DNA from: Thauera carbonicopians
GTDB lineage: Bacteria; Pseudomonadota; Gammaproteobacteria; Burkholderiales; Rhodocyclaceae
Length of the DNA: 64,000 bases
Direction of reading: 5' to 3'
Assembly: GCF_025699485.1 (NCBI RefSeq)
Contig: NZ_JANUXN010000001.1
Location: forward strand, 248,001 to 312,000
Shown: positions 1 to 64,000 of the stretch, piece after piece
Layout: every line of letters begins with the position of its first letter
Position numbering within the stretch: the stretch's first letter is position 1
Translations under genes and position numbers: made by a program
The notes under the pieces: generated by a model
Databases searched by the model: none
The model's input: only the letters and a program-made list of their open reading frames with translations
Told to the model about the DNA's origin: nothing

Positions 1-46
1 GAAGAGGGATAATGTCCATCCGCGAATTGTGGAAGCCTGATCGCCG

Positions 47-775
47 ATGTCAATGCCCGATCTCTCCGCGTGGCTGGAAACGCCGCCGGGGCAGTACCTG
101 CTCGAATGGGAGCGAGCCGTGCTGGAGCGCATGGTGGCGGACATCTTCGGCTACAGGGCGGTGCAGATCGGCCTGCCCGGCCTGGATCTGCTGTCGGCCA
201 ATCGCATGCCTTTCCGCTTCGCCTGCGCCCGTACGGGGCCGGCGGCGGTGCTGGCGAACGAGTTCGAGCTGCCTTTCGCCAGCGCGAGCATCGATCTGGT
301 GCTGATGCCGCACGTGCTGGAGTTTTCCGCCGATCCACACCAGGTGCTGCGCGAGGTGGAGCGTGTGCTGGTGCCGGAAGGCAGCGTGGTGCTGAGCGGG
401 CTGAATCCGTTCAGCCTGTGGGGTCTGCGCCGGCTGGCGGCGCGTAGGGACGGCGTGTTGCCGTGGCGGGGCCAGTACCGGTCGGTGATGCGCATCAAGG
501 ACTGGCTGAAGCTGCTCGGCTTCGAGGTGCTGGCGGTCGAATCCGGCTGCCATGTGCCGGCGCTGAGCAGTGCGCCATGGTTCGAACGCCTGCGCTGGAT
601 GGATCGCGCCGGCGCGCGCTGGTGGCCGTTGCTGGGCGGGGTTTATCTGATGCATGGGGTGAAGCGGGTGCAGGGCATGCGCCTGATCATGCCGAAGTGG
701 CGCGAACGCAAGGCCGCCGCGAAACGAATTCCCGCCGTTGCCCAGCGCAACGGCGGCACGAGGAAAACGACATAG
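47..775 (+). CDS. SAM-dependent methyltransferase domain protein
   Basis: This 242-residue protein has the look of the class I methyltransferase (Methyltransf_11 type) usually found next to rnhA. A segment around residues 78-110 (FASASIDLVLMPHVLEF) matches the acidic-loop and post-motif region of these enzymes. The N-terminus lacks a clear glycine-rich SAM loop, so the substrate and even activity are uncertain. The stop codon directly abuts the rnhA start, so the two are probably co-transcribed. The start at 47 is followed by a second in-frame ATG at 53; either could be used. Chromosomal, not part of the inserted element. Confidence 0.75.
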   Translation: MSMPDLSAWLETPPGQYLLEWERAVLERMVADIFGYRAVQIGLPGLDLLSANRMPFRFACARTGPAAVLANEFELPFASASIDLVLMPHVLEFSADPHQVLREVERVLVPEGSVVLSGLNPFSLWGLRRLAARRDGVLPWRGQYRSVMRIKDWLKLLGFEVLAVESGCHVPALSSAPWFERLRWMDRAGARWWPLLGGVYLMHGVKRVQGMRLIMPKWRERKAAAKRIPAVAQRNGGTRKTT

Positions 776-1234
776 ATGGAAGAAGTGGATATCTACACCG
801 ACGGCGCCTGCAGCGGCAATCCGGGGCCCGGCGGCTGGGGTGCGATCCTGAGATCGGGCGCGCACGAGAAGGAAATCTGGGGCGGCGAGCCGGTGACGAC
901 CAACAACCGCATGGAACTGCTCGCCGTGATCCGTGCGCTCGAAACGCTGAAGCGGCCGGTGAGTGCCCGGGTGCATACCGACAGCCAGTACGTGCAGAAA
1001 GGCATTTCCGAGTGGATCCACGGCTGGAAGGCGCGCGGCTGGAAGACGGCCTCGAAGGAACCGGTCAAGAACGCCGACCTGTGGCGCGCGCTGGACGACG
1101 CGCAGGCAAAGCATCAGGTGAAATGGCTGTGGGTGAAGGGCCATGCCGGCCATGTGGAGAACGAGCGCGCGGATGCGCTGGCCCGCCGCGGCGTGGATGA
1201 GGTGCGCAAGACCGGCGCCACGGTCGAACCCTGA
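776..1234 (+). CDS. rnhA: Ribonuclease HI
   Basis: RNase HI cleaves the RNA strand of RNA-DNA hybrids and helps remove primers and R-loops. At 152 residues it has the usual bacterial length. The four metal-binding acids are visible as Asp9 ([11 protein letters not shown]), Glu47 (NNRMEL), Asp69 (HTDSQYV) and Asp133 (ENERADALA), each one residue off the E. coli numbering, and the catalytic His123 is in KGHAGH. The ATG follows the upstream stop without a gap and has a GAGG ribosome site about ten bases before it. dnaQ follows 20 bp downstream, the classic rnhA-dnaQ pairing. Confidence 0.97.
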
Positions 1235-1254
1235 GACGAAGGAAAGGAAAGAAC

Positions 1255-1974
1255 ATGCGACAGATCGTGCTCGATACCGAAACCACCGGCCTGGACTGGC
1301 GCAACGGTGATCGTGTGATCGAAATCGGCTGCGTCGAGCTGCTGAACCGCAGCCTCACCGGCCGCCATTTCCACGTCTACCTGAACCCGGAGCGCGGCAT
1401 CGACGCCGAAGCGGTGGCGGTGCACGGCATCACCGAGGAGTTCCTCGCCGACAAGCCGAAATTCGCCGACGTTGCCGCCGATTTCGAGGATTTCGTCCGC
1501 GATGCCGAGCTGGTCATCCACAACGCCAGCTTCGACGTCGGTTTCCTCGACAACGAATTGAGCCTGCTCGGGCGCGACAAGCTCAAGCGCTTGTGCGCCG
1601 GCGTCATCGACACACTGAAGCTCGCCAAGGAACAGAATCCGGGCAAGAAGGCTTCGCTCGACGCCTTGTGCGATCGCTACGAGATCGACAACGGCCACCG
1701 TGAGCTGCACGGCGCGCTGCTGGACGCGGAATTGCTGGCCGAAGTCTACCTGGCGATGACCCGCGGCCAGGAAAGCCTGATCATGGCGCTCGACGACGAG
1801 CCCGCGATGCACGCGGCCGATGCCGGCGGCGTGCCGAGGGCGCGCGTGGCGGTGAAGGTGCTGCGGGCTTCCGGCGAGGAACTGCAGGCGCACGACAGCG
1901 TGCTGGCCGACATCGCCAAGGCCAACAAGGGCTTGTGCCTGTGGCTGCCGCCCGAGGAGCCGGCGGCAGCCTGA
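1255..1974 (+). CDS. dnaQ: DNA polymerase III epsilon subunit, 3'-5' exonuclease
   Basis: This is the proofreading subunit of the replicative polymerase. All exonuclease motifs are present: Exo I DTETTGLD with Asp7 and Glu9, Exo II HNASFDVGFLD with Asp94, and Exo III HGALLDAEL with His152 and Asp157. The length of 239 residues is normal. A C-terminal stretch after residue 175 corresponds to the part that contacts the alpha subunit. The gene is preceded by a GGAAAGGAAAG ribosome site. The HGITEEFLADKP and YLAMTRGQESL segments resemble betaproteobacterial homologues as I remember them. Confidence 0.97.
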   Translation: MRQIVLDTETTGLDWRNGDRVIEIGCVELLNRSLTGRHFHVYLNPERGIDAEAVAVHGITEEFLADKPKFADVAADFEDFVRDAELVIHNASFDVGFLDNELSLLGRDKLKRLCAGVIDTLKLAKEQNPGKKASLDALCDRYEIDNGHRELHGALLDAELLAEVYLAMTRGQESLIMALDDEPAMHAADAGGVPRARVAVKVLRASGEELQAHDSVLADIAKANKGLCLWLPPEEPAAA

Positions 1975-1989
1975 GGCAGGGCGCCGGGC

Positions 1990-2760
1990 TTACAGCCGCA
2001 GGCTGCCGCCCGGTACGCTGCCCGACTGTTCCAGGCGGGTGATCGTCGACCCGAGGTCGAGGCCGGTGGCAGTCTTCAGCAGGCGGGCGCGCTCGCGCAG
2101 TTCGGCCAGCGGGCGTTCGATCGCTTCGCCGTCGGCGGCGAAGGCGACGACGTTGCCGCTGTCGCAGGAAGGAAAGGCGACGACGCGGTCGTCGAAGGCT
2201 TTTTGCAGGCGCTCGAGACTGGCCTTGTAACCGCGCGAGCGGCCGAACAGGTTGACCGCCATCAGGCCCCGGCCGGACAGGCGCGAGCGCACTGCCTGGT
2301 AGAAGGGCAGGGTGTCCAGCGGACCGGCGCGGGCGTTGCGGTCGAAGCCGTCGACCAGGATGTAGTCCCAGCTCTCGTCCTTTTCCAGCACGTATTGCGC
2401 GCCGCAGCCGAGGTGGATCGAGAAGCGCGCATCCTCGGCCGGCAGCTTGAAGAACTGGCGCGCGGCGGCAACCACCGCAGGGGCGATCTCGACCACCCTG
2501 ATCCGCGCCTGCGGACAGTGGTGATGGACGAACTTCGCCAGCGAGGCCGCGCCGAGACCGATGATCAGCACCTTCTTCGGCCACTGGCCGGCGTCTTCTG
2601 CAAGGCCGTCGCGTAGCAGCAGGCCGGCCATCATCTCGCGGGTGTAGGCCAGCTCCAGTGCATTGGGCTTGCGGATTCGCATCGCGCCCTGCACCCAGTC
2701 CGAGCCGAAGTGCAGGTAGCGCACGCCGGCTTGTTCGGAAATGTCGATCGGTGTGTTCAT
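1990..2760 (-). CDS. Spermidine synthase-like methyltransferase-fold protein
   Basis: The 256-residue product has a SAM-type nucleotide loop (VLIIGLGAASLAKF, about residues 64-77), a following acidic motif (VRVVEIAP) and the DYILVDGFD segment expected of polyamine aminopropyltransferase-fold proteins. Such shortened spermidine synthase relatives are common beside mutS or other housekeeping genes and often lack the decarboxy-SAM specificity residues, so true spermidine synthase activity is not claimed. It lies 7 bp downstream of mutS on the same strand and is probably read from the same transcript. Confidence 0.75.
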   Translation of the reverse strand: MNTPIDISEQAGVRYLHFGSDWVQGAMRIRKPNALELAYTREMMAGLLLRDGLAEDAGQWPKKVLIIGLGAASLAKFVHHHCPQARIRVVEIAPAVVAAARQFFKLPAEDARFSIHLGCGAQYVLEKDESWDYILVDGFDRNARAGPLDTLPFYQAVRSRLSGRGLMAVNLFGRSRGYKASLERLQKAFDDRVVAFPSCDSGNVVAFAADGEAIERPLAELRERARLLKTATGLDLGSTITRLEQSGSVPGGSLRL

Positions 2761-2767
2761 GGTCCGC

Positions 2768-5428
2768 TCAGGAAGCCAGGCGCTTCAGCGCGTACAGGCG
2801 CTCGAGCGCTTCGCGCGGCGTCAGCGCATCGGGGTCGAGCGCAGCGAGTTCGGTCAGCACCGGGTGCGACAGCGGTTCGGCTTCCGGCTCGGGCAGCGAG
2901 GCGAAGAGATCGGCCTGCGGTCCGGCGTGGATCTCGCGGTTCTCCAGCGTACGCAGGCGGCGGCGGGCGTCGCGGATCACCGGCGCCGGGATGCCGGCCA
3001 GCGCGGCGACCTCGATCCCGTAGCTCTGGCTCGCCGGGCCTTCCTCCAGTGCGTGCAGGAAGACGATGCGGTGGCCGTGCTCGACGGCGTCGAGGTGTAC
3101 GTTGGCACACTCGGGGTAGTCGGTATTGAGCCGGGTCAGCTCGAAGTAGTGGGTGGCGAACAGCGTCAGGCTGCGGTTCTTTTCCAGCAACTGGCGGGCG
3201 ATCGCGGCGGCCAGCGCGAGGCCGTCGAAAGTCGAGGTGCCGCGGCCGATCTCGTCCATCAGCACCAGGCTGTGTTCGGTGGCGCCATGCAGGATGGCGG
3301 CGGCTTCGGTCATCTCGACCATGAAGGTCGAACGCCCCGAGGCGAGGTCGTCCGAGGCGCCGATGCGGGTGAAGATCGCATCCAGCGGGCCGAGTTCGGC
3401 GACGTCCGCCGGCACGAAGCTGCCGATGTGGGCGAGCAGACAGATCAGCGCCACCTGGCGCATGAAGGTCGATTTACCGCCCATGTTGGGGCCGGTGATC
3501 ATCAGCATGCGGCGGGTGGCCGCCAGGCGCGCGTCGTTGCGGATGAAGTTCTCGACCTGGCGCTCGACCACCGGATGGCGGCCGCCGGCGATGTCCACGC
3601 CGGGCGTGTCGCGGAAACGCGGACGGACGTAGCCGTAGCGCAGCGCGGCTTCGGCGAAGGCAGCGAGGCCGTCCAGCAGTGCCAGCGCGCGGGCGATGCG
3701 CTGCAGGACCGGGATGTGGCCGGCCAGGGTGTCGAGGATCGCCTCGTACAGCAGCTTCTCGCGCGCCAGGGCGCGCTCCTGCGCCGACAAGGCCTTGTCC
3801 TCGAAAGCCTTCAGCTCGGGCGTGATGTAGCGCTCGGCGTTCTTCAGCGTCTGGCGGCGGCGGTAGTCGTCCGGCACCTTTTCGCTGTTGGCGCGGCTGA
3901 CTTCGATGTAGAAGCCATGCACGCGGTTGAACTCCACCTTCAGGTTGGGGATGCCGCTGCGTTCGCGCTCGCGCGCTTCGAGCGCCAGCAGGAATTCGCC
4001 GCAGTTGCTCTGGATGTCGCGCAGTTCGTCCAGCTCGGCATCGTAGCCGGCGGCGATCACGCCGCCGTCGCGCACCATCGCGGCAGGTTCGGCGGCGATC
4101 GCGCGTTGCAGCAGCTCGAGCGCGTCGGGGGCGATTTCCAGCGCATCGCGGATCTCGCACAGCAGCGGCGTGCCGCAGCCGTGCAGCGCGGCGCCCAGCT
4201 CCGGCAGCCGGGCCAGGCTTTCGCGCAGTGCCGACAGGTCGCGCGGCCTGGCGCTGCGCAGCGCGATGCGGGCGGTGATGCGATCGACGTCGGCCACGCC
4301 GCGCAGCGCGGCGCGCACGGCGGCGGTGTTGCGTCCGCTGCGATCGTCATCGCGGCTGGAGGGCTCGTCGCCGAGGCCGGTGGAAAACCCTTCCACCAGC
4401 TCCGCCACCGCGGCCTGGCGTGTGGCCGGCACGGTACGGTCGCGCAGCGGGTGGTGCAGGGCGTGGCGCAGCCAGCGCGAGCCCATGCTGGTGACGCAGG
4501 TGTCGAGCAGCGACAGCAGCGTCGGTGAGGCTTCGCCGCGCAAGGTCTCGGTCAGTTCCAGGTTGCGCCGGGTGGCGGCGTCCAGCCGCAGGTATTCGGA
4601 TTCGCGCTCGACGGTGAGGCCGGTGACGTGGGCAAGCGTCTGGCGTTGGGTGGCCTGGGCGTAGTCGTACAGCGCCGCCGCCGCGCCGAGCGCCACCGGC
4701 AGCTCTTCGACGCCGAAGCCGACCAGGTCGCGGGTGCCGAAATGCGTGGTCAGCAGCCGGGTGCCGGTCTCGGCGTCGAACTGCCAGTCGGCCAGCCGCC
4801 GCAGCGCCGGCGCCAGGGTGTCGAGCAGGGGCAGCGACAGGCCGTCCGGAATCAGCACTTCGGCCGGGCGCAGGCGCTCGAACTGCGCCTGCAGGGTCTC
4901 GGACGGGCACTGCATCAGGCGGAAGTCGCCGTTGGCGAGGTTCAGCCAGGCCAGGCCGAGCACGCCCCGGTGCAGGTTGGCCGCCAGCAGCAATGCATCA
5001 CGGCGGTCGTCGAGCAGCGCGGCGTCGGTCAGCGTGCCGGGGGTGACGATGCGGCTGACGGCGCGCTCCATCGGCCCCTTGGTGGCACCGGGTTCGCCGA
5101 CCTGCTCGGCAATGACCACCGCCTCGCCGAGCTTGACCAGCCGCGCCAGGTATTGCTCGACGGCGTGGAAGGGTACGCCCGCCATCTTGATCGGTTGGCC
5201 ATTGGACTGTCCTCGCGTGGTCAGCGTGATGTCGAGCAGGCGCGCCGCCTTTTCCGCATCGTCGAAGAACAGCTCGTAGAAATCGCCCATGCGGTAGAAC
5301 AGCAAGGTGTCGGGGTGTTGCTGCTTTATGCGGATGTACTGCTGCATAAGTGGCGTATGGTCTTGCCCTTCCTTGTCAGGCTTGGTTATACCCTTGTTAT
5401 TCAATGACATAGAAGGTTGATCGGTCAT
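2768..5428 (-). CDS. mutS: DNA mismatch repair protein MutS
   Basis: MutS recognises base mismatches and small loops and recruits MutL. The mismatch-binding Phe-X-Glu lies in the N-terminal domain ([11 protein letters not shown]), and the C-terminal ATPase has the Walker [11 protein letters not shown], the DEIGRGTST signature and the ATHYFEL switch. The product is about 886 residues from the ATG at 5428, or 880 from the ATG at 5410; neither start has a good ribosome site. The first 20 or so codons are AT-rich and unlike the rest of the gene, because the integrated element replaces the original 5' end and supplies the upstream DNA. Mismatch repair should be intact at protein level, but its promoter and start are now element-derived. 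Confidence 0.95.
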
Positions 5429-5440
5429 GATTGAGCGGTT
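5330..5440. other. Probable left attachment junction of the integrated element, in the mutS 5' end
   Basis: Composition changes sharply here. Downstream in mutS, from the HTPLMQQY codons on, sequence is GC-rich and conserved; upstream the codons for a non-conserved leader ([15 protein letters not shown]) are AT-rich, and beyond them lies the integrase gene. This is what is expected when a tyrosine recombinase integrates into the beginning of an open reading frame and the attachment core preserves the first conserved codons. The exact core cannot be fixed because the right junction is outside the window. Confidence 0.55.
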
Positions 5441-5474
5441 GTGTTGTGTCTCGGTGTCGCAGGTTGTGTCGTTT

Positions 5475-5496
5475 TCTTTTGCCATTCTTTTGCCAC
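5475..5496 (+). repeat. Tandem 11-bp direct repeat in the int-mutS intergenic region
   Basis: Two adjacent copies of TCTTTTGCCA(T/C) lie between the divergent mutS and integrase genes. Their position next to the presumed attachment site suggests arm-type recombinase sites or a regulator site, but nothing beyond position supports this. Confidence 0.4.
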
Positions 5497-5569
5497 GAAA
5501 CCGCAAGTCCCTGAAATGGGCTGGATTTGGCAAAAGTCCAAGAAATCGGCCTTTGAGGGTTCCTGTGTC

Positions 5570-7588
5570 ATGGCAAATGAAAAGCGGGTTTATTATGCGG
5601 GTGTCGTGGAGTTAGAAGGGGAGTGTGGCGTGGGGAAGCCAGACGGCCAGCAGCGGGGTCAACGCTATCACTTGACCCAGAACCAGTTGCGGAAACTGAC
5701 TCCCTTCGAGAAGCCGGCCATTGACGTGGCGACGGGGCGAACCCGGTTAGTCGAACATGACGGCACGCCCTATCGGTTTCTCCTGGCGATCGCCGGGGAC
5801 GCAACACCAGGGCAGAGGGGCCTGTCTGGCTTTGGGGTGCGGGTCGGCAAGACCAAGAACACCTATGAAGTCCAGACCGGGACGGGCGTGGGTACCCAGA
5901 CCAAGCGCGAGACCTTGGGGACTGTCCTTGAACTGACGATGGAAGAAGCGCTGGCCAAGGCCCTGGCCAGCCGCAAGTCGGTGCGGGTCGATGGAGAGAC
6001 CCCTAAAAAGAAGGAGCGCCGACATAAGGAAGCCCAGGCAAGACGATCGATCACGGTCCGGGCCTGCTTGGCACGCTATATCGCGCACCTGCATTCCAAC
6101 ATGACCAATGGAACGATCAAGCCCAGTAGCGTCGAGGCGGTGCGGGCCAGCCTGCGCCGGATCGAACGGAAGGAGGTGGGCTTGGCCGACAAGGAAGTGC
6201 GGAAACTGGTGGATAATCTGAAAGAGGGCACGATCCAGACCCACCCCATGATCGAGGCGTGGAACGCCTGCCGGGTGGCTTGTATGGATCGCTCCAACCT
6301 GTTCAATGACGACCAGAAGAAGGTCTTGAAGGCGGCTGGGGAGTGGTGGAAGTTGTCGGCCTCGCAGATAGAAGCCTTGGGGTTCAAGGGGCGCCATATT
6401 CAGCGCGCCTTGTCGGCTGGACTGGCCGCGACCGAACACACCTTCGGCGATATCCACCGGGCAATCCGGATGGTCATCGAGGAAGAGGCAGATACCGCGG
6501 CGCTTGAGCGGCGCGAGCCCGAGTTGAAAGTCGATCCGACCAAGATCCTGTTCAAGGAAGGGTATTTCCGCGACCACACCCAGTTGCGCGCCCACTACCG
6601 TAAGGCCAGGGTGCGCAATCCGTTGGGCGAGGCCGAGGACGACCAGTCCTTGCAGCGCACCATGAAGGCGCTGATCCAACGCCGGGAGGCGTTCACCGAT
6701 CCCAGCCAGCGCGTGGGCGTGGACTATCTGTTCATCGTCATGTTGTGGGGCCTGCGCCGCAATGAAGGTGCGGTGCTGCGCTGGTACCAGGACTGCACGG
6801 AAACGCAGTTGGTGCATGAGGAAGTGTCCTGGGTCTGGTTGGCACCGACGCCAGAGGACAAGAACCCCACCACCGGACGGCGCGGCTCCCAAGCCTTCCT
6901 CCACGACACCAAGACCGGTGTCGTCCAATACATTCCGATTGCCTACTTTGCCGAGCGGATTTTGCGGTGGCGCTGGGACGATCGCCTGGACACGCTGGAG
7001 AACTATGACGAGCGCTTGGCCAAGGCCAAGGCGCAACTGGCGGACGCCAAGAAGCGCACGATCGACGAAGTGAAGTTGGCCCTGTACCGCAAAGCCATCG
7101 AGCGCGAGGAAGCCCGTCGACGCAACGCCATCTGGGTCTTTCCCGCCCGATCGACCAAGGCGAAGGACGGGCATTACAAGGACAGCAAATCGCTGTTGAA
7201 GAACCTGCGGATCGAGACCGGGCGGCTGGACCTGGCCAACGATATCGACGTGAACCTGACGGCCCACGACTTCCGGCGCACCATGGGCCGGTTCGCGTCC
7301 AAGCACCTGTCGGGGCGTATGTCGTCCGAACTGATCCGGCACTTCCGCGCCAAGGGCAAGGATGGCGACGACCAGATGGAAGACAACACGGCCCGGTATT
7401 ACAGCGACCAGGAATGGTCCGACGTGCGAGCCGCCATGGCGACGGTGGAGGACGCTATGATCCGGACAAGTCCCCGGGTCTGGAACCGCTTGCGCGGGCC
7501 TGACCGCCCGGAGAAGGACGAGGCGAACGATCCGCCTGTTGTTCTGGCGTGGACCCATCGATCGCAGGGGGAGAGCGAAGAAGAATGA
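5570..7588 (+). CDS. Tyrosine recombinase / site-specific integrase, long form
   Basis: The catalytic half shows the tyrosine recombinase set: Arg in GLRRNEG (about residue 396), His-X-X-Arg in HDFRR (His566, Arg569) and the nucleophile in ARYYSD (Tyr610 or 611). At 672 residues it is much longer than phage integrases, with a large N-terminal region that probably binds arm sites. The start at 5570 was chosen because it follows a GAGGG ribosome site by ten bases; an upstream in-frame ATG at 5441 would only add a non-conserved segment. It is divergent from mutS and directly at the junction, so it is the likely enzyme for integration at mutS. It overlaps the next gene by an ATGA. Confidence 0.9.
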
Positions 7589-8319
7589 CCACCATTCCGG
7601 TTGCTCGGAGTGTCGAGGCGCTTGACGCGGATATTGCGTCGCGCAACGCCAAACTCGATGACGAAATCCAACGCGCCAAGGCGGGAACCTTGGCGCAGTT
7701 GTCCCAGCCCGCGGCACTGCGGTTCCTGGGGATTTCTCGCAGCACCCTGTACCGCATGATCCAGGCCGGCGACGGGCCGCCCCACGTCAAACGCCCAGGA
7801 TCCAGCCGATCGCAGAACGAACGTCTCTACTTTCCGTTCAACGACCTGAAAACCTGGCAGGACGCGCGAACGCACTTCGATAGTCCGGAAGTACGTGAGC
7901 AACACCGGGAAGAAGCCAAGCGCAATGCACTACGCGCTGAACTTGCCGAAATGGAAGCCCGTGCTGCCTCACTGCGCAAGGCGCTCCGCGAGAGTGGCGA
8001 TCGCCGGATCATGGCCTTCGATAGCCTGGCGTCCGCCGCTGAACCCCATCCCTGGATCTTCGATGGCGAGCGCCTGTTGGGCCACGCCCTTGTTGTATCC
8101 GACGACGACTTGGAAGACGGCGAACTGGTCTGGTTGGCGCTGGACGAGGCTCTGCTGGAGGACTGGGTCGACCTGGAACGCCATGAGCATTTCACCGCCG
8201 CCTATGTGGCCGCATTGAACCAGTCGATCCAGCGCGCCGAAAGCCACCACAAACGCCTACGGCTGATGGCCGAGGTGGGTAAACACACTAACGATCGCGC
8301 TGTTCGGCGCGACCTCTGA
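7585..8319 (+). CDS. HTH protein with excisionase-like N-terminal domain, possible recombination directionality factor or regulator
   Basis: The 244-residue product carries a MerR/excisionase-type helix-turn-helix near residues 40-90 (ALRFLGISRSTLYRMIQ), followed by a charged coiled-coil-like helix (about residues 108-140) and an acidic C-terminal half of no recognised family. It starts inside the integrase stop (ATGA), so the two are translationally coupled. That pairing fits an excision factor or integrase partner, but the long C-terminal part is unusual for a simple Xis. The Type ISP gene follows after 14 bp and may share the transcript. Confidence 0.6.
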   Translation: MTTIPVARSVEALDADIASRNAKLDDEIQRAKAGTLAQLSQPAALRFLGISRSTLYRMIQAGDGPPHVKRPGSSRSQNERLYFPFNDLKTWQDARTHFDSPEVREQHREEAKRNALRAELAEMEARAASLRKALRESGDRRIMAFDSLASAAEPHPWIFDGERLLGHALVVSDDDLEDGELVWLALDEALLEDWVDLERHEHFTAAYVAALNQSIQRAESHHKRLRLMAEVGKHTNDRAVRRDL

Positions 8320-8333
8320 TCTACGAGACCACC

Positions 8334-11300
8334 ATGGCGGAAACCACCATTCACCACATCCTCGACGAACTCGCCGAGGCCGCAACGGACCACCGGGACA
8401 AGGGCGGCAAGTTCGAGCGCCTGATCAAGGCGTACCTGACCACCGATCCCCTGTACGTCTCGCGCTTCTCCGACGTGTGGCTGTGGACCGAATGGCCAGA
8501 CCGCGGTGGCAAGGGTGATACCGGTATTGACCTGGTGGCCAAGGAACGCGACACCGGGGCGCTGGTGGCGATCCAGTGCAAGTTCTATACGCCGACCTAC
8601 TACCTGCAGAAGGGCGATATCGACTCGTTCTTTACCGCGTCGGGCAAGGCACCGTTCGCCTCGCGCCTGATCGTCTCCACGACCGACAAGTGGAGCAAGC
8701 ACGCCGAAGACGCGCTGGAAGCCCAGCAGATCCCCTGTGCGCGCTTGCGCGTCCAGGATCTGGAAGACAGCGCGGTCGACTGGTCGAAGTTCTCGCTGGC
8801 CAAGCCCGACCATGTCGTGCTGCGCAACAAGAAGAAGCCGTTCAAGCACCAGCAGGCCGCGCTCAAGGCCGTGGCCAAGGGCTTTGCCGAGCATGAGCGC
8901 GGCAAGTTGATCATGGCCTGCGGGACGGGCAAGACCTTTACCAGCCTGAAAATCGTGGAGCAGGAAACGCCCAGCAATGGCCTGGTGCTGTTCCTGGTGC
9001 CCTCTATTTCCTTGCTGTCCCAGACGCTCAAAGAGTGGACGGCCCAGGCCACGGACGAGATCCGCGCGTTCGCCGTGTGTTCCGACACCAAGGTGGGCAA
9101 GCACTCCGAAGATATCGCCGTCCACGACCTGGCGTTCCCGGCCACCACCGACGCCAAGCGCCTGGGGTTGGCGATGGCCGCACGCCCCAAAGGTGATACG
9201 CGCCGCACCGTCATCTTCTCCACCTACCAGTCGATCGACGTCATCTCACAGGCCCAGAAGAAGCATGGGGTAGGGGAGTTCGACCTGATCGTCTGCGACG
9301 AAGCGCACCGCACCACGGGCGTGACCTTGGCGGACGACGACGAAAGCGCGTTCGTCCGGGTCCACAAGCCCGAGTTCCTGGCAGCCAAGCACCGGCTGTA
9401 CATGACGGCCACACCCAAGATCTACGCCGACGAGTCCAAGACCAAGGCCGACGAGGCCGGCGCCGAAATCGCCTCGATGGATAACGAGGCCTTGTTCGGT
9501 CCCGAGTTCCACCGGTTGGGGTTCGGCGAGGCCGTTTCCCAGGGCTTGCTGGCCGACTACAAGGTGATGGTGCTCGCGGTGGACGAGAAGTCCGTGTCCA
9601 AGACCTTCCAGTCCCAGTTGGCCGACGAGAACAAGGAACTGAACCTTGACGACGTGGTCAAGATCGTTGGGTGCTGGAACGGCTTGTCCAAGCGGCTTCA
9701 AGCCACCGAGGGCGACAACACCGCAACGCTGGATCCCCATCCCATGCGACGGGCCGTGGCCTTTGCGAGGGATATCAAGTCATCCAAGCACCTGGCCAAG
9801 TTGTTCCCCGAAGTGGTCGACCAGTACATCGACGGCCAGGAAGAAGACCTGTTGCGGTGCGAAGTCGAACATGTCGACGGCACCTACAACGTCCTGCTGC
9901 GCAACCAGAAACTGGACTGGTTGAAAGAGGACGCCGAAGGCAACACCTGCCGGATCCTGTCCAACGCTCGCTGCCTGTCCGAAGGTGTGGACGTGCCGGC
10001 GCTCGACGCCGTGCTGTTCCTCAATCCGCGCGACAGTGTCGTGGACGTGGTCCAGTCGGTGGGCCGCGTCATGCGCCGCGCCGAAGGCAAGAAGTACGGC
10101 TACATCATCCTGCCCATCGGCGTGCCCGCGGACCTCACGCCCGAAGAGGCGTTGAAGGACAACAAGAAGTACAAGGTGGTCTGGCAGGTGCTGCAAGCCC
10201 TGCGTGCCCACGACGATCGGTTCAACGCCCTGATTAACAAGATCGACCTGAACAAGGATCCGGGCGCGGGCAAGATCAATGTCATTGGCGTGGGCGGGAA
10301 GAAGCCTGGCACCGAAGGCAAGGACGGCAAGGAAGGGCAAGCCGGCCAGCAGATCGGGTTCGCCTTCCCGCACTTGGACGAGTGGCGCAACGCCATCTTT
10401 GCCAAGATCGTCCAGAAGGTCGGCACCAGGAAGTACCTGGAACAGTGGGCGGGCAAGGTCGCCGATATCGCCCAGCGCCATATCGACCGGATCACGCTCT
10501 TGTTGGCCGACCCCGAGAGCAAGGCCAGCAAGGCGTTTGCCCGGTTCCTCAAAGGTCTGCACAAGAACATCAATCCGTCGATCACCAAGGACGACGCGAT
10601 TGAAATGCTGGCCCAACACCTGATCACCAAGCCCGTATTCGAGGCGTTGTTCGAGAACTACAAGTTCTCCCAGAACAACCCCGTGTCCATTTCCATGGAC
10701 AAGGTCTTGAAGGTGCTGGAAGACCAGGCGCTCGACAAGGAAACCGAGAGCCTGGACAAGTTCTACAACGACGTGAGGCTGCGTGTGGAAGGCGTGGACA
10801 ACGCCGAGGGCAAGCAGAAGGTCATTACAGAACTGTATGACAAGTTCTTTGCCATCGCCTTCAAGAAAATGGCCGATCGATTGGGGATCGTCTACACCCC
10901 CGTGCCCGTGGTGGACTTCATCATCAAGTCCGCCGACGAAGCCTTGCGCGCAGAGTTCGGCCAGGGGCTGGCCGACGAGGGTGTGCATATCCTCGACCCG
11001 TTCACCGGTACCGGCACCTTCCTGGTGCGCCTGCTGCAGTCGGGCCTGATCCCGCCCGAGGACGCCAAGCGCAAGTTCCAGCGGGAGTTGCACGCCAACG
11101 AAATCGTGCTGCTCGCGTACTACATCGCCGCGATCAATATCGAAGAGGCTTACCATGGCTTGACGGGCGGCGATTACACCCCGTTCGACGGCATTGTGCT
11201 GACCGACACCTTCCAGTTGGGCGAAGAGGAAGGGCAGTTCGAGGAAGTCTTTCCCGAGAACGACAAGCGCGCCAAGCGCCAGAAGAAGACCGAGATCCGT

Positions 11301-13067
11301 GTGATCATCGGCAACCCGCCGTATGCCGGCGCCCAGGACTCGGCCAACGACAGCAACGCCAACTTGAAGTACGACAAGTTGGACGGCGATATCCGCTCGA
11401 CCTACGCCGAGCATTCCACGGCCACCAACAAGTCCAGCCTGTACAACTCCTATATCCGGGCCTTCCGCTGGGCGTCGAACCGGATCAAGGACAACGGGAT
11501 CGTCTGCTTCGTCTCCAACGGCTTCTACATCGACGGCAAAGCGGCCGACGGTATGCGCAAGAGCCTGACCGACGAGTTCCAGTCGATCTACGTGTTCAAC
11601 CTGCGGGGCGATCAGATCAATACGTCGGGTGAAGTGTCCAGGGCCGAAGGCGGCAAGATCTTTGGAGGTGGCTCGCGGTCATCGATCGCCATCACCCTGC
11701 TGGTAAAGAACAGCAAGAATGCCAAGCAACCCTGCCAGATCCACTACCACGATATTGGTTCCTACCTGTCGCGCGAACAGAAACTCGACATCATCCAGCA
11801 GTTCGGTGGGATCGGTTCAATCCCCTGGCAGTCGATTACGCCGAACCCCGAGCATGACTGGATCAACCAGCGGGATCCGGCCTATGACCACTTCATTCCG
11901 ATGGGCGAGAAGGGCGCTGGATCCAAGTCAGTCTTTTCGTCCTACTCGCGCGGCCTAGAAACCAGTCGCGACGCCTGGGCTTACAACTTCTCCCGAGCAA
12001 AGCTGGAGAAGAACGTGAAGGCCATGATCAAGTTCTACAACGAACAGATGGACGCATTCTGGGCGACTAATCCTGCCAAGCCGAAAGAACAGATTGAAGC
12101 TTTTGTCGCGAAGGACCCGCAAAAAATCAGTTGGTCGCGCGGGCTCAAAGCGGACGTGGTACGCAAGAAGAAAATCAAGTTCGACCCCGCTTGCGTGCGG
12201 GTGGCCATGTATCGCCCCTTCGTGAAGACCTGGGCTTACGTCAACAAGGATTTCTGCGAATACACCAACAAGTTGCCGCGGTACTTCCCGACGGACGCCG
12301 CCAAGAACCTGGTGATTTCGACTACGGAGATTGGATCGACCAAGGCGTTCACGCCGTTGATGGCGGCGGTGGTTCCGGATCTCCACCTTCAACACGCGTC
12401 GCCCTGGTTCCCCCTGCATGACTATGGCGACTGCACCGATGGCATGTTCGCCGGCCACTCGTCTGGGTTGGATAGTCGTGTCGTCGCAGAGTTCAAGAAG
12501 GTCTACGGGGATATCTCTGACGAGGATCTGTTCTTCTATATCTACGGCGTCCTGCATAGCCCCGAATACACCACTCGCTTTGCGTCCGACCTGAAGAAAA
12601 TGCTGCCCCGCATTCCGCTGGCCCAGGACTTCCAAGCATTCGCCAAGGCAGGCCGTTCGCTCGCAGACCTGCATGTCGGCTACGAGCAAGCCAATCCCTA
12701 TCCGCTGGGCCAGACCACCGGACAGTTGGGCCTGGACCCGAAAGCCGATCACCGCGTGGCGAAAATGCGGTTCGGCAAGAAGGGGAAGGAGGCCGATCGC
12801 TCCGCGATCATCGTCAACAACCAGATCACGTTGACCGGTATTCCAGAAGAGGCCTACGGCTACCAGGTTAATGGCAAGTCGGCGATCGAGTGGCTGTTGG
12901 AGTGCTACCAGATGGACACCGACAAGGCGTCCGGGATCGTCAACGACCCCAACGATTGGTCAACCGATCCGTCCTACATCGTCGACCTGATCAAGCGGAT
13001 CGTCACCGTGTCGGTGGAAACCCGGAAGATCGTTGAGGCGTTGCCGGCGCTGAACGAGCGGAAGTAG
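8334..13067 (+). CDS. Single-chain Type ISP restriction-modification enzyme (nuclease-helicase-methyltransferase)
   Basis: The 1577-residue protein combines all restriction-modification activities. An Mrr-like PD-(D/E)XK nuclease lies at the N-terminus (Asp66, then IQCKF with Gln81 and Lys83). An SF2 helicase follows, with Walker A ACGTGKT (Lys200), CDEAH (from about 321), MTATPKI and QSVGRVMRR. Next is an N6-adenine methyltransferase with motif I DPFTGTGTF (from 888) and IGNPPY (NPPY at 994-997). The rest is probably the target-recognition domain. Size and order match Type ISP enzymes such as LlaGI and LlaBIII, which translocate along DNA and cut when two converging enzymes collide. No separate specificity gene is needed. 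It probably protects the element or excludes phage. Confidence 0.9.
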   Translation: MAETTIHHILDELAEAATDHRDKGGKFERLIKAYLTTDPLYVSRFSDVWLWTEWPDRGGKGDTGIDLVAKERDTGALVAIQCKFYTPTYYLQKGDIDSFFTASGKAPFASRLIVSTTDKWSKHAEDALEAQQIPCARLRVQDLEDSAVDWSKFSLAKPDHVVLRNKKKPFKHQQAALKAVAKGFAEHERGKLIMACGTGKTFTSLKIVEQETPSNGLVLFLVPSISLLSQTLKEWTAQATDEIRAFAVCSDTKVGKHSEDIAVHDLAFPATTDAKRLGLAMAARPKGDTRRTVIFSTYQSIDVISQAQKKHGVGEFDLIVCDEAHRTTGVTLADDDESAFVRVHKPEFLAAKHRLYMTATPKIYADESKTKADEAGAEIASMDNEALFGPEFHRLGFGEAVSQGLLADYKVMVLAVDEKSVSKTFQSQLADENKELNLDDVVKIVGCWNGLSKRLQATEGDNTATLDPHPMRRAVAFARDIKSSKHLAKLFPEVVDQYIDGQEEDLLRCEVEHVDGTYNVLLRNQKLDWLKEDAEGNTCRILSNARCLSEGVDVPALDAVLFLNPRDSVVDVVQSVGRVMRRAEGKKYGYIILPIGVPADLTPEEALKDNKKYKVVWQVLQALRAHDDRFNALINKIDLNKDPGAGKINVIGVGGKKPGTEGKDGKEGQAGQQIGFAFPHLDEWRNAIFAKIVQKVGTRKYLEQWAGKVADIAQRHIDRITLLLADPESKASKAFARFLKGLHKNINPSITKDDAIEMLAQHLITKPVFEALFENYKFSQNNPVSISMDKVLKVLEDQALDKETESLDKFYNDVRLRVEGVDNAEGKQKVITELYDKFFAIAFKKMADRLGIVYTPVPVVDFIIKSADEALRAEFGQGLADEGVHILDPFTGTGTFLVRLLQSGLIPPEDAKRKFQRELHANEIVLLAYYIAAINIEEAYHGLTGGDYTPFDGIVLTDTFQLGEEEGQFEEVFPENDKRAKRQKKTEIRVIIGNPPYAGAQDSANDSNANLKYDKLDGDIRSTYAEHSTATNKSSLYNSYIRAFRWASNRIKDNGIVCFVSNGFYIDGKAADGMRKSLTDEFQSIYVFNLRGDQINTSGEVSRAEGGKIFGGGSRSSIAITLLVKNSKNAKQPCQIHYHDIGSYLSREQKLDIIQQFGGIGSIPWQSITPNPEHDWINQRDPAYDHFIPMGEKGAGSKSVFSSYSRGLETSRDAWAYNFSRAKLEKNVKAMIKFYNEQMDAFWATNPAKPKEQIEAFVAKDPQKISWSRGLKADVVRKKKIKFDPACVRVAMYRPFVKTWAYVNKDFCEYTNKLPRYFPTDAAKNLVISTTEIGSTKAFTPLMAAVVPDLHLQHASPWFPLHDYGDCTDGMFAGHSSGLDSRVVAEFKKVYGDISDEDLFFYIYGVLHSPEYTTRFASDLKKMLPRIPLAQDFQAFAKAGRSLADLHVGYEQANPYPLGQTTGQLGLDPKADHRVAKMRFGKKGKEADRSAIIVNNQITLTGIPEEAYGYQVNGKSAIEWLLECYQMDTDKASGIVNDPNDWSTDPSYIVDLIKRIVTVSVETRKIVEALPALNERK

Positions 13068-13082
13068 GGCTGGGAAAGCGGA

Positions 13083-13106
13083 GCGGGCTACGTCGCAGTA
13101 GCCCGC
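13083..13106. terminator. Hairpin between convergent genes
   Basis: A perfect 9-bp stem (GCGGGCTAC and its complement) with a 6-base loop sits between the end of the Type ISP gene and the convergent gene at 13119. The T-run is weak, so it may act on either strand or only stabilise the 3' ends. Confidence 0.5.
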
Positions 13107-13118
13107 CCATTCCTTGTA

Positions 13119-14858
13119 TCAGACACCGATTTCCAGGCGTTCAAGATCCGCGATTACTTCTTCCAGCGGCTTGTCGGACTTGCTCAAAATGACAATACGT
13201 TTGGCGATTTCTGTGCGGTCCTGGTTGAGCAGGGTGGACATGGTTTTGGCCAAGTTGAACAAGTTCTGTCGAACTTCCAATGGCTGGTCCGAGTCGTCTC
13301 CTTCCGTGTGTAGAAGATACCCAATGACCGCTGCGGCGTAGGGATCTGCTTCAATGGAGGTGTCGAGTTCAGCGTCATCGAAATCGTCTTCGTCCTCCTG
13401 GTCATGTTCATCGCATTCATCGAGACCATTTGCAGGATAGTCTTGCCATTCTTCCATCACATAGAGCTGCAGGGCGTGCTGGGCTGCGTCAGCGAATGTA
13501 TCGGCTTCGCTACTCAAGTACCCCTGGCATGTATCCAGTGAAGTGTTTCGTTCCTCGCCAAGTTTCTTGGCGAGCCTTCCAATATCGCGATCCCACACCC
13601 TGCGGGCATAGCGTTTCATCATGCCGTTGAGCATTTGGGCCGTGGCCACAGCGCGTTCGTCGCCGTTCTCGTACATCGACCAATACAGCGCTGTCCAGCG
13701 GTCAGCAACACCAGAAGCGGCAATATGTCCGAAGAAGCCCATGTAGCCTGCGGCTGTCTCGTAGTGCTGGTCCAGGATAGCCGTGATCAAGCCTGCGGCG
13801 GGTTGTGTGGGCGGGCTTTGGGGATTGAGCGCCATGACCAGGGTGGCGAACCTCGCAAAGGAGTCCGACTCCACCGCCATCTTCCACATGGGTTCGGACC
13901 AATCCAGCAGGTCCAATCCCAGAACGCTTTTGGCGTAAGGCACCAACTCCCGGTTGTCCCGCATGAAGAACGCCAAGATCCGCGCGGGATCGTTGTGCCA
14001 ACACCCTTGCAATGCTTGAACAAGGGGAAGCAGAGGTGCGCGATCTTGGTGCTGGTCGTACACGAACTTCAACAGTTGCGTTTCGGGGTGAGGTTCGGCA
14101 CCTTCCAGCGCCGCCATGTTCACGGCGTCCAACATTGATCCTGTCTGGCCGGCCTGGTGGCTTTGCTCGCTGGGATACGCGCCCCATTTGCTCTTGATGA
14201 TCATGTCGATCGGGAGGTTGGGCTGACTGGCCATCTGCTGGCCTTGGCCGTGGAAATACCCGATGGAGTCTGGCCTTCCTTTTTCCTTCGCCAGGGCCTC
14301 AAGTCCTTTTTGCCAGAGCGAGGGGGCGAACGTGCACACCACGCCATTCAACTTCTGGGCGGCGAAGTAAGGAATACCATCGCCCCCTTGGGCCAGCGTC
14401 AGGTAGTCCTTGTGCCAGTCCTTCGTCAGGCCTTCGGCGACTTCCTCGCCGTGGACCTGCAAAGCCCACAAGGCCATGCTGTACTGCTTGTTCTTGATTG
14501 CCTGCCTATACGCGGCCAACGGGTCCTCCGAAACCGGGTGACCAACCAAGGAGAGCACCATCATCTTCGCGAAGGAGTCTTCCTCGATGGCGTGTTGCTT
14601 CATGCCAGGGGGCCAGCCGTCGAGCAGATCCAGGGCAAGCAACTCTTCGGCTTGGTCGACGAGGGCAGGATTGTCCCGGTAGAAGAACGCAAGGATCCGT
14701 TCGGGTCCCGCCGACCAGGCCGTCAGCAACTTGAGGATGAGGGGGTATAACTCGGCCCTGGGAGTGTCCCTCAAGACGGCGGCTACCATGGCCATCTGGG
14801 GTGTGATTTCCAGCCCTTCCAGGGCTGCCATATTGATCGCAATCCGCTCTTCTGCCAC
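13119..14858 (-). CDS. Protein of unknown function with an internal duplication
   Basis: I do not recognise the family. The 579-residue protein contains the same block twice: residues about 8-105 and about 245-345 share MAALEG, a PxRILAFFxRDN segment, a LLALDLLD/LGLDLLD helix and an xSFAxxxxLxL helix. The C-terminal part is acidic (a run of Asp and Glu near residue 500). It looks like a helical repeat protein. It lies between the convergent Type ISP enzyme and umuC, 70 bp downstream of umuC on the same strand. A role in defence or as an accessory of the SOS genes is possible, but the sequence does not decide. Confidence 0.65.
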   Translation of the reverse strand: MAEERIAINMAALEGLEITPQMAMVAAVLRDTPRAELYPLILKLLTAWSAGPERILAFFYRDNPALVDQAEELLALDLLDGWPPGMKQHAIEEDSFAKMMVLSLVGHPVSEDPLAAYRQAIKNKQYSMALWALQVHGEEVAEGLTKDWHKDYLTLAQGGDGIPYFAAQKLNGVVCTFAPSLWQKGLEALAKEKGRPDSIGYFHGQGQQMASQPNLPIDMIIKSKWGAYPSEQSHQAGQTGSMLDAVNMAALEGAEPHPETQLLKFVYDQHQDRAPLLPLVQALQGCWHNDPARILAFFMRDNRELVPYAKSVLGLDLLDWSEPMWKMAVESDSFARFATLVMALNPQSPPTQPAAGLITAILDQHYETAAGYMGFFGHIAASGVADRWTALYWSMYENGDERAVATAQMLNGMMKRYARRVWDRDIGRLAKKLGEERNTSLDTCQGYLSSEADTFADAAQHALQLYVMEEWQDYPANGLDECDEHDQEDEDDFDDAELDTSIEADPYAAAVIGYLLHTEGDDSDQPLEVRQNLFNLAKTMSTLLNQDRTEIAKRIVILSKSDKPLEEVIADLERLEIGV

Positions 14859-14928
14859 GCGGTTCCCCTGTCCACGATGGGCCTGATGGCCCGGTTCCTG
14901 CCTTATAACCCGACTCCAGCGATCCGGT

Positions 14929-16302
14929 CTACCTCACCCGCAACAAGTCGTCCCACCTCGTCGTATACGCAGGCGACAATGCCTTCAAGGTCGGGCGCCA
15001 TTGCGCGTACCGACCACCCACCCGGCGCTCCCCGGGTCGGGCACCGCCCACGCGCCAGCCCGTAGTGCCCATCCCAACGGTGCCGCGCCCCCACTTGGCG
15101 TTGATCTTGTCCAGGACTTCCATCCCTCGTTCGCGCCGCTCATCGGGGCCGAAGAACAGGTCGGCGTGACGCTGATCCTGCCTCACCAGGTCGGTCAGGC
15201 CCACGCCGCCGCGCTTGTACAGCGTCATGCCTTTTTCTGAAGGACGCCTCCCACGGTCGGCGTGGTCCATCATGGACTTCATGAGGAACCGCACCGCCTG
15301 CAGCACTTCCCCGGTGTCGATCGTGGGGAAGGGGAAGGGCACCGCCCTGGAGACATGAAAGCCATTGCCCCGGTGCGGGTTGCCATCCAGCCACACCCAG
15401 AGCGCCCCAGCCGCCAAGCCACGCTTGCGCATTTTCTCGCAGGCCACCGTGGCAAAGACCGATAGCGCGTCCCAGGGGTCGGCCACGTCGCGACCAAACA
15501 TGCGGCTGACCACCTGTTGCTGGCGATCGGGCTCTTCCAGTTCCAGGTCTGAACAGGCCACCCCACGCAACTCCTGCTGGGTGCGCGCCAGCACCACGCC
15601 ATAGCGGGCGCGCACATGCTCGGCAGGCAACGCCGCCAACTGTGCAGCCGTCGTCACGCCTTCGGCATTCAATCGGGCCGCAAAGCGTGGCCCGACACCC
15701 CACACATCCTCGACTGCAAGGGCGTCGATATTCTGTGGGGTGGCATGGAACACGGCCAGACGCCCGGCGTTCACCGCGCGCTTGGACGCGGTCTTGGCCA
15801 GTTTGTTGCCGGCCTTTGCCAGCGTGCGTGTTGAGCCGAGGCCGGCGCAGCAGGGGATCCCGACCCACCGCAAGATCCGTTCGCGGGCCTCCAGGCACAG
15901 CGCTTCCGGGTCCTTCATCCCCTCCACGTCGACGAAGTTTTCGTCGATCGAGTAGACCTCGACACGGGGGAACATGTCGCGCAACACTTCCACGATCCGG
16001 GCACTGATATCGCCGTACAACTCAAACTGCGCCGACTTCACCTGGACCTGGTCGAGGATTTCTTTCGGCACCTGGAAGATGGGTGTGCCGATCTTCAATC
16101 CCAGCGCTTTGGCTTCCGGAGACAGGGCAATACAGCACCCGTCCCCATTTCCCAGCACTACCGTCGGTTGTCCGCGCAAGCGAGGATCGAACACGCGCTC
16201 GCACGACACATAGAACGTGTTGCCGTCGATCAAGCCGAACCGCGGCGCTTGCGCGGGCGTGTCGTCCGCGCCCTTCAGTGTTGTGGGTGCGGGAGTGGTC
16301 AT
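14929..16302 (-). CDS. umuC: Y-family DNA polymerase, UmuC (Pol V subunit)
   Basis: The 457-residue protein has the Y-family active-site segments: [17 protein letters not shown] at the N-terminus and [12 protein letters not shown] carrying the second carboxylates. It performs error-prone translesion synthesis with UmuD'. The ATG at 16302 overlaps the umuD stop (ATGA), which decides the start. Two oddities: the N-terminal extension before the conserved core ([10 protein letters not shown]) is encoded by a GC-rich repeat that also occurs twice in non-coding leaders at 34918 and 36237, and the C-terminus runs about 35 residues past the usual end with Arg-rich sequence. Confidence 0.93.
16250..16275 (-). 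repeat. 26-bp GC-rich repeat inside the umuC start region
   Basis: The same 26 bases occur at 34918-34943 exactly and at 36237-36262 with one difference, both times in the non-coding leader of a small gene. Here they are read in frame as part of umuC. Each copy can fold into a short GC hairpin. Confidence 0.75.
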
Positions 16303-16754
16303 AGGTGGAAATGCACGTTGCTTCGCACGACGCCCCACACGTCCAACTCCACGTCCTCGGGCACTACGATCGGGGCATAGCCAGGACTGCTGGCCAGCAC
16401 ATAGCGCCCAGCCTGCAACAGCAGTTTCTTGCACACGAACCCGCCTTCCCAGTTCACGACCACCGTGTGGCCAGGCCTCGGATTGATCGACCGATCGACG
16501 ATCAGCAGATCGCCGTCCTGGATCCCGTAAGCCCGCATGGAACCGCCGCAGTCCGCGCGCATGAGGAAGGTCGCCGGAGGATTGGCGATCAACTTTTCGT
16601 TCAAGTCCAGCCGATCGTCTTCCCGGAAGAAGTCTTCGGCAGGGCTGGGAAAGCCACAGGCGGCTGTCGTGCCCAGGAGCGGCAGGGTGCGCGCCGAGAA
16701 CACCCCGACGGGGCCGATCAGCGTGGGAGGGTGGGGTGTGAACTTGGCGAGCAT
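16299..16754 (-). CDS. umuD: UmuD-like self-cleaving protein
   Basis: The 151-residue product shows the LexA/UmuD peptidase pattern: the autocleavage site Cys33-Gly34 in AACGFPSP, the nucleophile Ser72 in GGSMRAYG and the general base Lys109 in FVCKKL, with the same 37-residue Ser-Lys spacing as E. coli UmuD. RecA-stimulated cleavage gives UmuD', the partner of UmuC. It is the first gene of the umuDC pair. Regulation by LexA is expected, but no canonical CTGT-N8-ACAG box is present upstream. Confidence 0.93.
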
Positions 16755-16909
16755 GGCGGGCGATCCTGACTGACCGTCGGCTCAAACAGTGAGACGCCGG
16801 GGAGACAGGCTACGCCCGGACCATTCGACCCGCCATTAGTATTAGCCTGAACAGGGGCGTGAAACGCCGTGAAACATCACCACTTCCTGACTGCGCTACG
16901 CTGGACGCC
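16755..16909. promoter_or_regulatory. Divergent promoter region of umuDC and the 16910 gene
   Basis: This 155-bp gap separates two divergent transcription units. It contains a TATTAG/CTAATA-rich stretch near 16837-16850, a CCTGAACAGG palindrome just after it and a repeated GTGAAAC motif. The AT-rich stretch faintly resembles half of a xanthomonad-type LexA site, but no standard SOS box is seen. The element-wide TTGYC-N6-RACAA promoter is absent here. Confidence 0.35.
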
Positions 16910-17098
16910 ATGACGACCTATCGCGTATACGACATTCAGTGGGAGACCGACGGCAAGTCGGTTCCAGGCCTGCCCGTGGAAGTCGTGGTCGACCTGGACG
17001 AGGACCCTTCCGAGGACGCCGAGAACGACGCCGTCAATCGCGTCTCCAATGATCATGGTTGGCTGATCGCCGACTGCAAGATCGAGCAGGTAACCTGA
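16910..17098 (+). CDS. Small hypothetical protein
   Basis: A 62-residue acidic protein (MTTYRVYDIQWETDGKSV), starting with a mixed beta-strand pattern and ending in IADCKIEQVT. I do not recognise it. The ATG at 16910 is preferred over the track-length extension because the upstream residues are low-complexity and unconserved-looking. It begins a run of same-strand genes leading to the SRAP gene. Confidence 0.55.
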   Translation: MTTYRVYDIQWETDGKSVPGLPVEVVVDLDEDPSEDAENDAVNRVSNDHGWLIADCKIEQVT

Positions 17099-17139
17099 CC
17101 CGCTACTCCCACTCACAACCATCTTCACTAGGACGAAAT

Positions 17140-17469
17140 ATGCCGCATTACTCTTTCTCGGTGCTTGAACGGATCTACCACGTAACGGGTGGAGTCGGGA
17201 TCGAGGCGGACTCCCTCGAAGAAGCCATGGCAATCCTGGCCGATAACTTCCATAAGGGAGACTCCCGATGGGACATGTGCCTGCAAGAAATGGCGATCCT
17301 GTCCATCACAAAGGATGGTGATGAAATCCTTGAAGACCCTGGTAATCAAAGTTTGTGGCCAGACGAAGTAGTAGCCGAAGGGCGGGTGTGGGATAAACAA
17401 GAAGATGGGCCATACCCACTCGACGAACTGCCTCCTGCTATCCAGACCTTGATCGACGAGGAAGCGTAG
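17140..17469 (+). CDS. Hypothetical protein, 109 residues
   Basis: The product begins MPHYSFSVLERIYHVTGG and is acidic, with an EADSLEEAMAILAD helix like that of small plasmid-borne proteins. An AGGA ribosome site precedes the ATG. No function is recognised. It lies 5 bp before the SRAP gene and is probably in its operon. Confidence 0.6.
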   Translation: MPHYSFSVLERIYHVTGGVGIEADSLEEAMAILADNFHKGDSRWDMCLQEMAILSITKDGDEILEDPGNQSLWPDEVVAEGRVWDKQEDGPYPLDELPPAIQTLIDEEA

Positions 17470-17474
17470 TTGCC

Positions 17475-18455
17475 ATGTGCTACTCCGCTGAATGCCACGC
17501 CCTCTATGACACCTACGTCAAGGATTTCGGCGCGGATATCGATATCGAAGAGTTCTGGAAGTTGTACCTCCACCGGGACGAGAAGTACCGGATCCGCCGC
17601 AAGCAGAGCGACGGCCACAAGATCCCCAAGGGCATGGACCTGAACTTCCTGCGCCCACGAACAGAACTGGAACGAAAGATCCAGGACCTGGTGGGGGTGT
17701 GGAACGGATACAAACTCGACGAGAGCGAGAAAGAACTGGAGAAGCAGCGCGAACGCCTGGCACTCAACGAAGCCAAGTTGGCCAAGAAGATCACCAAGAC
17801 CGCCCAGGAAGAGGTGCGCAAGGCCACCAACAAGATCAAGCAGATGGAACGCTGGATCGCGGACGCCAAGCGCACCAGCCACCAGCCCGAGAAGGACGAC
17901 CGGATCTTCCCGCTCTGGTACGCCCCGGTTCTCCTGATCGAGGACGGCAAGCCGATCGTGCGACCCATGCGCTACCTGTGCCGCCCCCAGGGAATGGATC
18001 CGTCGACCGATTTCACCAAGGACGGCAAAGTCTCGGGCAAGTACAACGCCAGGCGCGACAACCTGACCAAGTTCTGGCGTCCGCAGTTCGGTTCAACGCA
18101 TTGCCTCATGCTGGCCGAAACGTTCTACGAGAGCGTCGAGGACGGGAAGGGTGGGAGCAAGGAAATCCACTTCCAGCCCAGGACCGGCGAGACCATGTTC
18201 ATAGCCTGCCTGTATTCGCACTGGACGGATCCGGAAGGCAGGGAGCCCGACCTGTGGTCCTTTGCCGCCATCACCGACGAGCCCGAACCGGAAGTGGCTG
18301 CAGCGGGCCACGATCGCACCATCATCAATATCAAGCCCGAACACGCCCAAGCCTGGCTCACGCCACAAGGCAGATCCGACGACGAATTGTTCGCAATATT
18401 CGACGACAAGCGTCATCCGTACTACGAACTACTGGAAGCCAGGGACGCTGCGTAG
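17475..18455 (+). CDS. SRAP-family protein (YedK/HMCES-like), abasic-site DNA-protein crosslinker
   Basis: SRAP proteins use the amino group and thiol of the residue-2 cysteine, exposed after Met removal, to form a protective crosslink with abasic sites in single-stranded DNA. Cys2 is present in MCYSAE, and the later segments PMRYLCRP, AETFYESV and a His-containing C-terminal region fit the family. At 326 residues it is longer than YedK (about 220) because of a charged coiled-coil insertion between residues about 65 and 145. The gene is close to umuDC, so together they form a DNA-damage tolerance group. The AAA gene follows after 35 bp. Confidence 0.8.
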   Translation: MCYSAECHALYDTYVKDFGADIDIEEFWKLYLHRDEKYRIRRKQSDGHKIPKGMDLNFLRPRTELERKIQDLVGVWNGYKLDESEKELEKQRERLALNEAKLAKKITKTAQEEVRKATNKIKQMERWIADAKRTSHQPEKDDRIFPLWYAPVLLIEDGKPIVRPMRYLCRPQGMDPSTDFTKDGKVSGKYNARRDNLTKFWRPQFGSTHCLMLAETFYESVEDGKGGSKEIHFQPRTGETMFIACLYSHWTDPEGREPDLWSFAAITDEPEPEVAAAGHDRTIINIKPEHAQAWLTPQGRSDDELFAIFDDKRHPYYELLEARDAA

Positions 18456-18490
18456 CGGAGGCTTCCATACAAAACCCGCAGGGGGCGGGC

Positions 18491-20713
18491 ATGATCCGGA
18501 CTATTTCGATCCATCGACACAAGAGCTTTCATCCGACAACGGCGCATTCGATCCAGATCCCGAACAAGACCGCGACGTATATCTATGGTCTCAATGGCGC
18601 AGGCAAGTCCGCGATCGGCGAAGTGGTCGATGGCTTGGCTCGCAATGATCCGGCGTTCGCCCACTGCCGGATCGACACCACCGACAATGCACGGTATCGG
18701 TATGTGGTCTACAACCACCACTACGTCGAGCGCCTGATCGGCCAGCCCATCCAGGGCATTTTTACCGTGGGCGAGGTGGACACCGCCAGACAACAGCGGA
18801 TCCAGGAAATCGAGGCTAGGACGGGGGAACTGGACGCCCTCATCACCACTGCGGGAACCAGCGTCAGCACCGCGGAAGGAAACATCACCAAAGAGTTCAT
18901 CCGAGCCAAGGACGATATCTGGAAGGCGTTTGACTGGGGCAGGAAGACCACCCTGGGCCCACTGCTGGAGGGCTATGGCAAGAATAAGGAAAAGTTCTTC
19001 CAGGACTTGCGCACCCATATGCTGCCCGATGACGGGCAACTGGACACGATCGAGCGGCTGGAAAAGCGCTGGGCCGATGTATCTGGGGCCGAGAGCGAAC
19101 GCGCCCCTGTCTCGTTGGATACCAGCGCACTGGAGCGCATAGAGCGCGACCCAATTTGGGCGGAGGTCGTGGAGGTATCCACCACCAGCCGATTGGCGCC
19201 ACTGGTGGCAGAACTGGGTAATGCAGACTGGGTGGCCCGTGGACAAGCCTTCCTGCAAACGGACCAGTGTCCGTTCTGCCAACAAGGCTTGCCGCACGAC
19301 TTCCGCGACGAGTTGGCGCAGTTACTGGAAGGTGAGCGCAAGGCCAAGGTCGAGAAGATTGCCGCCCTGGTCGAGGCCTACGCCGCCCAACTCGAAGCGA
19401 TTGAGGTGCGCGCCAAGACCATCCTGGCTGACCCAGACGCGAAGGAAGCCGGGCTGGAACTGGCATGGTCCCAAATGCGAACGGCGCTGCATGCCGCGTT
19501 GGCCACATTGCGGCAGAAGGAAGCCCAGCCAAGCACGGTGGTAGATGTTCGATCTGTCAACGGCGAAGCGTTGGCCGGTGCGCTGGCCAAACTCAATATG
19601 CTGATCGCTGATTTCAACACCCGTATCCGGGATCGCAAGGGAGAGCGCGATCGGATCAAGGCCATGTTCTTTCAGGTCATGAATGCTGACCGTGCCGAGG
19701 CATACGCGCACCATGACGCGTTGCTGGGGCCTCTGCGGGAGACCGAAGCGGCGGCGAAGTACGATTTGAAGGCGTGGCGGGACGAACGGGACACGCTCAA
19801 TAGCCAGTTACGGGAACTGCGCCGGCAGCAGAAGGGCGTGGACGCGTCGATCGACGCGATCAATGATCGCTTGCGCAGTATCGGGATTACGGCGTTCAGT
19901 ATCGAGCGCAAGGCCGGCGAGGATCGTGTGTACTGCCTGGCTCGGCCGGGAGTAGCGGACTGCGAACCCAGGTCATTGAGTGAGGGCGAGAAGACGCTGA
20001 TTGCGTTCCTCTACTTCATGGAGTCGTTGAAAGGCTCACACGACGAAGACGAAACAGTGGATCCTCGCCGGACCATCGCCGTCATTGACGATCCCATCTC
20101 AAGCCTGTCGCAAAACTACGTGTATGACATTGCCACGATGATCCATCGCGAGTTGGCCAAGCCCGAGAACCGACCTCAACTCGTCAAGCAGGTGATCGTT
20201 CTGACCCACAACCTGTTCTTCTTTCACGAACTCGTTCACCAGCACACCCAAAATCGGGCAAATGCGCACAACCGGTGCGGCTTGTTGCGGGTGGTCAAGA
20301 ATGCGCATTCGGAAGTTGAGACGCTGGACCCCACCAAGCTCCTGAATGACTACGACGTGTGGTGGCATATCCTGAAAGACGCTCAGGCTAGGAGGGTTCC
20401 GACCCAGGTGGTGCCCAATGCCATGCGTAACATCCTGGAACAGTTCTTCACCTTTACTACGGGGTCTCCTGACTTCCCGGAGGAAGTCCAGCAACTAACC
20501 AACGTCGACACATCCAGCAAGTACGCTGCGCTGAATCGCTTCGTGAATCGAGGTTCGCATAGGGACGCGATCAACGGTCCACCTATCGACTGGACCGAAT
20601 ACGACGTGCCGTACCTGCTGGGCAAGTTCCGTGCGATGTTTCATGCCATAGGTCAGGAACAGCATTACCTCATGAAGATGGGCGAAGAAACCTTGGAGGC
20701 AGAAAATGCCTGA
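18491..20713 (+). CDS. Zinc-hook AAA_13 ATPase, PrrC/RloC-like, possible anticodon nuclease
   Basis: This 740-residue ABC-type ATPase has Walker A YGLNGAGKS (Lys39), a signature LSEGEKT near residue 495 and Walker B VIDDPISSL near 533. Between the ATPase halves is a long coiled coil with a zinc-hook motif CPFC (Cys260, Cys263), as in RloC and Rad50. After the ATPase, Arg646, Glu650 and His690 match the Arg-X3-Glu...His pattern of the PrrC/RloC tRNA anticodon nuclease. RloC proteins disable translation when phage infection or DNA damage is sensed. The nuclease assignment is inference; the ATPase and hook are seen directly. The next gene overlaps by 8 bp. Confidence 0.75.
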   Translation: MIRTISIHRHKSFHPTTAHSIQIPNKTATYIYGLNGAGKSAIGEVVDGLARNDPAFAHCRIDTTDNARYRYVVYNHHYVERLIGQPIQGIFTVGEVDTARQQRIQEIEARTGELDALITTAGTSVSTAEGNITKEFIRAKDDIWKAFDWGRKTTLGPLLEGYGKNKEKFFQDLRTHMLPDDGQLDTIERLEKRWADVSGAESERAPVSLDTSALERIERDPIWAEVVEVSTTSRLAPLVAELGNADWVARGQAFLQTDQCPFCQQGLPHDFRDELAQLLEGERKAKVEKIAALVEAYAAQLEAIEVRAKTILADPDAKEAGLELAWSQMRTALHAALATLRQKEAQPSTVVDVRSVNGEALAGALAKLNMLIADFNTRIRDRKGERDRIKAMFFQVMNADRAEAYAHHDALLGPLRETEAAAKYDLKAWRDERDTLNSQLRELRRQQKGVDASIDAINDRLRSIGITAFSIERKAGEDRVYCLARPGVADCEPRSLSEGEKTLIAFLYFMESLKGSHDEDETVDPRRTIAVIDDPISSLSQNYVYDIATMIHRELAKPENRPQLVKQVIVLTHNLFFFHELVHQHTQNRANAHNRCGLLRVVKNAHSEVETLDPTKLLNDYDVWWHILKDAQARRVPTQVVPNAMRNILEQFFTFTTGSPDFPEEVQQLTNVDTSSKYAALNRFVNRGSHRDAINGPPIDWTEYDVPYLLGKFRAMFHAIGQEQHYLMKMGEETLEAENA

Positions 20714-20930
20714 TCCGCGACTAGCAGAGTTGGTGGCCTACCTGGCCAAGGCAGATCACACCACCACCCACGCTGACTTCTGGGCGGGATGGGACGCCAT
20801 TGCCGGAGACCTGGCGGATCAAGCCTGGGACGAGAATGCCGATCCCGAACTACGCGAGGCGTTCACGGATCTGCTTGCAGCGGCGGACGACGCCGGTTGG
20901 GCGGTGCCTGACGAGCAGGTACAACACTAG
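20706..20930 (+). CDS. Small acidic protein in the AAA_13 operon
   Basis: A 74-residue protein (MPDPRLAELVAYLAKADH) rich in Asp, Glu and Ala. It overlaps the end of the ATPase gene by 8 bp and is followed by another gene after 3 bp, so all three are one operon. Function unknown; a small partner or inhibitor of the ATPase is possible. Confidence 0.6.
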   Translation: MPDPRLAELVAYLAKADHTTTHADFWAGWDAIAGDLADQAWDENADPELREAFTDLLAAADDAGWAVPDEQVQH

Positions 20931-20933
20931 GCC

Positions 20934-21761
20934 ATGCCAGAGAACGGAGTGTCGACGCGCGAGGAATACCAGGAAGCCGTTCATGCCATGGACGTGGCTG
21001 TTTGCGAGGCGTTAGCCGTCTCTCAAGCCCAAGTCGGACGGCTGCCAGCGCCCTGCATTGGTTATGCCTCATACGTCTATGCCCGACTCTGTGCGCATGG
21101 GGTAGCCGCCATGCGTGCTGTTCCCTTATCGCGCTGGGTCAACTGTGATAGCGAAGAGTGGGGGTTCAGTGTCCTGGCCGGGCACGCCCGCGCCATCCTG
21201 GAAGGCTACCTGTACTTCGTTTACCTCACCCAGCCAACTGACGAGACGATGGAAGAGGGGCGGGCAAAGATCACGCTGTTGCAACTGAACGACTGCTGTT
21301 CACGCCTGAAACTGTTCGAGACCAGTCCCGAGCAAGTCGCACACTTTGAACAGCAAGCCGAGGAACTACGCGACCGACTGCGCACCATTCCTTACTTCCA
21401 GAACCTCCCGGCTGCCGTGCAAAACACTTGCCTGGCAGGAAAGAAGGCGTGGTTCATGGATCGTGCCCAACTGGTGGCCTTGGTTGGAATGGAGAAGCCG
21501 GCCTTCGATATTCTGTGGGACCTGTGGTCGCAGCACACCCATATTCATCCCATGTCGTTCTACCGCATGGAGCCCAATGGGCGTGGCTCGGGGCTCGAAT
21601 GCGACCCTGATCGCTTGTACCTGTGGCAGGCCTTGATGATCTGCGCTGGTTTCCTTGAAGACGCGACCGACACAATGGTGGAACACAATCCCGACGTAGC
21701 CCAGGTTCGGCAGGGGATCGACTCGAAGTTCAGTCCAGGGCCGGCGCGCAATCTGCCCTGA
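20934..21761 (+). CDS. Hypothetical helical protein in the AAA_13 operon (DUF5677-like)
   Basis: The 275-residue product is mostly helical, with a conserved-looking WSQHTHIHPMSF segment near residue 200 and a C-terminal WQALMICAGF helix. This arrangement recalls the DUF5677 group, often found in defence islands, but that is from memory only. It is the last gene of the SRAP-ATPase operon and converges with the ankyrin gene at 21762 without any gap. Confidence 0.6.
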   Translation: MPENGVSTREEYQEAVHAMDVAVCEALAVSQAQVGRLPAPCIGYASYVYARLCAHGVAAMRAVPLSRWVNCDSEEWGFSVLAGHARAILEGYLYFVYLTQPTDETMEEGRAKITLLQLNDCCSRLKLFETSPEQVAHFEQQAEELRDRLRTIPYFQNLPAAVQNTCLAGKKAWFMDRAQLVALVGMEKPAFDILWDLWSQHTHIHPMSFYRMEPNGRGSGLECDPDRLYLWQALMICAGFLEDATDTMVEHNPDVAQVRQGIDSKFSPGPARNLP

Positions 21762-22412
21762 TCACATCGCCCGCCGCGCTAGTTCGGGCTCACGCGCGGT
21801 CGGCCTCGCCATCGACGCCAACTGATCGCGTCTTGCCGCCGCCAGCATTCGCTGTTGCGCTACTTCAATCTCCACCAGGCATTCCGGGTTCGTCCCGATA
21901 TAGCCCACGCGCGGCCACGCGCTCAACATGAAGGGGTCTGCACCCAGGTCCAGTGCGGCGACAAGCGCCTCACGCGATTTCATGCGGGCGATCGGGACAT
22001 TGCCTTGCCGGTCGCGCACGTTGAGTTCCGCCCCACCTTCCACCAATGCTTGAACCACGTCCGCCGTTAGCGCTTCGGCTAGGGGCGTTTCGCAGGTGTC
22101 GGTTTCCTGGTTGGGGTTAGCCCCATGAGCCAGCAGCAAGCGCACCAAGTCCGCGCGGCCTTGCGCGGCGGCTTCGTGAAGCGGAGCCGTGCCCCACATT
22201 TCAGGATCGGCGGTGTTCGCTTGTCCACCGTGCGCCAGTAGTGCTTCCAGGATCCCAGCCGAAACCGAATGACGGCAGGCCATAAGGACCATGTCATCGA
22301 GGTGGTTGCACGTCCCCAGCGCCAGCAACCGGCGAACCTGGGTCTCATCGTTCTCGCGCACGGCGAGCGTGAGGGACAGGTCGAGGTTGGTGATGGTGGG
22401 GAGGGATGACAT
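21762..22412 (-). CDS. Ankyrin-repeat protein with shortened C-terminal tail
   Basis: The 216-residue protein contains ankyrin repeats between residues about 40 and 140 (for example GTAPLHEAAAQGRADLVRLL). Such repeats bind other proteins. Its end (LASMARPTAREPELARRAM) is a shortened version of the tail shared with five other proteins in this element. Its ATG overlaps the stop of the upstream ankyrin gene (TAATG), so the two are coupled. It is second in an operon driven by the dyad promoter at 23383-23410. Confidence 0.8.
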   Translation of the reverse strand: MSSLPTITNLDLSLTLAVRENDETQVRRLLALGTCNHLDDMVLMACRHSVSAGILEALLAHGGQANTADPEMWGTAPLHEAAAQGRADLVRLLLAHGANPNQETDTCETPLAEALTADVVQALVEGGAELNVRDRQGNVPIARMKSREALVAALDLGADPFMLSAWPRVGYIGTNPECLVEIEVAQQRMLAAARRDQLASMARPTAREPELARRAM

Positions 22413-23356
22413 TACATGGCCCTCCGTCGGCGGTCTGCCAGCTCTTCGGGATCGGCAAGATCGAGACCATTCTGGGGTCGCGAAGTGGTGGCTAACTGGC
22501 CTAGTGCTTGGCGTTCTCGAACAGAGCGAATGTACTGGGAAACTGATAGTTCACCTTCCACCTCAAGGTACTGTTCAGCCGTTTGGCCATCATTGTTCTG
22601 GAGGTTTGGATCCGCGCCACGCTCCAGCAGAAGCGCAGTAAATTCAATGTCAGTTGAGTAGTGAAGGGGCGTGTTGCCATCCTGGTCGCGGGCATTTGGG
22701 TCCGCGCCACGATCGAGCAAGTGCGACGCGAACGACACGCTGGATGGGTCATGGAGAACTGTCTGGCCCAGGTCATCGATCTGATTGATTGACACGCCCC
22801 GCGCCAGAAGCGAGTCCAGGACTCGGGGCGTCGAAGCCAGATGGATGGCGTGTCGACCTCGGTCAGCGCTGGGGATAGATACGTCTGCGCCTTGTTCAAT
22901 CAAATACAAGGAGATCTGTTCGGCAGCCTCCGGCCTGCCGCCCCATTTCACCTCTTCAAGGTGCTTGTAAAGCGCGGGCTCTCCGACCGAGTTGCATTGA
23001 TCAAGGTCGCCACCGCATTCAAGTAGCAACCGCGCGTCTTCCACGGATTGGCAACTGTGAAATAACGAGTGTTGCTGGGTTCTTTTGCTATTCATATCCA
23101 CGGCGGAAAGCAGCTTCTCGTCCTGGACACCACTGATCGCCTGTGGCTCGCCATCAAAGGTGAACTGCAGGTAATAGGGTGCACTGGTGTTGTCTATTCC
23201 CAACGCGCGCAACTCGGCTACCAGATCAGAGTTATCTGCCCGGGATAAATGTATATGCCGGCTAACGTAAGTGCTGCCGCAACTGTTCGCTTCGGCAACG
23301 AGTGCTTCGGCAGCCTTCGTGCGCAGAAACTGATCCAGAGTAGTTGGGGTAGTCAT
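22412..23356 (-). CDS. Ankyrin-repeat protein with conserved C-terminal tail
   Basis: The 314-residue protein has ankyrin repeats in its C-terminal half (DGNTPLHYSTDIEFTALLLE and neighbours) and a unique N-terminal half. It ends in LDLADPEELADRRRRAM, the shared tail. The ATG at 23356 was chosen because the dyad promoter lies about 25 bp upstream, inside the longer frame. The base composition is slightly lower in GC than neighbouring genes. A secreted or surface-delivered effector is possible but not shown. Confidence 0.8.
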   Translation of the reverse strand: MTTPTTLDQFLRTKAAEALVAEANSCGSTYVSRHIHLSRADNSDLVAELRALGIDNTSAPYYLQFTFDGEPQAISGVQDEKLLSAVDMNSKRTQQHSLFHSCQSVEDARLLLECGGDLDQCNSVGEPALYKHLEEVKWGGRPEAAEQISLYLIEQGADVSIPSADRGRHAIHLASTPRVLDSLLARGVSINQIDDLGQTVLHDPSSVSFASHLLDRGADPNARDQDGNTPLHYSTDIEFTALLLERGADPNLQNNDGQTAEQYLEVEGELSVSQYIRSVRERQALGQLATTSRPQNGLDLADPEELADRRRRAM

Positions 23357-23382
23357 GACTGGCTTATGAACTGTATTGAACC

Positions 23383-23410
23383 ATCCTCGCACCGTTGTTC
23401 ATTTTGGCAA
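23383..23410 (-). promoter_or_regulatory. Dyad promoter P1, ankyrin operon
   Basis: The operator is at 23395-23410 (minus-strand TTGCC-AAAATG-AACAA). TTGCCA is the -35; 16 bp later is GAGGAT as -10, followed by GGT. The start codon at 23356 is a short leader away. Confidence 0.8.
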
Positions 23411-23439
23411 GTCTGGCCAGTGTGTACCTCACCGCAACT

Positions 23440-25587
23440 TCAATAGCCCGCGCCCCGCCGCTGTTGTCGGGCGTCCTGCAAGCCCACTCCTGACGGCTGG
23501 CGATCGGCCTTCATCTGCGCCGGGTGCTTGAACTGCGCCAGGACCATCGCCCGTTGTTGCTCGGCGATTTCCAGGGTCATCGCCGTGCGATCGGCGCCCA
23601 GCCGTAGGTTCGGGCTGGACACCTGCCGGGAATAGCCCTGGGCCAGGTCGACCGCCTTTTCGCCTTGCTTGTTGCGCAGCGATGGATCCGCCCCATGGCG
23701 TAGCAGTTCACCCACGGTGCGATCCAATCCCTTGGCGGCTGACAGGTGGAGCGCGGTATGGCCTTCGTGGTCCTGGGCGTCGACCTGCGAGGTGGGCGCC
23801 AAGAGCGCTACCACCTGGGCCTGATCGGCTTGCGCCTTCGCTGTGCGGGCAGGTGTAGCCGCTGCAATATGGAGCGCCGACTGGCCATCCTGGTTGACCA
23901 GCGTGGCGTCCGCCTTGCGCGAGAGCAGTTTCTGGATCAGTTGCAGATCGCGTTCGCCTGCGGCCAGGTGGAGCGCGCTATTGCCTTCCTCATCCACGGC
24001 ATTGATGTTCTTGTGAAGCGCCTGGTGGACTACGCCGCGGTCGCTGTCATGCCCCTGCTTCTGCGCCATGTGGAAGCGCAGTTGCCCGATATGGTCATCG
24101 GTCAACGCGCGGGGTGGAGCCAGCGTCTGGCCCTTGTCGTGCTTCAAGCCCAGGGCGGTGGTGCGCAGATCGCGTTCCAATCCGGTGCCGGCGATCCCAT
24201 CGGCCGAGGCAAGGCGATTGAGGTGGGGCGCGGCCTTTTTCAACTCGGGTAGGGCTTCGGGGTAGTGCTTGGCCAGCCCGTCCAGCGCCGCCTGCGCCAA
24301 GGGAATGATCGTCTCGCGGCCCGACTTCTCGCCCGCAGACTTGAACGTGCGTTGCCAATCGACGTTGGCTAGTGTGTTGAGGGCGTCCACTGCATTCCGA
24401 GCGTGTGCTTTCGGATCCAGGTCGCGCGGCGCATTCGGTGCCATGGCGACGTGGCCAGTGGTTTTCCCTGAACCGATTGCGTAGTGCGCGGTTGCAAGGA
24501 CGGCGTCGCCCACGCCTTGTGTCGAGCGAATGTAGGGGTCATCGAGTTGTGCGTAAAGCGCCAGGCGATTGATGGCTTCCTGTTGCTTCGGGGTCAGATC
24601 CATAGCCTTGGCCCGGGACTCGGAAGCAATCGCCGGGGCGTAGTAAGACACCGACGCCAGGTGGTGGCCTTCGCCCTCAAAGGGTGGGGCACCAATCCGC
24701 ATACCATTTAAGACACCGCCCACATGGCGCGTCATCTGGTCGCCTTGCTTACGGCTGTCTTCGCCCGTCGAGGCAAACGCCAGGTGCCAGGCGGTGGGGT
24801 TGTTGGCGTCCCGTAGAAAGCCGTCGATCCGACCGCCGCCTTCCGTGGCGCCCTTGCCATCCATCGTGAACGTCGAGACCCCAGACTCGTAAGCCAGGAC
24901 CAGCGGATCGTCCTGATCGTGGACGTGAACCTTGTCCACGCGCACGGGTACGAACAACTCCTGCCACCGGCCATCGAGCGCCGACTTGATCGCGTGCGGC
25001 TCCACCGTGTCGCCTGCCCGCAACTGCTGGATCACGTTTTTGAGCGTGCTAGCGTTGCGGGTTTCGCTGTCAGAGCCAGGCCCCAAGTCGCGCTCGGCCC
25101 ACCCAGACTTGATATACAGATCCATGCGGGCGATCGCTTCACCCTTCACGGTCTTGGTCAGCCCGTTTTCGGCGCCGTGGATCCAGTCGAGCAGCGGGGC
25201 CATCTTGTCGCCTTCCCAGCCCTTGTTCCCAGCAGGGGAGCGGGACAAGGCGGTACGTGTGGCAGGATCGGCCAGGTGCGCTTCATGCGCCCGTTGCAGG
25301 TTCGCCGTCGTGGCCTGGGCTTCGGGAACCGCGGCCACCGCCACGGCGCTTTCGCGCAGGAAGTCGTCTCTGTCGGCAAAGACTTCGGCCACCATGGCCG
25401 CGCCGGCATACGACATGCCGAACGACCGCAGTTGATCCTGAAACTGGCCTTGGGGCAGTTCATCCCGCAACTCATCCAAGGCACGGCACGCGGCCCAGGC
25501 GGTGCTGTCGGCGCGCTCACTGTCGGCGTCGACCCGCGCCAACTGCAGCGCGGCTTGCTGGACCAGGTTCTTGGGCGTGCGTTTCAT
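23440..25587 (-). CDS. Large ankyrin-repeat protein with a unique N-terminal domain (XopX/XVIPCD-like architecture not established)
   Basis: The 715-residue product has a unique N-terminal 500 residues, including an Ala- and Gln-rich helical start, a phosphoesterase-like or toxin-like GRIDGFLRDANNPTAW stretch of unknown meaning and an AMDLTPKQQEAINRLALY helix. Ankyrin repeats follow at about 535-660 (EEGNSALHLAAGERDLQLIQ). Its C-terminus does not carry the tail of the other ankyrin proteins but is basic (RQQRRGAGY). It is transcribed alone from the dyad promoter at 25614-25641. The layout suggests an effector or toxin, not a housekeeping protein. Confidence 0.75.
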   Translation of the reverse strand: MKRTPKNLVQQAALQLARVDADSERADSTAWAACRALDELRDELPQGQFQDQLRSFGMSYAGAAMVAEVFADRDDFLRESAVAVAAVPEAQATTANLQRAHEAHLADPATRTALSRSPAGNKGWEGDKMAPLLDWIHGAENGLTKTVKGEAIARMDLYIKSGWAERDLGPGSDSETRNASTLKNVIQQLRAGDTVEPHAIKSALDGRWQELFVPVRVDKVHVHDQDDPLVLAYESGVSTFTMDGKGATEGGGRIDGFLRDANNPTAWHLAFASTGEDSRKQGDQMTRHVGGVLNGMRIGAPPFEGEGHHLASVSYYAPAIASESRAKAMDLTPKQQEAINRLALYAQLDDPYIRSTQGVGDAVLATAHYAIGSGKTTGHVAMAPNAPRDLDPKAHARNAVDALNTLANVDWQRTFKSAGEKSGRETIIPLAQAALDGLAKHYPEALPELKKAAPHLNRLASADGIAGTGLERDLRTTALGLKHDKGQTLAPPRALTDDHIGQLRFHMAQKQGHDSDRGVVHQALHKNINAVDEEGNSALHLAAGERDLQLIQKLLSRKADATLVNQDGQSALHIAAATPARTAKAQADQAQVVALLAPTSQVDAQDHEGHTALHLSAAKGLDRTVGELLRHGADPSLRNKQGEKAVDLAQGYSRQVSSPNLRLGADRTAMTLEIAEQQRAMVLAQFKHPAQMKADRQPSGVGLQDARQQRRGAGY

Positions 25588-25613
25588 GGGAGCCAGGTTG
25601 GGAAGCCTGATCC

Positions 25614-25641
25614 ATCATGAATGCATTGTCGTTGCTGGCAA
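25614..25641 (-). promoter_or_regulatory. Dyad promoter P2, large ankyrin gene
   Basis: The operator is at 25626-25641 (minus-strand TTGCC-AGCAAC-GACAA). TTGCCA serves as -35 and CATGAT, 16 bp on, as -10, with GG after it. The ATG at 25587 follows about 25 bp downstream. Confidence 0.8.
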
Positions 25642-25724
25642 GCGGCAACTATGGTTGGCCGTGGCCAACCATCCTTCAGCGATCAAGTTCCGGCCCGTGG
25701 TCGCCCATCCTTTAGGATCCTAGA

Positions 25725-25945
25725 AAATAAAAGACCCGGGAGTTCCAAGGCTCCCGGGTCCACCACTAACTACCTTGAGACCCCTGACTTACCAGGTCAG
25801 GGACTATGAAGGTATTGCGCTTGTCAAAAAGCGCAAGGCTAAACGGCGCCGGCGAGGCCTTCGCGCGAACCTGAACGCCTGCCAACAGTATCGGTTCGCA
25901 GGCTTCGCCGAACACTAAATACCTATGGCTAGGCACTTCCGCCAT
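25725..25945. ncRNA. Hairpin-rich segment, candidate structured RNA
   Basis: Five hairpins follow in 220 bp without any gene: 25733-25760; CCCTGAC/GTCAGGG at 25782-25802; GCGCTT/AAGCGC near 25817-25834; GCCTGC/GCAGGC near 25877-25905; and CCTATGG/CCATAGG near 25921-25958. The first works as a terminator on the minus strand. The segment precedes the small gene at 25969 on the plus strand. It could be a small RNA on the minus strand or a structured leader on the plus strand. Confidence 0.4.
25733..25760 (-). terminator. Strong hairpin with minus-strand T-run
   Basis: A perfect 10-bp stem (GACCCGGGAG and complement) with an 8-base loop. On the minus strand it is followed by TTTTATTTTC, a good intrinsic terminator. 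No minus-strand gene lies between it and 25969, so it may end a small RNA. Confidence 0.7.
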
Positions 25946-25968
25946 GCCGCAACCATAGGAGCAAGACC

Positions 25969-26169
25969 ATGTACATCACAATCTACAAGCACCCAACCAA
26001 GACCGCCTTCATCGGCGTGCCACACGGCGCAGCCGTACCCGACGACTACCAGGACTGGCGATACTTCAAGTCCATCCACCTACTGCCAGGTCAGCCAAGG
26101 ATTGGCATGTTGGAACCCGCCGACACCATCCTGGGCAGGATCGAAGAAGTAGGCTGGTCGGTGATGTGA
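25969..26169 (+). CDS. Small hypothetical protein, 66 residues
   Basis: The product (MYITIYKHPTKTAFIGVPHG) has an AGGAG ribosome site nine bases before the ATG and is followed by an intrinsic terminator, so it is a stand-alone gene. No family is recognised. The structured segment upstream may control it. Confidence 0.6.
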   Translation: MYITIYKHPTKTAFIGVPHGAAVPDDYQDWRYFKSIHLLPGQPRIGMLEPADTILGRIEEVGWSVM

Positions 26170-26177
26170 TGGACGAG

Positions 26178-26200
26178 GGGGCGCCTAGAGCGCCCCTTTT
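26178..26200. terminator. Bidirectional terminator
   Basis: GGGGCGC and GCGCCCC form a 7-bp stem followed by TTTT on the plus strand. It ends the gene at 25969 and abuts the convergent end of the fimbrial operon. Confidence 0.75.
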
Positions 26201-26562
26201 CATTGCTGGGCGGCCCGTTCCAGTTGCTCTTCCGTCAACGGTGAAGGACGCGCCACCGCAGGCTGGATCTGCTGTTTCCATCCCGCCTTGTGGGCGATCT
26301 TCGAGACGCCTTCGGCGATCTTCTTGTTGAGCCAGGGAACGACGCCACCCGATAGGGCGAACTGTTCGGGCGAGGTCTCGCGCCAATGCTGGTCGAACCG
26401 CGTGGGTTGGTAGTCGATGGGATTGTGGAAGGCGAACGGGTCGGCCTTGAACAGATCGTGCCTGGGCGCACGGACCACGACGGGTTCAAGCGTGGTCGGT
26501 TCCGAGTCCTGGGCCTGGACCACCAAGGGCAAGAGCAAGAACAGGGCGAGCAGGGCTTTCAT
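26200..26562 (-). CDS. Small exported protein of the fimbrial operon
   Basis: A 120-residue protein with a typical signal peptide (MKALLALFLLLPLVVQAQ, cleavage near residue 18). The mature part contains TTLEPVVVRAP and HNPIDYQP and has no recognised domain. Its ATG overlaps the usher stop (ATGA), so it is coupled to the usher and probably assists pilus assembly or anchoring in the periplasm or outer membrane. The longer upstream frame overlaps the usher gene and is not used. Confidence 0.7.
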   Translation of the reverse strand: MKALLALFLLLPLVVQAQDSEPTTLEPVVVRAPRHDLFKADPFAFHNPIDYQPTRFDQHWRETSPEQFALSGGVVPWLNKKIAEGVSKIAHKAGWKQQIQPAVARPSPLTEEQLERAAQQ

Positions 26563-28784
26563 TCGCACACCAACGTCGGCACGTCCTCGAACGCCGGCAG
26601 CGGATCCGGAATGGTGGCCTTGCACACGCCCTTTTCGTGCGTGACGGTCAAGACCTGTCCGGCCTTCGGCTGTTCCAGGTAGATCCCGCCGTCATAGCCC
26701 ACCATCGTCTCTTCCGTGTCGGATTTGAGCGGTGCGCCCATGTTCGGCACGGTGCCGTCCTTCAACTTCACGTTGAAGGCGCGTGCGGCCATCGACTTCA
26801 AGCCGAAGTCGACCAGTGCTACGGAGTTGCGGTTGGGCACGGCCTGGATCGTGGTGGTGGCCACTTCCATGCCGAGGGGCAGGGCGCGTTCATCGATCCG
26901 GATGGAGTTCGGCACCAGTTGGTTGACTGGGCCGACGACCAGCGTTCCGTTCTTATTGGTCTTGCCGACCAGCTGGTTTTCCAGGTAGACGGGCACGCCT
27001 TCGACGTTGGCGACCTTCACCACTGCGAGTGTGGCGCCCACCGACTTGCTCTGCTGGGTGGTGCCTTCGCCCCACCAGAGGGACGAGCGATAGCCTGCCG
27101 ACACCGTCACGTCCTTCCCGTACACGTCCACACGCGCATTGGCGTCGAACTTGGGGTTGTCCCAGCGGGCTGCAGCCGAACCGTAATACTGGCCATTGGA
27201 CTGGCCCAGGCGACCGTTCCAGTTCATGGCACCCAACGAGGTATCGCGATCGCCGGCCAGGCGCAGTTCCGTCCTGGATCCGCGGCCACGGCGGGAATAG
27301 TCGATCGACCCCGTCATGTCGCCCAAGGGGCGGGTGTAGGTCAGTTGGACCTGGTTGTCCTTGCCCTCTCGGGCTACGCCCACCGAGAGATAGGAGCGAT
27401 CCTGCTGCCAGTTGAGGCGCAGTTCCGCCCGGTTACGTTCGTCCGGACCTTGCTGGACCCGGGCGATCGAGCCGGCCATGGACCAGTGGTCATTGAAGCG
27501 ATACGACCCCCACACCGAGGTGGCGTTCAAGGGGTAGGCATTGCCTAGTTCGTGCGACAACTGCCACCAGTTGTCGGACTGGCGAATGTGCGAGAACCCC
27601 ACCGTCCAATCCGCCGAGTTGTAGGCGTAGTCCACGGCCAGCGCCGTGCCCGACCCCTTGTCGGAACTGGACTTGCCCACCGACACGCCCAACTGGCCGT
27701 AGCGGCCCAGCACGACAGTCGAACCCAGCGACGCGTTGCGCGCGTTCTTGGTGGCCTCGACATTGGCCTCCATCGTCCACTTGTCGGACATGCCCCTGGC
27801 ATACGACGCTGACAAGGCGGGCGTGGTGTAGTTGTTGGTCATGCCCTCGCGCAGCAGGCCTGCGTTGATTTCCCACTTCGACAAACCCTTTCGTAGCAAG
27901 TCAGTGGAGAAGTAGAAGCGGCTGTCCACGACCGTTTGCCGACCGAACTGATCGGTCAGGATCACCGAGCCCGCATTGGCGCCCGACGAGAACCCGATAT
28001 TGTTGAACTGGAAGCCGCCCGCTTCCACGTCGTAGGGTTGAAGTGGATTGCCATTGAGATAGGCCTGGGCTTGCGAGGGTGCGACGGCCACGCCACCCAA
28101 CACCGGCACCGGGAAAGACGGCTGGGTGGGATCCAGCGCCGGATCCGACGCGATACGCACGCCCGCCATGGCCACACCCTGGGTGGTGCCATTCGGGCTG
28201 GTCTGGATATCGCCCACCTGCAGCGACAGGCGCTTATCGGGCATGTCCTTGGTCCAGGTGGTATAGCCGCGCACGTACTCCGCGCCCTGCTTGCTTGCAT
28301 TCAACTGGCCCGTGGTCGACAGCACACCGCCTGCGACCGACGCGTGGACTTCATGACCCACGGACGCGGCCACGCCGCTCTTGGGGTTGTAGGCCAAGGC
28401 CACGTCATAGTTGACCAACACGCCCTTGGCCGAGGGCGACACCGGCACCTTGGGAGGGGCTTCCTGCCACCCCAACTGCTGGTACGGCAATCGCCCTGGG
28501 GGTGCCCAGAAGTCCACCGTCATGGTGGGGTTGTCGATCGTGGGCTGTAGGCCCAGTTCTGCCGTGGTGAGAATGGCTTTCCCTGCTTCCTCTTCCGACA
28601 ACACGACACCCAGTTCCTTCCACACGGCAGGGGTCGCCGACAGAACCGTTGGGGAAGGCTGATCGAACTCCACCGATTGCGCGGTCAAGGCCTTCCGGCC
28701 ATTGAATCGCACGTCGAGGTAGGTCACTTCCGCGTGAGCAGGAAGCGCCAGGACCAGGCCAAGGAACAGGGTGGCGCGGCGCAT
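26559..28784 (-). CDS. Fimbrial outer-membrane usher
   Basis: The 741-residue product begins with a signal peptide (cleavage after MRRATLFLGLVLALPAHA) and has the usher features: an N-terminal chaperone-binding domain, a beta-barrel region with YRSSLWW- and DYSRRGRGSR-type strands, a plug-like PNGTTQGVAM region and C-terminal domains with MGAPLKSDTEETMVGYDG. Ushers of spore-coat-U type fimbriae are this short, compared with the 800-850 residues of classical ones. It forms the outer-membrane pore that orders subunits delivered by the chaperone. Confidence 0.88.
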   Translation of the reverse strand: MRRATLFLGLVLALPAHAEVTYLDVRFNGRKALTAQSVEFDQPSPTVLSATPAVWKELGVVLSEEEAGKAILTTAELGLQPTIDNPTMTVDFWAPPGRLPYQQLGWQEAPPKVPVSPSAKGVLVNYDVALAYNPKSGVAASVGHEVHASVAGGVLSTTGQLNASKQGAEYVRGYTTWTKDMPDKRLSLQVGDIQTSPNGTTQGVAMAGVRIASDPALDPTQPSFPVPVLGGVAVAPSQAQAYLNGNPLQPYDVEAGGFQFNNIGFSSGANAGSVILTDQFGRQTVVDSRFYFSTDLLRKGLSKWEINAGLLREGMTNNYTTPALSASYARGMSDKWTMEANVEATKNARNASLGSTVVLGRYGQLGVSVGKSSSDKGSGTALAVDYAYNSADWTVGFSHIRQSDNWWQLSHELGNAYPLNATSVWGSYRFNDHWSMAGSIARVQQGPDERNRAELRLNWQQDRSYLSVGVAREGKDNQVQLTYTRPLGDMTGSIDYSRRGRGSRTELRLAGDRDTSLGAMNWNGRLGQSNGQYYGSAAARWDNPKFDANARVDVYGKDVTVSAGYRSSLWWGEGTTQQSKSVGATLAVVKVANVEGVPVYLENQLVGKTNKNGTLVVGPVNQLVPNSIRIDERALPLGMEVATTTIQAVPNRNSVALVDFGLKSMAARAFNVKLKDGTVPNMGAPLKSDTEETMVGYDGGIYLEQPKAGQVLTVTHEKGVCKATIPDPLPAFEDVPTLVCE

Positions 28785-28787
28785 GGC

Positions 28788-29432
28788 TTACGGGACGTTC
28801 CAGGTCTTGGCCTCGCCATTGACCTTGATGGAGACGTTCTTGCCGGAGGTGGTCGGGATCTTCACCGTCGAACCCGGCAGCACATAGCCCACCAGGCCCG
28901 TATTGACGGGCTTGCCGTCCACCGACATGACCGACAACTGGGCGGTGGCCGAACCCGAGTTGGACACGGCCAACGCCTGGCCTTCGCGGGTGAAGGACAG
29001 CGTGGGCGTGGCTCCTGCCGGGCGATAGAACAAGGGCAGGTTGTAGTTGAGCAGGAAGACCGCCCCGGATTGCTCGGGGGCAATGGCCTCGCTCGGCAAC
29101 TCTGAAATCACGACCCGGTAGGTTTGTTCGGTGGGCTTGTCCGGGCTGGTGCGGATGACGCGCACGATCTGGGTGGCGCCTGCGGGGATCTCGAACTGAC
29201 CTGGACCAAAGCGCACATCGTTGGTGGGGGTCTCCACCGTTTCGCCCGCCACTTGCGTCCAGGAGAACGCACGCATTTGGATCCGGATGGGTGCCGTGCC
29301 CGCGTTCTTGATCCGCAGGCTTTCCACCTTCTGTTGCGGTGTGAGTGTCATGCCCAGTGGGCTGATCTGGAGGTTGGCAGCGGTCGCGGGAAGGGCAACT
29401 GCAAGAGCGAGCGCAAGGAGCAAGCGTTTCAT
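28788..29432 (-). CDS. Periplasmic fimbrial chaperone
   Basis: The 214-residue PapD-like protein has a signal peptide (ending PATAA), a first domain with the strand LRIKNAGTAPIRIQMRAF and the pattern QIVRVIRTSPDKP typical of the FGS/FGL chaperone core. It donates a strand to fold subunits in the periplasm. The start at 29432 follows an AGGAC site and lies just downstream of the dyad promoter at 29462-29489. It is first in the chaperone-usher-exported protein operon. Confidence 0.88.
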   Translation of the reverse strand: MKRLLLALALAVALPATAANLQISPLGMTLTPQQKVESLRIKNAGTAPIRIQMRAFSWTQVAGETVETPTNDVRFGPGQFEIPAGATQIVRVIRTSPDKPTEQTYRVVISELPSEAIAPEQSGAVFLLNYNLPLFYRPAGATPTLSFTREGQALAVSNSGSATAQLSVMSVDGKPVNTGLVGYVLPGSTVKIPTTSGKNVSIKVNGEAKTWNVP

Positions 29433-29461
29433 GGTGTCCTGGTGGTAGTAGGGTATGGAAC

Positions 29462-29489
29462 AAGGTAGAGGCGTTGTCCTTTTTGGCAA
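29462..29489 (-). promoter_or_regulatory. Dyad promoter P3, chaperone-usher operon
   Basis: The operator is at 29474-29489 (minus-strand TTGCC-AAAAAG-GACAA). The -35 TTGCCA and -10 TACCTT are 16 bp apart. Confidence 0.85.
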
Positions 29490-29533
29490 GGGGTAGAAAC
29501 TTGTTGATCAGTAGGTTTTGCGACGCCAAACGA

Positions 29534-29555
29534 AAAGCCGCCCGAAGGCGGCTTT
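29534..29555. terminator. Terminator of the fimbrial subunit operon
   Basis: AAAGCCGCC and GGCGGCTTT form a 9-bp stem with a 4-base loop; on the minus strand TTTTCGTTT follows. It lies 25 bp after the subunit gene at 29581 and before the promoter of the chaperone operon. Confidence 0.8.
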
Positions 29556-29580
29556 CGTGTGCAGCGGTCAACGTGGAGGA

Positions 29581-30069
29581 TCAGAAGGTCAGAACGAGGG
29601 GCAATACGGCCGTGTATACGCCAGCCGGTTGGCTGTTCTGGGTGTAGATCCGACCGTAAACAGGGATTTGCTGTACACCGCCTGTGGATGTACCACTAAT
29701 CAGAGCGGTATCGGCAAACTCGGTAGTCCGGGAGGCGTCGGAGTACAGCGAGAAACCCACGGCGAATCCGGGCTTGGTCAGTGCGAAAGCCTTGCCAGTG
29801 GGGGAGCCGAGCGGAACGCCGGTCGTGTAGTTGCCGTTGTTCTTCAAGGTGTAGGGAACGGCGCCCGTGCATTCGATCTGAATGTTGGCGGTGGCGTCGA
29901 TATTGGTGGTGAGCAGGCCGGAGTTGGGGAACACCAGGTTGCCACCATCGACGGCGCATTCCTTGATTACGTCCGCCTGGACGGTGAAGGTGGTGGAGTT
30001 CGAGCCGGCGAAGGCCGAACCGGAAGCCGCAAGTGCCAGCACTGCGACAAGGAGAGATTTGATATTCAT
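29581..30069 (-). CDS. Spore coat U-domain fimbrial subunit
   Basis: A 162-residue exported protein: signal peptide ending SGSAFAG, then the SCPU pattern with VQADVIKECAV, IQIECTGAVPYTL and, at the C-terminus, IPVYGRIYTQNSQPAGVYT, leaving a YTA...TF end suited to strand exchange. The two cysteines (KECAV and IECTG) probably form the domain disulfide. It is the second gene of a two-subunit operon 33 bp behind the gene at 30103. Confidence 0.85.
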   Translation of the reverse strand: MNIKSLLVAVLALAASGSAFAGSNSTTFTVQADVIKECAVDGGNLVFPNSGLLTTNIDATANIQIECTGAVPYTLKNNGNYTTGVPLGSPTGKAFALTKPGFAVGFSLYSDASRTTEFADTALISGTSTGGVQQIPVYGRIYTQNSQPAGVYTAVLPLVLTF

Positions 30070-30102
30070 GTGTCAGTTCTCGTAAGGAAGTGAGTGGGCA
30101 GA

Positions 30103-30588
30103 TCAGAAATCGATCTGGACGCGCATGTTGGCGGCGTAGTGCCCTTCGGGCGCTGCGGCCTGCGGAGGAATGCGGCCGTACAACACCAGATTGAAGGCTG
30201 CACCAGTTCCAGACGCGGTACCGGAACTGGCATTCGTGCTATCCCAAGCCACGGTGCGGGAGGCGTCCGAGAACAACTTGAACTCGATATCGTTGGAACC
30301 CGCGTCCTTCATCAAGAACGAAGTGGCCGCAGCGTCAGCAGCGTCGAAGATCTTGATGGTGTAGGGCAGGGCCGAGGTGCACTGGACGGAGACGTTGGTC
30401 TGGGCGTCCTTGTTGGCGCGCAGCAGGCCGATATTGCCGAAGTTCAGGGTGGAGGCTGTGGCCAGGCAGTCGTCACCAATGGTCACGCTGGCATTGAGGT
30501 TGCCCGTAGAGGTGGCGGCAGACGCCGACCCCGCCAGAGCGGTTAGCGCGACGGCCGAGGCCAGCGCGAGGGAACGGATGGATTTCAT
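30103..30588 (-). CDS. Spore coat U-domain fimbrial subunit
   Basis: A 161-residue SCPU-type subunit with signal peptide (ending AGSASA), the cysteine pair in GDDCLATA and SVQCTSALPYTI, and a C-terminal LYGRIPPQAAAPEGHY strand block. It is homologous to the next gene and is probably the major or tip subunit. The dyad promoter at 30639-30666 sits about 50 bp upstream, and a GGAG site precedes the ATG at 30588. The divergent promoter P5 for the tail-protein operon lies immediately beyond. Confidence 0.85.
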   Translation of the reverse strand: MKSIRSLALASAVALTALAGSASAATSTGNLNASVTIGDDCLATASTLNFGNIGLLRANKDAQTNVSVQCTSALPYTIKIFDAADAAATSFLMKDAGSNDIEFKLFSDASRTVAWDSTNASSGTASGTGAAFNLVLYGRIPPQAAAPEGHYAANMRVQIDF

Positions 30589-30638
30589 GTGGACTCCAGG
30601 TAAGGGATTGGAAAGCCGCGAACTCCGCGGACAGGACC

Positions 30639-30666
30639 AGCCTAAACCCGTTGTCGTTTCTGGCAA
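30639..30666 (-). promoter_or_regulatory. Dyad promoter P4, fimbrial subunit operon
   Basis: The operator is at 30651-30666 (minus-strand TTGCC-AGAAAC-GACAA), -10 TAGGCT, spacing 16 bp, followed by GGT. Confidence 0.88.
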
Positions 30667-30729
30667 GCGCATGAACGTGTCATTGTCCAGGTGGTGGCAA
30701 TCCTGTGATTTGCTGCGCAAACGCCAGAC

Positions 30730-30757
30730 TTGCCAAAAAGAACAACGGCGCGAGAAT
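30730..30757 (+). promoter_or_regulatory. Dyad promoter P5, tail-protein operon
   Basis: The operator is at 30730-30745 (TTGCC-AAAAAG-AACAA), -10 GAGAAT at 30752-30757, followed by GGT. It is divergent from P4, only 63 bp away, so the two may be bound cooperatively. Confidence 0.85.
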
Positions 30758-30780
30758 GGTTCACCCGTCCAGGAAGCCCC

Positions 30781-31245
30781 ATGACCATCTCGATTGAAAC
30801 CTTGCGCAAGTTGTCGGCGGTGAACCCCTTCGTTTCTGGTTCAACGCCCATTTCTCCTGGCCGCGCCTATTTGGGGCGTTTGGACGAGGCGGGGTTGCTC
30901 CCCTATCTGGCGCGACCCAATCTCGACATGGGCTATCAAGAAGCCCCGGATTTTGAGCAGTGGTATTTCCGCAGCCGCGACGGCAAGGGCTATTTGCTGG
31001 CCGATATGATCGGGCGGGCCGACGGCTCCAAGATCACCCAAGCCGTCATTCAGCGGGTCGCCCACGACGATCCCGAACTGGCCCGGTCCTACAAGGAACT
31101 CCAGGACGCCCAAGGCGGCGAGAGGGTCTTCCAGCAGATGGACAGCGCCGTGCGCAAGTATGATCTGGAGCAGGTGGCCAGGCCGAAGGGTCTGGACCTG
31201 GAAGAACCCGAAGATCTGGCGGCACGGCGAGGGAGGGCAATGTGA
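30781..31245 (+). CDS. Tail-bearing protein of unknown function, first of a four-gene operon
   Basis: This 154-residue protein starts MTISIETLRKLSAVNPFVSG with an AGGA site eight bases upstream. It has no clear ankyrin repeat, but it ends LDLEEPEDLAARRGRAM, the same tail as the ankyrin proteins next to it. The following gene starts with GTG overlapping its TGA. It may be a secreted protein or a chaperone-like partner of the three ankyrin proteins. Confidence 0.75.
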   Translation: MTISIETLRKLSAVNPFVSGSTPISPGRAYLGRLDEAGLLPYLARPNLDMGYQEAPDFEQWYFRSRDGKGYLLADMIGRADGSKITQAVIQRVAHDDPELARSYKELQDAQGGERVFQQMDSAVRKYDLEQVARPKGLDLEEPEDLAARRGRAM

Positions 31246-31946
31246 GCGATCGTCAGCAGAAGGAACGGAACCGAGACCTGATCAATGCGATCACAGGCGG
31301 ATCCGTCGACGATATCCAGCACGCCATCGACCGGGGCGCCGAACTGTCAGCGACCGATCGCCTGGGACGTTCCGTGTTGGCTATTGCCACCACGCAAGGC
31401 GAGCCGGGAAGCGTCGATCTTTTCATCAGGCTGGGCGCTGACGTAAATGCCCATCACGGGAAGCACGGATATACGCCGCTGCATTCGGCCGTCGGGTGTG
31501 GAAATCTGGAAGCCTGTCGTTCGCTGCTAGCGGCAGGTGCCAATGTCGGCGCCTTGGAAGTGGATGGACTAACGCCGCTTCACAAGGTAGCCCACGCACC
31601 AAGAAATCGACATGACCTGGTGGACCTGCTGGTTGCCAACGGGGCGGATATTCACGCGAATGACGAACATGGCAATACGCCACTCCATTACGCGGCCCGG
31701 CATAGCAACGGCGAAGTTGCGCAGGCCTTGCTGGCGCACGGTGCTGACATGGAGGCCAGGAACCACAAAGGCAAAGCGCCACGCGACGTGTTCGCCAAGT
31801 TCCTGCCCGCCCAAGGCACCCTGGACGCCGCCAGCGTGTTCCAGGCCTACGACAGGCAACAAGCACTCCAACGGATTGCCAAGCCGCGGGGCTTGGATCT
31901 CGCCGATCCCGAGGAACTGGCAGAGCGGCGAGGGAGGTTCATGTGA
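31242..31946 (+). CDS. Ankyrin-repeat protein with conserved C-terminal tail
   Basis: The 234-residue protein consists almost wholly of ankyrin repeats (for example HGYTPLHSAVGCGNLEACRS and DEHGNTPLHYAARHSNGEV) and then the tail LDLADPEELAERRGRFM. The GTG start at 31242 overlaps the previous stop, and the GGGAGG that forms its ribosome site is inside the codons of the previous protein's tail. It binds a partner protein by analogy with other ankyrin proteins; no enzyme domain is seen. Confidence 0.85.
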   Translation: MSDRQQKERNRDLINAITGGSVDDIQHAIDRGAELSATDRLGRSVLAIATTQGEPGSVDLFIRLGADVNAHHGKHGYTPLHSAVGCGNLEACRSLLAAGANVGALEVDGLTPLHKVAHAPRNRHDLVDLLVANGADIHANDEHGNTPLHYAARHSNGEVAQALLAHGADMEARNHKGKAPRDVFAKFLPAQGTLDAASVFQAYDRQQALQRIAKPRGLDLADPEELAERRGRFM

Positions 31947-32971
31947 CCCCCTCCGTCTGGAACGTTTCGACCTACTACGTCGACGCTTACACTTTCGGTA
32001 AGGATGATGATGGCGAGCGTATTCGCCGCGAACTCAAACCCGTCAAGGCCATGCGCGAGGCGCTGGCCCAGGGCGCAGACCCGAACGAGCGAGACGCACT
32101 GTTCACAGCCATCGACAAGGGATCGATCGGCCATGTTCAAGCCTTGCTGAAAGCCGGCGCAGACCACGAACGCGTCGATAGCGATGGGAAGTCACCCCTG
32201 TATCGCAGTGTCGAGAACCGGGAACTGGACAAGGTGAATGCCTTGCTCAAAGCCGGCGCCGACGTGAATGCCGCCATCCCCTCGCAAGTCCAGCAGATCC
32301 ACGACGACGTACCATATACCGAAATTCCCGACGAACCCGGCCAGACCGCCATCATGCTGGCGGCGCGACTGGGCCACCGCCCGATCTTCGATCGCCTGAA
32401 AGAAGCTGGCGCTTCAATGGACGGCGTACTGCACGCCGCCGTTATCGGCGAGAAGGAGGCCGCTTGGAGACAGGACGCTCGGCAGGGGTCGTTCTCGCGG
32501 TCGCCCATGGTCGAGCCCTTGCTGGCCGAGGGCCTGGATCCGAATGCGGCGTGCGACGCCAAGTTCTATCTGTACGAACGGTACGGAAATTCTGGCGTCG
32601 GCCAGGGTGGCGAAGGCTACACGCCGCTCCACCTGTGCGTGGACAGCAAACTGGCATATGGCGTCTATGGCCTGGATTGTGCTGCCGCATTGTTGAAGGC
32701 GGGCGCCAACCCCAACGCCCAGGACGGGGCAGGCGAAACGCCGCTTCACATGGGCGAGAACGCTCAATTGGCCGAACTGCTGATGACCCATGGGGCCGAC
32801 CACACGCTGAAGAACCACGATGGGCAGACGCCGCAGGATCTGGTCTACGACCCGGCCGTCCAAACGCTGTTCCGTCAACACGACCTGGCCAAGGTGGCCA
32901 CCAAGGCCAGGAAGGAACTTGACCTCGCCGACCCGGAAGAACTGGCCGAGCGGCGGGGGAGGTTCATGTGA
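31943..32971 (+). CDS. Ankyrin-repeat protein with conserved C-terminal tail
   Basis: A 342-residue ankyrin protein (repeats include DGKSPLYRSVENRELDKVNA and EGYTPLHLCVDSKLAYGV) ending in LDLADPEELAERRGRFM. The N-terminus (TPSVWNVSTYYVDAY) is unique. GTG start at 31943 overlapping the upstream TGA, with GGGAGG before it. Third gene of the operon from P5. Confidence 0.85.
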   Translation: MTPSVWNVSTYYVDAYTFGKDDDGERIRRELKPVKAMREALAQGADPNERDALFTAIDKGSIGHVQALLKAGADHERVDSDGKSPLYRSVENRELDKVNALLKAGADVNAAIPSQVQQIHDDVPYTEIPDEPGQTAIMLAARLGHRPIFDRLKEAGASMDGVLHAAVIGEKEAAWRQDARQGSFSRSPMVEPLLAEGLDPNAACDAKFYLYERYGNSGVGQGGEGYTPLHLCVDSKLAYGVYGLDCAAALLKAGANPNAQDGAGETPLHMGENAQLAELLMTHGADHTLKNHDGQTPQDLVYDPAVQTLFRQHDLAKVATKARKELDLADPEELAERRGRFM

Positions 32972-33753
32972 GTAATCCCCTGTTCTACCGGCATGGAAAA
33001 CTCATTCCAGCCGCAGAGATCAAGAAAGCCATTGCAGCGGGCGCGGATCCCGACATGAATAACCGCCAGGCCTTGATGAATGCGATCGACCACGGAACGC
33101 CTGCGCAAGTCCGAACCCTCCTGCTATGCGGCGCAACGCTCCCGAAAGACAATAAGCAGGACTGGTTTGTGCGCCACGCCATTCGGGCGGGATCCCCAGC
33201 AAAAATCGACCATCTCGCAAGCGCGGGGTTGACGATGGGAATGAAGTTTCTGGATGGCACGAATGGGTTTCATGAACTGTCGCTCATGCCTCTTGGGGTT
33301 GACCCCACACCGATCGCCCAAAGATTGTTGAACGCAGGGGCTAGTATTCATGCGCGAGCGTACAAAGAGAGTCCAAACCTTCACGGGCGAGAACAAGGTT
33401 CCAAGCAACCACTACATCACATGGCGGAACAAGGAGTTGACGCAGGCGTAATCGAACAAGCATTACGCCTGGGAGCGGACGTGAATGCCCAGAGTTTCCA
33501 TGGCTATACACCACTATCCTTGGCACGGAATAAAGAAATCGCCCAGGTGTTGTTGGAGGGTGGTGCAGATCTGGATATTGAATTGCATTCTGGGAAAACC
33601 GTTGCGCAACACTGCTATTTTCCTGGCGCAAAGGATTTTATAGCCGGCTGGCAACGCCAGCACAGTCTCCAGCAGGTGGCCACGGCAACCCGGAAGGAAC
33701 TCGACCTGGCCGACCCCGAAGAACTGGCCGAACGGCGCGGACGGTTCATGTAA
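32968..33753 (+). CDS. Ankyrin-repeat protein with conserved C-terminal tail, last gene of operon
   Basis: The 261-residue product has degenerate ankyrin repeats in the middle and a clear one near residue 175 (HGYTPLSLARNKEIAQVLLE). The tail LDLADPEELAERRGRFM is identical to that of the two genes before it. Here no gene overlaps downstream and the GGGAGG has decayed to a non-matching sequence, yet the protein tail is unchanged. This argues that the tail is selected as protein. GC content is lower in the central part. Confidence 0.85.
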   Translation: MSNPLFYRHGKLIPAAEIKKAIAAGADPDMNNRQALMNAIDHGTPAQVRTLLLCGATLPKDNKQDWFVRHAIRAGSPAKIDHLASAGLTMGMKFLDGTNGFHELSLMPLGVDPTPIAQRLLNAGASIHARAYKESPNLHGREQGSKQPLHHMAEQGVDAGVIEQALRLGADVNAQSFHGYTPLSLARNKEIAQVLLEGGADLDIELHSGKTVAQHCYFPGAKDFIAGWQRQHSLQQVATATRKELDLADPEELAERRGRFM

Positions 33754-33771
33754 TCCATCGCATGAAGGGAC

Positions 33772-33799
33772 TTGACGAAAACGACAAGCCATCAATAGT
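33772..33799 (+). promoter_or_regulatory. Dyad promoter P6
   Basis: The operator is at 33772-33787 (TTGAC-GAAAAC-GACAA), with -35 TTGACG and -10 AATAGT 16 bp on, then GGT. It drives the gene pair at 33828. Confidence 0.8.
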
Positions 33800-33827
33800 G
33801 GTCTAGTCGTTTTCCCAAGGTCTCGCC

Positions 33828-34103
33828 ATGAAGCACGTCCTGTTTTCTCTGTACTACCTGTTTATCGTTGGCGTCTGGCTGATCGGTGGCTTGGCCACGG
33901 GTGCTTCGGGCTATCTGCCCAACGGGCAGGCCGGGCTGTTCATCGCCTGGATGATCTGTCTGTACTGGCTCCCCTTCATGATTGCGTGCCACCGCGACAC
34001 GCGGAACGCCATGGGCGTGGCGCTGATCAATATGTTGACCGGCTGGACCGGGATCGGCTGGTTCGTGGCGCTGGCCATGGCCGTGTTGGGTCGCCGCCAC
34101 TGA
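33828..34103 (+). CDS. Superinfection immunity-like membrane protein
   Basis: A 91-residue protein with three hydrophobic segments (about residues 5-25, 35-55 and 63-85). The C-terminal NMLTGWTGIGWFVALAMAV matches the characteristic end of the superinfection-immunity (Imm) membrane family, which in phage T4 blocks DNA entry of related phages. That role here is inference. Its end overlaps the DUF4942 gene by TGATG. Confidence 0.75.
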   Translation: MKHVLFSLYYLFIVGVWLIGGLATGASGYLPNGQAGLFIAWMICLYWLPFMIACHRDTRNAMGVALINMLTGWTGIGWFVALAMAVLGRRH

Positions 34104-34837
34104 TGAACGACCTCATTCCGTCGATTTCTGTGCCCGGACTCCTGGCCGAACGGATCAGCCGCATTGACGCCGCCCAGGCCTTGCTGGCCGCACCCGAACA
34201 GCGGGCATTCGTCGAATACCTCCTGAAGGGCCGCATTTTCTGCAAGGACGATCACGAACTGATGGCCAACTACACCCAGCACGTCGATCGCGACTGCTGG
34301 AAAACCTTCATTCAGGCGTCGGGTCTGTGGGATCTGTTTGCGCGCGACACGCGCGATGAATGGATGAGGGCGTTGGGCATGGGTGACTACCAATACCGCG
34401 AGCTGCAGGAATGCCCGCCATTCACGGCCGAGTCCGCATTGGCCACCTTCCAGGCGTATGCGGAGCAGAAGGGCGAGTTGCGCAAGCAAGCCTTGCTCTC
34501 GCTCTACCGCCGACTGTCCTGGGACCACAAGACCAACCAGCCTGCGCTGTTCGGCAAGAAACTGATCTACACCCATTTCACTGATCGCCGTGGCTTCATG
34601 TACTCCGACGCCAGCCACTTGATGGACGACCTGCTGCGCGAGTTGTACCGACTGGACGGCAAGCCCGAGCCCGTCGGCGCCTGGGACCAGCGCGACAACG
34701 CCACCGGCTACTTCCGCGTCCAGAAGCACAAGAACGGCAACGGCCATGTCCACCTGGAACGGCTCGACCTGGTCGACCGCCTCAATGCCGAGTTGGCGTC
34801 CTATTGTCCGGGCGCATTGCCTGCACCGCGGCCATAG
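34103..34837 (+). CDS. DUF4942 domain protein
   Basis: The 244-residue protein has the DUF4942 pattern: WKTFIQASGLWDLFARDTRD, then RRLSWDHKTN and FGKKLIYTH. Such domains are common on plasmids and integrative elements, often fused to methyltransferases, but here it stands alone and the function is unknown. The ATG at 34103 overlaps the previous stop. Confidence 0.8.
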   Translation: MNDLIPSISVPGLLAERISRIDAAQALLAAPEQRAFVEYLLKGRIFCKDDHELMANYTQHVDRDCWKTFIQASGLWDLFARDTRDEWMRALGMGDYQYRELQECPPFTAESALATFQAYAEQKGELRKQALLSLYRRLSWDHKTNQPALFGKKLIYTHFTDRRGFMYSDASHLMDDLLRELYRLDGKPEPVGAWDQRDNATGYFRVQKHKNGNGHVHLERLDLVDRLNAELASYCPGALPAPRP

Positions 34838-35020
34838 CGTTCTGGGGAAGCAGTCCAGGACAGCACGGTCGCGCTCGATCGCAAGGCTACGCCTCATCCA
34901 CTCTCACTGTTCCCCTAAAGGGCGCGGACGACACGCCCGCGCAGTTTACGTTCCTGCCCTTCGGGTGCGTTCGATCGTGGTGGCCCGTGCTTCTGGGACT
35001 ACCCACCCCAGGAGAACACC
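34838..35020 (+). promoter_or_regulatory. GC-rich leader of the 35021 operon
   Basis: This 183-bp gap holds the leader repeat, then a CCCTTCGGGTGCGTTCGAT block that is also seen upstream of radC, and ends in a CAGGAG ribosome site. The hairpin-forming content suggests an RNA leader. No dyad promoter is present. Confidence 0.5.
34866..34955 (+). repeat. Leader repeat, copy A
   Basis: About 88 bp that recur nearly unchanged at 36186-36273. It includes GCAAGGCTACGCCT, CACTGTTCCCCTAAAG and the GC-rich 26-mer also found in umuC. It lies 65 bp upstream of the gene at 35021 in its leader. Confidence 0.85.
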
Positions 35021-35221
35021 ATGAAACTCACCGCCGACGATATCCGCTGGATCGAACAAGTCCTCTCCAACGACGAGAATTCAACCGACGAGGAACTGGT
35101 CGCCTATTTCCAGCAGAACGGCCTGACCGCCCAGCAGGCGCAGGACGTAGTGGCGCACCGCGACGCCTACCTCAACGAGGTTGTGTTCGACGGGCAGGGC
35201 CCGCTGTGGGAGGCGCAGTAA
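35021..35221 (+). CDS. Small hypothetical protein, 66 residues
   Basis: Acidic helical protein (MKLTADDIRWIEQVLSNDEN) with a repeated Gln-rich helix. The CAGGAG site is ideally spaced. It overlaps the next gene by TAATG. Unknown function; typical of conserved plasmid accessory genes behind the shared leader. Confidence 0.65.
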   Translation: MKLTADDIRWIEQVLSNDENSTDEELVAYFQQNGLTAQQAQDVVAHRDAYLNEVVFDGQGPLWEAQ

Positions 35222-35406
35222 TGTTGCGCACCCTCACCGTCCAGCGGCACGGCGACGCCAAACCCCAGCAATGGCTGTTCGACGACGACACCTGCTACCG
35301 ACGTGCCCGTGAGTTGGCCATAGCCACCGGGATCTATCGCACCGATGGCCAGGACTACATCACCGACTTCGACGAGTTCGCCGCCTGGGTTCGGCGCGAT
35401 CCCTGA
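35221..35406 (+). CDS. Small hypothetical protein, 61 residues
   Basis: Begins MLRTLTVQRHGDAKPQQW and ends FDEFAAWVRRDP. Coupled to the gene before it. No recognised family. A hairpin (CTGACCCG and complement, 35427-35446) follows, which may end the transcript. Confidence 0.6.
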   Translation: MLRTLTVQRHGDAKPQQWLFDDDTCYRRARELAIATGIYRTDGQDYITDFDEFAAWVRRDP

Positions 35407-35426
35407 TCGCGCTTTCAGAAAACTCT

Positions 35427-35446
35427 GACCCGAACACGGGTCAGTG
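35427..35446 (+). terminator. Hairpin after the 35221 gene
   Basis: CTGACCCG and CGGGTCAG form an 8-bp stem with a 4-base loop. There is no T-run after it, so termination is uncertain. Confidence 0.4.
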
Positions 35447-35683
35447 GCCGATGACGTTGTATCCGCCCAAGGGAGACACTGTGTCCGCCACCTGCACGGA
35501 CAGATCGGAACCATCGCCAGCCGGGATTTCACTTGTGAGGGCGCGTCGTCCTCACACCTTCAGGATGAAGAAGTGATCTTTCAGGCGCGACCGTGAAACG
35601 GGCCGTCTTCGGACAGGGTGGCACCCTCATTCTTACCGCGCTTCGCGCGGAGGTCTGGGCCATAGGCCCACCTGCCTTCGGCC
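35447..35683. other. Gene-free stretch with a possible 31-codon leader ORF
   Basis: No convincing gene is seen. A GTG-initiated frame at 35481-35576 follows a GGGAG site and ends in FRMKK. The bases after and over its stop (GAAGTGATCTTTC) recur before radC at 51726, where a 10-codon frame ends in FRTTK. Further GC hairpins follow near 35638-35690. On this strand no gene lies downstream until 36338, so the block may be an orphaned leader. Confidence 0.35.
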
Positions 35684-36130
35684 TCAACCCGGGGCGTTGG
35701 TCATGCGCTGGCGGGCTTGTGCCGCCACAACCATTGCGCGCACGTCCTGGGGAAGATCCTGGATGATGACTTCGACCCCGAACGCCTGGGCGGCACGCGC
35801 CGCCCACGACTTGCCCAGCAGGAACGCTGCGGCCTCACGGTCCACGAAACAGAACACCACCCGCCAGTCCGGGCCGAGCAACTTGCGCAGGTAAGCCAGC
35901 TTCAAAAGATCGCCTTTCACTTTGTGCGCCTGTGCCGGCTTCAATCGCCCCACGCGGGCGAACACTTCCACGACCAGTTTGCGGTCCAGGTCCAAGCCGT
36001 CAGGCGCAACGCCCGCGTCGATCGTTAGCCGAGTGCCGGGCACGAAGGAGGCACCCCACAGCGTTTCCAGCGCCGTCAGGACATGGCGTTCGGCAAGCCG
36101 TTGATCAGCGCTGTCGGAAGGGTGGTCCAT
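35684..36130 (-). CDS. Hypothetical protein, possible PD-(D/E)XK nuclease-like fold
   Basis: The 148-residue product contains DLDRKLVVEVFARVGRLKPAQ followed by a Lys-rich helix and WRVVFCFVD. This arrangement of acidic residues, a hydrophobic strand with Glu and a later strand is compatible with a nuclease-like fold, but a catalytic Lys is not placed convincingly. The ATG at 36130 was chosen; one at 36154 is also possible. It is divergent from the gene at 36338. Confidence 0.55.
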   Translation of the reverse strand: MDHPSDSADQRLAERHVLTALETLWGASFVPGTRLTIDAGVAPDGLDLDRKLVVEVFARVGRLKPAQAHKVKGDLLKLAYLRKLLGPDWRVVFCFVDREAAAFLLGKSWAARAAQAFGVEVIIQDLPQDVRAMVVAAQARQRMTNAPG

Positions 36131-36185
36131 GGAACCGATCTTACGCGTCGACATGGTCTCCCGGGTTTCGACCCAAGTCCTGGCC

Positions 36186-36273
36186 CGGTCGCGATCGGGC
36201 GCAAGGCTACGCCTGATCCTCTCCACTGTTCCCCTAAAGGGCGCGGACGCCACGCCCGCGCAGTTCCGTTCCT
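36186..36273 (+). repeat. Leader repeat, copy B
   Basis: Second copy of the 34866-34955 leader, about 90% identical, including the GC-rich 26-mer at 36237-36262 with one change. It lies 65 bp upstream of the gene at 36338. Confidence 0.85.
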
Positions 36274-36337
36274 CCCTATCGGTGCGTTCGCTCTTGCTCG
36301 CCCGAGCCCGTGGGGTCTTCCACCCAGGAGACGCACC

Positions 36338-36763
36338 ATGACGACCTTCGATCAAGACGTATCCCACCTGCGCCAAACCGCCAACGCGGTCCTGTTGAAC
36401 CGGATCATCGACGCCTGTCCCACCAGTGACGATATCGAGCCCTGGCACACCCTGGACAGCCTGCTGTGGCCCGACCTGTCCGAGAACGAAGACACACGGC
36501 GCGAGCAGATCCCCGCCACCTTGGACGAGTACGGCGACGAGTTGCGTCGCTATATCCGTCGCTTCGACGACCTGCGCGCCCGGCGCTTGGACGCCCTGTC
36601 GAACTACGACCTGGGTATCGCTTACGCCGGCATTGGCCCCGAGCGGGGCCTGGCGTCGGCACTGCAAGCCGTGGCCAACCATATCGGCCGCACGCGGGCC
36701 CAGGTCCTCTGGCTCCTGGGCGAGCAGGACCGCCTGCGGCTCCCGCAACTGGCCCTCTTTTGA
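36338..36763 (+). CDS. Hypothetical protein, 141 residues
   Basis: An acidic, largely helical protein (MTTFDQDVSHLRQTANAV) with an RRYIRRFDDLRARRLDAL helix and a C-terminal LWLLGEQDRLRLPQLALF. The CAGGAG site before the ATG matches those of the other leader-B type genes. I do not recognise it. Confidence 0.65.
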   Translation: MTTFDQDVSHLRQTANAVLLNRIIDACPTSDDIEPWHTLDSLLWPDLSENEDTRREQIPATLDEYGDELRRYIRRFDDLRARRLDALSNYDLGIAYAGIGPERGLASALQAVANHIGRTRAQVLWLLGEQDRLRLPQLALF

Positions 36764-36806
36764 GGGCCAATGGCGGCCCCGGGGGCGCCTTGGCTATCCT
36801 TGACCC

Positions 36807-37520
36807 ATGAAAAGCGAGACTGCCCCAAGCGAGACCACTTATTGGGAGGATGGCAAAGCCCTTGCCATATCGAGCCTGGGGATCCGTTTGACGGACGCCG
36901 GCCAAGTCCGGGACTGGATTTCCAAGTACGTTCAACCCTACGGCATGTTGTCCACCACCGTGGCGGATTTCTGGCTCCGGATCCCGAAGCCCAAAGGGCA
37001 GGAGCGGAGGCTGGAACTGGATCCGCCCAGTCCTTTCACTTACCCAGGCCCCAACAATGCCATGCAAGGTCAGCGTGTCAGGATTGAGGAATGGCATGAA
37101 GCCTGGAACAAGCGGGTGGGCGTGGAAGCGCGGTACAAGGAACTGGAAGACAAGCACGATCCGGTCAGTCGGCGTATCCGGGCAGAACTGGAACGCGACC
37201 AACCCTACCTGGTCTTGAACAGCAGAAAGAGCAAGCGCCGGTACATCGTCGGCTGGGCCGAAGGGATCACGCCTGGACTCATGGATCGAGCGTTCACCGA
37301 TCCGGATACGCTGGATCTGGAAGACTTGTCCATTGCGGCCGCCTTGCAGCGCCCTTGGTTTGATCGGGACGAGCAAGCCATGTGGCTGGAAATCCTGCGA
37401 TCACTCCAAGACCAGGCGATCGACGAACAGAAGCGCGAATATGACGAGCGATACAGCGAATTGAAGCGGCAGGTGCTTCAAGGGTGGGTCGAACCCCCGG
37501 GTCAAAGTCAGGATTTCTAA
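36807..37520 (+). CDS. Hypothetical protein, 237 residues
   Basis: Begins MKSETAPSETTYWEDGKAL; carries an RRYIVGWAEGITPGLMDRAF segment and a long charged C-terminal helix. No family recognised. It ends at a short direct repeat (37506-37528) that overlaps its stop codon. Confidence 0.65.
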   Translation: MKSETAPSETTYWEDGKALAISSLGIRLTDAGQVRDWISKYVQPYGMLSTTVADFWLRIPKPKGQERRLELDPPSPFTYPGPNNAMQGQRVRIEEWHEAWNKRVGVEARYKELEDKHDPVSRRIRAELERDQPYLVLNSRKSKRRYIVGWAEGITPGLMDRAFTDPDTLDLEDLSIAAALQRPWFDRDEQAMWLEILRSLQDQAIDEQKREYDERYSELKRQVLQGWVEPPGQSQDF

Positions 37521-37648
37521 CTTTGGTTGATCGCGGGCGCCACTTCCACGCCGGTCGAGGCCTTCAAGCACGTTGAAAACTGCAGATCTTTCAATGCTGT
37601 AAGACCAACCTGAACCGTGTCCCCAGAGTCGGATTTCTAACCCCGGTT
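37506..37648 (+). repeat. Two direct repeats of about 22 bp
   Basis: AGTC(A)GGATTTCTAAC plus a GGTT end occurs at 37506-37528 and again at 37627-37648. The first copy contains the stop of the preceding gene. The 180 bp between the genes holds no other recognisable feature. The repeat may mark a past duplication or insertion. Confidence 0.6.
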
Positions 37649-37699
37649 CGTGCAACGTAAGGATCACGATTTCTCCATCCCAACCGATGGAGGTATCAC

Positions 37700-38038
37700 A
37701 TGATCCACAACAACCTTGCTCCACACACCCCGGCCACTGGCGCGCAAGCGTCCGGTGGCTTTGTCATGGACCACGCTTATTTGGGCGTGCCCACGGCGAT
37801 TGTTCACCGCCCTTCGATTGCGCCGGTCCTCACCGAGTTGCAGCGCGAACTCGCCTACCTGGTCAGGCAGTGTGGCTGGTCCGTCCTGTTCTTCGATCGC
37901 GCCGATCGAGAGTTGATCGTGATCGCCCGCGGTCACCGCGTGGTGGAGGTCAAGATCCCCAGGGGAACGGACTACTTGGTGCGTTCAACCATCCACGGCG
38001 TACTGATCCGCCTGAATAGTGAGGTGGGTCATGAGTAA
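37700..38038 (+). CDS. Hypothetical protein, 112 residues
   Basis: Begins MIHNNLAPHTPATGAQAS after a GGAGG site. It has a VLFFDRADRELIVIARGHRV beta-rich core. Unknown function. Overlaps the next gene by 8 bp. Confidence 0.65.
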   Translation: MIHNNLAPHTPATGAQASGGFVMDHAYLGVPTAIVHRPSIAPVLTELQRELAYLVRQCGWSVLFFDRADRELIVIARGHRVVEVKIPRGTDYLVRSTIHGVLIRLNSEVGHE

Positions 38039-38513
38039 CAGAATGTTTAGCCACAAATGGTGCGTCAATGAACTCCTGCGTGGCCTTGATCTGAAAGGTG
38101 ATGAGCCGGAGACGATCAGGAAGATTGCGGATCACCTGGCTATTTCTTGGGTCAACGCACCGTCATTCCCGCCGAAACAGCCGTTTTATCGTCTGAATGA
38201 GTGGTATCAGCAGTACATTTTTTCGGTGTACGGCGTGCTACCTGCAGAGAAAGAGGCGCGCGGTTTCCTGCTGCTGAACGCCTGTAAGGAAGCGGACGAC
38301 GATCTGGCTATTCGGCTTCTCGAATGCGGAGTCGACCCGTTCGAGAAGGCACCGCGCTGTTGGTCGGCGGCCACCTATATCCGCAAGAACCGGGAAGACA
38401 TGCCCCAATCCTGGGCCTGGCTGTGCCGGCATGAGTTGGCGAAGAAAGCGGAGGGCAAGCGTCGTAAGCGGGCGTGGGCCAGTGGTGCGTTCGTCGAACG
38501 GCGGGCGCTGTGA
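38031..38513 (+). CDS. Hypothetical protein, 160 residues, possible ankyrin-like repeat
   Basis: A helical protein with ADDDLAIRLLECGVDPFEKA near residue 90, which resembles the end of an ankyrin repeat. The basic C-terminus (KRRKRAW...VERRAL) is reminiscent of, but not the same as, the tail of the ankyrin proteins. Start ATG at 38031 overlaps the previous gene. Confidence 0.6.
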   Translation: MSNRMFSHKWCVNELLRGLDLKGDEPETIRKIADHLAISWVNAPSFPPKQPFYRLNEWYQQYIFSVYGVLPAEKEARGFLLLNACKEADDDLAIRLLECGVDPFEKAPRCWSAATYIRKNREDMPQSWAWLCRHELAKKAEGKRRKRAWASGAFVERRAL

Positions 38514-38546
38514 GTTGCGTATCCGTTCGCACAGGAAGGCTACGGC

Positions 38547-38847
38547 GAGTCCGGGGTCCGGGGTTGCAAAACCCCGGTTTCAACCCCGGACACCCCAAAA
38601 AAACCCTGGAAAACAGGCTTGAGTCCGGGGTGTCCGGGGTTGGCGCCGTTTTCAATCTATGCAAAGGAAAAAGTTTGCACAGGGCCAGGGAGCGGGTGGT
38701 GTTGAGTCAAGAAAGTGATTTTTGTTTCGAGAGTAGTCTCAAAAATCGCTTCAACCCCGGACACCCCGGACTCGAGGCTAAAAACAAGGGCTTTTTCTCG
38801 AGTCCGGGGTTGAAAAAGCCCGAAATGCAACCCCGGACCCCGGACTC
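38547..38847. repeat. Iteron-like array of a 20-22-bp GC motif in both orientations
   Basis: The unit GAGTCCGGGGT plus CCGGGGTTG occurs as full copies at 38547-38566 and 38621-38642 (plus) and at 38752-38773 and 38828-38847 (minus), with partial copies at 38581-38596 and 38800-38812. The copies alternate in orientation and are interrupted by an AT-rich block at about 38655-38750. No gene is credible here. Position, just before a DNA-binding protein and a D5-type helicase, suggests a replication origin or a binding array. Confidence 0.75.
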
Positions 38848-38883
38848 GAGAACAGGTTTCAGGAATACGTTGTATCCGCTGGC

Positions 38884-38911
38884 TTGCCAGAAACGACAAC
38901 CAGTGAAATCA
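38884..38911 (+). promoter_or_regulatory. Dyad promoter P7, weak -10
   Basis: The operator is at 38884-38899 (TTGCC-AGAAAC-GACAA). The -10 position reads AAATCA, a poor match, and the following GG is absent. It lies 117 bp before the gene at 39017, next to the iteron-like array. Confidence 0.65.
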
Positions 38912-39016
38912 AGAGGTTAGAAGTTTTTGCTGTTCGTCTCGCAGGTTTCGTAAACGCTTATTGACGACGAGCAGCCGCTGCATAAGTTCGTTAGACCACT
39001 TTCGGAGATCGAAGCA

Positions 39017-39388
39017 ATGACCCAGAAACGTCGCGTTGGCCGTCCGTCCCTGTCCCAGGGTGAACCAACAGTGCCCACCATGATCCGCTTGCCGTCCAGT
39101 TTGCGGGAAGTCGTGTCCACCGAAGCCGAACGTCGGGACGTGCCGGTGGGGGCGCTGTTGCGCGAGATGGTGGAAAAGCAGATCACGGCCGAAGTCATGA
39201 CCGAGGCGTTGCTGGCCCAGGGGCGGGCTAGGAACGAACGGATGAAAAGGCAGGTTGAGCAGGAGTGCGCCTGGGACGAGGCGTTGTTCAAGTCGATCGT
39301 GTCGGGCGAAGAACTTGAACTGCCAAAGCCTAAGTGGACCTTGCCGGAAGGCCAGCCATCACCAACTCGCTGGCGACGACACGCATAA
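39017..39388 (+). CDS. Ribbon-helix-helix-type DNA-binding protein
   Basis: The 123-residue product has a basic N-terminus and TMIRLPSSLREVVSTEAERR, the strand-helix pattern of CopG/Arc-type proteins. It lies between the iteron-like array and the D5 helicase and may bind that array or its own promoter. A perfect terminator hairpin follows at 39393. Confidence 0.75.
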   Translation: MTQKRRVGRPSLSQGEPTVPTMIRLPSSLREVVSTEAERRDVPVGALLREMVEKQITAEVMTEALLAQGRARNERMKRQVEQECAWDEALFKSIVSGEELELPKPKWTLPEGQPSPTRWRRHA

Positions 39389-39392
39389 AGAA

Positions 39393-39424
39393 AAACCCCG
39401 ACGCGGAAACGTCGGGGTTTCGAG
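39393..39424 (+). terminator. Intrinsic terminator
   Basis: An 11-bp perfect stem (AAACCCCGACG and complement) with a 6-base loop, followed by a T-rich stretch, separates the RHH gene from the helicase gene. Confidence 0.85.
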
Positions 39425-39472
39425 AACAACGGGTTCCTGGCTGGGCCCGCAACCAACTACTACGGAGCAGTT

Positions 39473-41350
39473 ATGTCGCACGACCACCATACGAACCATG
39501 ACGCAGTCGGTCAAGTCCGGCGCGGCGGCTGGCGCCCCAGGGGTGCTGGTGAACGACCTGTCGAACAGGTCGCGTCCAACGTCGTGGACATGACGGGAAC
39601 GCCGTTGCCGGCGTCGTTTAGCCAGCACGATCTCATGCAGGCCATGGCGATGGCCTTGGAAGCCACGGAAAAGGCACGCCTGAAACGCGAACGCGCCGAA
39701 GCACGCAAGGCCGAGAGGCTGGCTGGAATACCGGCGTCCGCACAAGCCGCAGCCACCGCCACAGGACGCAAGCCTGGCTCACCCAGCCTGCCCGCGTTGT
39801 TCATTGACGCCGCCAAGGCCGGGAAGTTCGGCGAATGCGCAGCCGAAGTGAAGGAAGACACCATGCTGGTGCGCCGCTGGAACAACTCGTTCTGGGAACT
39901 GATGTTTGACACGGCGGGCGTGTCGGAAGCCGTCGATTGGTTGAAGAGCGAGTTCCCCGACGCCCTGGGCATGGGCAAGGCCAAGGACTGCTGGGGCACG
40001 CTGTCCCATCACCTGTACAAGCACAAGCCGTTCGTTGAACCCGAACGCGAAGACGACGACCCGGTGGTGTTTCCGCTCGAAGATGGATACATCCATATCA
40101 CCGCCGAGAATGCGCAGATGAAGGCTCCAGACAAGACCCTGAACCTCACCTTCCAGGTCAAGGCCAAGAGTGGCGTGGCGGTGGGCGAGACGTTCACGCC
40201 CCAGGCCGTGCCCGAAGACAGCCGCTTTGGTCGGTATCTGGCCAGTTCCTTGCCCGATCCCGAACTGCGCAACCTGGTCCAGGAGCAGTGCGCCATGTCG
40301 TTCCTGCCCAACTCGCACCAGACGGTCGCCTGGTGGGTGGGCGAGGGTGGCGCTGGTAAGGGTACGCTCTCCAAGTTGATCGAAGCCTTCCACCACAAGG
40401 TGGCCACGCTCGATCTGCATAAGTTGTCCGAACCTCACCACCTGGAAGCCTTGGTGGGTGCCAGCGTGATCCGCGTCGACGAGGTTGCACAGAAGGGGGT
40501 CTGGGGCGAGAAGGAGTTCAAGTCGATCGTGTCGGGCGACGTGTTCATGATCAATCCCAAGCACAAGAAGAACTACACCCACCGCACCACTGCGTACTGG
40601 ATCATCACCACGAACCAGCCGCCGCTCATTCGAGACGAAAGCGACGGCACGCGCCGCCGCATTATTCCGGTTCCGTGGCTGTCGTCGGCCCGCTTGCGTG
40701 GTTCCAGCGAGCAGAACCTGGATCGCAAGATCCTCAAACACGAAGCCCACCTGGTGCTGGGCTGGATCGTCGAAGGCCTGCAGCGCTACCTGCGCCGCGG
40801 TGGACCCGTGGCCACCAAGGACCTGCCGGCACCGGTCAAGGAATTGATGACCAAGATCCACCGCCAGAACGACAACGTCGAACAATGGTTCGAGGAATGT
40901 GAAGTGGTGCCTGCGGACGCCAAGTACGGGTTCGTCCACACCAAGAAGGAGATCTACGACGACTACGTGCGGTTCACCCAGCAGGACGGCGGCAACGTCC
41001 TGCTAGAGGCAAGCTTCTGGATCCGCTTCTGGCGTCGCCCAGGACTCAAGGCTAACGGTGTGATGGAAGGTAAGGGCACGGGACGCGACGAGGTGGGCCA
41101 CAAGATCCGGATCAAGCAGATCCATAACTTGGCCCTCACGCCGCAGGAAATCGCACAGGTCAAGAAGGACGCCCTTGTCGACGAAGTAGTCCAACAGGGC
41201 CGGGTGCGCGTCGAGCAACAGACGGTGAGCGACGATCCGTTTGCTGACCAGGTGAAGACCAGGCAGGTGGACGTGCGGGTGCCCGAGTTCGAGGTGTGGG
41301 AGGTCAAGGAGTTGGAGCGCCTGGATCGACTGGCCACCATGACCCATTGA
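39473..41350 (+). CDS. Phage/plasmid primase-helicase of the P4/D5 family (DUF5906-like)
   Basis: The 625-residue protein has the D5-type SF3 helicase core: Walker A GEGGAGKGTLSK (Lys296), a VIRVDEVAQ Walker B segment and ITTNQPPL as motif C, followed by DGTRRRIIPVPW. The N-terminal 130 residues are low complexity and charged. Such proteins unwind origins of plasmids, satellites and integrative elements. Together with the adjacent repeat array it is the probable replication module. Confidence 0.85.
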   Translation: MSHDHHTNHDAVGQVRRGGWRPRGAGERPVEQVASNVVDMTGTPLPASFSQHDLMQAMAMALEATEKARLKRERAEARKAERLAGIPASAQAAATATGRKPGSPSLPALFIDAAKAGKFGECAAEVKEDTMLVRRWNNSFWELMFDTAGVSEAVDWLKSEFPDALGMGKAKDCWGTLSHHLYKHKPFVEPEREDDDPVVFPLEDGYIHITAENAQMKAPDKTLNLTFQVKAKSGVAVGETFTPQAVPEDSRFGRYLASSLPDPELRNLVQEQCAMSFLPNSHQTVAWWVGEGGAGKGTLSKLIEAFHHKVATLDLHKLSEPHHLEALVGASVIRVDEVAQKGVWGEKEFKSIVSGDVFMINPKHKKNYTHRTTAYWIITTNQPPLIRDESDGTRRRIIPVPWLSSARLRGSSEQNLDRKILKHEAHLVLGWIVEGLQRYLRRGGPVATKDLPAPVKELMTKIHRQNDNVEQWFEECEVVPADAKYGFVHTKKEIYDDYVRFTQQDGGNVLLEASFWIRFWRRPGLKANGVMEGKGTGRDEVGHKIRIKQIHNLALTPQEIAQVKKDALVDEVVQQGRVRVEQQTVSDDPFADQVKTRQVDVRVPEFEVWEVKELERLDRLATMTH

Positions 41351-41375
41351 TCCATGCCATACTCCAGACACACAC

Positions 41376-41391
41376 TTGCTGGAAACGACAA
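41376..41391 (+). promoter_or_regulatory. Dyad site P8 directly before the interrupted gene
   Basis: TTGCT-GGAAAC-GACAA ends immediately before the ATG at 41392. A -10 at the usual distance (ACGTCT) would fall inside the reading frame, so either the true start is further on or the site is only an operator. Confidence 0.55.
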
Positions 41392-41622
41392 ATGGCCACG
41401 TCTGTTGTCGACACCGAAACCGGGCGCAAAACCGCTCGCGTTTCCCCCGCCGTCGCCCGGAAAATCGAACAGGTCTCCGACGCCCACCGGGCCTTGGACG
41501 AACGCAAGCCGCCTCGGGCCTGGACCAAGCCCATGGAGCGCGAACGGGTGGACCATGAAGTCCTGGGCCTGATCCAGCACTACGAACAGATCGCGCCCTA
41601 CCTGTCGGCGCCCACGTTGAAG
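41392..41622 (+). pseudogene. 5' half of a gene interrupted by a transposon
   Basis: Codons 1-77 (MATSVVDTETGRKTARVSP ... APTLK) of a gene cut by the transposon at 41623-45330. The last nine bases (ACGTTGAAG) are repeated after the element, where the frame continues at 45340. Joining the halves gives an uninterrupted 160-residue protein, so the insertion is recent. A short frame running into the transposon end is an artefact. Function unknown. Confidence 0.85.
41614..41622. repeat. 9-bp target-site duplication, left copy
   Basis: ACGTTGAAG, repeated at 45331-45339. Nine bases is the usual IS1-family duplication length. Confidence 0.9.
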
Positions 41623-41646
41623 CTATCTGCCCTAGTTTGCGGTGGA
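41623..41646 (+). repeat. Terminal inverted repeat of transposon A, left
   Basis: Begins CTATCTGCCCTAGTT and ends GGTGGA, matching the right end in 21 of 24 positions. Confidence 0.9.
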
Positions 41647-41682
41647 TATAAAGCCGACATGAGGTCCTGGCTGCAAATAAAA

Positions 41683-41703
41683 GGGCCGCCCAACGGACGG
41701 CCC
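41683..41703 (-). terminator. Terminator of the restriction gene
   Basis: GGGCCGTCC and GGGCGGCCC form a 9-bp stem with a wobble pair; on the minus strand TTTTATTT follows. It lies 30 bp after the restriction gene. Confidence 0.75.
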
Positions 41704-41733
41704 CTCTTGCTTTGGGGGTGGTTCGGGCGAAGG

Positions 41734-43068
41734 TTATGAGGGCTCGGTTTCTTCCAGAAAATACTTGATCCAGCCCCTTACGGTTTGAAGGCGGCGTGGT
41801 TGCGTGCTGGCCCCAACCCCCCATCGTTTGAACATGCCTTCTACCAGATCCAGCTTGTGGAGGGTGTTGTAGAACAGAGGCTCACGAAAAATCACACGTG
41901 CCATCGCTTCAATCCGTTCTGCGTGTGTCATTCGGTTTACATCCACGCCAAACTCGGTCAATGAAATTGACCAGCCCTCACCATCGGAGCGGCGCCCATC
42001 TTCCTTGGAGACCAGACCAATCCAGCGTAGAGCGTTGGCGTAGTAATCAATCTGGCGCGGATCTAGGTCGAACTCCCCCAACAACTCATCTTTGGTCATG
42101 GTGGCGCCATCTTGTTTGGCCACCGTTGAAAACATGGCCAAGACTCTTGGGAAGCAGTCAGCCTGGGGGAATGGGGGTGGGTCTTTCAGGGGTGGTGCTG
42201 ATTTGACTGGATCGACTTGAACTGAGCGGATATCAAAAGACGCGCTGTCAACGAATGTGTAATGCTTTTCATTGGCATGGTCAGGCAACCACAACCCTGG
42301 CGCGGAGACGACCGGAATGAAGCGAATGAGCGGTTCTTCGTAGAAACAGATAAAGGACTTTACGGCCTTGGTGTTGGTCTTCTTGGTCTCCCAGGCTAAG
42401 TGCGGGTAGGCAACCTGCCGTACACTGAGATTGCTGCGGAAACCAATCTTTGCCTCTACCAGATTGATACTACTGGCACCCTCATAACCTCCATCTACTT
42501 CGATCTGTACGCCATCAATAGGGAGATCGACGCCATTCAGGCCGAATGGAAACTTCGGGCTGTGAACGCGACCACGTATCGTCAAATGAACATCCTCGCC
42601 GAACACGTCGGCCAAGGCACCTGACGCCAACATGGCGTCGAGCATGACGGCTTCGTGCCGCAAATGCAGTGGATCGATGGTGGTAACGGTTTTGGGTAAA
42701 TATAGGCGGGTTGCCTTGACGGCTGGGCGACTATTCAATGTCAAGAATGGGTCAAACCTGCCTATGCGATAGAGGCCATTTTTGATTGCCAGGATGGACA
42801 AGCCGTTTGAGCGCATGATGTTCGGGCGCTGTTCGTCGAAATCCATCTTGGTCATCAAGCGCGGCTCTTCCTTGCCGAACTTTTTGATATCGGTCGCAGA
42901 AATATCGTAGTAGTTGTTGCCCTGTCTATTGAGCGTTTGAAGTATGGGCAGTTGCTGGAAGATAGTATTCCAGGCCGTGTCCACCTTGGTTGTCTTGGAC
43001 GGTTTGGTGGTGCCGCCTGTTGGGGCGGCACCATTACCATTCTTGGGACTTGATTTCTTGGCTGCCAT
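41734..43068 (-). CDS. Putative Type II restriction endonuclease
   Basis: The 444-residue protein has a probable PD-(D/E)XK core (IEVDGGYEGASSINLVEAKI near residues 190-215). It directly follows, with an 11-bp gap, the methyltransferase gene on the same strand, the usual layout for a Type II pair. I do not recognise its specificity group; a GATC-type target would fit the methyltransferase. Lower GC than the surrounding element, in keeping with separate origin. Confidence 0.75.
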   Translation of the reverse strand: MAAKKSSPKNGNGAAPTGGTTKPSKTTKVDTAWNTIFQQLPILQTLNRQGNNYYDISATDIKKFGKEEPRLMTKMDFDEQRPNIMRSNGLSILAIKNGLYRIGRFDPFLTLNSRPAVKATRLYLPKTVTTIDPLHLRHEAVMLDAMLASGALADVFGEDVHLTIRGRVHSPKFPFGLNGVDLPIDGVQIEVDGGYEGASSINLVEAKIGFRSNLSVRQVAYPHLAWETKKTNTKAVKSFICFYEEPLIRFIPVVSAPGLWLPDHANEKHYTFVDSASFDIRSVQVDPVKSAPPLKDPPPFPQADCFPRVLAMFSTVAKQDGATMTKDELLGEFDLDPRQIDYYANALRWIGLVSKEDGRRSDGEGWSISLTEFGVDVNRMTHAERIEAMARVIFREPLFYNTLHKLDLVEGMFKRWGVGASTQPRRLQTVRGWIKYFLEETEPS

Positions 43069-43079
43069 GCGCTGATGGC

Positions 43080-44066
43080 TCAGTAGTTCGTAATCAGGAC
43101 TTCGTTAGCCTCTTTGCCCCGGCGATCGCCCTTACAGTTGATGGCACGGGTGGCGTAGACAGTCTGAATGTTGAACTGCTTGTAGAGGCTGCGTATCAAG
43201 TCCGTGTTCGAGTTGGATTGCATGACCTTGACCCCACGCCTAGTCAGCTCGGCAACAGCGCTAGCCAGTTCTTGCTGGTCTTTGAGACCAAATCCGCTCT
43301 TGGTGTAGGAGGCAAAGTTGGCAGTCGACGACATTGGCGCATACGGCGGGTCGAGGTAGATGAAATCCCCAGCCTTGGCATTCTCCAGGACGTGCTGGTA
43401 ACCAGAGTGGAGAATTTCAATATCGTTCTCAGACAGGTAACGATGGATGTTGAGCAAGTTCTCCCTGTCGACAATCTTCGGATTGTCGTAGCGGCCATAG
43501 GGCGCATTGAACTGCCCGGACTTGTTCTCCCGATACAGGCCGTTGAAGCACGTCTTGTTGAGGTAAATGAAACGGCTGGCCCGCTGAACGGGCGTCATGG
43601 TGGACAAACGCTTGGCGCGCACCGCGTAGAAGTGTTCTTCCGTGTTCTTATGGCGGCTAAGGCTGCGGATCAAGGCTTCCAGATCGTCCTTGATCACCTG
43701 ATAGCAGTTAACCAACTCTGGATTGATATCAGAGATTGTTGCGTTGGCTGGTTGCTGCGAAAAGAGCAACGCGCCCCCCCCGATAAATGGCTCAAAGTAG
43801 CGGCCAGTCATGCTGTTTGGCATGGCGCTAGTGAGGATATCGAGCAGTTGGCGCTTGCCACCCACCCACTTCACGAATGGCCGAATGGCAGGAAGAGTTG
43901 TACCGGCCGGCGCAACTGTCTGGGCGGGTCGAGCATTGCCAGGAGTTGTTTGGCGCACAGCCCGCGCCGAAACTTTGTGGATGTGCTGTGAGTTGAGAAA
44001 GTCGACGCCTGGAACAAACGGAGAAACGGGTTCCAGGGTGAAGGTGTTTGGATCTGTGTATGACAT
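43080..44066 (-). CDS. Dam-family DNA adenine methyltransferase (D12 class)
   Basis: The 328-residue enzyme shows the D12 class alpha motifs: PFVKWVGGKRQLL (SAM-binding region), YFEPFIGGGALLF (motif I), FNGLYRENKSGQFNAPYG and the catalytic YLDPPYAP (Asp239-Tyr242). The family methylates adenine, commonly in GATC. It should protect DNA from the neighbouring nuclease. The first 60 residues are non-conserved, so the true start may be downstream of 44066. Confidence 0.88.
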   Translation of the reverse strand: MSYTDPNTFTLEPVSPFVPGVDFLNSQHIHKVSARAVRQTTPGNARPAQTVAPAGTTLPAIRPFVKWVGGKRQLLDILTSAMPNSMTGRYFEPFIGGGALLFSQQPANATISDINPELVNCYQVIKDDLEALIRSLSRHKNTEEHFYAVRAKRLSTMTPVQRASRFIYLNKTCFNGLYRENKSGQFNAPYGRYDNPKIVDRENLLNIHRYLSENDIEILHSGYQHVLENAKAGDFIYLDPPYAPMSSTANFASYTKSGFGLKDQQELASAVAELTRRGVKVMQSNSNTDLIRSLYKQFNIQTVYATRAINCKGDRRGKEANEVLITNY

Positions 44067-44350
44067 GGGGGTGGAGGTTCTTTATGACCTCCACCCATAC
44101 TTTCCATAAATCGAAATCGCGCAATGCGCTGGACTCGGATTTACTGCGAGCCTATACGAGAAATCAAAAACTGCTTACAGGCAACTCAATAAAATAGACT
44201 TTACAACGCATTTCAGCGTCGTCTAATGAGAGATCTTGCCTGTGATTTTTACCGGATGCATTGCATCCGTGCCTGCCCTTTCCGGGAGCGATATGCCGAC
44301 TACGACATGCTGGCGACGCTATATCACATTCTAACAATCGGGCCAGAGTG
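44067..44350. promoter_or_regulatory. Restriction-modification promoter region and transposase 3' flank
   Basis: A low-GC 284-bp gap. It contains an 8-bp palindrome (CGGATGCA and TGCATCCG, 44263-44279). No gene is seen. It should contain the promoter of the methyltransferase-nuclease pair. Confidence 0.4.
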
Positions 44351-45211
44351 CTAACGCAGTGGGTACTTGTTCGTCCACGCCACCCACAGCCAGAGGTGGC
44401 ACCGTAGCCCCTCGATGGTCTTGCTTGTTGTCCATGTTTTCCGGGACAACCTGGCCAGGTCGTTTCTCATCTTCGCGTGCGTGTGGTTGATCTGGAACAG
44501 CGGGTCATACGCCGCAGGGTCTTTCTTCGGTGAGTGTTCTGCTTTGTGGTTTGCGCCCGGCAGGTGTCGACGGATCCACTTCGGGTAGGAGGCGTCGCCA
44601 TCTGTTGTGATGGTGGCGCCAGGCTTCAAGTAGGACTGAAGGTTGGTCAGCAGTTTCGGGATAACCTTGTGCCGGTTGTCCGTCGTCCACCCGTTGGCTT
44701 GTCCCTTTGGCATGGTGCTCGAACGTCTCGCGATCGAGAACGCCAACACCTCGCCTGTCTTGGCTCGCAGCAGCACGGGCACGGACACTTGCGCCCAGCG
44801 GGCGTGAATGAAGGTTTCAAGTTCATCCATCATCACGTGGCTGGTACCATCGGCCAGCCACAGGTTTTCCATATGCTCCTGGTGGAGTCGTTTCGCCTCG
44901 CTGGCCAGGTACTCCACCTTGTCCTGGACGGTCTGTTGGGCGCAGCCCAGCAACACGGCCATACGGCGCATAGACACACCCGATACCGCCAGTTCCAGAA
45001 TGCGAGCGTTGAGGTCTGGCCGGTGTTGTTGGCGAATGGGTTTGACCTGTGTGGCGCAGAAGTTCTTGCCACAGGCCCGGCATTGATACCGGGGGATGGG
45101 CTGGTGATTGTGCTTGGGGCGACGATAGCCGTTCTTGCGATAGAACCTGGCCGGCGGGTTGCGGTGGTTCACGCATTCCGGATTGGGACAGACCGGCCGA
45201 GGGTTGCGCAT
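44351..45211 (-). CDS. IS1-like DDE transposase of transposon A
   Basis: The 286-residue protein has an N-terminal zinc ribbon (Cys8, Cys13, Cys44, Cys47), a HTH region (VSMRRMAVLLGCAQQTV) and a catalytic domain with Asp129 (VMMDELETF) and Asp204 (TTDGDASY), then LARLSRKTWTTSKTIEGL, which resembles the end of IS1 transposases. The third acidic residue is not obvious. It is about 70% similar to the transposase at 47667, and both start about 118 bp from a terminal repeat. Confidence 0.88.
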   Translation of the reverse strand: MRNPRPVCPNPECVNHRNPPARFYRKNGYRRPKHNHQPIPRYQCRACGKNFCATQVKPIRQQHRPDLNARILELAVSGVSMRRMAVLLGCAQQTVQDKVEYLASEAKRLHQEHMENLWLADGTSHVMMDELETFIHARWAQVSVPVLLRAKTGEVLAFSIARRSSTMPKGQANGWTTDNRHKVIPKLLTNLQSYLKPGATITTDGDASYPKWIRRHLPGANHKAEHSPKKDPAAYDPLFQINHTHAKMRNDLARLSRKTWTTSKTIEGLRCHLWLWVAWTNKYPLR

Positions 45212-45306
45212 GGGCCGGAGCGTAGCCGAAATCCGGGCCAGATTTATCCCAGTTGGGATAAATAATGGCGTCTAGCGTTCAAATTACGGTGTAGATCGCA
45301 GGATGT

Positions 45307-45330
45307 TCCACCCTGAACTAGGGCAGATAG
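45307..45330 (-). repeat. Terminal inverted repeat of transposon A, right
   Basis: Inverted copy of the left end; the TAGGGCAGATAG end is followed by the target duplication. Confidence 0.9.
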
Positions 45331-45591
45331 ACGTTGAAGGCCTTGCGCCGCATGTTCCGCGCCCACCCGCACATGCGCTTGCGTGGCCAGGAATACAGCC
45401 AGGCCGAACCCAACTATCGCCTGCCCAATGGCAAGAAGTTCTACTGGGGCGGCGTGCGCCGCCTGGCCGATGGCTCGCTGCGCGAGGGTGGGGTGGGGCG
45501 CAAACCCCGGATCCTCCAAGACTACGAACAGTCCCCCGCAGGGCAGAAGCGGATCGCCAACGGTGAACCGACGTTCACGCCGATTGCGTAA
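45331..45591 (+). pseudogene. 3' half of the gene interrupted by transposon A
   Basis: Starts with the second copy of the 9-bp target duplication (45331-45339) and continues the frame of 41392-41622 (ALRRMFRAHPHMRLRGQE ... TFTPIA). The C-terminal half is rich in basic residues and Pro. The full gene would be about 160 codons. An internal ATG at 45334 could allow a truncated product, but nothing shows it is used. Confidence 0.85.
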
Positions 45592-45660
45592 GCATTCGCA
45601 GTAATCGCGTTGCGCTGGCCCGGGTTCCTCCCATGATGGTGGGAGCATAGAGGCTAGCCA

Positions 45661-45903
45661 ATGACACCCGACCCCAACAGCACCGAAACCGAAACCCTCC
45701 TGGCCGCAGATCGCTTCTTGATCCAGCGCACCAAGACCGGGTTCCGCATGCAACTTGCCACGAACTTCATGGCAACGGGCAAGTTCTTGTCCACCATTCG
45801 GTCCTGCGAACAGTTGGTTGACGAGGCATTGGAGCGAGGGCACAAAGTGATTATCAGGGTGCCCAATGGATCTTCGAGAGTATCGTCAACGCCAAGCGCG
45901 TAG
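45661..45903 (+). CDS. Small hypothetical protein, 80 residues
   Basis: Begins MTPDPNSTETETLLAADRFL. It overlaps the start of the ArdC-like gene by 38 bp, so the two are probably coupled. Unknown function. Confidence 0.55.
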   Translation: MTPDPNSTETETLLAADRFLIQRTKTGFRMQLATNFMATGKFLSTIRSCEQLVDEALERGHKVIIRVPNGSSRVSSTPSA

Positions 45904-46735
45904 TTTCACCGCCAACCTGCGCAACGGAACCAACCCGTTGTACTGGAACTGGCAAGACCCCAACCAACCCATGCCTGATATCGGCGGCGAGCCGCGCGGT
46001 GCGTCGGGTTTCCCCTACCAGGGCGACAACGCCCTGCAGTTGCAGATGGCCGCGAAGGCCCAGGGCTTCCAGAGCCCGTACTGGTTCAACTACGACCAGG
46101 CCAAGGCGGCTGGCGCCACCGTGCGTCAAGGCGAAGTCGGCACCAAGATCCTGGACTGGATTGGTGGCAAGGACGGCAAGCCTTACGAGCAAGTCATCAA
46201 GACCGTGTTCAACGCCGACCAGATCCGGGGCTTGAACCTGCCATTGAACGCAGGCCTGTCCCCTGAACAGCAAGCCATTCGCCAGGAAGGCTTGGACGCG
46301 TTGATTGCACCGCGCAAGAAAACGCCCACGCCCCAGCAGTACAACGCACGTCTGGCCGAAGTGCTGGCCGAACAGTTCCCTGACGCCCAGGGCGAGCAGG
46401 AACAAGCCGACGTGGTGCTGCGCCGGGAGTTGGCCATGCTGACCGCCCAAGCCCGGCTGGGCTTGCCGCGCGAAGTGGATCCGTCCCTGGTCCACACCAT
46501 GAAGCCCTTCATTGAGCGTCGCCCGCACTGGAAGAACGTGGATATGGCGATCGACGACGCCAACAAGGCCTTGAACACGATCGGGATCAAGCCTCTGGTG
46601 TTCGATAGGGTGCCGCGTAAGGAAGTCCAACCTGACGTGGCGCCCGCCGCCGAGCCGCGCGGCAAGGGTAAATCCAAGGTCAAGAGTCAGGAGAAGGCAC
46701 AGGCGCAGGCGAAAGATCAGGACATTCCATTCTGA
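45866..46735 (+). CDS. ArdC N-terminal-like ssDNA-binding protein
   Basis: The 289-residue protein carries the ArdC/DUF1738 N-terminal pattern (NPLYWNWQ, PYWFNYDQAKAAGATVRQGE, GTKILDW) but lacks the HEXXH peptidase motif seen in the related gene at 52641. ArdC proteins bind single-stranded DNA and can block restriction during plasmid entry. The C-terminus is charged and low complexity. Transcription ends at a hairpin at 46746. Confidence 0.78.
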   Translation: MDLREYRQRQARSFTANLRNGTNPLYWNWQDPNQPMPDIGGEPRGASGFPYQGDNALQLQMAAKAQGFQSPYWFNYDQAKAAGATVRQGEVGTKILDWIGGKDGKPYEQVIKTVFNADQIRGLNLPLNAGLSPEQQAIRQEGLDALIAPRKKTPTPQQYNARLAEVLAEQFPDAQGEQEQADVVLRRELAMLTAQARLGLPREVDPSLVHTMKPFIERRPHWKNVDMAIDDANKALNTIGIKPLVFDRVPRKEVQPDVAPAAEPRGKGKSKVKSQEKAQAQAKDQDIPF

Positions 46736-46745
46736 CCTGGACTTG

Positions 46746-46766
46746 AAGTGGCGCGTCGCCACTTTA
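46746..46766 (+). terminator. Hairpin after the ArdC-like gene
   Basis: AAGTGGCG and CGCCACTT form a perfect 8-bp stem with a 3-base loop, with TTACCTT after it. Confidence 0.7.
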
Positions 46767-46811
46767 CCTTCAGAAAAATATTGCCCCACCATTCGCAGAA
46801 ATCAAAACAAG

Positions 46812-46836
46812 GGCTTGCCGAACATGGCAAGCCTTT
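46812..46836. promoter_or_regulatory. Palindrome resembling the dyad operator
   Basis: GGCTTGCC-GAACA-TGGCAAGCC followed by TTTTGTTT. It has the same half-sites and spacing as the operator (TTGCC-N6-GGCAA) but no properly placed -10, and its stem plus T-run makes it also a good terminator. Which role it has is open. Confidence 0.45.
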
Positions 46837-46905
46837 TGTTTGTTCATACTCTGTTTAGGCGCGGGTTCGGTCGAGCCGGTTGCATTCGACTTACCGAGCC
46901 CTCCC

Positions 46906-47490
46906 ATGAATACTCCCTCCCGCCAGGCCGGCTTCTCGCTGATCGAGTTGTTGCTGGTCCTTGCCATCATCGCGGCCCTTGCGGTCGCCGCCTTCATCAT
47001 CTATCCCCGCGTCCAATCCGGTCGCAACGCCACCTACGAGAACCAGGTGTTGTCCTCGGCCCAGGCCGGCGTCAAGGCGTTGTTCACCACCAACAACTAC
47101 GCCAACCTGTCCGCCACCGTTGCCGGTCAAGCCGAGATCTTCCCCAACGCCATGAAAATGTCGGACGGCACGATCCAGAACCAGTGGGGTGGCGTGGTGG
47201 CCGTTGGCCCCACCACCGCAGCCGGCGCAACCTCATCCGTCGTTCCCGCCCGCTACTTCTCGTTCGTCTATCCGAACGTCCCCACCGACGTGTGCATTCG
47301 CCTGGCCGGTGCGGCCGTGTCGAACTACGGCACTGTCCGCGTGGACGCGGCCAATGGTGGCGCCATCGGTTCGGGCACCGTGGTCCAAGACCTGTATTCC
47401 TCCACCCAGGTGGCCCTGGACGAAGCCGCGATCGCCACGGCCTGCCAAGGCACGGGTGGGCAAGCGTCCATCCAGTTCGTCTCGAACTGA
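46906..47490 (+). CDS. Type IV prepilin-like protein
   Basis: The 194-residue protein has a short leader and the prepilin cleavage sequence, Gly before FSLIELLLVLAIIAALAV with Glu at +5, then a PRVQSGRNATYE turn typical of conjugative thin-pilus (PilS-type) pilins. No pilus assembly genes are seen in the window, so they would lie elsewhere in the element or genome. A terminator at 47514 follows. Confidence 0.8.
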   Translation: MNTPSRQAGFSLIELLLVLAIIAALAVAAFIIYPRVQSGRNATYENQVLSSAQAGVKALFTTNNYANLSATVAGQAEIFPNAMKMSDGTIQNQWGGVVAVGPTTAAGATSSVVPARYFSFVYPNVPTDVCIRLAGAAVSNYGTVRVDAANGGAIGSGTVVQDLYSSTQVALDEAAIATACQGTGGQASIQFVSN

Positions 47491-47513
47491 TCCCGAACTG
47501 TTCGGGGTTACGC

Positions 47514-47536
47514 AAAGGGCGGAATATCCGCCCTTT
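47514..47536 (+). terminator. Terminator of the prepilin gene
   Basis: AAAGGGCGGA and TCCGCCCTTT form a 10-bp stem with a 3-base loop. Transposon B is inserted just after it. Confidence 0.85.
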
Positions 47537-47539
47537 GTC

Positions 47540-47548
47540 ATTTCTGAC
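47540..47548. repeat. 9-bp target-site duplication of transposon B, left copy
   Basis: ATTTCTGAC, repeated at 50125-50133 immediately beyond the right end. Confidence 0.9.
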
Positions 47549-47571
47549 CTATCTGCCCTAGTTCAGTGTTG
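47549..47571 (+). repeat. Terminal inverted repeat of transposon B, left
   Basis: Starts CTATCTGCCCTAGTT and continues CAGTGTTG; similar to the ends of transposon A. Confidence 0.9.
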
Positions 47572-47666
47572 TTTGAACATGCGATCCAGACCGTAGATCA
47601 AGCACTCCGGGCCAGTTCTTTATCCCAACTTGAATAATTGGCCTTTTTCTCGGCTAGGCTGCGCAC

Positions 47667-48527
47667 ATGCGCAACCCCCGACCGGTCTGCCCCAATACGG
47701 CTTGCCAGCACCACCGGAACCCGCCGGCTGACTTCTATCGCAAGCACGGCACTTACCGCCCTCGGCACAACCACCAGCCCGTGCCCCGATACCAGTGCCG
47801 GGCCTGTGGCAAGACGTTCTCGGCCACCCAGACCAAGCCGATCGCCCAGCAGCACCGGCCCGCCCTCAACCGGCAGATCTTTCAGTTGGCCGTGTCCGGG
47901 GCGACCATGCGGCGCATGGCCACGCTCCTGGAATGTTCCCCACAGACCGTCCAGGCCAAGGTGGAGTATCTAGCCGCGGAGGCCAAGCGGCTTCACCAGG
48001 AGCGCATGGAAGCGCTCTGGCAGGCAGATGGCACCGGCCACGTGATGATGGACGAGTTGGAGACGTTCATTCACGCCCGTTGGGCGCAAGTCTCGGTGGC
48101 CGTGGTAGTGCGGGCCTGCACGGGGGAGGTGCTGGGATTCACCATCTCTCGCCTGTCCAGCACCATGCCCAAGGGCAAGGCCAACGGTTGGACGACAGAC
48201 ACCCGGGCCAGGCACGTGCCACGACTCCTGACCAGCCTGGCGCCTTACCTGAAACCAGGGGCGAGGTTCACGACCGATGGGGACGCGTCCTACGGCAAGT
48301 GGATCAGGGCCAACCTGCCCGGGATCCAGCATGTGCGCTCACACTCGCCCAAGAAAGACCCACATGCATTCGATCCGTTATTCCAGATCAACCTGATCCA
48401 CGCCAAGATGAGAAACGACCTGGCCAGGCTGTCCCGGAAGACCTGGACGACCAGCAAGACGATCGAGGGGCTACGCAATCACGTCTGGCTTTGGGTGGCG
48501 TGGATCAATGGGTATCGGTTGAGGTAA
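47667..48527 (+). CDS. IS1-like DDE transposase of transposon B
   Basis: A 286-residue protein, same length and layout as the transposase of transposon A: zinc ribbon (CPNTAC...CRACGKTF), HTH, Asp in MMDELETF, Asp in TTDGDASY and LARLSRKTWTTSKTIEGL at the end. The promoter side, including a TTTATCCCAACT block about 60 bp before the start, is also conserved between the two copies, so they are diverged members of one element family. Confidence 0.9.
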   Translation: MRNPRPVCPNTACQHHRNPPADFYRKHGTYRPRHNHQPVPRYQCRACGKTFSATQTKPIAQQHRPALNRQIFQLAVSGATMRRMATLLECSPQTVQAKVEYLAAEAKRLHQERMEALWQADGTGHVMMDELETFIHARWAQVSVAVVVRACTGEVLGFTISRLSSTMPKGKANGWTTDTRARHVPRLLTSLAPYLKPGARFTTDGDASYGKWIRANLPGIQHVRSHSPKKDPHAFDPLFQINLIHAKMRNDLARLSRKTWTTSKTIEGLRNHVWLWVAWINGYRLR

Positions 48528-48603
48528 TAACAGCCTAGCCTTTTCTTGACCATCTCTGACAACCGATTACGTTGAGGGCTCTTTTCATGGCTCTCTCATT
48601 CCA

Positions 48604-49104
48604 ATGTCAACCAAGAAACTACTCTTGTTAGTGTTATTGGTCGTAATCGTGGCGCCATTAGGGCTTGGCGTCGCTATCCATAGGCTGACTGCTGATGAAA
48701 GAGCAGCAAAAAAGGAGTATATGGAAAAGTTGAGAATGGAGGCGAATCGGCCGCTTACCCCAGAAGAACTGGATGCAGAGAGAGTTTCTGACATCGAGCG
48801 GGCCACCAAGGCCCGGCAAGTAGCGGAAACCAAGGCAACCAACGAAAATTTGGTTCTTGAAAATTGTAAGAAACTTGGGACCATCGCCTTTGCGGCGATG
48901 TCCGCCAAACAACAGGGATATAGCCGTTTGTGGGTTATAAACGGGCTAGTCCAGGCATATGGAACCAAAGAATTCAATCCGGCTGTGCCGCGTGTAGTCG
49001 ATCTTGCCTTCACAGCCGAAAACCAGGATGCAATGCGGTTTGGCAGGAAAGTAATGGGGGACTGCCTAGTCGGCAAGTACGGGGCTAGAGAAGACATGTT
49101 CTGA
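48604..49104 (+). CDS. Cargo protein with N-terminal membrane anchor
   Basis: The 166-residue protein starts with a hydrophobic segment (KLLLLVLLVVIVAPLGLGVA), then a charged helical region and a compact C-terminal half (VPRVVDLAFTAENQDAMRFG). Low GC compared with the element. It faces two convergent cargo genes and its function is unknown; exposure in the periplasm is likely. Confidence 0.65.
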   Translation: MSTKKLLLLVLLVVIVAPLGLGVAIHRLTADERAAKKEYMEKLRMEANRPLTPEELDAERVSDIERATKARQVAETKATNENLVLENCKKLGTIAFAAMSAKQQGYSRLWVINGLVQAYGTKEFNPAVPRVVDLAFTAENQDAMRFGRKVMGDCLVGKYGAREDMF

Positions 49105-49123
49105 CCACAGGGAATCGTCAGAA

Positions 49124-49657
49124 TTATTTTTTTGTTGTTTTTGCGTCTGGTTCGTCGTCTGACCGAGAGTTCTCTTGCTTTCTTCTTCCGACAAATATTC
49201 CAGCGAGAAGTGCTATTCCGGTAAGCCCGGCCATGAAGGCGGCAATATCCTTATCTTCCATCGCAAGATCATAGGCTCCACTCATGGCCGCTATTGCCAA
49301 TCCTGCCGCCATCAACTGACCCAGCAGTCGAGTTGAAACCATGGAAATGGCGAGGATGCCTTCAATCATGCGGCCGTGCCTTCCGTTGCGTTCCGCTTCT
49401 TTCAGTAATCTATGTGTAGCGCCCGGGCAAAAGAACTCCAATTCGCGCAGCGTTTCTGGTGCCGGAAAGAATGATCTATGGATATTTTGTTGCACGATAA
49501 GTGCGGCAACACGTGGTTCATTCAGAACACCAGGTATCAACTCTGGTTTATCTACCAGAGTTTTCGCAATTTCAAGGGCCCGCCCATTTTCTTCTTGGTG
49601 TGCCGCAGGGCCAGGCTTGATTTGCTTATGATTTCTCTTCTTGTTTCTGCGCGACAT
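49124..49657 (-). CDS. DUF2335-like membrane protein
   Basis: The 177-residue product has a basic N-terminus, a soluble segment with FCPGATHRLLKEAERNGRHG and two C-terminal membrane spans (about residues 106-127 and 137-155). The PGA...R-H pattern before paired membrane helices is what I associate with DUF2335. The start at 49657 is inside the preceding gene's end, overlapping it by 32 bp. Paired membrane proteins like this occur in some defence cassettes, which is the reason for interest here. Confidence 0.65.
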   Translation of the reverse strand: MSRRNKKRNHKQIKPGPAAHQEENGRALEIAKTLVDKPELIPGVLNEPRVAALIVQQNIHRSFFPAPETLRELEFFCPGATHRLLKEAERNGRHGRMIEGILAISMVSTRLLGQLMAAGLAIAAMSGAYDLAMEDKDIAAFMAGLTGIALLAGIFVGRRKQENSRSDDEPDAKTTKK

Positions 49658-50042
49658 CACTACCTTGCGGTTGGGATAGACTGGCGGCTTCAACCCCAAG
49701 AGCGTCGTTTAGATCCTTGGCTACCTGCGCCCACGAATAAGCACCGATGTTGAAGCGTTGGGATTTTAGCCGCCGAATGTCGTTTCGTAGGGCGTCTTCC
49801 TGGTTGAGTCCAATAGAAAGAAACCCTTCGAGAAACGATTCCTTCGCTGTAAAAAAGTCTAGGCGGCGATTTGCTCTGACTGATTGAGAAGTGTGAATTT
49901 TCATAGGGCGAAAACTTCGGAGGGTTTTCCCATCATACAAAACGACCCTCAGAAGCCACATGCGCTTACTAGATCTGCGTGCAAATTCGACAAACTGCGT
50001 CCATGGCGTTTTGCCTTTGATGGCTTGATCTTTTCTGGTCAT
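49626..50042 (-). CDS. Cargo protein of unknown function, partner of the DUF2335-like gene
   Basis: A 138-residue basic protein (MTRKDQAIKGKTPWTQFVEF) with a VVLYDGKTLRSFRPM strand region and a C-terminal helix. It is the first gene of the minus-strand pair and overlaps the DUF2335-like gene. No family recognised. Confidence 0.6.
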   Translation of the reverse strand: MTRKDQAIKGKTPWTQFVEFARRSSKRMWLLRVVLYDGKTLRSFRPMKIHTSQSVRANRRLDFFTAKESFLEGFLSIGLNQEDALRNDIRRLKSQRFNIGAYSWAQVAKDLNDALGVEAASLSQPQGSDVAQKQEEKS

Positions 50043-50101
50043 GGCGGATCGCATTCGGGGTGGATGGGAGGGCTGGCCTGGGGCGGGGGCGGGAGGGAAA
50101 T

Positions 50102-50124
50102 CAACACTAAACTGGGGCAGATGG
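50102..50124 (-). repeat. Terminal inverted repeat of transposon B, right
   Basis: Minus-strand reading CCATCTGCCCCAGTT then TAGTGTTG. It is followed directly by the second ATTTCTGAC copy. Confidence 0.9.
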
Positions 50125-50136
50125 ATTTCTGACCAC

Positions 50137-50164
50137 TTGCCAGAGACGACAACGCCACTAGCCT
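50137..50164 (+). promoter_or_regulatory. Dyad promoter P9, YadA operon
   Basis: The operator is at 50137-50152 (TTGCC-AGAGAC-GACAA), -10 TAGCCT at 50159-50164 with GGT after it. It starts 12 bp beyond transposon B, so it survived the insertion. Confidence 0.88.
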
Positions 50165-50191
50165 GGTGTGACCACCCCACCTGGCAAACAC

Positions 50192-51235
50192 ATGAAGCGC
50201 TCATTTCTCATTCTTTCCCTGGGTCTTGCCGCATTCGGCGCGCAAGCCCAAACGTTCGACCCGCAGTTGGAGTCTTACTCCTGCCACGCCAATGCGGTTG
50301 CTTCTGGTTCCAGTTCAACCGCGTGCGGCCCGTTCTCGGAGGCCAGTGGGAATGGGGCGACCGCCTATGGCGATCAAGCCAGGGCAACAGGCCAGGCGTC
50401 GACCGCCACCGGCAACTATGCCGAAGCGACTGCACGACAAGCGACCGCGACGGGCGCGGAAAGTGAGGCCACTGGCGAACAGTCAACGGCCACTGGTCAT
50501 TCTTCATCTGCTTCCGGTTATGGCAGCACTGCGACTGGCGCCCAGGCCAATGCCTCGGGTCATAGCGCAACGGCAACAGGTGTCGCCACCGTCGCCTCTG
50601 GCGACGTATCCACCGCCTCGGGTGCCACTGCGCAGGCAACCGGCTACGCCTCGAATGCCTATGGCAATAACGCTCGCGCCACCGCGAACGGCGCGAATGC
50701 GTATGGATCGGCAAGCGTAGCGTCAGCCACCAATGCCGTTGCGCTGGGTCAAGGCTCCAATGCCAGTCACGCCAACTCGGTTGCCATCGGCGCAGGGACG
50801 CGTACCACCCAGGCCAACGAAGTGGCCATGGGCAATCGCCGTGTCACGCAAGTCGCCAACGGCTCCATTTCTCAGGGTTCGACCGACGCCGTCAATGGTG
50901 GCCAGGTCTGGGAGATCCTCCAGAACCTGCCCAACGGCTCCAACTTCGACGAGACCTTGTGGAACGATCGCTGGGACAACATCAACAACCGCTTCGGCGA
51001 AGTCGGCAAGCGTATCGACGGCTTGGGTGCGCAGATGGGCGCCATGTCCATGATGGCTGCAGCCCCCGGTGAAGGTGGCTTGTCCGTCGGTGTCGGCTAC
51101 TCGGGCAGTTCGGCGGCGGTGGCCGTGGGCTGGTCCAAGCGCTTCAACGATCGCGTGTCCATGGCCGTGGGTGCCTCCTTCGGTGGCGGCAACAAGGCGG
51201 TAGTGGGCGTCGGCTTGCGGATCGGGGGGCGCTAA
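50192..51235 (+). CDS. YadA-like trimeric autotransporter adhesin
   Basis: The 347-residue protein has a signal peptide (ending GAQAQ), a head made of about a dozen Ala-Thr-Gly repeats (xATATGxxAxAxG), a NAVALGQGSNA neck, and a C-terminal anchor (GLSVGVGYSGSSAAVAVGWS...GVGLRIGGR) that forms the trimeric barrel. Trimeric adhesins mediate surface attachment. It is short for the class, which usually has a longer stalk. Its stop overlaps the next start. Confidence 0.88.
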   Translation: MKRSFLILSLGLAAFGAQAQTFDPQLESYSCHANAVASGSSSTACGPFSEASGNGATAYGDQARATGQASTATGNYAEATARQATATGAESEATGEQSTATGHSSSASGYGSTATGAQANASGHSATATGVATVASGDVSTASGATAQATGYASNAYGNNARATANGANAYGSASVASATNAVALGQGSNASHANSVAIGAGTRTTQANEVAMGNRRVTQVANGSISQGSTDAVNGGQVWEILQNLPNGSNFDETLWNDRWDNINNRFGEVGKRIDGLGAQMGAMSMMAAAPGEGGLSVGVGYSGSSAAVAVGWSKRFNDRVSMAVGASFGGGNKAVVGVGLRIGGR

Positions 51236-51633
51236 TGAAAGCCTTCCTGCTCGCGCTCCTGTTGCTCCTGCCATTCGCTTCCCACGCGGGTCAACTCTCA
51301 TCCGACTTCCGCGGCAAGGTGGTCGACGCTTCGGGTCAGGCCGTTCCCGGTGCCGTCATGCTGGTCGAGCATGTGGAGACTGGACGGATCACGCGTCACG
51401 TCGCCAACGCCAAAGGCCGCTGGCACGCGGTCGGCAGGCGATCGGATGGCACCTATCGGGTGTCCTGCTTCGCACCTGGCGCAGACGTTCCCGCTGTCCG
51501 CTTCCAGGGGCGCGTGGCCTTGGGACAGATCCATGTCCGCAACTGCGTCCTGGGCGAGTTGAACGCGTCATCGCCGCGCTGGCTGTCCGCCTGGCAGTGG
51601 CGGCAGGCCAAGGGCGATCGTTTCGTGTTGTAA
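51235..51633 (+). CDS. Exported protein with carboxypeptidase regulatory-like fold
   Basis: A 132-residue product with a signal peptide (MKAFLLALLLLLPFASHAG) and an SDFRGKVVDASGQAVPGAVM segment typical of the beta-sandwich regulatory domain. Co-transcribed with the YadA-like gene (TAATG) and probably a helper or anchor for it. A strong terminator follows. Confidence 0.7.
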   Translation: MKAFLLALLLLLPFASHAGQLSSDFRGKVVDASGQAVPGAVMLVEHVETGRITRHVANAKGRWHAVGRRSDGTYRVSCFAPGADVPAVRFQGRVALGQIHVRNCVLGELNASSPRWLSAWQWRQAKGDRFVL

Positions 51634-51658
51634 GCCTATGAGGATGGGCTTCGAGGGG

Positions 51659-51686
51659 AAACGGCACCTTCGGGTGCCGTTTCTTT
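51659..51686 (+). terminator. Terminator of the YadA operon
   Basis: AAACGGCACC and GGTGCCGTTT form a perfect 10-bp stem with a TTCG tetraloop and a TTTCTTT tail. Confidence 0.92.
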
Positions 51687-51689
51687 ATC

Positions 51690-51895
51690 TGCGCGGTCAT
51701 GTTGGCCGCGCCCTTTAGGACGACGAAGTGATTTTCCTGGCAGCGCCTAGCGGCACCGGGCACTTTGCCGTGTCGCGATCCAACGCAAGCCATTCGGCTT
51801 CTCCACTCTGTTGCGACCCTTCGGGTGCGTTGCCTCGTTGTGGCCACGGCGACTTGCCCTGCGCACGCCACTTCGGCGCGACCAGGAGAAGCAAC
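51690..51895 (+). promoter_or_regulatory. Leader of the radC-like gene with possible 10-codon leader ORF
   Basis: A GC-rich 206-bp gap. A 10-codon frame at 51699-51731 ends in FRTTK, and its stop region GAAGTGATTTTCC resembles that at 35568. The middle contains CCCTTCGGGTGCGTT, also in the 34838 leader. It ends with CAGGAG before the ATG. These shared parts suggest one family of RNA leaders on accessory genes. Confidence 0.45.
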
Positions 51896-52360
51896 ATGCG
51901 AGTCCCCAAGCCACTGACCACCGAGCAGAGCCGCTTGATCGAGCAAGCCGAAACCCTCATGCGTTCGCGCATTCGCGCCGACAGCACCCAACTCTCCGAC
52001 CCTTCGGCCGCAGGCAACATGTTCCGCTACCGACTGGCCAACCACGAACGCGAAGTCTTCTCCGTGGCCTTCCTGGATACGCGCCACAAGGTCATCGCCG
52101 TGGAAGACCTCTTCGCCGGTACCCTGGACGGCGCAGAAGTCCACCCCAGGGAAATCGCCAAACGCGCCCTGACGCTGGGAGCCGCCGCGATCATCTGCGC
52201 CCACAACCATCCCTCGAACAACAACGAGCCAAGCGGCGCCGACCGGGCCGTGACCGCCCGCTTGAAGCAATCGCTGGCACTGGTCGACGTTCGTCTCCTG
52301 GACCACTTCGTCGTCACTGCCGATAGCTACACCAGCATGGCCGCGCGAGGCTGGGTCTAA
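51896..52360 (+). CDS. radC: RadC-family JAMM-domain protein
   Basis: The 154-residue protein has the complete JAMM zinc site HNHPSNNNEPSGAD (His103, His105, Ser113, Asp116). Plasmid RadC homologues are shorter than the chromosomal protein, lacking the HhH N-terminus, as here. The cellular role is not established for the family. It is followed by an intrinsic terminator. Confidence 0.85.
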   Translation: MRVPKPLTTEQSRLIEQAETLMRSRIRADSTQLSDPSAAGNMFRYRLANHEREVFSVAFLDTRHKVIAVEDLFAGTLDGAEVHPREIAKRALTLGAAAIICAHNHPSNNNEPSGADRAVTARLKQSLALVDVRLLDHFVVTADSYTSMAARGWV

Positions 52361-52375
52361 CCCAGTCCTTGCGAA

Positions 52376-52422
52376 CCCCACCGCAAAAGTTTTCCGCGCG
52401 ACTCGCGCAGCGGTGGGGCTTT
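52376..52422 (+). terminator. Terminator of the radC-like gene
   Basis: CCCCACCGC and GCGGTGGGG pair with a 25-base loop and CTTT after the stem. Confidence 0.65.
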
Positions 52423-52427
52423 CGTAC

Positions 52428-52449
52428 CTTGAAGGCTGTTCCCTTCAAG
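52428..52449. repeat. Inverted repeat before the 52459 gene
   Basis: CTTGAAGG and CCTTCAAG, 6 bp apart, lie 10 bp upstream of the start. It is a possible operator or leader hairpin for the ArdC operon. Confidence 0.4.
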
Positions 52450-52458
52450 ACCACTCCA

Positions 52459-52644
52459 ATGGAAGACGCAATCTCGCTGGCTGACGCCGTCGAAGCCGCC
52501 CCTCGCTTTCGCGTGATCAAGACCGAAGAAGGCTTGTGCATTGAGCCAGGCGAGAGTTCGGATCACCTGTTCGACAAGCAGTCCGCTCTGTTCTACGTCC
52601 GCCATGCGCTGGAGGATGAGAAGGAAGTGGAAATCCGGGTATGA
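52459..52644 (+). CDS. Small acidic protein, 61 residues
   Basis: Begins MEDAISLADAVEAAPRFRV. Coupled by ATGA to the ArdC-like gene. Unknown function; the ATG at 52459 is preferred because upstream residues fall in the terminator of radC. Confidence 0.6.
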   Translation: MEDAISLADAVEAAPRFRVIKTEEGLCIEPGESSDHLFDKQSALFYVRHALEDEKEVEIRV

Positions 52645-53666
52645 AGTATTCGGACTTGGCCCAGGCGCAAGCGCAAGTCCTGATCGATTTGATGAAGGAG
52701 GGCAAGCCCTTCCTGCCATTCCTGAAACCCGGCGATCCTTCAACGATCAATGGCCTGCCTTACAACCCCACCACCGGAAAAGCCTACCGGGGCGGGAACC
52801 GCGTCATGCTGTGGCTTGCCGGCATGGTCAACCACTATGAGGACAATCGGTGGATGACCTACAAGCAGGCGTTGTCTGTTGGCGCCCAGGTGCGCAAAGG
52901 GGAGAAGGGTATCCCCTTGCGCAAAGTGATCTTTCCCAATGGCCAGGAAGCGGACAACGCCACGGTTGTACAGCCGCCGCACCCGAAGGGCGCGTCAGTG
53001 GAACCTTGGATGGACAAGCCCAGGACCTTCCCGTTCAGTGTATTCAACGCTGAACAGATCGACGGGTTGCCACCGCCACCCAAGCGGCCCGAGTCGACGC
53101 CGCATGAACGGCATGAAAGGTGCGAGGCCTTGGTCAAGGCCTCGGGCGCTGTTGTTATTCACGGCGCGAGCAGCCCGCACTATGCGCCCAGGGCGGACAA
53201 GATCGGTATGCCGTATCCCGAGCGCTTCCTGGAGCCTGCGGGCTACTACGCGGCGCTCACCCACGAATTGGCGCACTGGTCGGGCCATGAGAGCCGATTG
53301 AACCGCGACCTGACGGGCTCGTTCGGATCCGAGTCCTATGCCCGCGAAGAAATGATTGCCGAAACCGCCAGCCATATCATGGGTGTTGAACTGGGCATAG
53401 GACACGACCCCACCCAGCACGCGGCGTATATCCATCACTGGATGAAGATCGCCAAGGAAGATCCAAACTTCTTCTATACGGCTGCGACCGCTGCCGAGAA
53501 GGTCTGCGACTTCCTGGGCCTGGAACGCTTCACCTACGAACCGTTGCCCCAGATCTTGCCGCCTGCAGAACTCGCAGAAGGCGCCTTGGATCGTCTGCCG
53601 GTGCTGGAAACCGCCGTGGCCGTAATCGCCAAGGCCGCGTTGGTACCGCTGGGGATTGCGATGTAG
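52641..53666 (+). CDS. ArdC-like antirestriction protein with zincin peptidase domain
   Basis: The 341-residue protein has the ArdC-type ssDNA-binding N-terminus (NPTTGKAYRGGNRVMLW) and an intact zincin site THELAHWSGH (His208, Glu209, His212), with EEMIAETASHIMG supplying the third ligand. Plasmid ArdC binds incoming single-stranded DNA and protects it from restriction. A second, peptidase-less relative is at 45866. Confidence 0.85.
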   Translation: MKYSDLAQAQAQVLIDLMKEGKPFLPFLKPGDPSTINGLPYNPTTGKAYRGGNRVMLWLAGMVNHYEDNRWMTYKQALSVGAQVRKGEKGIPLRKVIFPNGQEADNATVVQPPHPKGASVEPWMDKPRTFPFSVFNAEQIDGLPPPPKRPESTPHERHERCEALVKASGAVVIHGASSPHYAPRADKIGMPYPERFLEPAGYYAALTHELAHWSGHESRLNRDLTGSFGSESYAREEMIAETASHIMGVELGIGHDPTQHAAYIHHWMKIAKEDPNFFYTAATAAEKVCDFLGLERFTYEPLPQILPPAELAEGALDRLPVLETAVAVIAKAALVPLGIAM

Positions 53667-53692
53667 AGCGGAATGGCAAGGACATGGCGGAC

Positions 53693-53720
53693 TTGCCAGG
53701 AACGACAATGGCCCAAGAAT
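53693..53720 (+). promoter_or_regulatory. Dyad promoter P10
   Basis: The operator is at 53693-53708 (TTGCC-AGGAAC-GACAA), -10 AAGAAT at 53715-53720, then GGT. Start codon 53753. Confidence 0.88.
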
Positions 53721-53752
53721 GGTTAGGTATCCATCCACCTACCAGGTCCGCC

Positions 53753-54262
53753 ATGTCCACTCCCTCCCATCGCCTTCCCCTCCTTGCCGCAGGCGCCACG
53801 TTCGTTGCGTTGCTGCTCATCGCCTTTTCGTCCAGCGCCAGTGAAACGCCCAGTCGACAAGAGATCTATCGTCTGGCCGGCGAGCCGGAAGCGCGCGTTG
53901 AGAATGGCGTTTGCCATATCCGCGGTGCGTTCTGGCGAAACGGTTACGGTCCCGTCTCTGATCGCGCTATCTCGATCGATACGTTGGACGGCAAGCAACT
54001 TGCAGTCGTGCGTACCGATAAGCGAGGCGTGTATGAAACGTCGGTTGCGTTGCCCGAAGGCAAAGGTCAAGTGCTGATTGAAGGCGACGTATTCGAGACC
54101 GGTATTAGTGCAGGGATCCGTCGTTCTATCGAAATCAAACGCAATGGCGGTTCGACCCGGAAAGCGAATGTGGAACATCCGAAAATCGCGTGCGTGAAGC
54201 CTGTTGTTTCGATCGGTGAACTCACGTCGTTGCTGAAAGCGCCGATGGAAATGCCACGTTGA
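53753..54262 (+). CDS. Exported or membrane-anchored protein, 169 residues
   Basis: Has an uncleaved-looking or signal hydrophobic segment (RLPLLAAGATFVALLLIAFS) and a periplasmic beta-rich part with two cysteines. No domain is recognised, though the layout is like the fimbrial accessory proteins. It is coupled by TTGA to a tiny membrane peptide. Confidence 0.65.
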   Translation: MSTPSHRLPLLAAGATFVALLLIAFSSSASETPSRQEIYRLAGEPEARVENGVCHIRGAFWRNGYGPVSDRAISIDTLDGKQLAVVRTDKRGVYETSVALPEGKGQVLIEGDVFETGISAGIRRSIEIKRNGGSTRKANVEHPKIACVKPVVSIGELTSLLKAPMEMPR

Positions 54263-54390
54263 AACCCGTTGCAATGATATTTCTGTTGCTCGTTCCAACG
54301 ATACCTTCCCTGGGATTTTCTGCGTTGCTGGTCTGGTTGCATATGCGCATGAAGCGCGATCCTCATTGGCGAACACGGGGCCTGGCATAG
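54259..54390 (+). CDS. Tiny membrane protein, 38-43 residues
   Basis: From the ATG at 54274 the frame encodes MIFLLLVPTIPSLGFSALLV and a basic end; a TTG at 54259 overlapping the previous stop gives 43 residues. One membrane helix. It is too short for most annotation but has a plausible coupled start. Function unknown. Confidence 0.45.
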   Translation: MKPVAMIFLLLVPTIPSLGFSALLVWLHMRMKRDPHWRTRGLA

Positions 54391-54646
54391 CCAACGCGCC
54401 CGTCGTCTAACGATCGATCACGGATCGACCCCTGCGGGGCTTCGGTCCCTGGCCCAGGATCAAACGGCTTCGCCGTGTGCCAACCGCCGTCGCTCTTTCT
54501 GTCAATGGTCGCTCTAGCGGCCCGTGTCCTCGTACCTGCGGGCCGCGCCAGCCGCTAGTGCTTCCTCCATTGACAGCGCGCCGCCTGCCGGCTGTTGGTC
54601 TCCATTCCGAGACATTCGCGGGGCTTGTCCCGGACTGGAACCAGCA
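54391..54646 (+). promoter_or_regulatory. Leader of the seven-gene operon with a large stem-loop
   Basis: In 256 bp there is a two-part stem-loop at 54501-54574: GTCAATGG pairs with CCATTGAC, and inside GCTCTAGCGGC pairs with GCCGCTAGTGC with one mismatch. GC-rich hairpins also occur before it near 54420-54480. No dyad promoter is present. A structured RNA leader is likely. Confidence 0.55.
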
Positions 54647-55093
54647 ATGAAAGAGAAGGCAACATGGTGGTGTACGACGTGCGGCAGCCGGGATATCCGG
54701 CATGACGCCATCGTGCAGTTCGATCCGGAGAGTGGGGAGTTCGACGTTCTGTCCGTTCTGGATGGAGTGTGGTGCGAAGCGTGCGAGGAACACCGAGCCG
54801 GGCAGGGCGATCCTGCTTTCAGCATTCCCCCGGCCTTCACTGTGGTGGTGGCGATCAATGAAGGCCCCAGCCTAGGGGCAGTCCTGCTGCAGCGTCCATT
54901 GGCCGACGACGACTCACTGGACTTGCGGGCCGTGGCCGACGAAGTCGCCCGGTCCCGAGGGCAGGCCATCGACGAGCAAGACGGCGAGGTTCCCGACTGT
55001 GCGGGGGATATCCGGGTGGAGTTCCGCCACGACCCCGACAACACGGTGTCGATCTTCTCGGGCCGCTCCTACTACTTCGCGAGGGCCGCATGA
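54647..55093 (+). CDS. Zinc-ribbon protein, first of a seven-gene operon
   Basis: The 148-residue product has a probable zinc site in two CXXC pairs (WCTTCGS and WCEACEEH) at the N-terminus. Start ATG follows the long structured leader. The next six genes all overlap or closely abut, most by ATGA, so the order is probably translated as a unit. Confidence 0.65.
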   Translation: MKEKATWWCTTCGSRDIRHDAIVQFDPESGEFDVLSVLDGVWCEACEEHRAGQGDPAFSIPPAFTVVVAINEGPSLGAVLLQRPLADDDSLDLRAVADEVARSRGQAIDEQDGEVPDCAGDIRVEFRHDPDNTVSIFSGRSYYFARAA

Positions 55094-55428
55094 TCAACGG
55101 TCCGCTTGATCTGGCTTTCATGGCCATTGGCGTTGACGCCGCGTTCCGCGACCCCACGACCGGGAACTACGACGGCGGGGAGTTGGAACTGGTGGCAGAA
55201 GTGCTGGCCTTCCAGCCGTTGCTGGACGCCCACTATCAAGCCTATTTCGTGCCCGAGGGTTTCCCCGGTTGCTGGGCTTACGAAGTAGCGGAGTCGTTCG
55301 GCGACTGGTGCGCCCGCCAGTTGATGGCAGGCCACACCGTTGACCAGAAGTCGATCAACGCATGGCTGGACGAGAACGCCCCGGGTGTTGAAACACGATC
55401 TTCGGAACTGAAGGGGAAGGCGGCATGA
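55090..55428 (+). CDS. Hypothetical protein, 112 residues, operon gene 2
   Basis: Begins MINGPLDLAFMAIGVDAAFR; acidic. ATGA overlap with the zinc-ribbon gene. I do not recognise it; similar proteins occur on plasmids. Confidence 0.6.
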   Translation: MINGPLDLAFMAIGVDAAFRDPTTGNYDGGELELVAEVLAFQPLLDAHYQAYFVPEGFPGCWAYEVAESFGDWCARQLMAGHTVDQKSINAWLDENAPGVETRSSELKGKAA

Positions 55429-55640
55429 GTTGGCAACAAGCCCTGCAGGCGTATGACGCCCACCTGGCCGAGGACGGGCGCATTGTCCGACGCGGCACGA
55501 CGTTCGGCGTGCGGATCGTCGAGAAGAAAAACCGGCTCCGCATTGAAGCCGTTTCCGGGTCGCTGCTGGCCAGCGACCCCATCACCGAGCGAACCGTTGA
55601 GCGGTTCGTCGAGACTTTTTGGTTCTGGAGCAAACAGTAA
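55425..55640 (+). CDS. Hypothetical protein, 71 residues, operon gene 3
   Basis: Begins MSWQQALQAYDAHLAEDG and ends VETFWFWSKQ, with a beta-hairpin like middle. Overlaps both neighbours. Unknown function. Confidence 0.55.
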   Translation: MSWQQALQAYDAHLAEDGRIVRRGTTFGVRIVEKKNRLRIEAVSGSLLASDPITERTVERFVETFWFWSKQ

Positions 55641-55930
55641 TGGCCACCTATCAGTTCAACGTCCGGATCAACAAGATCGTGCCCCACACGGCCACGCTCA
55701 CCGTTGAAGCCGACAACATTGCCGACGCCATCGAGCAGGTCAGGCACAGCGATTGCGCGGGCGCCTTGTGGTCCCCGGAAGGCAATGGCTACTGGGGCGA
55801 CGACCTGGTGGTGGACACCATGAAGAGGACGGCCAGCCCCGCACTGGACTTCAACGTCCAGGGCGAGCCCGTCGATGAACTGTCGCTTGCGTGGTTCAGG
55901 CGTCAGGAAGCCAAGCGGGTGGCCGCATGA
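55640..55930 (+). CDS. Hypothetical protein, 96 residues, operon gene 4
   Basis: Begins MATYQFNVRINKIVPHTATL, suggesting a small beta-rich fold with an acidic helix. TAATG overlap with gene 3 and ATGA with gene 5. Confidence 0.55.
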   Translation: MATYQFNVRINKIVPHTATLTVEADNIADAIEQVRHSDCAGALWSPEGNGYWGDDLVVDTMKRTASPALDFNVQGEPVDELSLAWFRRQEAKRVAA

Positions 55931-56202
55931 AGCACCGGAAAGGCCCGATTGCGCCCGGCTACGTCCGGCGCATTTCTCCCACGGCTTGCTCCGTCATGCC
56001 GTTCACCGGGTCAACGGTGGACGACATGAGCCAGTTGCGCCTGCTGGCACAGCAGTACGCCAAGCAGGTGCCGTTTGGTCTGGATTGGCCGGTCAACTTC
56101 TGGGCCGACAAGATCGGCTGGGAAACCGAAGACCAAGCCGCACGCGTGTGGCTCAACCACTACTTCCAGTCCCACAACCCACAGAGCAACACAAGGCACT
56201 GA
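55927..56202 (+). CDS. Hypothetical protein, 91 residues, operon gene 5
   Basis: Begins MKHRKGPIAPGYVRRISPTA; short, with a WPVNFWADKIGW segment. Coupled to gene 4 by ATGA; gene 6 starts one base after its stop. Confidence 0.55.
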   Translation: MKHRKGPIAPGYVRRISPTACSVMPFTGSTVDDMSQLRLLAQQYAKQVPFGLDWPVNFWADKIGWETEDQAARVWLNHYFQSHNPQSNTRH

Positions 56203-56203
56203 C

Positions 56204-56461
56204 ATGAACACCCAAACCTTCCATGGCCCTGACGGTTGGACTGTCGTGGCTGACCGCCGCCAAGTGTTTCCGGACGATCCAGGGCAGGGCACGCCCTTGA
56301 TGGTCTACGCCCCCGGTGCCCGTGCTAGCGGCACTCTCCACCGTGTCCTGGACACCGCAGAAACCGACACCAACACCGGACAGATCGAACCCGTTACGGG
56401 CCGCGTCATGGCGTGGCTGGAACAGATCGAAGATCAAGCCAACGAGTGGATATTCCAATGA
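56204..56461 (+). CDS. Hypothetical protein, 85 residues, operon gene 6
   Basis: Begins MNTQTFHGPDGWTVVADRRQ. It looks beta-rich and acidic. ATGA overlap with gene 7. Confidence 0.55.
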   Translation: MNTQTFHGPDGWTVVADRRQVFPDDPGQGTPLMVYAPGARASGTLHRVLDTAETDTNTGQIEPVTGRVMAWLEQIEDQANEWIFQ

Positions 56462-56913
56462 GCGACGACGACAACGTGATCAACCTGCAGCGCAAACGGA
56501 TGGAAGCCTTCTGGGGCGAGCCGATTTCGGTCTACACCCGGGCCCAAGCCCTGGACGATGGAACGCTGTGCGACCTGACCCCTATCGCCCCGCGCTACGG
56601 GTTCAAGATCCCCATGGCCTGCACCAGCGGGGTGTGGCACGCCCTGGAATGGAACGAGCAGGACGAGGCCCGAAAGGACAACGCCACGGGCCAGTCCACC
56701 GAAGGCCGGCTGCACGACGTTCTGTCGTTGGCTGGGTTGGCCGCGCGGGAAGCGGCGCAGAAGGAGCCGACCAGCACCGTCTACTTCGACGTGCTGATGG
56801 TGCCAAGGTCCGGCAGCGTATCGGTGGCGCTCAACCAGCAGTTCATTCTGGTGGTGGGGCCGGGCGACCAGGGTGAGCCCGTCTTGACCCTGATGTTGCC
56901 GGGGGAGGACTGA
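56458..56913 (+). CDS. DUF6573-like protein, operon gene 7
   Basis: The 151-residue protein contains ISVYTRAQALDDGTLCDLTP followed by ACTSGVWHALEW, which matches my recollection of DUF6573, a plasmid-associated family of unknown function. It ends the operon; a terminator is at 56932. Confidence 0.7.
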   Translation: MSDDDNVINLQRKRMEAFWGEPISVYTRAQALDDGTLCDLTPIAPRYGFKIPMACTSGVWHALEWNEQDEARKDNATGQSTEGRLHDVLSLAGLAAREAAQKEPTSTVYFDVLMVPRSGSVSVALNQQFILVVGPGDQGEPVLTLMLPGED

Positions 56914-56931
56914 TCAAGGATGAACCGAACG

Positions 56932-56960
56932 AAGCCGCCGCAAGGCGGCTTTCTATTTTG
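56932..56960 (+). terminator. Terminator of the seven-gene operon
   Basis: AAGCCGCC and GGCGGCTT form an 8-bp stem with a 4-base loop, followed by TCTATTTTG. Confidence 0.82.
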
Positions 56961-56983
56961 CGTAACCGCTCAATGGTGCCGCC

Positions 56984-57011
56984 TTGCCAAAAAAGACAAC
57001 GGTCAAACAAT
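56984..57011 (+). promoter_or_regulatory. Dyad promoter P11
   Basis: The operator is at 56984-56999 (TTGCC-AAAAAA-GACAA), -10 AACAAT at 57006-57011, then GGTTATGTGCTAGCAACT, a leader that also follows P13 and P14. Confidence 0.88.
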
Positions 57012-57054
57012 GGTTATGTGCTAGCAACTTCTAGCAGACCATTAGGAGACTTCC

Positions 57055-57213
57055 ATGATTGACGTTCAAGCCATTATTCGACGCGCCCACGCCTTCGGCT
57101 ATGACATGTGGCATACACGCCACGGATGGGTTTTGGAGCGGGATCACAAGGCCTGCACGCTTGGCAAAATCGAGGCCGTGCGCAACTTCTTGAACAACCA
57201 AGTATTGCGCTGA
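57055..57213 (+). CDS. Small protein, 52 residues
   Basis: The frame encodes MIDVQAIIRRAHAFGYDMWH and onwards, with an AGGAG site eight bases before the ATG. It is the first gene after P11, 2 bp ahead of the transposase relative. No recognised family. Confidence 0.6.
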   Translation: MIDVQAIIRRAHAFGYDMWHTRHGWVLERDHKACTLGKIEAVRNFLNNQVLR

Positions 57214-57215
57214 TC

Positions 57216-58520
57216 ATGCGCCAGGCCGTGCTGGACCAACTGTTGCCCGCAGCGATCATGCGCCTGCACCGGGAAGGCTATTTGCCGAAGGGTATAGCCA
57301 ACCTATTGAACTGCCCGGTGGCGGTGGCGGAAGACGTGATCCAGCGTCGGTTTGCCCAACAGGTCCAGGTCATGCGCCCGGAAAATCCGATGGTGGATAC
57401 CAAGGTCCTGGTCAAGGCGAGGAAGGACGAAGAGCGGACACGGGCGCGAGAGCAGAAGCGTCTGGAGCATGTTGCTCGGATCGAGGCCGAACGCGCCCTG
57501 CGTCAAGCCGTGGTCAAGGCACGCCAAGAGGAACGCGAACGCCTGCGGGAAGAGCAGAAGGAACGGTCCCGGCTTGCGAAGGAAGCGCAGCGCGCACTGG
57601 CGAATGAACGCCAGGCCCAAGAGGCGCGGGCGCGTCCAACGCAACTGGAGCAGATCTTGGACTATCGGGCGCAAGGCCTGTCCCAGAAGGAAACGGCGGA
57701 AATCTTGGGTGTCGACTACTGGTTCGTCCATCGCGTGCTGATGAAGCACGAACTGGCTTGTATCGGCGTCCGGGTGCAACCGAAGCGGAAACCGAGGCCG
57801 AAAAGAGAACAGAAACCGAAGCAGGTCGTTCGGCCCAAGCAAGTCCTGGCAACGACCAGTAATACGCCATGCCCGAAATGCCACTCGACCCACACCGCCA
57901 AGTTCGGCACGCGCCCGGTCAAGCACTCCGCCATGGTCATTCAGCGCTTCATCTGCCGCGGATGTGGCGAAAGGTTCAGTGAGAACGCAAACAAGTGGCA
58001 TTACGGCGACCATCGGCCCGATCTGACGCAGCCCATATTACGAGCCACGCTGGCAGGCAAAACTCATGAAGGCATGGTGGCCGAGTTCCAATGCGGTGGC
58101 GAAACGATCCCGCGCAAGATCCGTCGAATGGCGGAACACGCCCGCAAACACCATGTGGCCTTCACCTGTACCGACCAAGCCGCCTGGCTCACTGCCATCA
58201 CGACCGGCACGGAAATGAAGAGCGCCAAGTCCGACTTCCTCTACCTGGTGGTAGGAGCGGAAACCGGCGAGGTCTTGGAGTTCAACTTCTCCCGGCAACT
58301 CACTCATCGCCACCTCGATACCTTGGCCGACGTTGCCCGGATTTCCTATCCGGGATTGACCATCACCCAGACGCCACCCGAGGACGGGCCCGCTCAAGCG
58401 ACGGTCGCAGCCCTGACCGAGTTCAGCGACAAGGCGCTGAAGAAGGTCAGGAACATTCAGTCGGCAGGAGAACGCATGTACCTGTGGATGGGAGATCGGC
58501 GGGGCTTGTTCCAGGATTGA
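57216..58520 (+). CDS. Domesticated-looking IS1-like transposase relative fused to HTH and coiled coil
   Basis: In this 434-residue protein the C-terminal half has the zinc ribbon (CPKCHST...CRGCGERFS) and the strand TGEVLEFNFSRQ shared with the transposases at 44351 and 47667. The second catalytic Asp context (TTDGD) is lost and the RLSRKT end is absent. N-terminal to it are a long charged coiled coil (about 60-150) and a HTH (YRAQGLSQKETAEILGV). It lacks flanking inverted repeats. It is driven by P11, so it is probably a recruited DNA-binding protein. Confidence 0.65.
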   Translation: MRQAVLDQLLPAAIMRLHREGYLPKGIANLLNCPVAVAEDVIQRRFAQQVQVMRPENPMVDTKVLVKARKDEERTRAREQKRLEHVARIEAERALRQAVVKARQEERERLREEQKERSRLAKEAQRALANERQAQEARARPTQLEQILDYRAQGLSQKETAEILGVDYWFVHRVLMKHELACIGVRVQPKRKPRPKREQKPKQVVRPKQVLATTSNTPCPKCHSTHTAKFGTRPVKHSAMVIQRFICRGCGERFSENANKWHYGDHRPDLTQPILRATLAGKTHEGMVAEFQCGGETIPRKIRRMAEHARKHHVAFTCTDQAAWLTAITTGTEMKSAKSDFLYLVVGAETGEVLEFNFSRQLTHRHLDTLADVARISYPGLTITQTPPEDGPAQATVAALTEFSDKALKKVRNIQSAGERMYLWMGDRRGLFQD

Positions 58521-58540
58521 ACTGGATCGCAAGACCTGAC

Positions 58541-58568
58541 TTGCCAGAAAGGACAAGCATATTAGCCT
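58541..58568 (+). promoter_or_regulatory. Dyad promoter P12
   Basis: The operator is at 58541-58556 (TTGCC-AGAAAG-GACAA), -10 TAGCCT at 58563-58568, then GGT. It drives the genes at 58595 and 58791. Confidence 0.88.
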
Positions 58569-58594
58569 GGTACGAAACCATCCACAGGCTTGTC

Positions 58595-58801
58595 ATGTTC
58601 GCCCGCCAACCCGACCACGACCCCAAGCAGACCCGCGCCCTACAAGACGCTATCCGTGCGGGCAAGGTGCGTGCGCTCCACGCCCTGATCAAGAAGGGCG
58701 TCTACGTCGACGGTATCGCGTTCGACCTGGCCCGCTCCCACATGCCCAAGGAAGTTCCACGGCTCCGGGATCACATGCGCAAGGCCTACTATGGCGAATA
58801 A
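58595..58801 (+). CDS. Small protein with a single ankyrin-like helix pair
   Basis: A 68-residue basic protein (MFARQPDHDPKQTRALQDAI) with VRALHALIKKGVYVDGIA, resembling half an ankyrin repeat. It overlaps the four-HTH gene by 11 bp. Unknown function. Confidence 0.55.
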   Translation: MFARQPDHDPKQTRALQDAIRAGKVRALHALIKKGVYVDGIAFDLARSHMPKEVPRLRDHMRKAYYGE

Positions 58802-59390
58802 CGCAAAGATCGTGGAACTGCGACGCTCGGGCAAGTCCTTCCGCCAAATTGCGGATGAAGTGGGCTTGTCCAAGGAGCGTGTTCGTCAAATCCTGGACGC
58901 CGAGGGCGACCCCTGGACGGCCCGGGCGCGCAAGCGCTCCATTTCCTCGCGCCGCACCACTGTCATTCGCTTGTTCCACAAGGGACTGTCCCAGGAAGCC
59001 ATTGCCGAGGAACTGGGCCTGCGTTCCCGCTCCTACGTTGGCAGGGTGCTGCGGGAGGAAGGCTTGTCCTCGCGAACCGTACAGGTCGCCAAGCGTAAAG
59101 CGTGGTTGATGTCCTTGGACGCCGATATCCTGGCAATGCGGAAGCAGGGCCTGTCCTTCAAGACCATTGCCGAACGGCTGGATCTGAAGAACCCCATGCT
59201 GGTCTCCCAATCTTTGGCACGCCAGGGCGTAATCTGGCGCAGTCCCATCGATCGGGACGAGGTGGTGCGCTTGCGCCACGAAGGCCTGACGCCCAAGGAA
59301 ATCTCCGAGCAACTGGGGGCCAGTCGGCGCCAGGTGCTTTACGCCCTGCAGCAGGCCAATCTGGCGCAGCGACGCGGAAAGCGAACGTAA
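58791..59390 (+). CDS. Protein with four tandem helix-turn-helix units
   Basis: The 199-residue protein repeats a sigma-region-4-like HTH four times: SFRQIADEVGLSKERVRQIL, SQEAIAEELGLRSRSYVGRV, SFKTIAERLDLKNPMLVSQS and TPKEISEQLGASRRQVLYAL. The arrangement should allow binding of a long DNA site. No effector domain is present. It sits in the dyad-promoter regulon and is one candidate for its regulator. A terminator follows. Confidence 0.75.
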   Translation: MANNAKIVELRRSGKSFRQIADEVGLSKERVRQILDAEGDPWTARARKRSISSRRTTVIRLFHKGLSQEAIAEELGLRSRSYVGRVLREEGLSSRTVQVAKRKAWLMSLDADILAMRKQGLSFKTIAERLDLKNPMLVSQSLARQGVIWRSPIDRDEVVRLRHEGLTPKEISEQLGASRRQVLYALQQANLAQRRGKRT

Positions 59391-59408
59391 GCCTGGAACC
59401 GAATTAGG

Positions 59409-59433
59409 AAGCCGCCGCCAGGTGGCTTTTTTT
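59409..59433 (+). terminator. Terminator of the four-HTH gene
   Basis: AAGCCGCC and GGTGGCTT pair with one wobble, followed by a run of T. Confidence 0.75.
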
Positions 59434-59459
59434 ATGCGTATAGATTCGCTAGTTAGGAC

Positions 59460-59487
59460 TTGCCAAGGACGACAATGGATAAAGAAT
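59460..59487 (+). promoter_or_regulatory. Dyad promoter P13, partition operon
   Basis: The operator is at 59460-59475 (TTGCC-AAGGAC-GACAA), -10 AAGAAT at 59482-59487, followed by the GGTTATGTGCTAGCAACT leader. Confidence 0.88.
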
Positions 59488-59532
59488 GGTTATGTGCTAG
59501 CAACTGCTATCACTCCTGAAACCAACACGACC

Positions 59533-59691
59533 ATGAAGACGAAATCCTCCAACGCCAACCTCTACCTCTACACCTTCCTTTCCCTCCTGATGGGTCTGGT
59601 CTCCCTCGTAGATCCGGCCTCCCTGGGTCAGCGCGCCATGGACCACCAGAAGGAACGCGCCGAGCAGGCCGTGAAGGCTTGGGGCCTGTAA
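59533..59691 (+). CDS. Small membrane protein, 52 residues
   Basis: One hydrophobic stretch (LYTFLSLLMGLVSLVDPA) with a charged end. It is the first gene after P13 and overlaps the ParA start by TAATG. Unknown function. Confidence 0.55.
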   Translation: MKTKSSNANLYLYTFLSLLMGLVSLVDPASLGQRAMDHQKERAEQAVKAWGL

Positions 59692-60269
59692 TGACACGCC
59701 ATATCGCGGTGGCCTCACCCAAAGGAGGCGTAGGCAAGACCCTGATCGCCCTCCAGTTGGCCGGCTACTACGCCGTCCAGGGCCAACGCGTAGCGCTGAT
59801 CGACCACGACCCGCAGGGGTCATCCCTGATCTTCGGCAAGGTCGCCCAAAATGCCGGCGTCGAACTGCCGTTCGTGCCCACCACGGCGATGGCTTCGGGG
59901 TTCGACCTCTACATTCACGACTACCCACCGGGGCTGGCGAACCACTATGCGCCCTCCCAACTGGTCATCGTTCCGACCTTGCTGGACGCGGCTAGTTTCC
60001 TGGTGCACACGCGGGGCGTGAAGTATTTCCAGGAGTTGGGGCTGCGCGTGGTGCCTGTTGCACAGCGCGTTCGCACCGACCGGAAAGAGCAGCGCGATCT
60101 GTTGAAGCACTTTTCCGAGGGCGTGGTCCTGCGCGACCGTGCCTTGTATGCCAACTGTTATGGCAAAGGGCTCACCGTCGCGTCGGCGCGTGGACTGCCT
60201 CACCTGGGGAAAGCCCAGAGCGAAATCGCACACCTCGCGCAGGTGGTGGAGCGGGAGGTACAGAAATGA
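59691..60269 (+). CDS. ParA-family partition ATPase, short form
   Basis: The 192-residue protein has the deviant Walker A SPKGGVGKT near the start, LIDHDPQGSS as the second motif and IHDYPPG in place of the usual DxPP region. At under 200 residues it lacks the regulatory N-terminal domain of plasmid ParA and is a type Ib-like form. It should segregate or stabilise the element when it is excised. The two following genes overlap and are its probable partners. Confidence 0.85.
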   Translation: MTRHIAVASPKGGVGKTLIALQLAGYYAVQGQRVALIDHDPQGSSLIFGKVAQNAGVELPFVPTTAMASGFDLYIHDYPPGLANHYAPSQLVIVPTLLDAASFLVHTRGVKYFQELGLRVVPVAQRVRTDRKEQRDLLKHFSEGVVLRDRALYANCYGKGLTVASARGLPHLGKAQSEIAHLAQVVEREVQK

Positions 60270-60439
60270 CCCGTGCCCTGATCTGCCGTCCCGACGGCTC
60301 CATCGTCGAACTCGACCTGGCTGTGGCCACGCCCGAGGAAGCCGACGCCGCTATTACCGATCATCGTGAACTGGAACTGGTGCGGGCCTTGGCCCGTGCA
60401 GTCCTGGAAAACCGGGAGAACAATCATGAGTTGGACTGA
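60266..60439 (+). CDS. Small protein between ParA and its partner, 57 residues
   Basis: Begins MTRALICRPDGSIVELDLAV. ATGA overlap with parA; overlaps the next start by 14 bp. Unknown function, probably part of the partition module. Confidence 0.55.
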   Translation: MTRALICRPDGSIVELDLAVATPEEADAAITDHRELELVRALARAVLENRENNHELD

Positions 60440-60719
60440 CCTCAACGTCGACGACGTGGCCGAGGTGTCGTATCCCGGACGGGATCGCACACTGCTGGTT
60501 CACCGTGAGCCGGGCCCACCCAAGATCATCGTCCAGGCCTTGCCAGCCAAGGCCCACAAGGTGGTGTTCCTGCGGGTGCCTGACGAGTTTCTGGAACGCC
60601 TCAATCGCACGATCCTGGGATCCAAGAGCGCCGCGATCTACGCCCTGATGGAAGAAGCCTTGACCGAGTTGGAGCAAGGGCAGGAGCGGTGGCGGGTGAT
60701 CACCCGCGACAGCGTGTAA
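60426..60719 (+). CDS. Probable partition partner with ribbon-helix-helix-like region
   Basis: The 97-residue protein has KVVFLRVPDEFLERLNRTIL followed by an acidic helix, a pattern similar to ParG/Arc-type partners that bind the centromere DNA. It is the last gene of the operon and is followed by a terminator. Confidence 0.65.
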   Translation: MSWTDLNVDDVAEVSYPGRDRTLLVHREPGPPKIIVQALPAKAHKVVFLRVPDEFLERLNRTILGSKSAAIYALMEEALTELEQGQERWRVITRDSV

Positions 60720-60779
60720 GAGCGTGGATTGGAACTAGAAGATCCCGGCCACTGACGTGGCATGAATGTGTCGAACAAG

Positions 60780-60808
60780 CGCCTCGAAATCGGGGCGTTT
60801 TTCTTTTT
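60780..60808 (+). terminator. Terminator of the partition operon
   Basis: CGCCTCG and CGGGGCG form a 7-bp stem with one wobble, then TTTTTCTTTTT. Confidence 0.82.
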
Positions 60809-60850
60809 CTATTCCGCGTACAAAATCGCACGATTGTCTTTCCTGACCAC

Positions 60851-60878
60851 TTGTCAAAAAGAACAACGGATCAATAAT
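60851..60878 (+). promoter_or_regulatory. Dyad promoter P14
   Basis: The operator is at 60851-60866 (TTGTC-AAAAAG-AACAA), -35 TTGTCA, -10 AATAAT at 60873-60878, then GGTTATGTGCTAGCAACT. It is the best -10 of the series. Confidence 0.9.
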
Positions 60879-60925
60879 GGTTATGTGCTAGCAACTGCTA
60901 TCACCACACTACCAGGAGCCCAGAC

Positions 60926-61060
60926 ATGAGCCTTTTTGATCGTATCGCCCACTCGCAAGAACACTCTTTCATCGCCCTGCGCACCAACGGCCTGTTGGCC
61001 GTGGCGCTGACCGGCCTGGCCATGCTGACGGCCACCGTCCTTCCCCTCATCGCTGGCTAA
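60926..61060 (+). CDS. Small membrane protein, 44 residues
   Basis: Encodes MSLFDRIAHSQEHSFIALRT and a hydrophobic C-terminus (LLAVALTGLAMLTATVLPLI). A CCAGGAG site precedes it. It begins the P14 operon. Unknown function. Confidence 0.6.
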   Translation: MSLFDRIAHSQEHSFIALRTNGLLAVALTGLAMLTATVLPLIAG

Positions 61061-61075
61061 CAGGAGACCGACGCC

Positions 61076-61177
61076 ATGAACAACTTCACCACCAATATCG
61101 CCCGCTCGACGCTCCGCTTTGAGAAGCCCCAGCCCGGCTGCTACACCGGCACCTTCGATATCACGCTGACCCGCTAA
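61076..61177 (+). CDS. Very small protein, 33 residues
   Basis: Encodes MNNFTTNIARSTLRFEKPQP and a few more residues; preceded by CAGGAG. It could also be a non-functional spacer frame, but the ribosome site and spacing match the neighbours. Confidence 0.45.
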   Translation: MNNFTTNIARSTLRFEKPQPGCYTGTFDITLTR

Positions 61178-61191
61178 CCCGAGACCACCCC

Positions 61192-61383
61192 ATGACTACC
61201 TCGACGACCACCAACCTCATCTTCGCCACCGTCGCCTCCTGGGTTCTCCTGCCGGCATTCGCCGCAGGCATGGCCTGGCTGGGCTACGACCTCACCAAAC
61301 TGATCTGGGTGCTGGCGGCTCTGGCAACTGCCTCTGTGCTGTTCGAGACGCCCCGCGAATGGATCCTCGACCGCTTCCAGTAA
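61192..61383 (+). CDS. Small membrane protein, 63 residues
   Basis: Two hydrophobic segments (about residues 8-30 and 34-52) in MTTSTTTNLIFATVASWVLL. Probably an inner-membrane peptide. It precedes the gene at 61388 by 4 bp. Confidence 0.6.
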   Translation: MTTSTTTNLIFATVASWVLLPAFAAGMAWLGYDLTKLIWVLAALATASVLFETPREWILDRFQ

Positions 61384-61387
61384 ACCC

Positions 61388-61717
61388 ATGCGCATTCTCG
61401 AACACCACGTCTGTCCGATTTCCGGCCACACCTACGCCGTCATCGTGAACCCCATCGCCGGAGGCCTGGCTGGTCAACCTGCATATTGCTACCGCCTGAT
61501 CTGTGCGCTGATCCCGGACTGGATCTTCCAGATCAACACCACCCGATCGGTCTCCCGCACGCCAGGGATCCTGATCTACAAAGAGTTCGACGTGTTGGAA
61601 CCCCTGGTAGGGACACCCGGCACCGAGGAAGCCATTGCCGCTCTTCTCCGCGAAGCCCGAAACCTGGGCAGCGTCCTGCGCGGCGCCCACCACCTTGTCC
61701 CAAGGAAACTGACATGA
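61388..61717 (+). CDS. Hypothetical protein, 109 residues
   Basis: Begins MRILEHHVCPISGHTYAVIV; contains a conserved-looking PDWIFQINTTRS segment. Coupled by ATGA to the next gene. Unknown function. Confidence 0.6.
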   Translation: MRILEHHVCPISGHTYAVIVNPIAGGLAGQPAYCYRLICALIPDWIFQINTTRSVSRTPGILIYKEFDVLEPLVGTPGTEEAIAALLREARNLGSVLRGAHHLVPRKLT

Positions 61718-62205
61718 ACCACGCCCGCTATACCCGTCTTGTAGACGCCATCCAGACCCAACGGCTGCAGACCGTCCAGGACGCCTTGGCTGAACTGCGC
61801 GCCGTCGCCAAGACCTTCCAACCCCACTATCAGGTAGGCGAGAACCCGTCGGAGTTCGACCTGGACTGGACGTTGACCAACGCCCGGTCGGAGGAAGACC
61901 TAACCCCCATGGCCGTGCTGTGCCACCTGTACGCCATGATGAAAACGAAGGGCGACGTGGCTTCCTGTGATCGCCTGAACGCGATTGCCGAATGGCTGAT
62001 CGCGCATGGCGCTGACCCGTTCCTGGACCAGGCCAGGCCCTTGTTCGCCGACGGTCGCCGCGGCACGGGCGCCTCGATCGTCCAGACCTTCGGTCGCGCC
62101 AACTTGCCCAGTGCCGTTCAAGCCGCGATCAATGCCGTGAACGACAGCACCGGGGAAGACGCCAGGGTTCTGCGCTACTGGTTGAGGCTGGGCATTGCCG
62201 CCTGA
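61714..62205 (+). CDS. Hypothetical protein, 163 residues, possible ankyrin-like end
   Basis: A helical protein whose CDRLNAIAEWLIAHGADPFL segment looks like an ankyrin repeat. Last gene of the operon; its 3' end overlaps the convergent HNH gene by 31 bp. Confidence 0.6.
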   Translation: MNHARYTRLVDAIQTQRLQTVQDALAELRAVAKTFQPHYQVGENPSEFDLDWTLTNARSEEDLTPMAVLCHLYAMMKTKGDVASCDRLNAIAEWLIAHGADPFLDQARPLFADGRRGTGASIVQTFGRANLPSAVQAAINAVNDSTGEDARVLRYWLRLGIAA

Positions 62206-63206
62206 CCGTGTACCTTCGAGTACGCCGCCCAGTAGCGGTTGACGTAGTAGCGCGTCTCTTCCAACTCCCCCGGCAACCCCATCGCCTGCTGGTCGCGTAG
62301 CCGACCCATCGCCTGGTCGAAATCCACTTCGGCCTGTTTCAGGAACAACACATCGGCCTTGGCTTGGGCCTTCGCCCGACGCTCGGCCACCAGTTTCCGT
62401 TGCCGCATTGCACGCGGTCCCACTTCACGCCGGGACGCATTCAACGGGACTTGCACACCTGCGACCTTGCGTAGCCGCAACTCCCCGACGCTGGCCGAGG
62501 TAAGCCACCAGTAGTCCTGGAAGTCGCGCAACCGAGACCTGCGACCGACCCCGACCACCCACGCGTTCGCTTCAATCAGTTGCCACACCACCCGACGGAA
62601 GGCGTCGTCCTCCAACCGGTAGACGGTCAGCCGTGGCGACTTGTTCAGGGGCGTGCCCGCCACCTGGGCCAGCAGTCGGGCTAGCCCTTTCGACTGGGTA
62701 TCGCCATAGCGGCTGGAGACGCCGACGTAGCAGGAACCATCGTCAGCTTGGGCGGCATAGACGCGCGAACGGGGCAGGGCATGACGTTGAGCCAGCGCCG
62801 AACGGTAAGCGGCCAGCGTAGTGGAAGGGGGCAGGGGTGCGAGGTGATTTTGGGCTAGCAGGAGAACGGCGTGGCGTTGAGCCGCGAGGTCAGCGGGCAG
62901 GTTGGGGACGGTTAGCAGATCGGTGGAGGCGCGCACTTGTTGGCAGCGACGGCAGCACACGAACAGGTTATCGACAGTGAGCGGGCCACCCAAGGACGTG
63001 TGAACCAGCGAGGCGAGCGACGGGAAGTTGGGGCCGTTGGAGGTGGTGGGATCGTAGGCGATGGAACAGAGCGGGCAGCGTGAGCCAGCATGGGCAAGAC
63101 GTTTGCGACGGGCGTATTTGGGTGGGCAGAGACGACGGCGAACATCGAGCGGAGCAATGGCCGATTGGAATTGAGCGAGCGACATTGAGGCGGCAACGGG
63201 AACCAT
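62175..63206 (-). CDS. HNH endonuclease-like protein
   Basis: The 343-residue product has two CXXC pairs (RCPLCSIAY and CCRRCQQ) around a hydrophobic NLFVCC strand, as in HNH-type zinc-stabilised domains; His is placed at LVHTSLGG. The C-terminal half is basic and Gln-rich without a clear domain. It is transcribed alone from P15. The start at 63206 has a CAGG site; the longer frame reaches into the promoter. A homing or mobilisation nuclease is possible. Confidence 0.65.
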   Translation of the reverse strand: MVPVAASMSLAQFQSAIAPLDVRRRLCPPKYARRKRLAHAGSRCPLCSIAYDPTTSNGPNFPSLASLVHTSLGGPLTVDNLFVCCRRCQQVRASTDLLTVPNLPADLAAQRHAVLLLAQNHLAPLPPSTTLAAYRSALAQRHALPRSRVYAAQADDGSCYVGVSSRYGDTQSKGLARLLAQVAGTPLNKSPRLTVYRLEDDAFRRVVWQLIEANAWVVGVGRRSRLRDFQDYWWLTSASVGELRLRKVAGVQVPLNASRREVGPRAMRQRKLVAERRAKAQAKADVLFLKQAEVDFDQAMGRLRDQQAMGLPGELEETRYYVNRYWAAYSKVHGQAAMPSLNQ

Positions 63207-63234
63207 TGGAACCTGAACGAGTAGCGATGGAAGC

Positions 63235-63262
63235 AGTGTAGGGGGCTTGTTGTGTGTGGCAA
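63235..63262 (-). promoter_or_regulatory. Dyad promoter P15, HNH gene
   Basis: The operator is at 63247-63262 (minus-strand TTGCC-ACACAC-AACAA), -10 TACACT, spacing 16 bp. Confidence 0.8.
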
Positions 63263-63291
63263 GCGAACGGTTGAACCGATGGAAAAACGCG

Positions 63292-63334
63292 CCGGCCAAC
63301 AACCACTGGTGGAGCGTTAGTGGTTGTTGGCCGG
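63292..63334. repeat. 16-bp perfect inverted repeat
   Basis: CCGGCCAACAACCACT and its complement, 11 bp apart, stand in a gene-free region before the relaxosome-like gene. There is no T-run, so it is not a simple terminator; inverted repeats like this flank nick sites in many transfer origins. Confidence 0.75.
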
Positions 63335-63615
63335 AAGAGCAAAGGCGGCGAGCAGAGCGAAAAAGGCTTGAGGTGGCTGGCGTTGTGGTGGCTCGACGAT
63401 GGAGCGACGAGACCAGCGACAACAGCAAGCCGAGAGCATGGACAACACGCACCATGGTGTTTTTTCCACTGCACTAGAACGCGAACCTAAAAACCAGGTG
63501 CAAGCCCTTGTCCCGCAAGGCTTATCGCCACATTTAGAAGCCCAATAGAAGCGACCCCCGAATAACGGCCTTCCAGCCTTGTTGCGAAGGGGTTTGCGAA
63601 CCTTTAGAAGCAGAC
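63335..63615. other. Gene-free stretch, candidate origin of transfer
   Basis: About 280 bp between two divergent genes, without a credible reading frame. It has a lower-GC part with three TTTAGAAG/ATAGAAG motifs (near 63532-63550 and 63603) and hairpin-forming blocks. With the inverted repeat before it and a ribbon-helix-helix gene after it, it could be oriT. Confidence 0.35.
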
Positions 63616-63643
63616 TTGCCAAGGATGACAAGCGCCGTAAGGT
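63616..63643 (+). promoter_or_regulatory. Dyad promoter P16
   Basis: The operator is at 63616-63631 (TTGCC-AAGGAT-GACAA), -10 TAAGGT at 63638-63643, then GG. It drives the gene at 63676. Confidence 0.85.
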
Positions 63644-63646
63644 GGA

Positions 63647-63679
63647 ATGAACACCTTCCACCCATTGTGCGACGCATGA
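63647..63679 (+). CDS. Ten-residue leader peptide
   Basis: MNTFHPLCDA, whose TGA overlaps the ATG at 63676 (ATGA). It starts just after the promoter, so it may serve translational coupling. It has no visible ribosome site of its own, so it may be chance. Confidence 0.3.
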   Translation: MNTFHPLCDA

Positions 63680-64000
63680 GCAAGAAAGGAACCACCGCTT
63701 CGATCTGGATGAACGAGCAGGAGTTGGCCCGCTATCAAGCGCTGGCTGACGCTCGCGGCGTATCCATCTCGCAACTGTTCAAGCAGTCGACCGATCAAGC
63801 GCTGGCCTCCACCGACGCCACCCAGGACATGCGCGCCTTCGCCGCCGACCTACGCGCCGACCTGTCCCGCGTGCTGGAACGACTACTGGAAGCCGACGCC
63901 CTGCAAGCCCAGGAGCGCGCCCGCTTCCTGGATGAACAACGCCATGTGCTGGGCAATTTCCTGTCCGATCTCAAGGCGTCCCAGCGCGAGGCCGTGAAGG
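63676..64000 (+). CDS. Relaxosome-type ribbon-helix-helix protein, partial
   Basis: The frame runs past the window end. The visible 108 residues begin MSKKGTTASIWMNEQELARY with a ribbon-helix-helix pattern (residues 8-50) and continue in a long helix with Arg- and Glu-rich heptads, as in MobC/TraJ-like accessory proteins of relaxosomes. A relaxase gene might follow outside the window. Confidence 0.65.
   Translation, partial: MSKKGTTASIWMNEQELARYQALADARGVSISQLFKQSTDQALASTDATQDMRAFAADLRADLSRVLERLLEADALQAQERARFLDEQRHVLGNFLSDLKASQREAVK

Follow-up and report, generated by a model that had tools for sequence, protein, structure and literature searches.

What governs the many promoters that share one sequence motif across this locus? 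An earlier note had listed 15 such sites in the window (the whole 64-kb stretch of DNA analyzed). One shared control site appears to govern about 19 promoters of a mobile element of about 75 kb, and the gene at 58791 (g068) is most likely the regulator.

An operator on a fixed promoter frame

The motif TTGYC-N6-RACAA was found 15 times in the window, whereas 100 shuffles averaged 0.53 matches and never gave more than 4. The whole 4.52-Mb genome contains 31 matches; 19 of these fall within one 55-kb block (C11:271395-326459) and the other 12 in the 4.47 Mb outside it, while a reversed-pattern control gave 14 matches in total. Both checks had been proposed in the earlier note, and the equal frequency across the host genome that would have spoken against the motif was not seen. 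Fourteen of the 15 coordinates listed in that note match exactly and the listed sites are real, but 33772 is a TTGACG variant, and a match at 42786 had been overlooked. The latter was dropped because it lies inside a gene (g043) and has no -10; it is probably a chance occurrence. The accepted set of 19 sites consists of the block's 19 exact matches minus the coding 42786, plus the variant 33772. Four sites lie 1.9 to 14.5 kb past the window end (C11:313867, 321526, 322563, and 326444).

By our own gene calls, all 19 accepted sites are intergenic, though 88% of the region is coding, and all 19 are aimed at a gene start, as had been claimed. In 18 of the 19, the ATG follows the motif's first T at a distance of 33 to 78 bp; at 38884, this distance is 133 bp. 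The promoter form is a -35 of TTGCCA, exactly 16 bp, and then NANNNT followed by GG: at the 18 exact sites, the key -10 A is present in 18 and the key T in 17, with the two G's directly after the -10 in 17 and 16. The 16-bp spacing had been described correctly. The A and T of the originally proposed WANNNT hold as well, but the first base is also G or C (sites 23395, 25626, and 30730), so that NANNNT fits better. Only 38884 and 41376 lack a good -10, and both are kept in the sister element of Pseudoxanthomonas daejeonensis; the deficiency had been recognized at 41376, whereas 38884 had been listed with a -10.

Two composite promoter/operators on the reverse strand head ankyrin genes, namely 23381..23410 for g019 (22412-23356) and 25612..25641 for g020 (23440-25587). 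Two others on that strand head g024 (site, 29460..29489; gene, 28788-29432), which is chaperone-like by eye and by its position before the usher-like g023, and g026 (site, 30637..30666; gene, 30103-30588), which is pilin-like by eye. The forward-strand site at 30730..30759 precedes g027 and, downstream, g028 to g030, ankyrin genes recognized by Pfam for g029 and g030 and by similarity only for g028. The variant (33772..33801, forward strand) precedes g031, of the superinfection-immunity family. It consists of TTGACG-AAAACGACAA (TTGACG...CGACAA...AATAGTGG), its 30 bp score like a true site, and a sister site at 34749 of the P. daejeonensis element has the same form. The operator without a good -10 at 38884..38899 (forward strand) lies upstream of g040 and the primase-like g041 and is syntenic in the sister; g040 resembles CopG proteins, with a score under the Pfam cut-off. 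The operator-like site at 41376..41391 (forward strand), with no -10, adjoins the ATG of g042 and is conserved in the sister (at 42443); it was left out of the 19 accepted sites.

Further composite sites on the forward strand precede the YadA-like gene g052 (site, 50137..50166; gene, 50192-51235), g057 (53693..53722), which has no family match above cut-off, g065-g066 (56984..57013), the regulator operon g067-g068 (58541..58570), g069-parA (site, 59460..59489; 59691-60269), and g073 (60851..60880), whose 44-amino-acid product is 64 to 90% identical in five relatives. The site at 63233..63262 (reverse strand) belongs to the HNH-like gene g078 (62175-63206), which has no family match; the HNH reading is a Cys/His pattern seen by eye. 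That at 63616..63645 (forward strand) precedes the ribbon-helix-helix-like g079, which has DUF6290 and NikA-like matches below cut-off and is perhaps a relaxosome protein.

Promoters 56984, 59460, and 60851 are alike in downstream sequence, and the sister element holds one 257-bp tandem copy, as might be expected if a promoter cassette had simply been copied by duplication, with no shared regulation. This is very improbable, given that most window sites have little in common beyond the 30-bp frame and that the operator is kept between the window's element and the P. daejeonensis element, the backbone proteins of which are 78% identical.

A mobile element and its relatives

The block probably sits in an integrative element. 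TrwC (relaxase) and TrwB (coupling protein) were matched in Pfam above cut-off, a direct repeat of 16 bp with copies at 5481 and 80922 (numbered over the window and the sequence downstream of it) is an att candidate, and the gene at 5570-7588 is tyrosine recombinase-like by eye, its best Pfam match being an arm-DNA-binding domain below cut-off. Among the proteins scanned, which were part of the element's proteins, no mating-pair type IV secretion genes were recognized; g083 to g085 are unassigned.

In a search of 150 relatives, a g068 match at an E value of ≤1e-8 came from G000 alone; the same was true of g084 at ≤1e-20 in a search of 297 family genomes. More than one match to the 30-bp pattern was found only in G000 and G712 across 399 order and 369 class genomes, with exactly one match in 17 other order genomes and 8 other class genomes. 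In viral contigs, the 30-bp pattern with CGACAA occurred in 54 contigs, once in each, and a stricter pattern in one contig, whose locus held one operator match; these were read as probable chance matches because none had two, and no relatives of the element were found there. Plasmids yielded no match to g068 or g078 and one weak match to g084. Plasmid matches to the relaxase, among those listed (at least 5,000), were all below 60% identity, as were all matches to the coupling protein and the primase-like protein, and ParA had 360 matches below 60% and 3 at 60 to 80%. No description of the element or regulon was found in the open-licence PMC literature.

In the sister element of P. daejeonensis, the relaxase is 81% identical and the window operator is matched 26 times, 24 of them as TTGCC-N5-CGACAA. 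Alignment of the HNH-like protein matched 4 of 247 genomes of the P. daejeonensis family (P. daejeonensis, C, D, and E), and elements F and G were added after this. The set used for counting comprises six elements (the window's, that of P. daejeonensis, C, D, F, and G), effectively four operator types. Excluded from it were E (G1121), a shortened relative with 2 scaffold matches and no regulator found by motif, H (G1341), a distant relative with 1 scaffold match, and a weak match in G972.

Across the six elements, the scaffold TTGCC[AG]-N16-NANNNTGG was matched 59 times, with about 2.6 expected (14 in the window's element, 15 in that of P. daejeonensis, 5 in C, 6 in D, 6 in F, and 13 in G; 0 in the flanks), although some of these matches, such as a coding match in G, are probably chance. 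With spacers of 15, 17, and 18 bp, the counts in the elements were 1, 1, and 0, and apart from 16 bp, none of the spacers between 10 and 24 bp exceeds a total of 8. Over the six whole genomes, 132 scaffold matches were found, 60 of them placed in elements and 72 elsewhere.

The sequence after TTGCC varies by element type. TTGYC-N6-RACAA occurs 19 times in the window's element and 26 times in that of P. daejeonensis, versus 1, 1, 0, and 0 in C, D, F, and G. The G operator occurs 10 times in G and in none of the other five elements. The operator of C and D is found outside those elements twice in the window's element, twice in that of P. daejeonensis, once in F, and twice in the flanks; the F operator is found outside F once in the window's element, twice in C, twice in G, and twice in the flanks. 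The counts of the C/D, F, and G patterns in their own elements are partly circular because each pattern was read off its own promoters, and the controls are the counts in other elements, flanks, and shuffles, which are not all zero.

A host regulator reading these sites is scarcely credible, and nothing was found in its favor. Three host species from a single genus (genus code g231; the P. daejeonensis element, D, and F) have three different operators, which argues against it, and the window's element and that of P. daejeonensis have one operator in common in hosts of different orders. TTGYC-N6-RACAA was also absent from all six of the flanking stretches in which matches were counted.

The candidate regulator g068

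Of the three candidate regulators named in the earlier note, the product of 58791 is supported and the other two are not. The gene at 57216 has no match in the P. daejeonensis sister, which has the same operator, and for that at 39017, no match was obtained in C, D, or F, which are three of the five relatives. The operon of g068 (58791-59390) is preceded by the local operator in six of six elements, the site at 58541 having equivalents in all five relatives. Its first gene, g067 (58595..58801, forward strand), encodes a 68-amino-acid protein directly before the regulator and is kept in all six. The first helix-turn-helix of g068 (HTH1; 58791..58907, forward strand), which is sigma-70 region-4-like, is likewise kept in six of six, whereas HTH2-HTH4 (58908..59390, forward strand) are replaced by an unrelated domain in C, D, F, and G. 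In these four, only 17% of g068 aligns (residues about 6 to 39; 51 to 57% identity). Of the 24 window genes that have a match in every one of the five relatives, no other has coverage this low. Partial coverage was seen elsewhere: the ankyrin genes g019 (24 to 62% in C, D, F, and G) and g029 (33% in C), which we read as probable repeat cross-hits, and g077, g084, and g085, down to 52 to 65%, each in one relative.

The sigma likeness of HTH1 is modest. Against Pfam Sigma70_r4 (PF04545; cut-off, 24.1 bits), the window HTH1 alone scored 26.6, that of D 24.7, and that of C 23.3. When the six HTH1 pieces were searched as a profile against the PDB, the first 11 of 37 rows were sigma factors, the best being RpoS (E value, 8e-4). 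The string VGLSKERVRQ is identical in the window's element, that of P. daejeonensis, and C; in F (SGEQVRKLL), some of the sigma-like contact residues are missing from HTH1, yet TTGCC is retained. With respect to membership in the sigma-70 family, HTH1 provides a region 4-like HTH, but region 2, the -10-binding part, was absent among the 25 best of 51 families for g068, among the 25 best of 44 for the P. daejeonensis regulator, and among the matches listed for the C and D regulators. A single-sequence structure prediction of g068 gave four tri-helical modules (mean pLDDT, 80; pTM, 0.39). With this model, Foldseek returned no match at an E value of ≤0.001, and in PHROGs, g068 had generic HTH matches only and the C, F, and G regulators had none.

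It is unlikely that the operator is read by another element protein, be it g079 or some other small conserved product of the g069-g077 block. Although g079 is matched in five of five relatives and its promoter carries the operator in the window's element and that of P. daejeonensis, 80 to 97% of its length aligns in the relatives, with no swap. Unlike the regulator operon, the g079 promoter also has no copy of the element's own operator in C (TTGCCAGTCCGC) or D (TTGCCAGCGTGC).

Mode of control and comparison with known systems

On balance, the sites probably serve as operators for a single master regulator encoded by the element, g068, a modular reader that would act mainly as an autoregulated repressor. 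Each site would be a sigma-70 promoter whose operator spans the -35 hexamer plus ten bases at the start of the spacer. HTH1, resembling sigma region 4.2, would recognize TTGNC of the -35 box, and the C-terminal part would recognize the adjacent half-site (CGACAA in the window). By occupying the -35 box in competition with sigma region 4, g068 would repress these promoters and, through the 58541 operator, its own operon. Upon entry into a regulator-free cell, the surface, partition, replication, and transfer genes would burst on and then settle. Related elements retain HTH1, TTGCC, and the 16-bp frame, but their second half-site has changed along with the C-terminal part of the protein, so that each element type would control only its own promoters. 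TTGCC may, however, be kept only for sigma's need and not through reading by HTH1. The suggestion in the earlier note that a single regulator coordinates surface, stability, and transfer genes is the best reading.

An activator would account for the strict spacing no less well than a repressor. It is possible, though less likely, that g068 binds the -35 region and replaces or stabilizes sigma region 4 at off-consensus promoters, its target genes being off before it is made. Consistent with this, the spacing is 16 bp in 59 of 61 scaffold matches with spacers of 15 to 18 bp in the six elements, the fourth -35 base is C for A, and the first -10 base is free. T4 MotA is described in the cited account as an activator with its site in place of the -35 contact (PMC2988021). 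Against it, the regulators found in R388 are, in the portion of the source cited, all repressors (PMC3937220), and some element C promoters without that element's operator, those of g031 (TTGACG), g079, and g090, also have 16 bp, so that the spacing may reflect descent. No AsiA-like partner was noticed in passing among the element's proteins. A more doubtful proposal is that such proteins are sigma region 4 stand-ins, a sigma-4-like HTH with an exchangeable DNA-reading module giving each element a private promoter class, open to the host polymerase only through that element's specificity protein.

The relatives form a natural series in which putative regulator-operator pairs vary while the promoter frame stays fixed. 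If this reading is right, the series shows how elements control genes in many hosts while insulated from relatives, and it would offer mutually orthogonal, -35-anchored regulators with a DNA code decipherable by domain exchange.

Several known systems share parts of this design, as far as the cited portions of their sources describe them. T4 MotA/AsiA is alike in that an element-coded protein has its site in the -35 region of promoters with a sigma-70 -10, but differs in protein architecture (PMC2988021). The archaeal CRISPR-repeat binder Cbp1 likewise uses HTH modules in tandem to read a repeated site, but its biology differs (PMC10883916); the Cbp1 family NF040595 (NCBIfam) matched g068 at 69.3 bits, below its cut-off of 140. 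The ArdK/KorA/StbA network of R388 (PMC3937220) and KorA/KorB of RK2 (PMC11790492) are alike in autoregulated control of maintenance and transfer promoters, whereas here one regulator would serve all functions from an operator anchored on the -35 box. No KorA, KorB, or ArdK homologues were found among the proteins scanned.

The regulon logic resembles that of the immunity repressors of cluster A mycobacteriophages, with no homology detected. The regulator profile of C, D, F, and G matched 9 PDB sequences at an E value of ≤5, 5 of them RpoS or SigB chains and none named a phage repressor, and g068 alone matched 2 at ≤1, neither a phage repressor, in a library that may not include the cluster A repressor. 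In the parts of the sources cited, cluster A phage L5 has more than twenty asymmetric sites oriented with transcription (19 here), and the repressor is small, with a further DNA-binding domain besides its N-terminal HTH (PMC9283540, PMC6550527). Its N-terminal part is described as the better conserved, with the C-terminal part and the site motif covarying. On the same accounts, cluster A sites are mainly elongation stops, whereas the sites here, apart from 38884 and 41376, appear to lie at promoters with a fixed -10, and unlike those phages, this element has a sigma-4-like HTH1 and conjugation genes. Finally, cluster A repressors, as described there, only diverge in their C-terminal part, which here is exchanged for an unrelated domain.

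Operator sites and the element that carries them

The window (C11:248001-312000) contains 15 matches to the operator motif TTGYC-N6-RACAA, whereas 100 shuffled versions averaged 0.53 and never exceeded 4. In the whole genome (4,524,829 bases, 48 contigs), 31 matches were found, 19 within C11:271395-326459 and 12 elsewhere, while the reversed pattern, used as a control, matched 14 times. Four of the sites lie just past the window end. The match at 42786 was discarded because it is inside a gene, and the site at 33772 (TTGACG) was accepted on its 30-bp score and because the sister element, described below, has the same form. All 19 accepted sites are intergenic, though the region is 88% coding by our own gene calls, and the next ATG in the direction of the site is 33-78 bp away for 18 of them and 133 bp away for 38884. 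Past a 16-bp spacer, the 18 exact sites have A (18/18), T (17/18), G (17/18), and G (16/18). An earlier note that had read a regulon of about fifteen promoters from the sequence alone was borne out in the enrichment of the shared motif, its concentration in one block of the host genome, and the -10 placed 16 bp after the -35 and followed by GG. The full scaffold, TTGCCR-N16-NANNNTGG, matched 35 times in this genome (14 in the block, 21 across the remaining 4.47 Mb), and its reversed control matched 7 times.

The operator block is probably part of an integrative element of about 75 kb. The element encodes a TrwC-type relaxase and a TrwB-type coupling protein, ParA, a P4-family-like primase (106.7 bits, just below the cut-off of 108.7), ankyrin proteins, a YadA-type adhesin, ArdC-type proteins, and UmuDC-like and SRAP products. 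A type ISP restriction-modification gene (8334-13067), whose counterpart in the sister has about 83% identity, adjoins a probable integrase gene; the gene at 5570-7588 shows by eye a C-terminal tyrosine-recombinase-like pattern and scores below every Pfam cut-off. The element is bracketed by a 16-bp direct repeat, GCCATTCTTTTGCCAC, with one copy at the 5' end of mutS (5481-5496) and the other past the last conserved gene in the stretch directly downstream, L001 (L001:16922-16937; 80922 in window-plus-downstream coordinates). These copies are candidate attachment sites of the roughly 75-kb element. Among the element proteins scanned, none was recognised as belonging to a mating-pair type IV secretion system, so the element may depend on a helper for transfer. 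At 41734-44066, a DUF6996/6997/7226 protein lies next to a D12-class adenine methyltransferase; this pair, probably restriction cargo, was unmatched in five relatives. The protein encoded at 57216-58520, under the regulon promoter at 56984, combines an IS1-like zinc ribbon with a weakly matching HTH and likewise had no match in any of the five.

Related elements with one promoter frame and differing operators

A relaxase search of genome contigs returned one remote match and a single close relative with 81% identity in Pseudoxanthomonas daejeonensis, of a different order in the same class as the window host. This sister element (G712:C32) is largely syntenic with that of the window and has the same operator, with 26 exact matches, 24 of them TTGCC-N5-CGACAA and 15 with the full scaffold. 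The HNH-like protein g078 as the query matched 4 of 247 genomes of the P. daejeonensis family, P. daejeonensis included; it then matched 3/17 in its genus, 1/7 in a second genus, and 8/395 in the family (repeats included). Four g078-matched genomes yielded elements C, D, F, and G, which share a core; contig ends truncate D and F. Backbone identity (six proteins) is 60-92%. A shortened relative outside the six-element counts (G1121:C8:7921-28000) carries inserted genes that look MerR- and mercury-type-transport-like by eye, and a motif search there found no regulator.

The scaffold TTGCC[AG]-N16-NANNNTGG matched 14, 15, 5, 6, 6, and 13 times in the window element, the sister, C, D, F, and G, respectively (59 in all), against expectations of 0.70, 0.35, 0.20, 0.40, 0.10, and 0.80 based on 20 simulations per element. 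A small number of the 59 matches probably arose by chance, such as one within g067 of G. Spacers of 15, 17, and 18 bp gave 1, 1, and 0 matches in the six elements, and every other spacer from 10 to 24 gave at most 8 in total; six flank stretches had none with a 16-bp spacer and one with 17 bp.

The sequence behind TTGCC varies by element type: the window and sister elements are CGACAA-like at positions 11-16, C and D have GGGGTTGCCGAAATCGGC, F has TTGCC-R-N3-AC[AT]GC (only five sites), and G has GGTTGCCAAA[AT]CC. In the same element order, the window operator occurs 19, 26, 1, 1, 0, and 0 times (flanks, 0); that of C and D 2, 2, 8, 5, 1, and 0 times (flanks, 2); and that of F 1, 0, 2, 0, 5, and 2 times (flanks, 2). 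The G operator occurs 10 times in G and nowhere in the other five or the flanks. The C/D, F, and G patterns were written after reading those elements' promoters, so their own-element counts are partly circular. A regulator of the host could in principle read these operators; the evidence speaks against this, since P. daejeonensis, D, and F have three operators within one host genus.

In P. daejeonensis, one promoter occurs twice, 257 bp apart, in identical surroundings (G712:C32:236387 and 236644), which suggests that promoters spread through duplication. Operator-like copies lacking a -10 lie at 38884 and 41376, around the replication-like gene g041, with counterparts at P. daejeonensis C32:216124 and 218443; they are perhaps roadblocks or serve replication control. 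In the relaxase and g092 promoters (L001:10563-10598 and L001:14424-14459), just 33-35 bp separate the ATG from the first T of the -35, which puts the start codon on or beside the predicted transcription start; these mRNAs are possibly leaderless. The relaxase promoter is alike in F and, with TTGTCA, similar in G.

The proposed regulator, g068, and comparison with known repressors

In all six elements, a gene starting with a related HTH (HTH1) lies between g067 and g069-parA, and the promoter of its operon bears the local operator (6/6). In the window this gene is g068 (58791-59390). Behind HTH1, the window and sister regulators have three further HTH modules, as judged in part from a single-sequence model, and those of C, D, F, and G have an unrelated domain. 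By tblastn, 24 genes of the window element had a match in every one of the five relatives. Of these, g068 was covered least: in C, D, F, and G alike, 17% of its length aligned, at 51-57% identity. For 18 of the remaining 23, the alignment spans >70% in every relative. The ankyrin genes g019 and g029 aligned partially, which we take to reflect cross-hits between repeats; for g077, g084, and g085, coverage dropped to 52-65% in one relative each.

With Pfam Sigma70_r4 (cut-off, 24.1 bits), the window HTH1 alone scored 26.6, the D regulator 24.7, and the C regulator 23.3. A profile of the six HTH1s placed RpoS at the top (E 8e-4), with sigma factors in rows 1-11 of 37. By these profile matches, the HTH1 common to the six elements is sigma-region-4-like. 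The main contacts of sigma region 4.2 are the T, T, G, and C of TTGAC, the bases held fixed in these operators; this match is weakened by F, where TTGCC is kept despite an altered recognition helix.

We infer that HTH1 would lie over the -35 box and the variable part over the adjacent half-site, that the bound regulator would block sigma, and that it would restrict its own synthesis. The very strict spacing gives an activator, the less likely reading, some weight, but g031, g079, and g090 of element C hold 16 bp without C's own operator; such spacing may come from descent or plain sigma-70 geometry. Under repression, attachment, partition, and transfer genes would be briefly released upon entry into a new cell, much as PMC3937220 describes for repressors of R388.

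Homology of the regulators to cluster A mycobacteriophage repressors was looked for among PDB sequences and not found. Those repressors are reported to be monomers with two DNA-binding domains that bind asymmetric sites (PMC9283540), and their C-terminal variation tracks the site motif (PMC6550527). The recognition logic proposed here is close to theirs by analogy; it differs in that the sites here are at promoters and whole domains are exchanged. On this likeness, which is without homology, we place the system among the element-wide regulons run by a single regulator, as a form that differs in its promoter placement and whole-domain exchange.
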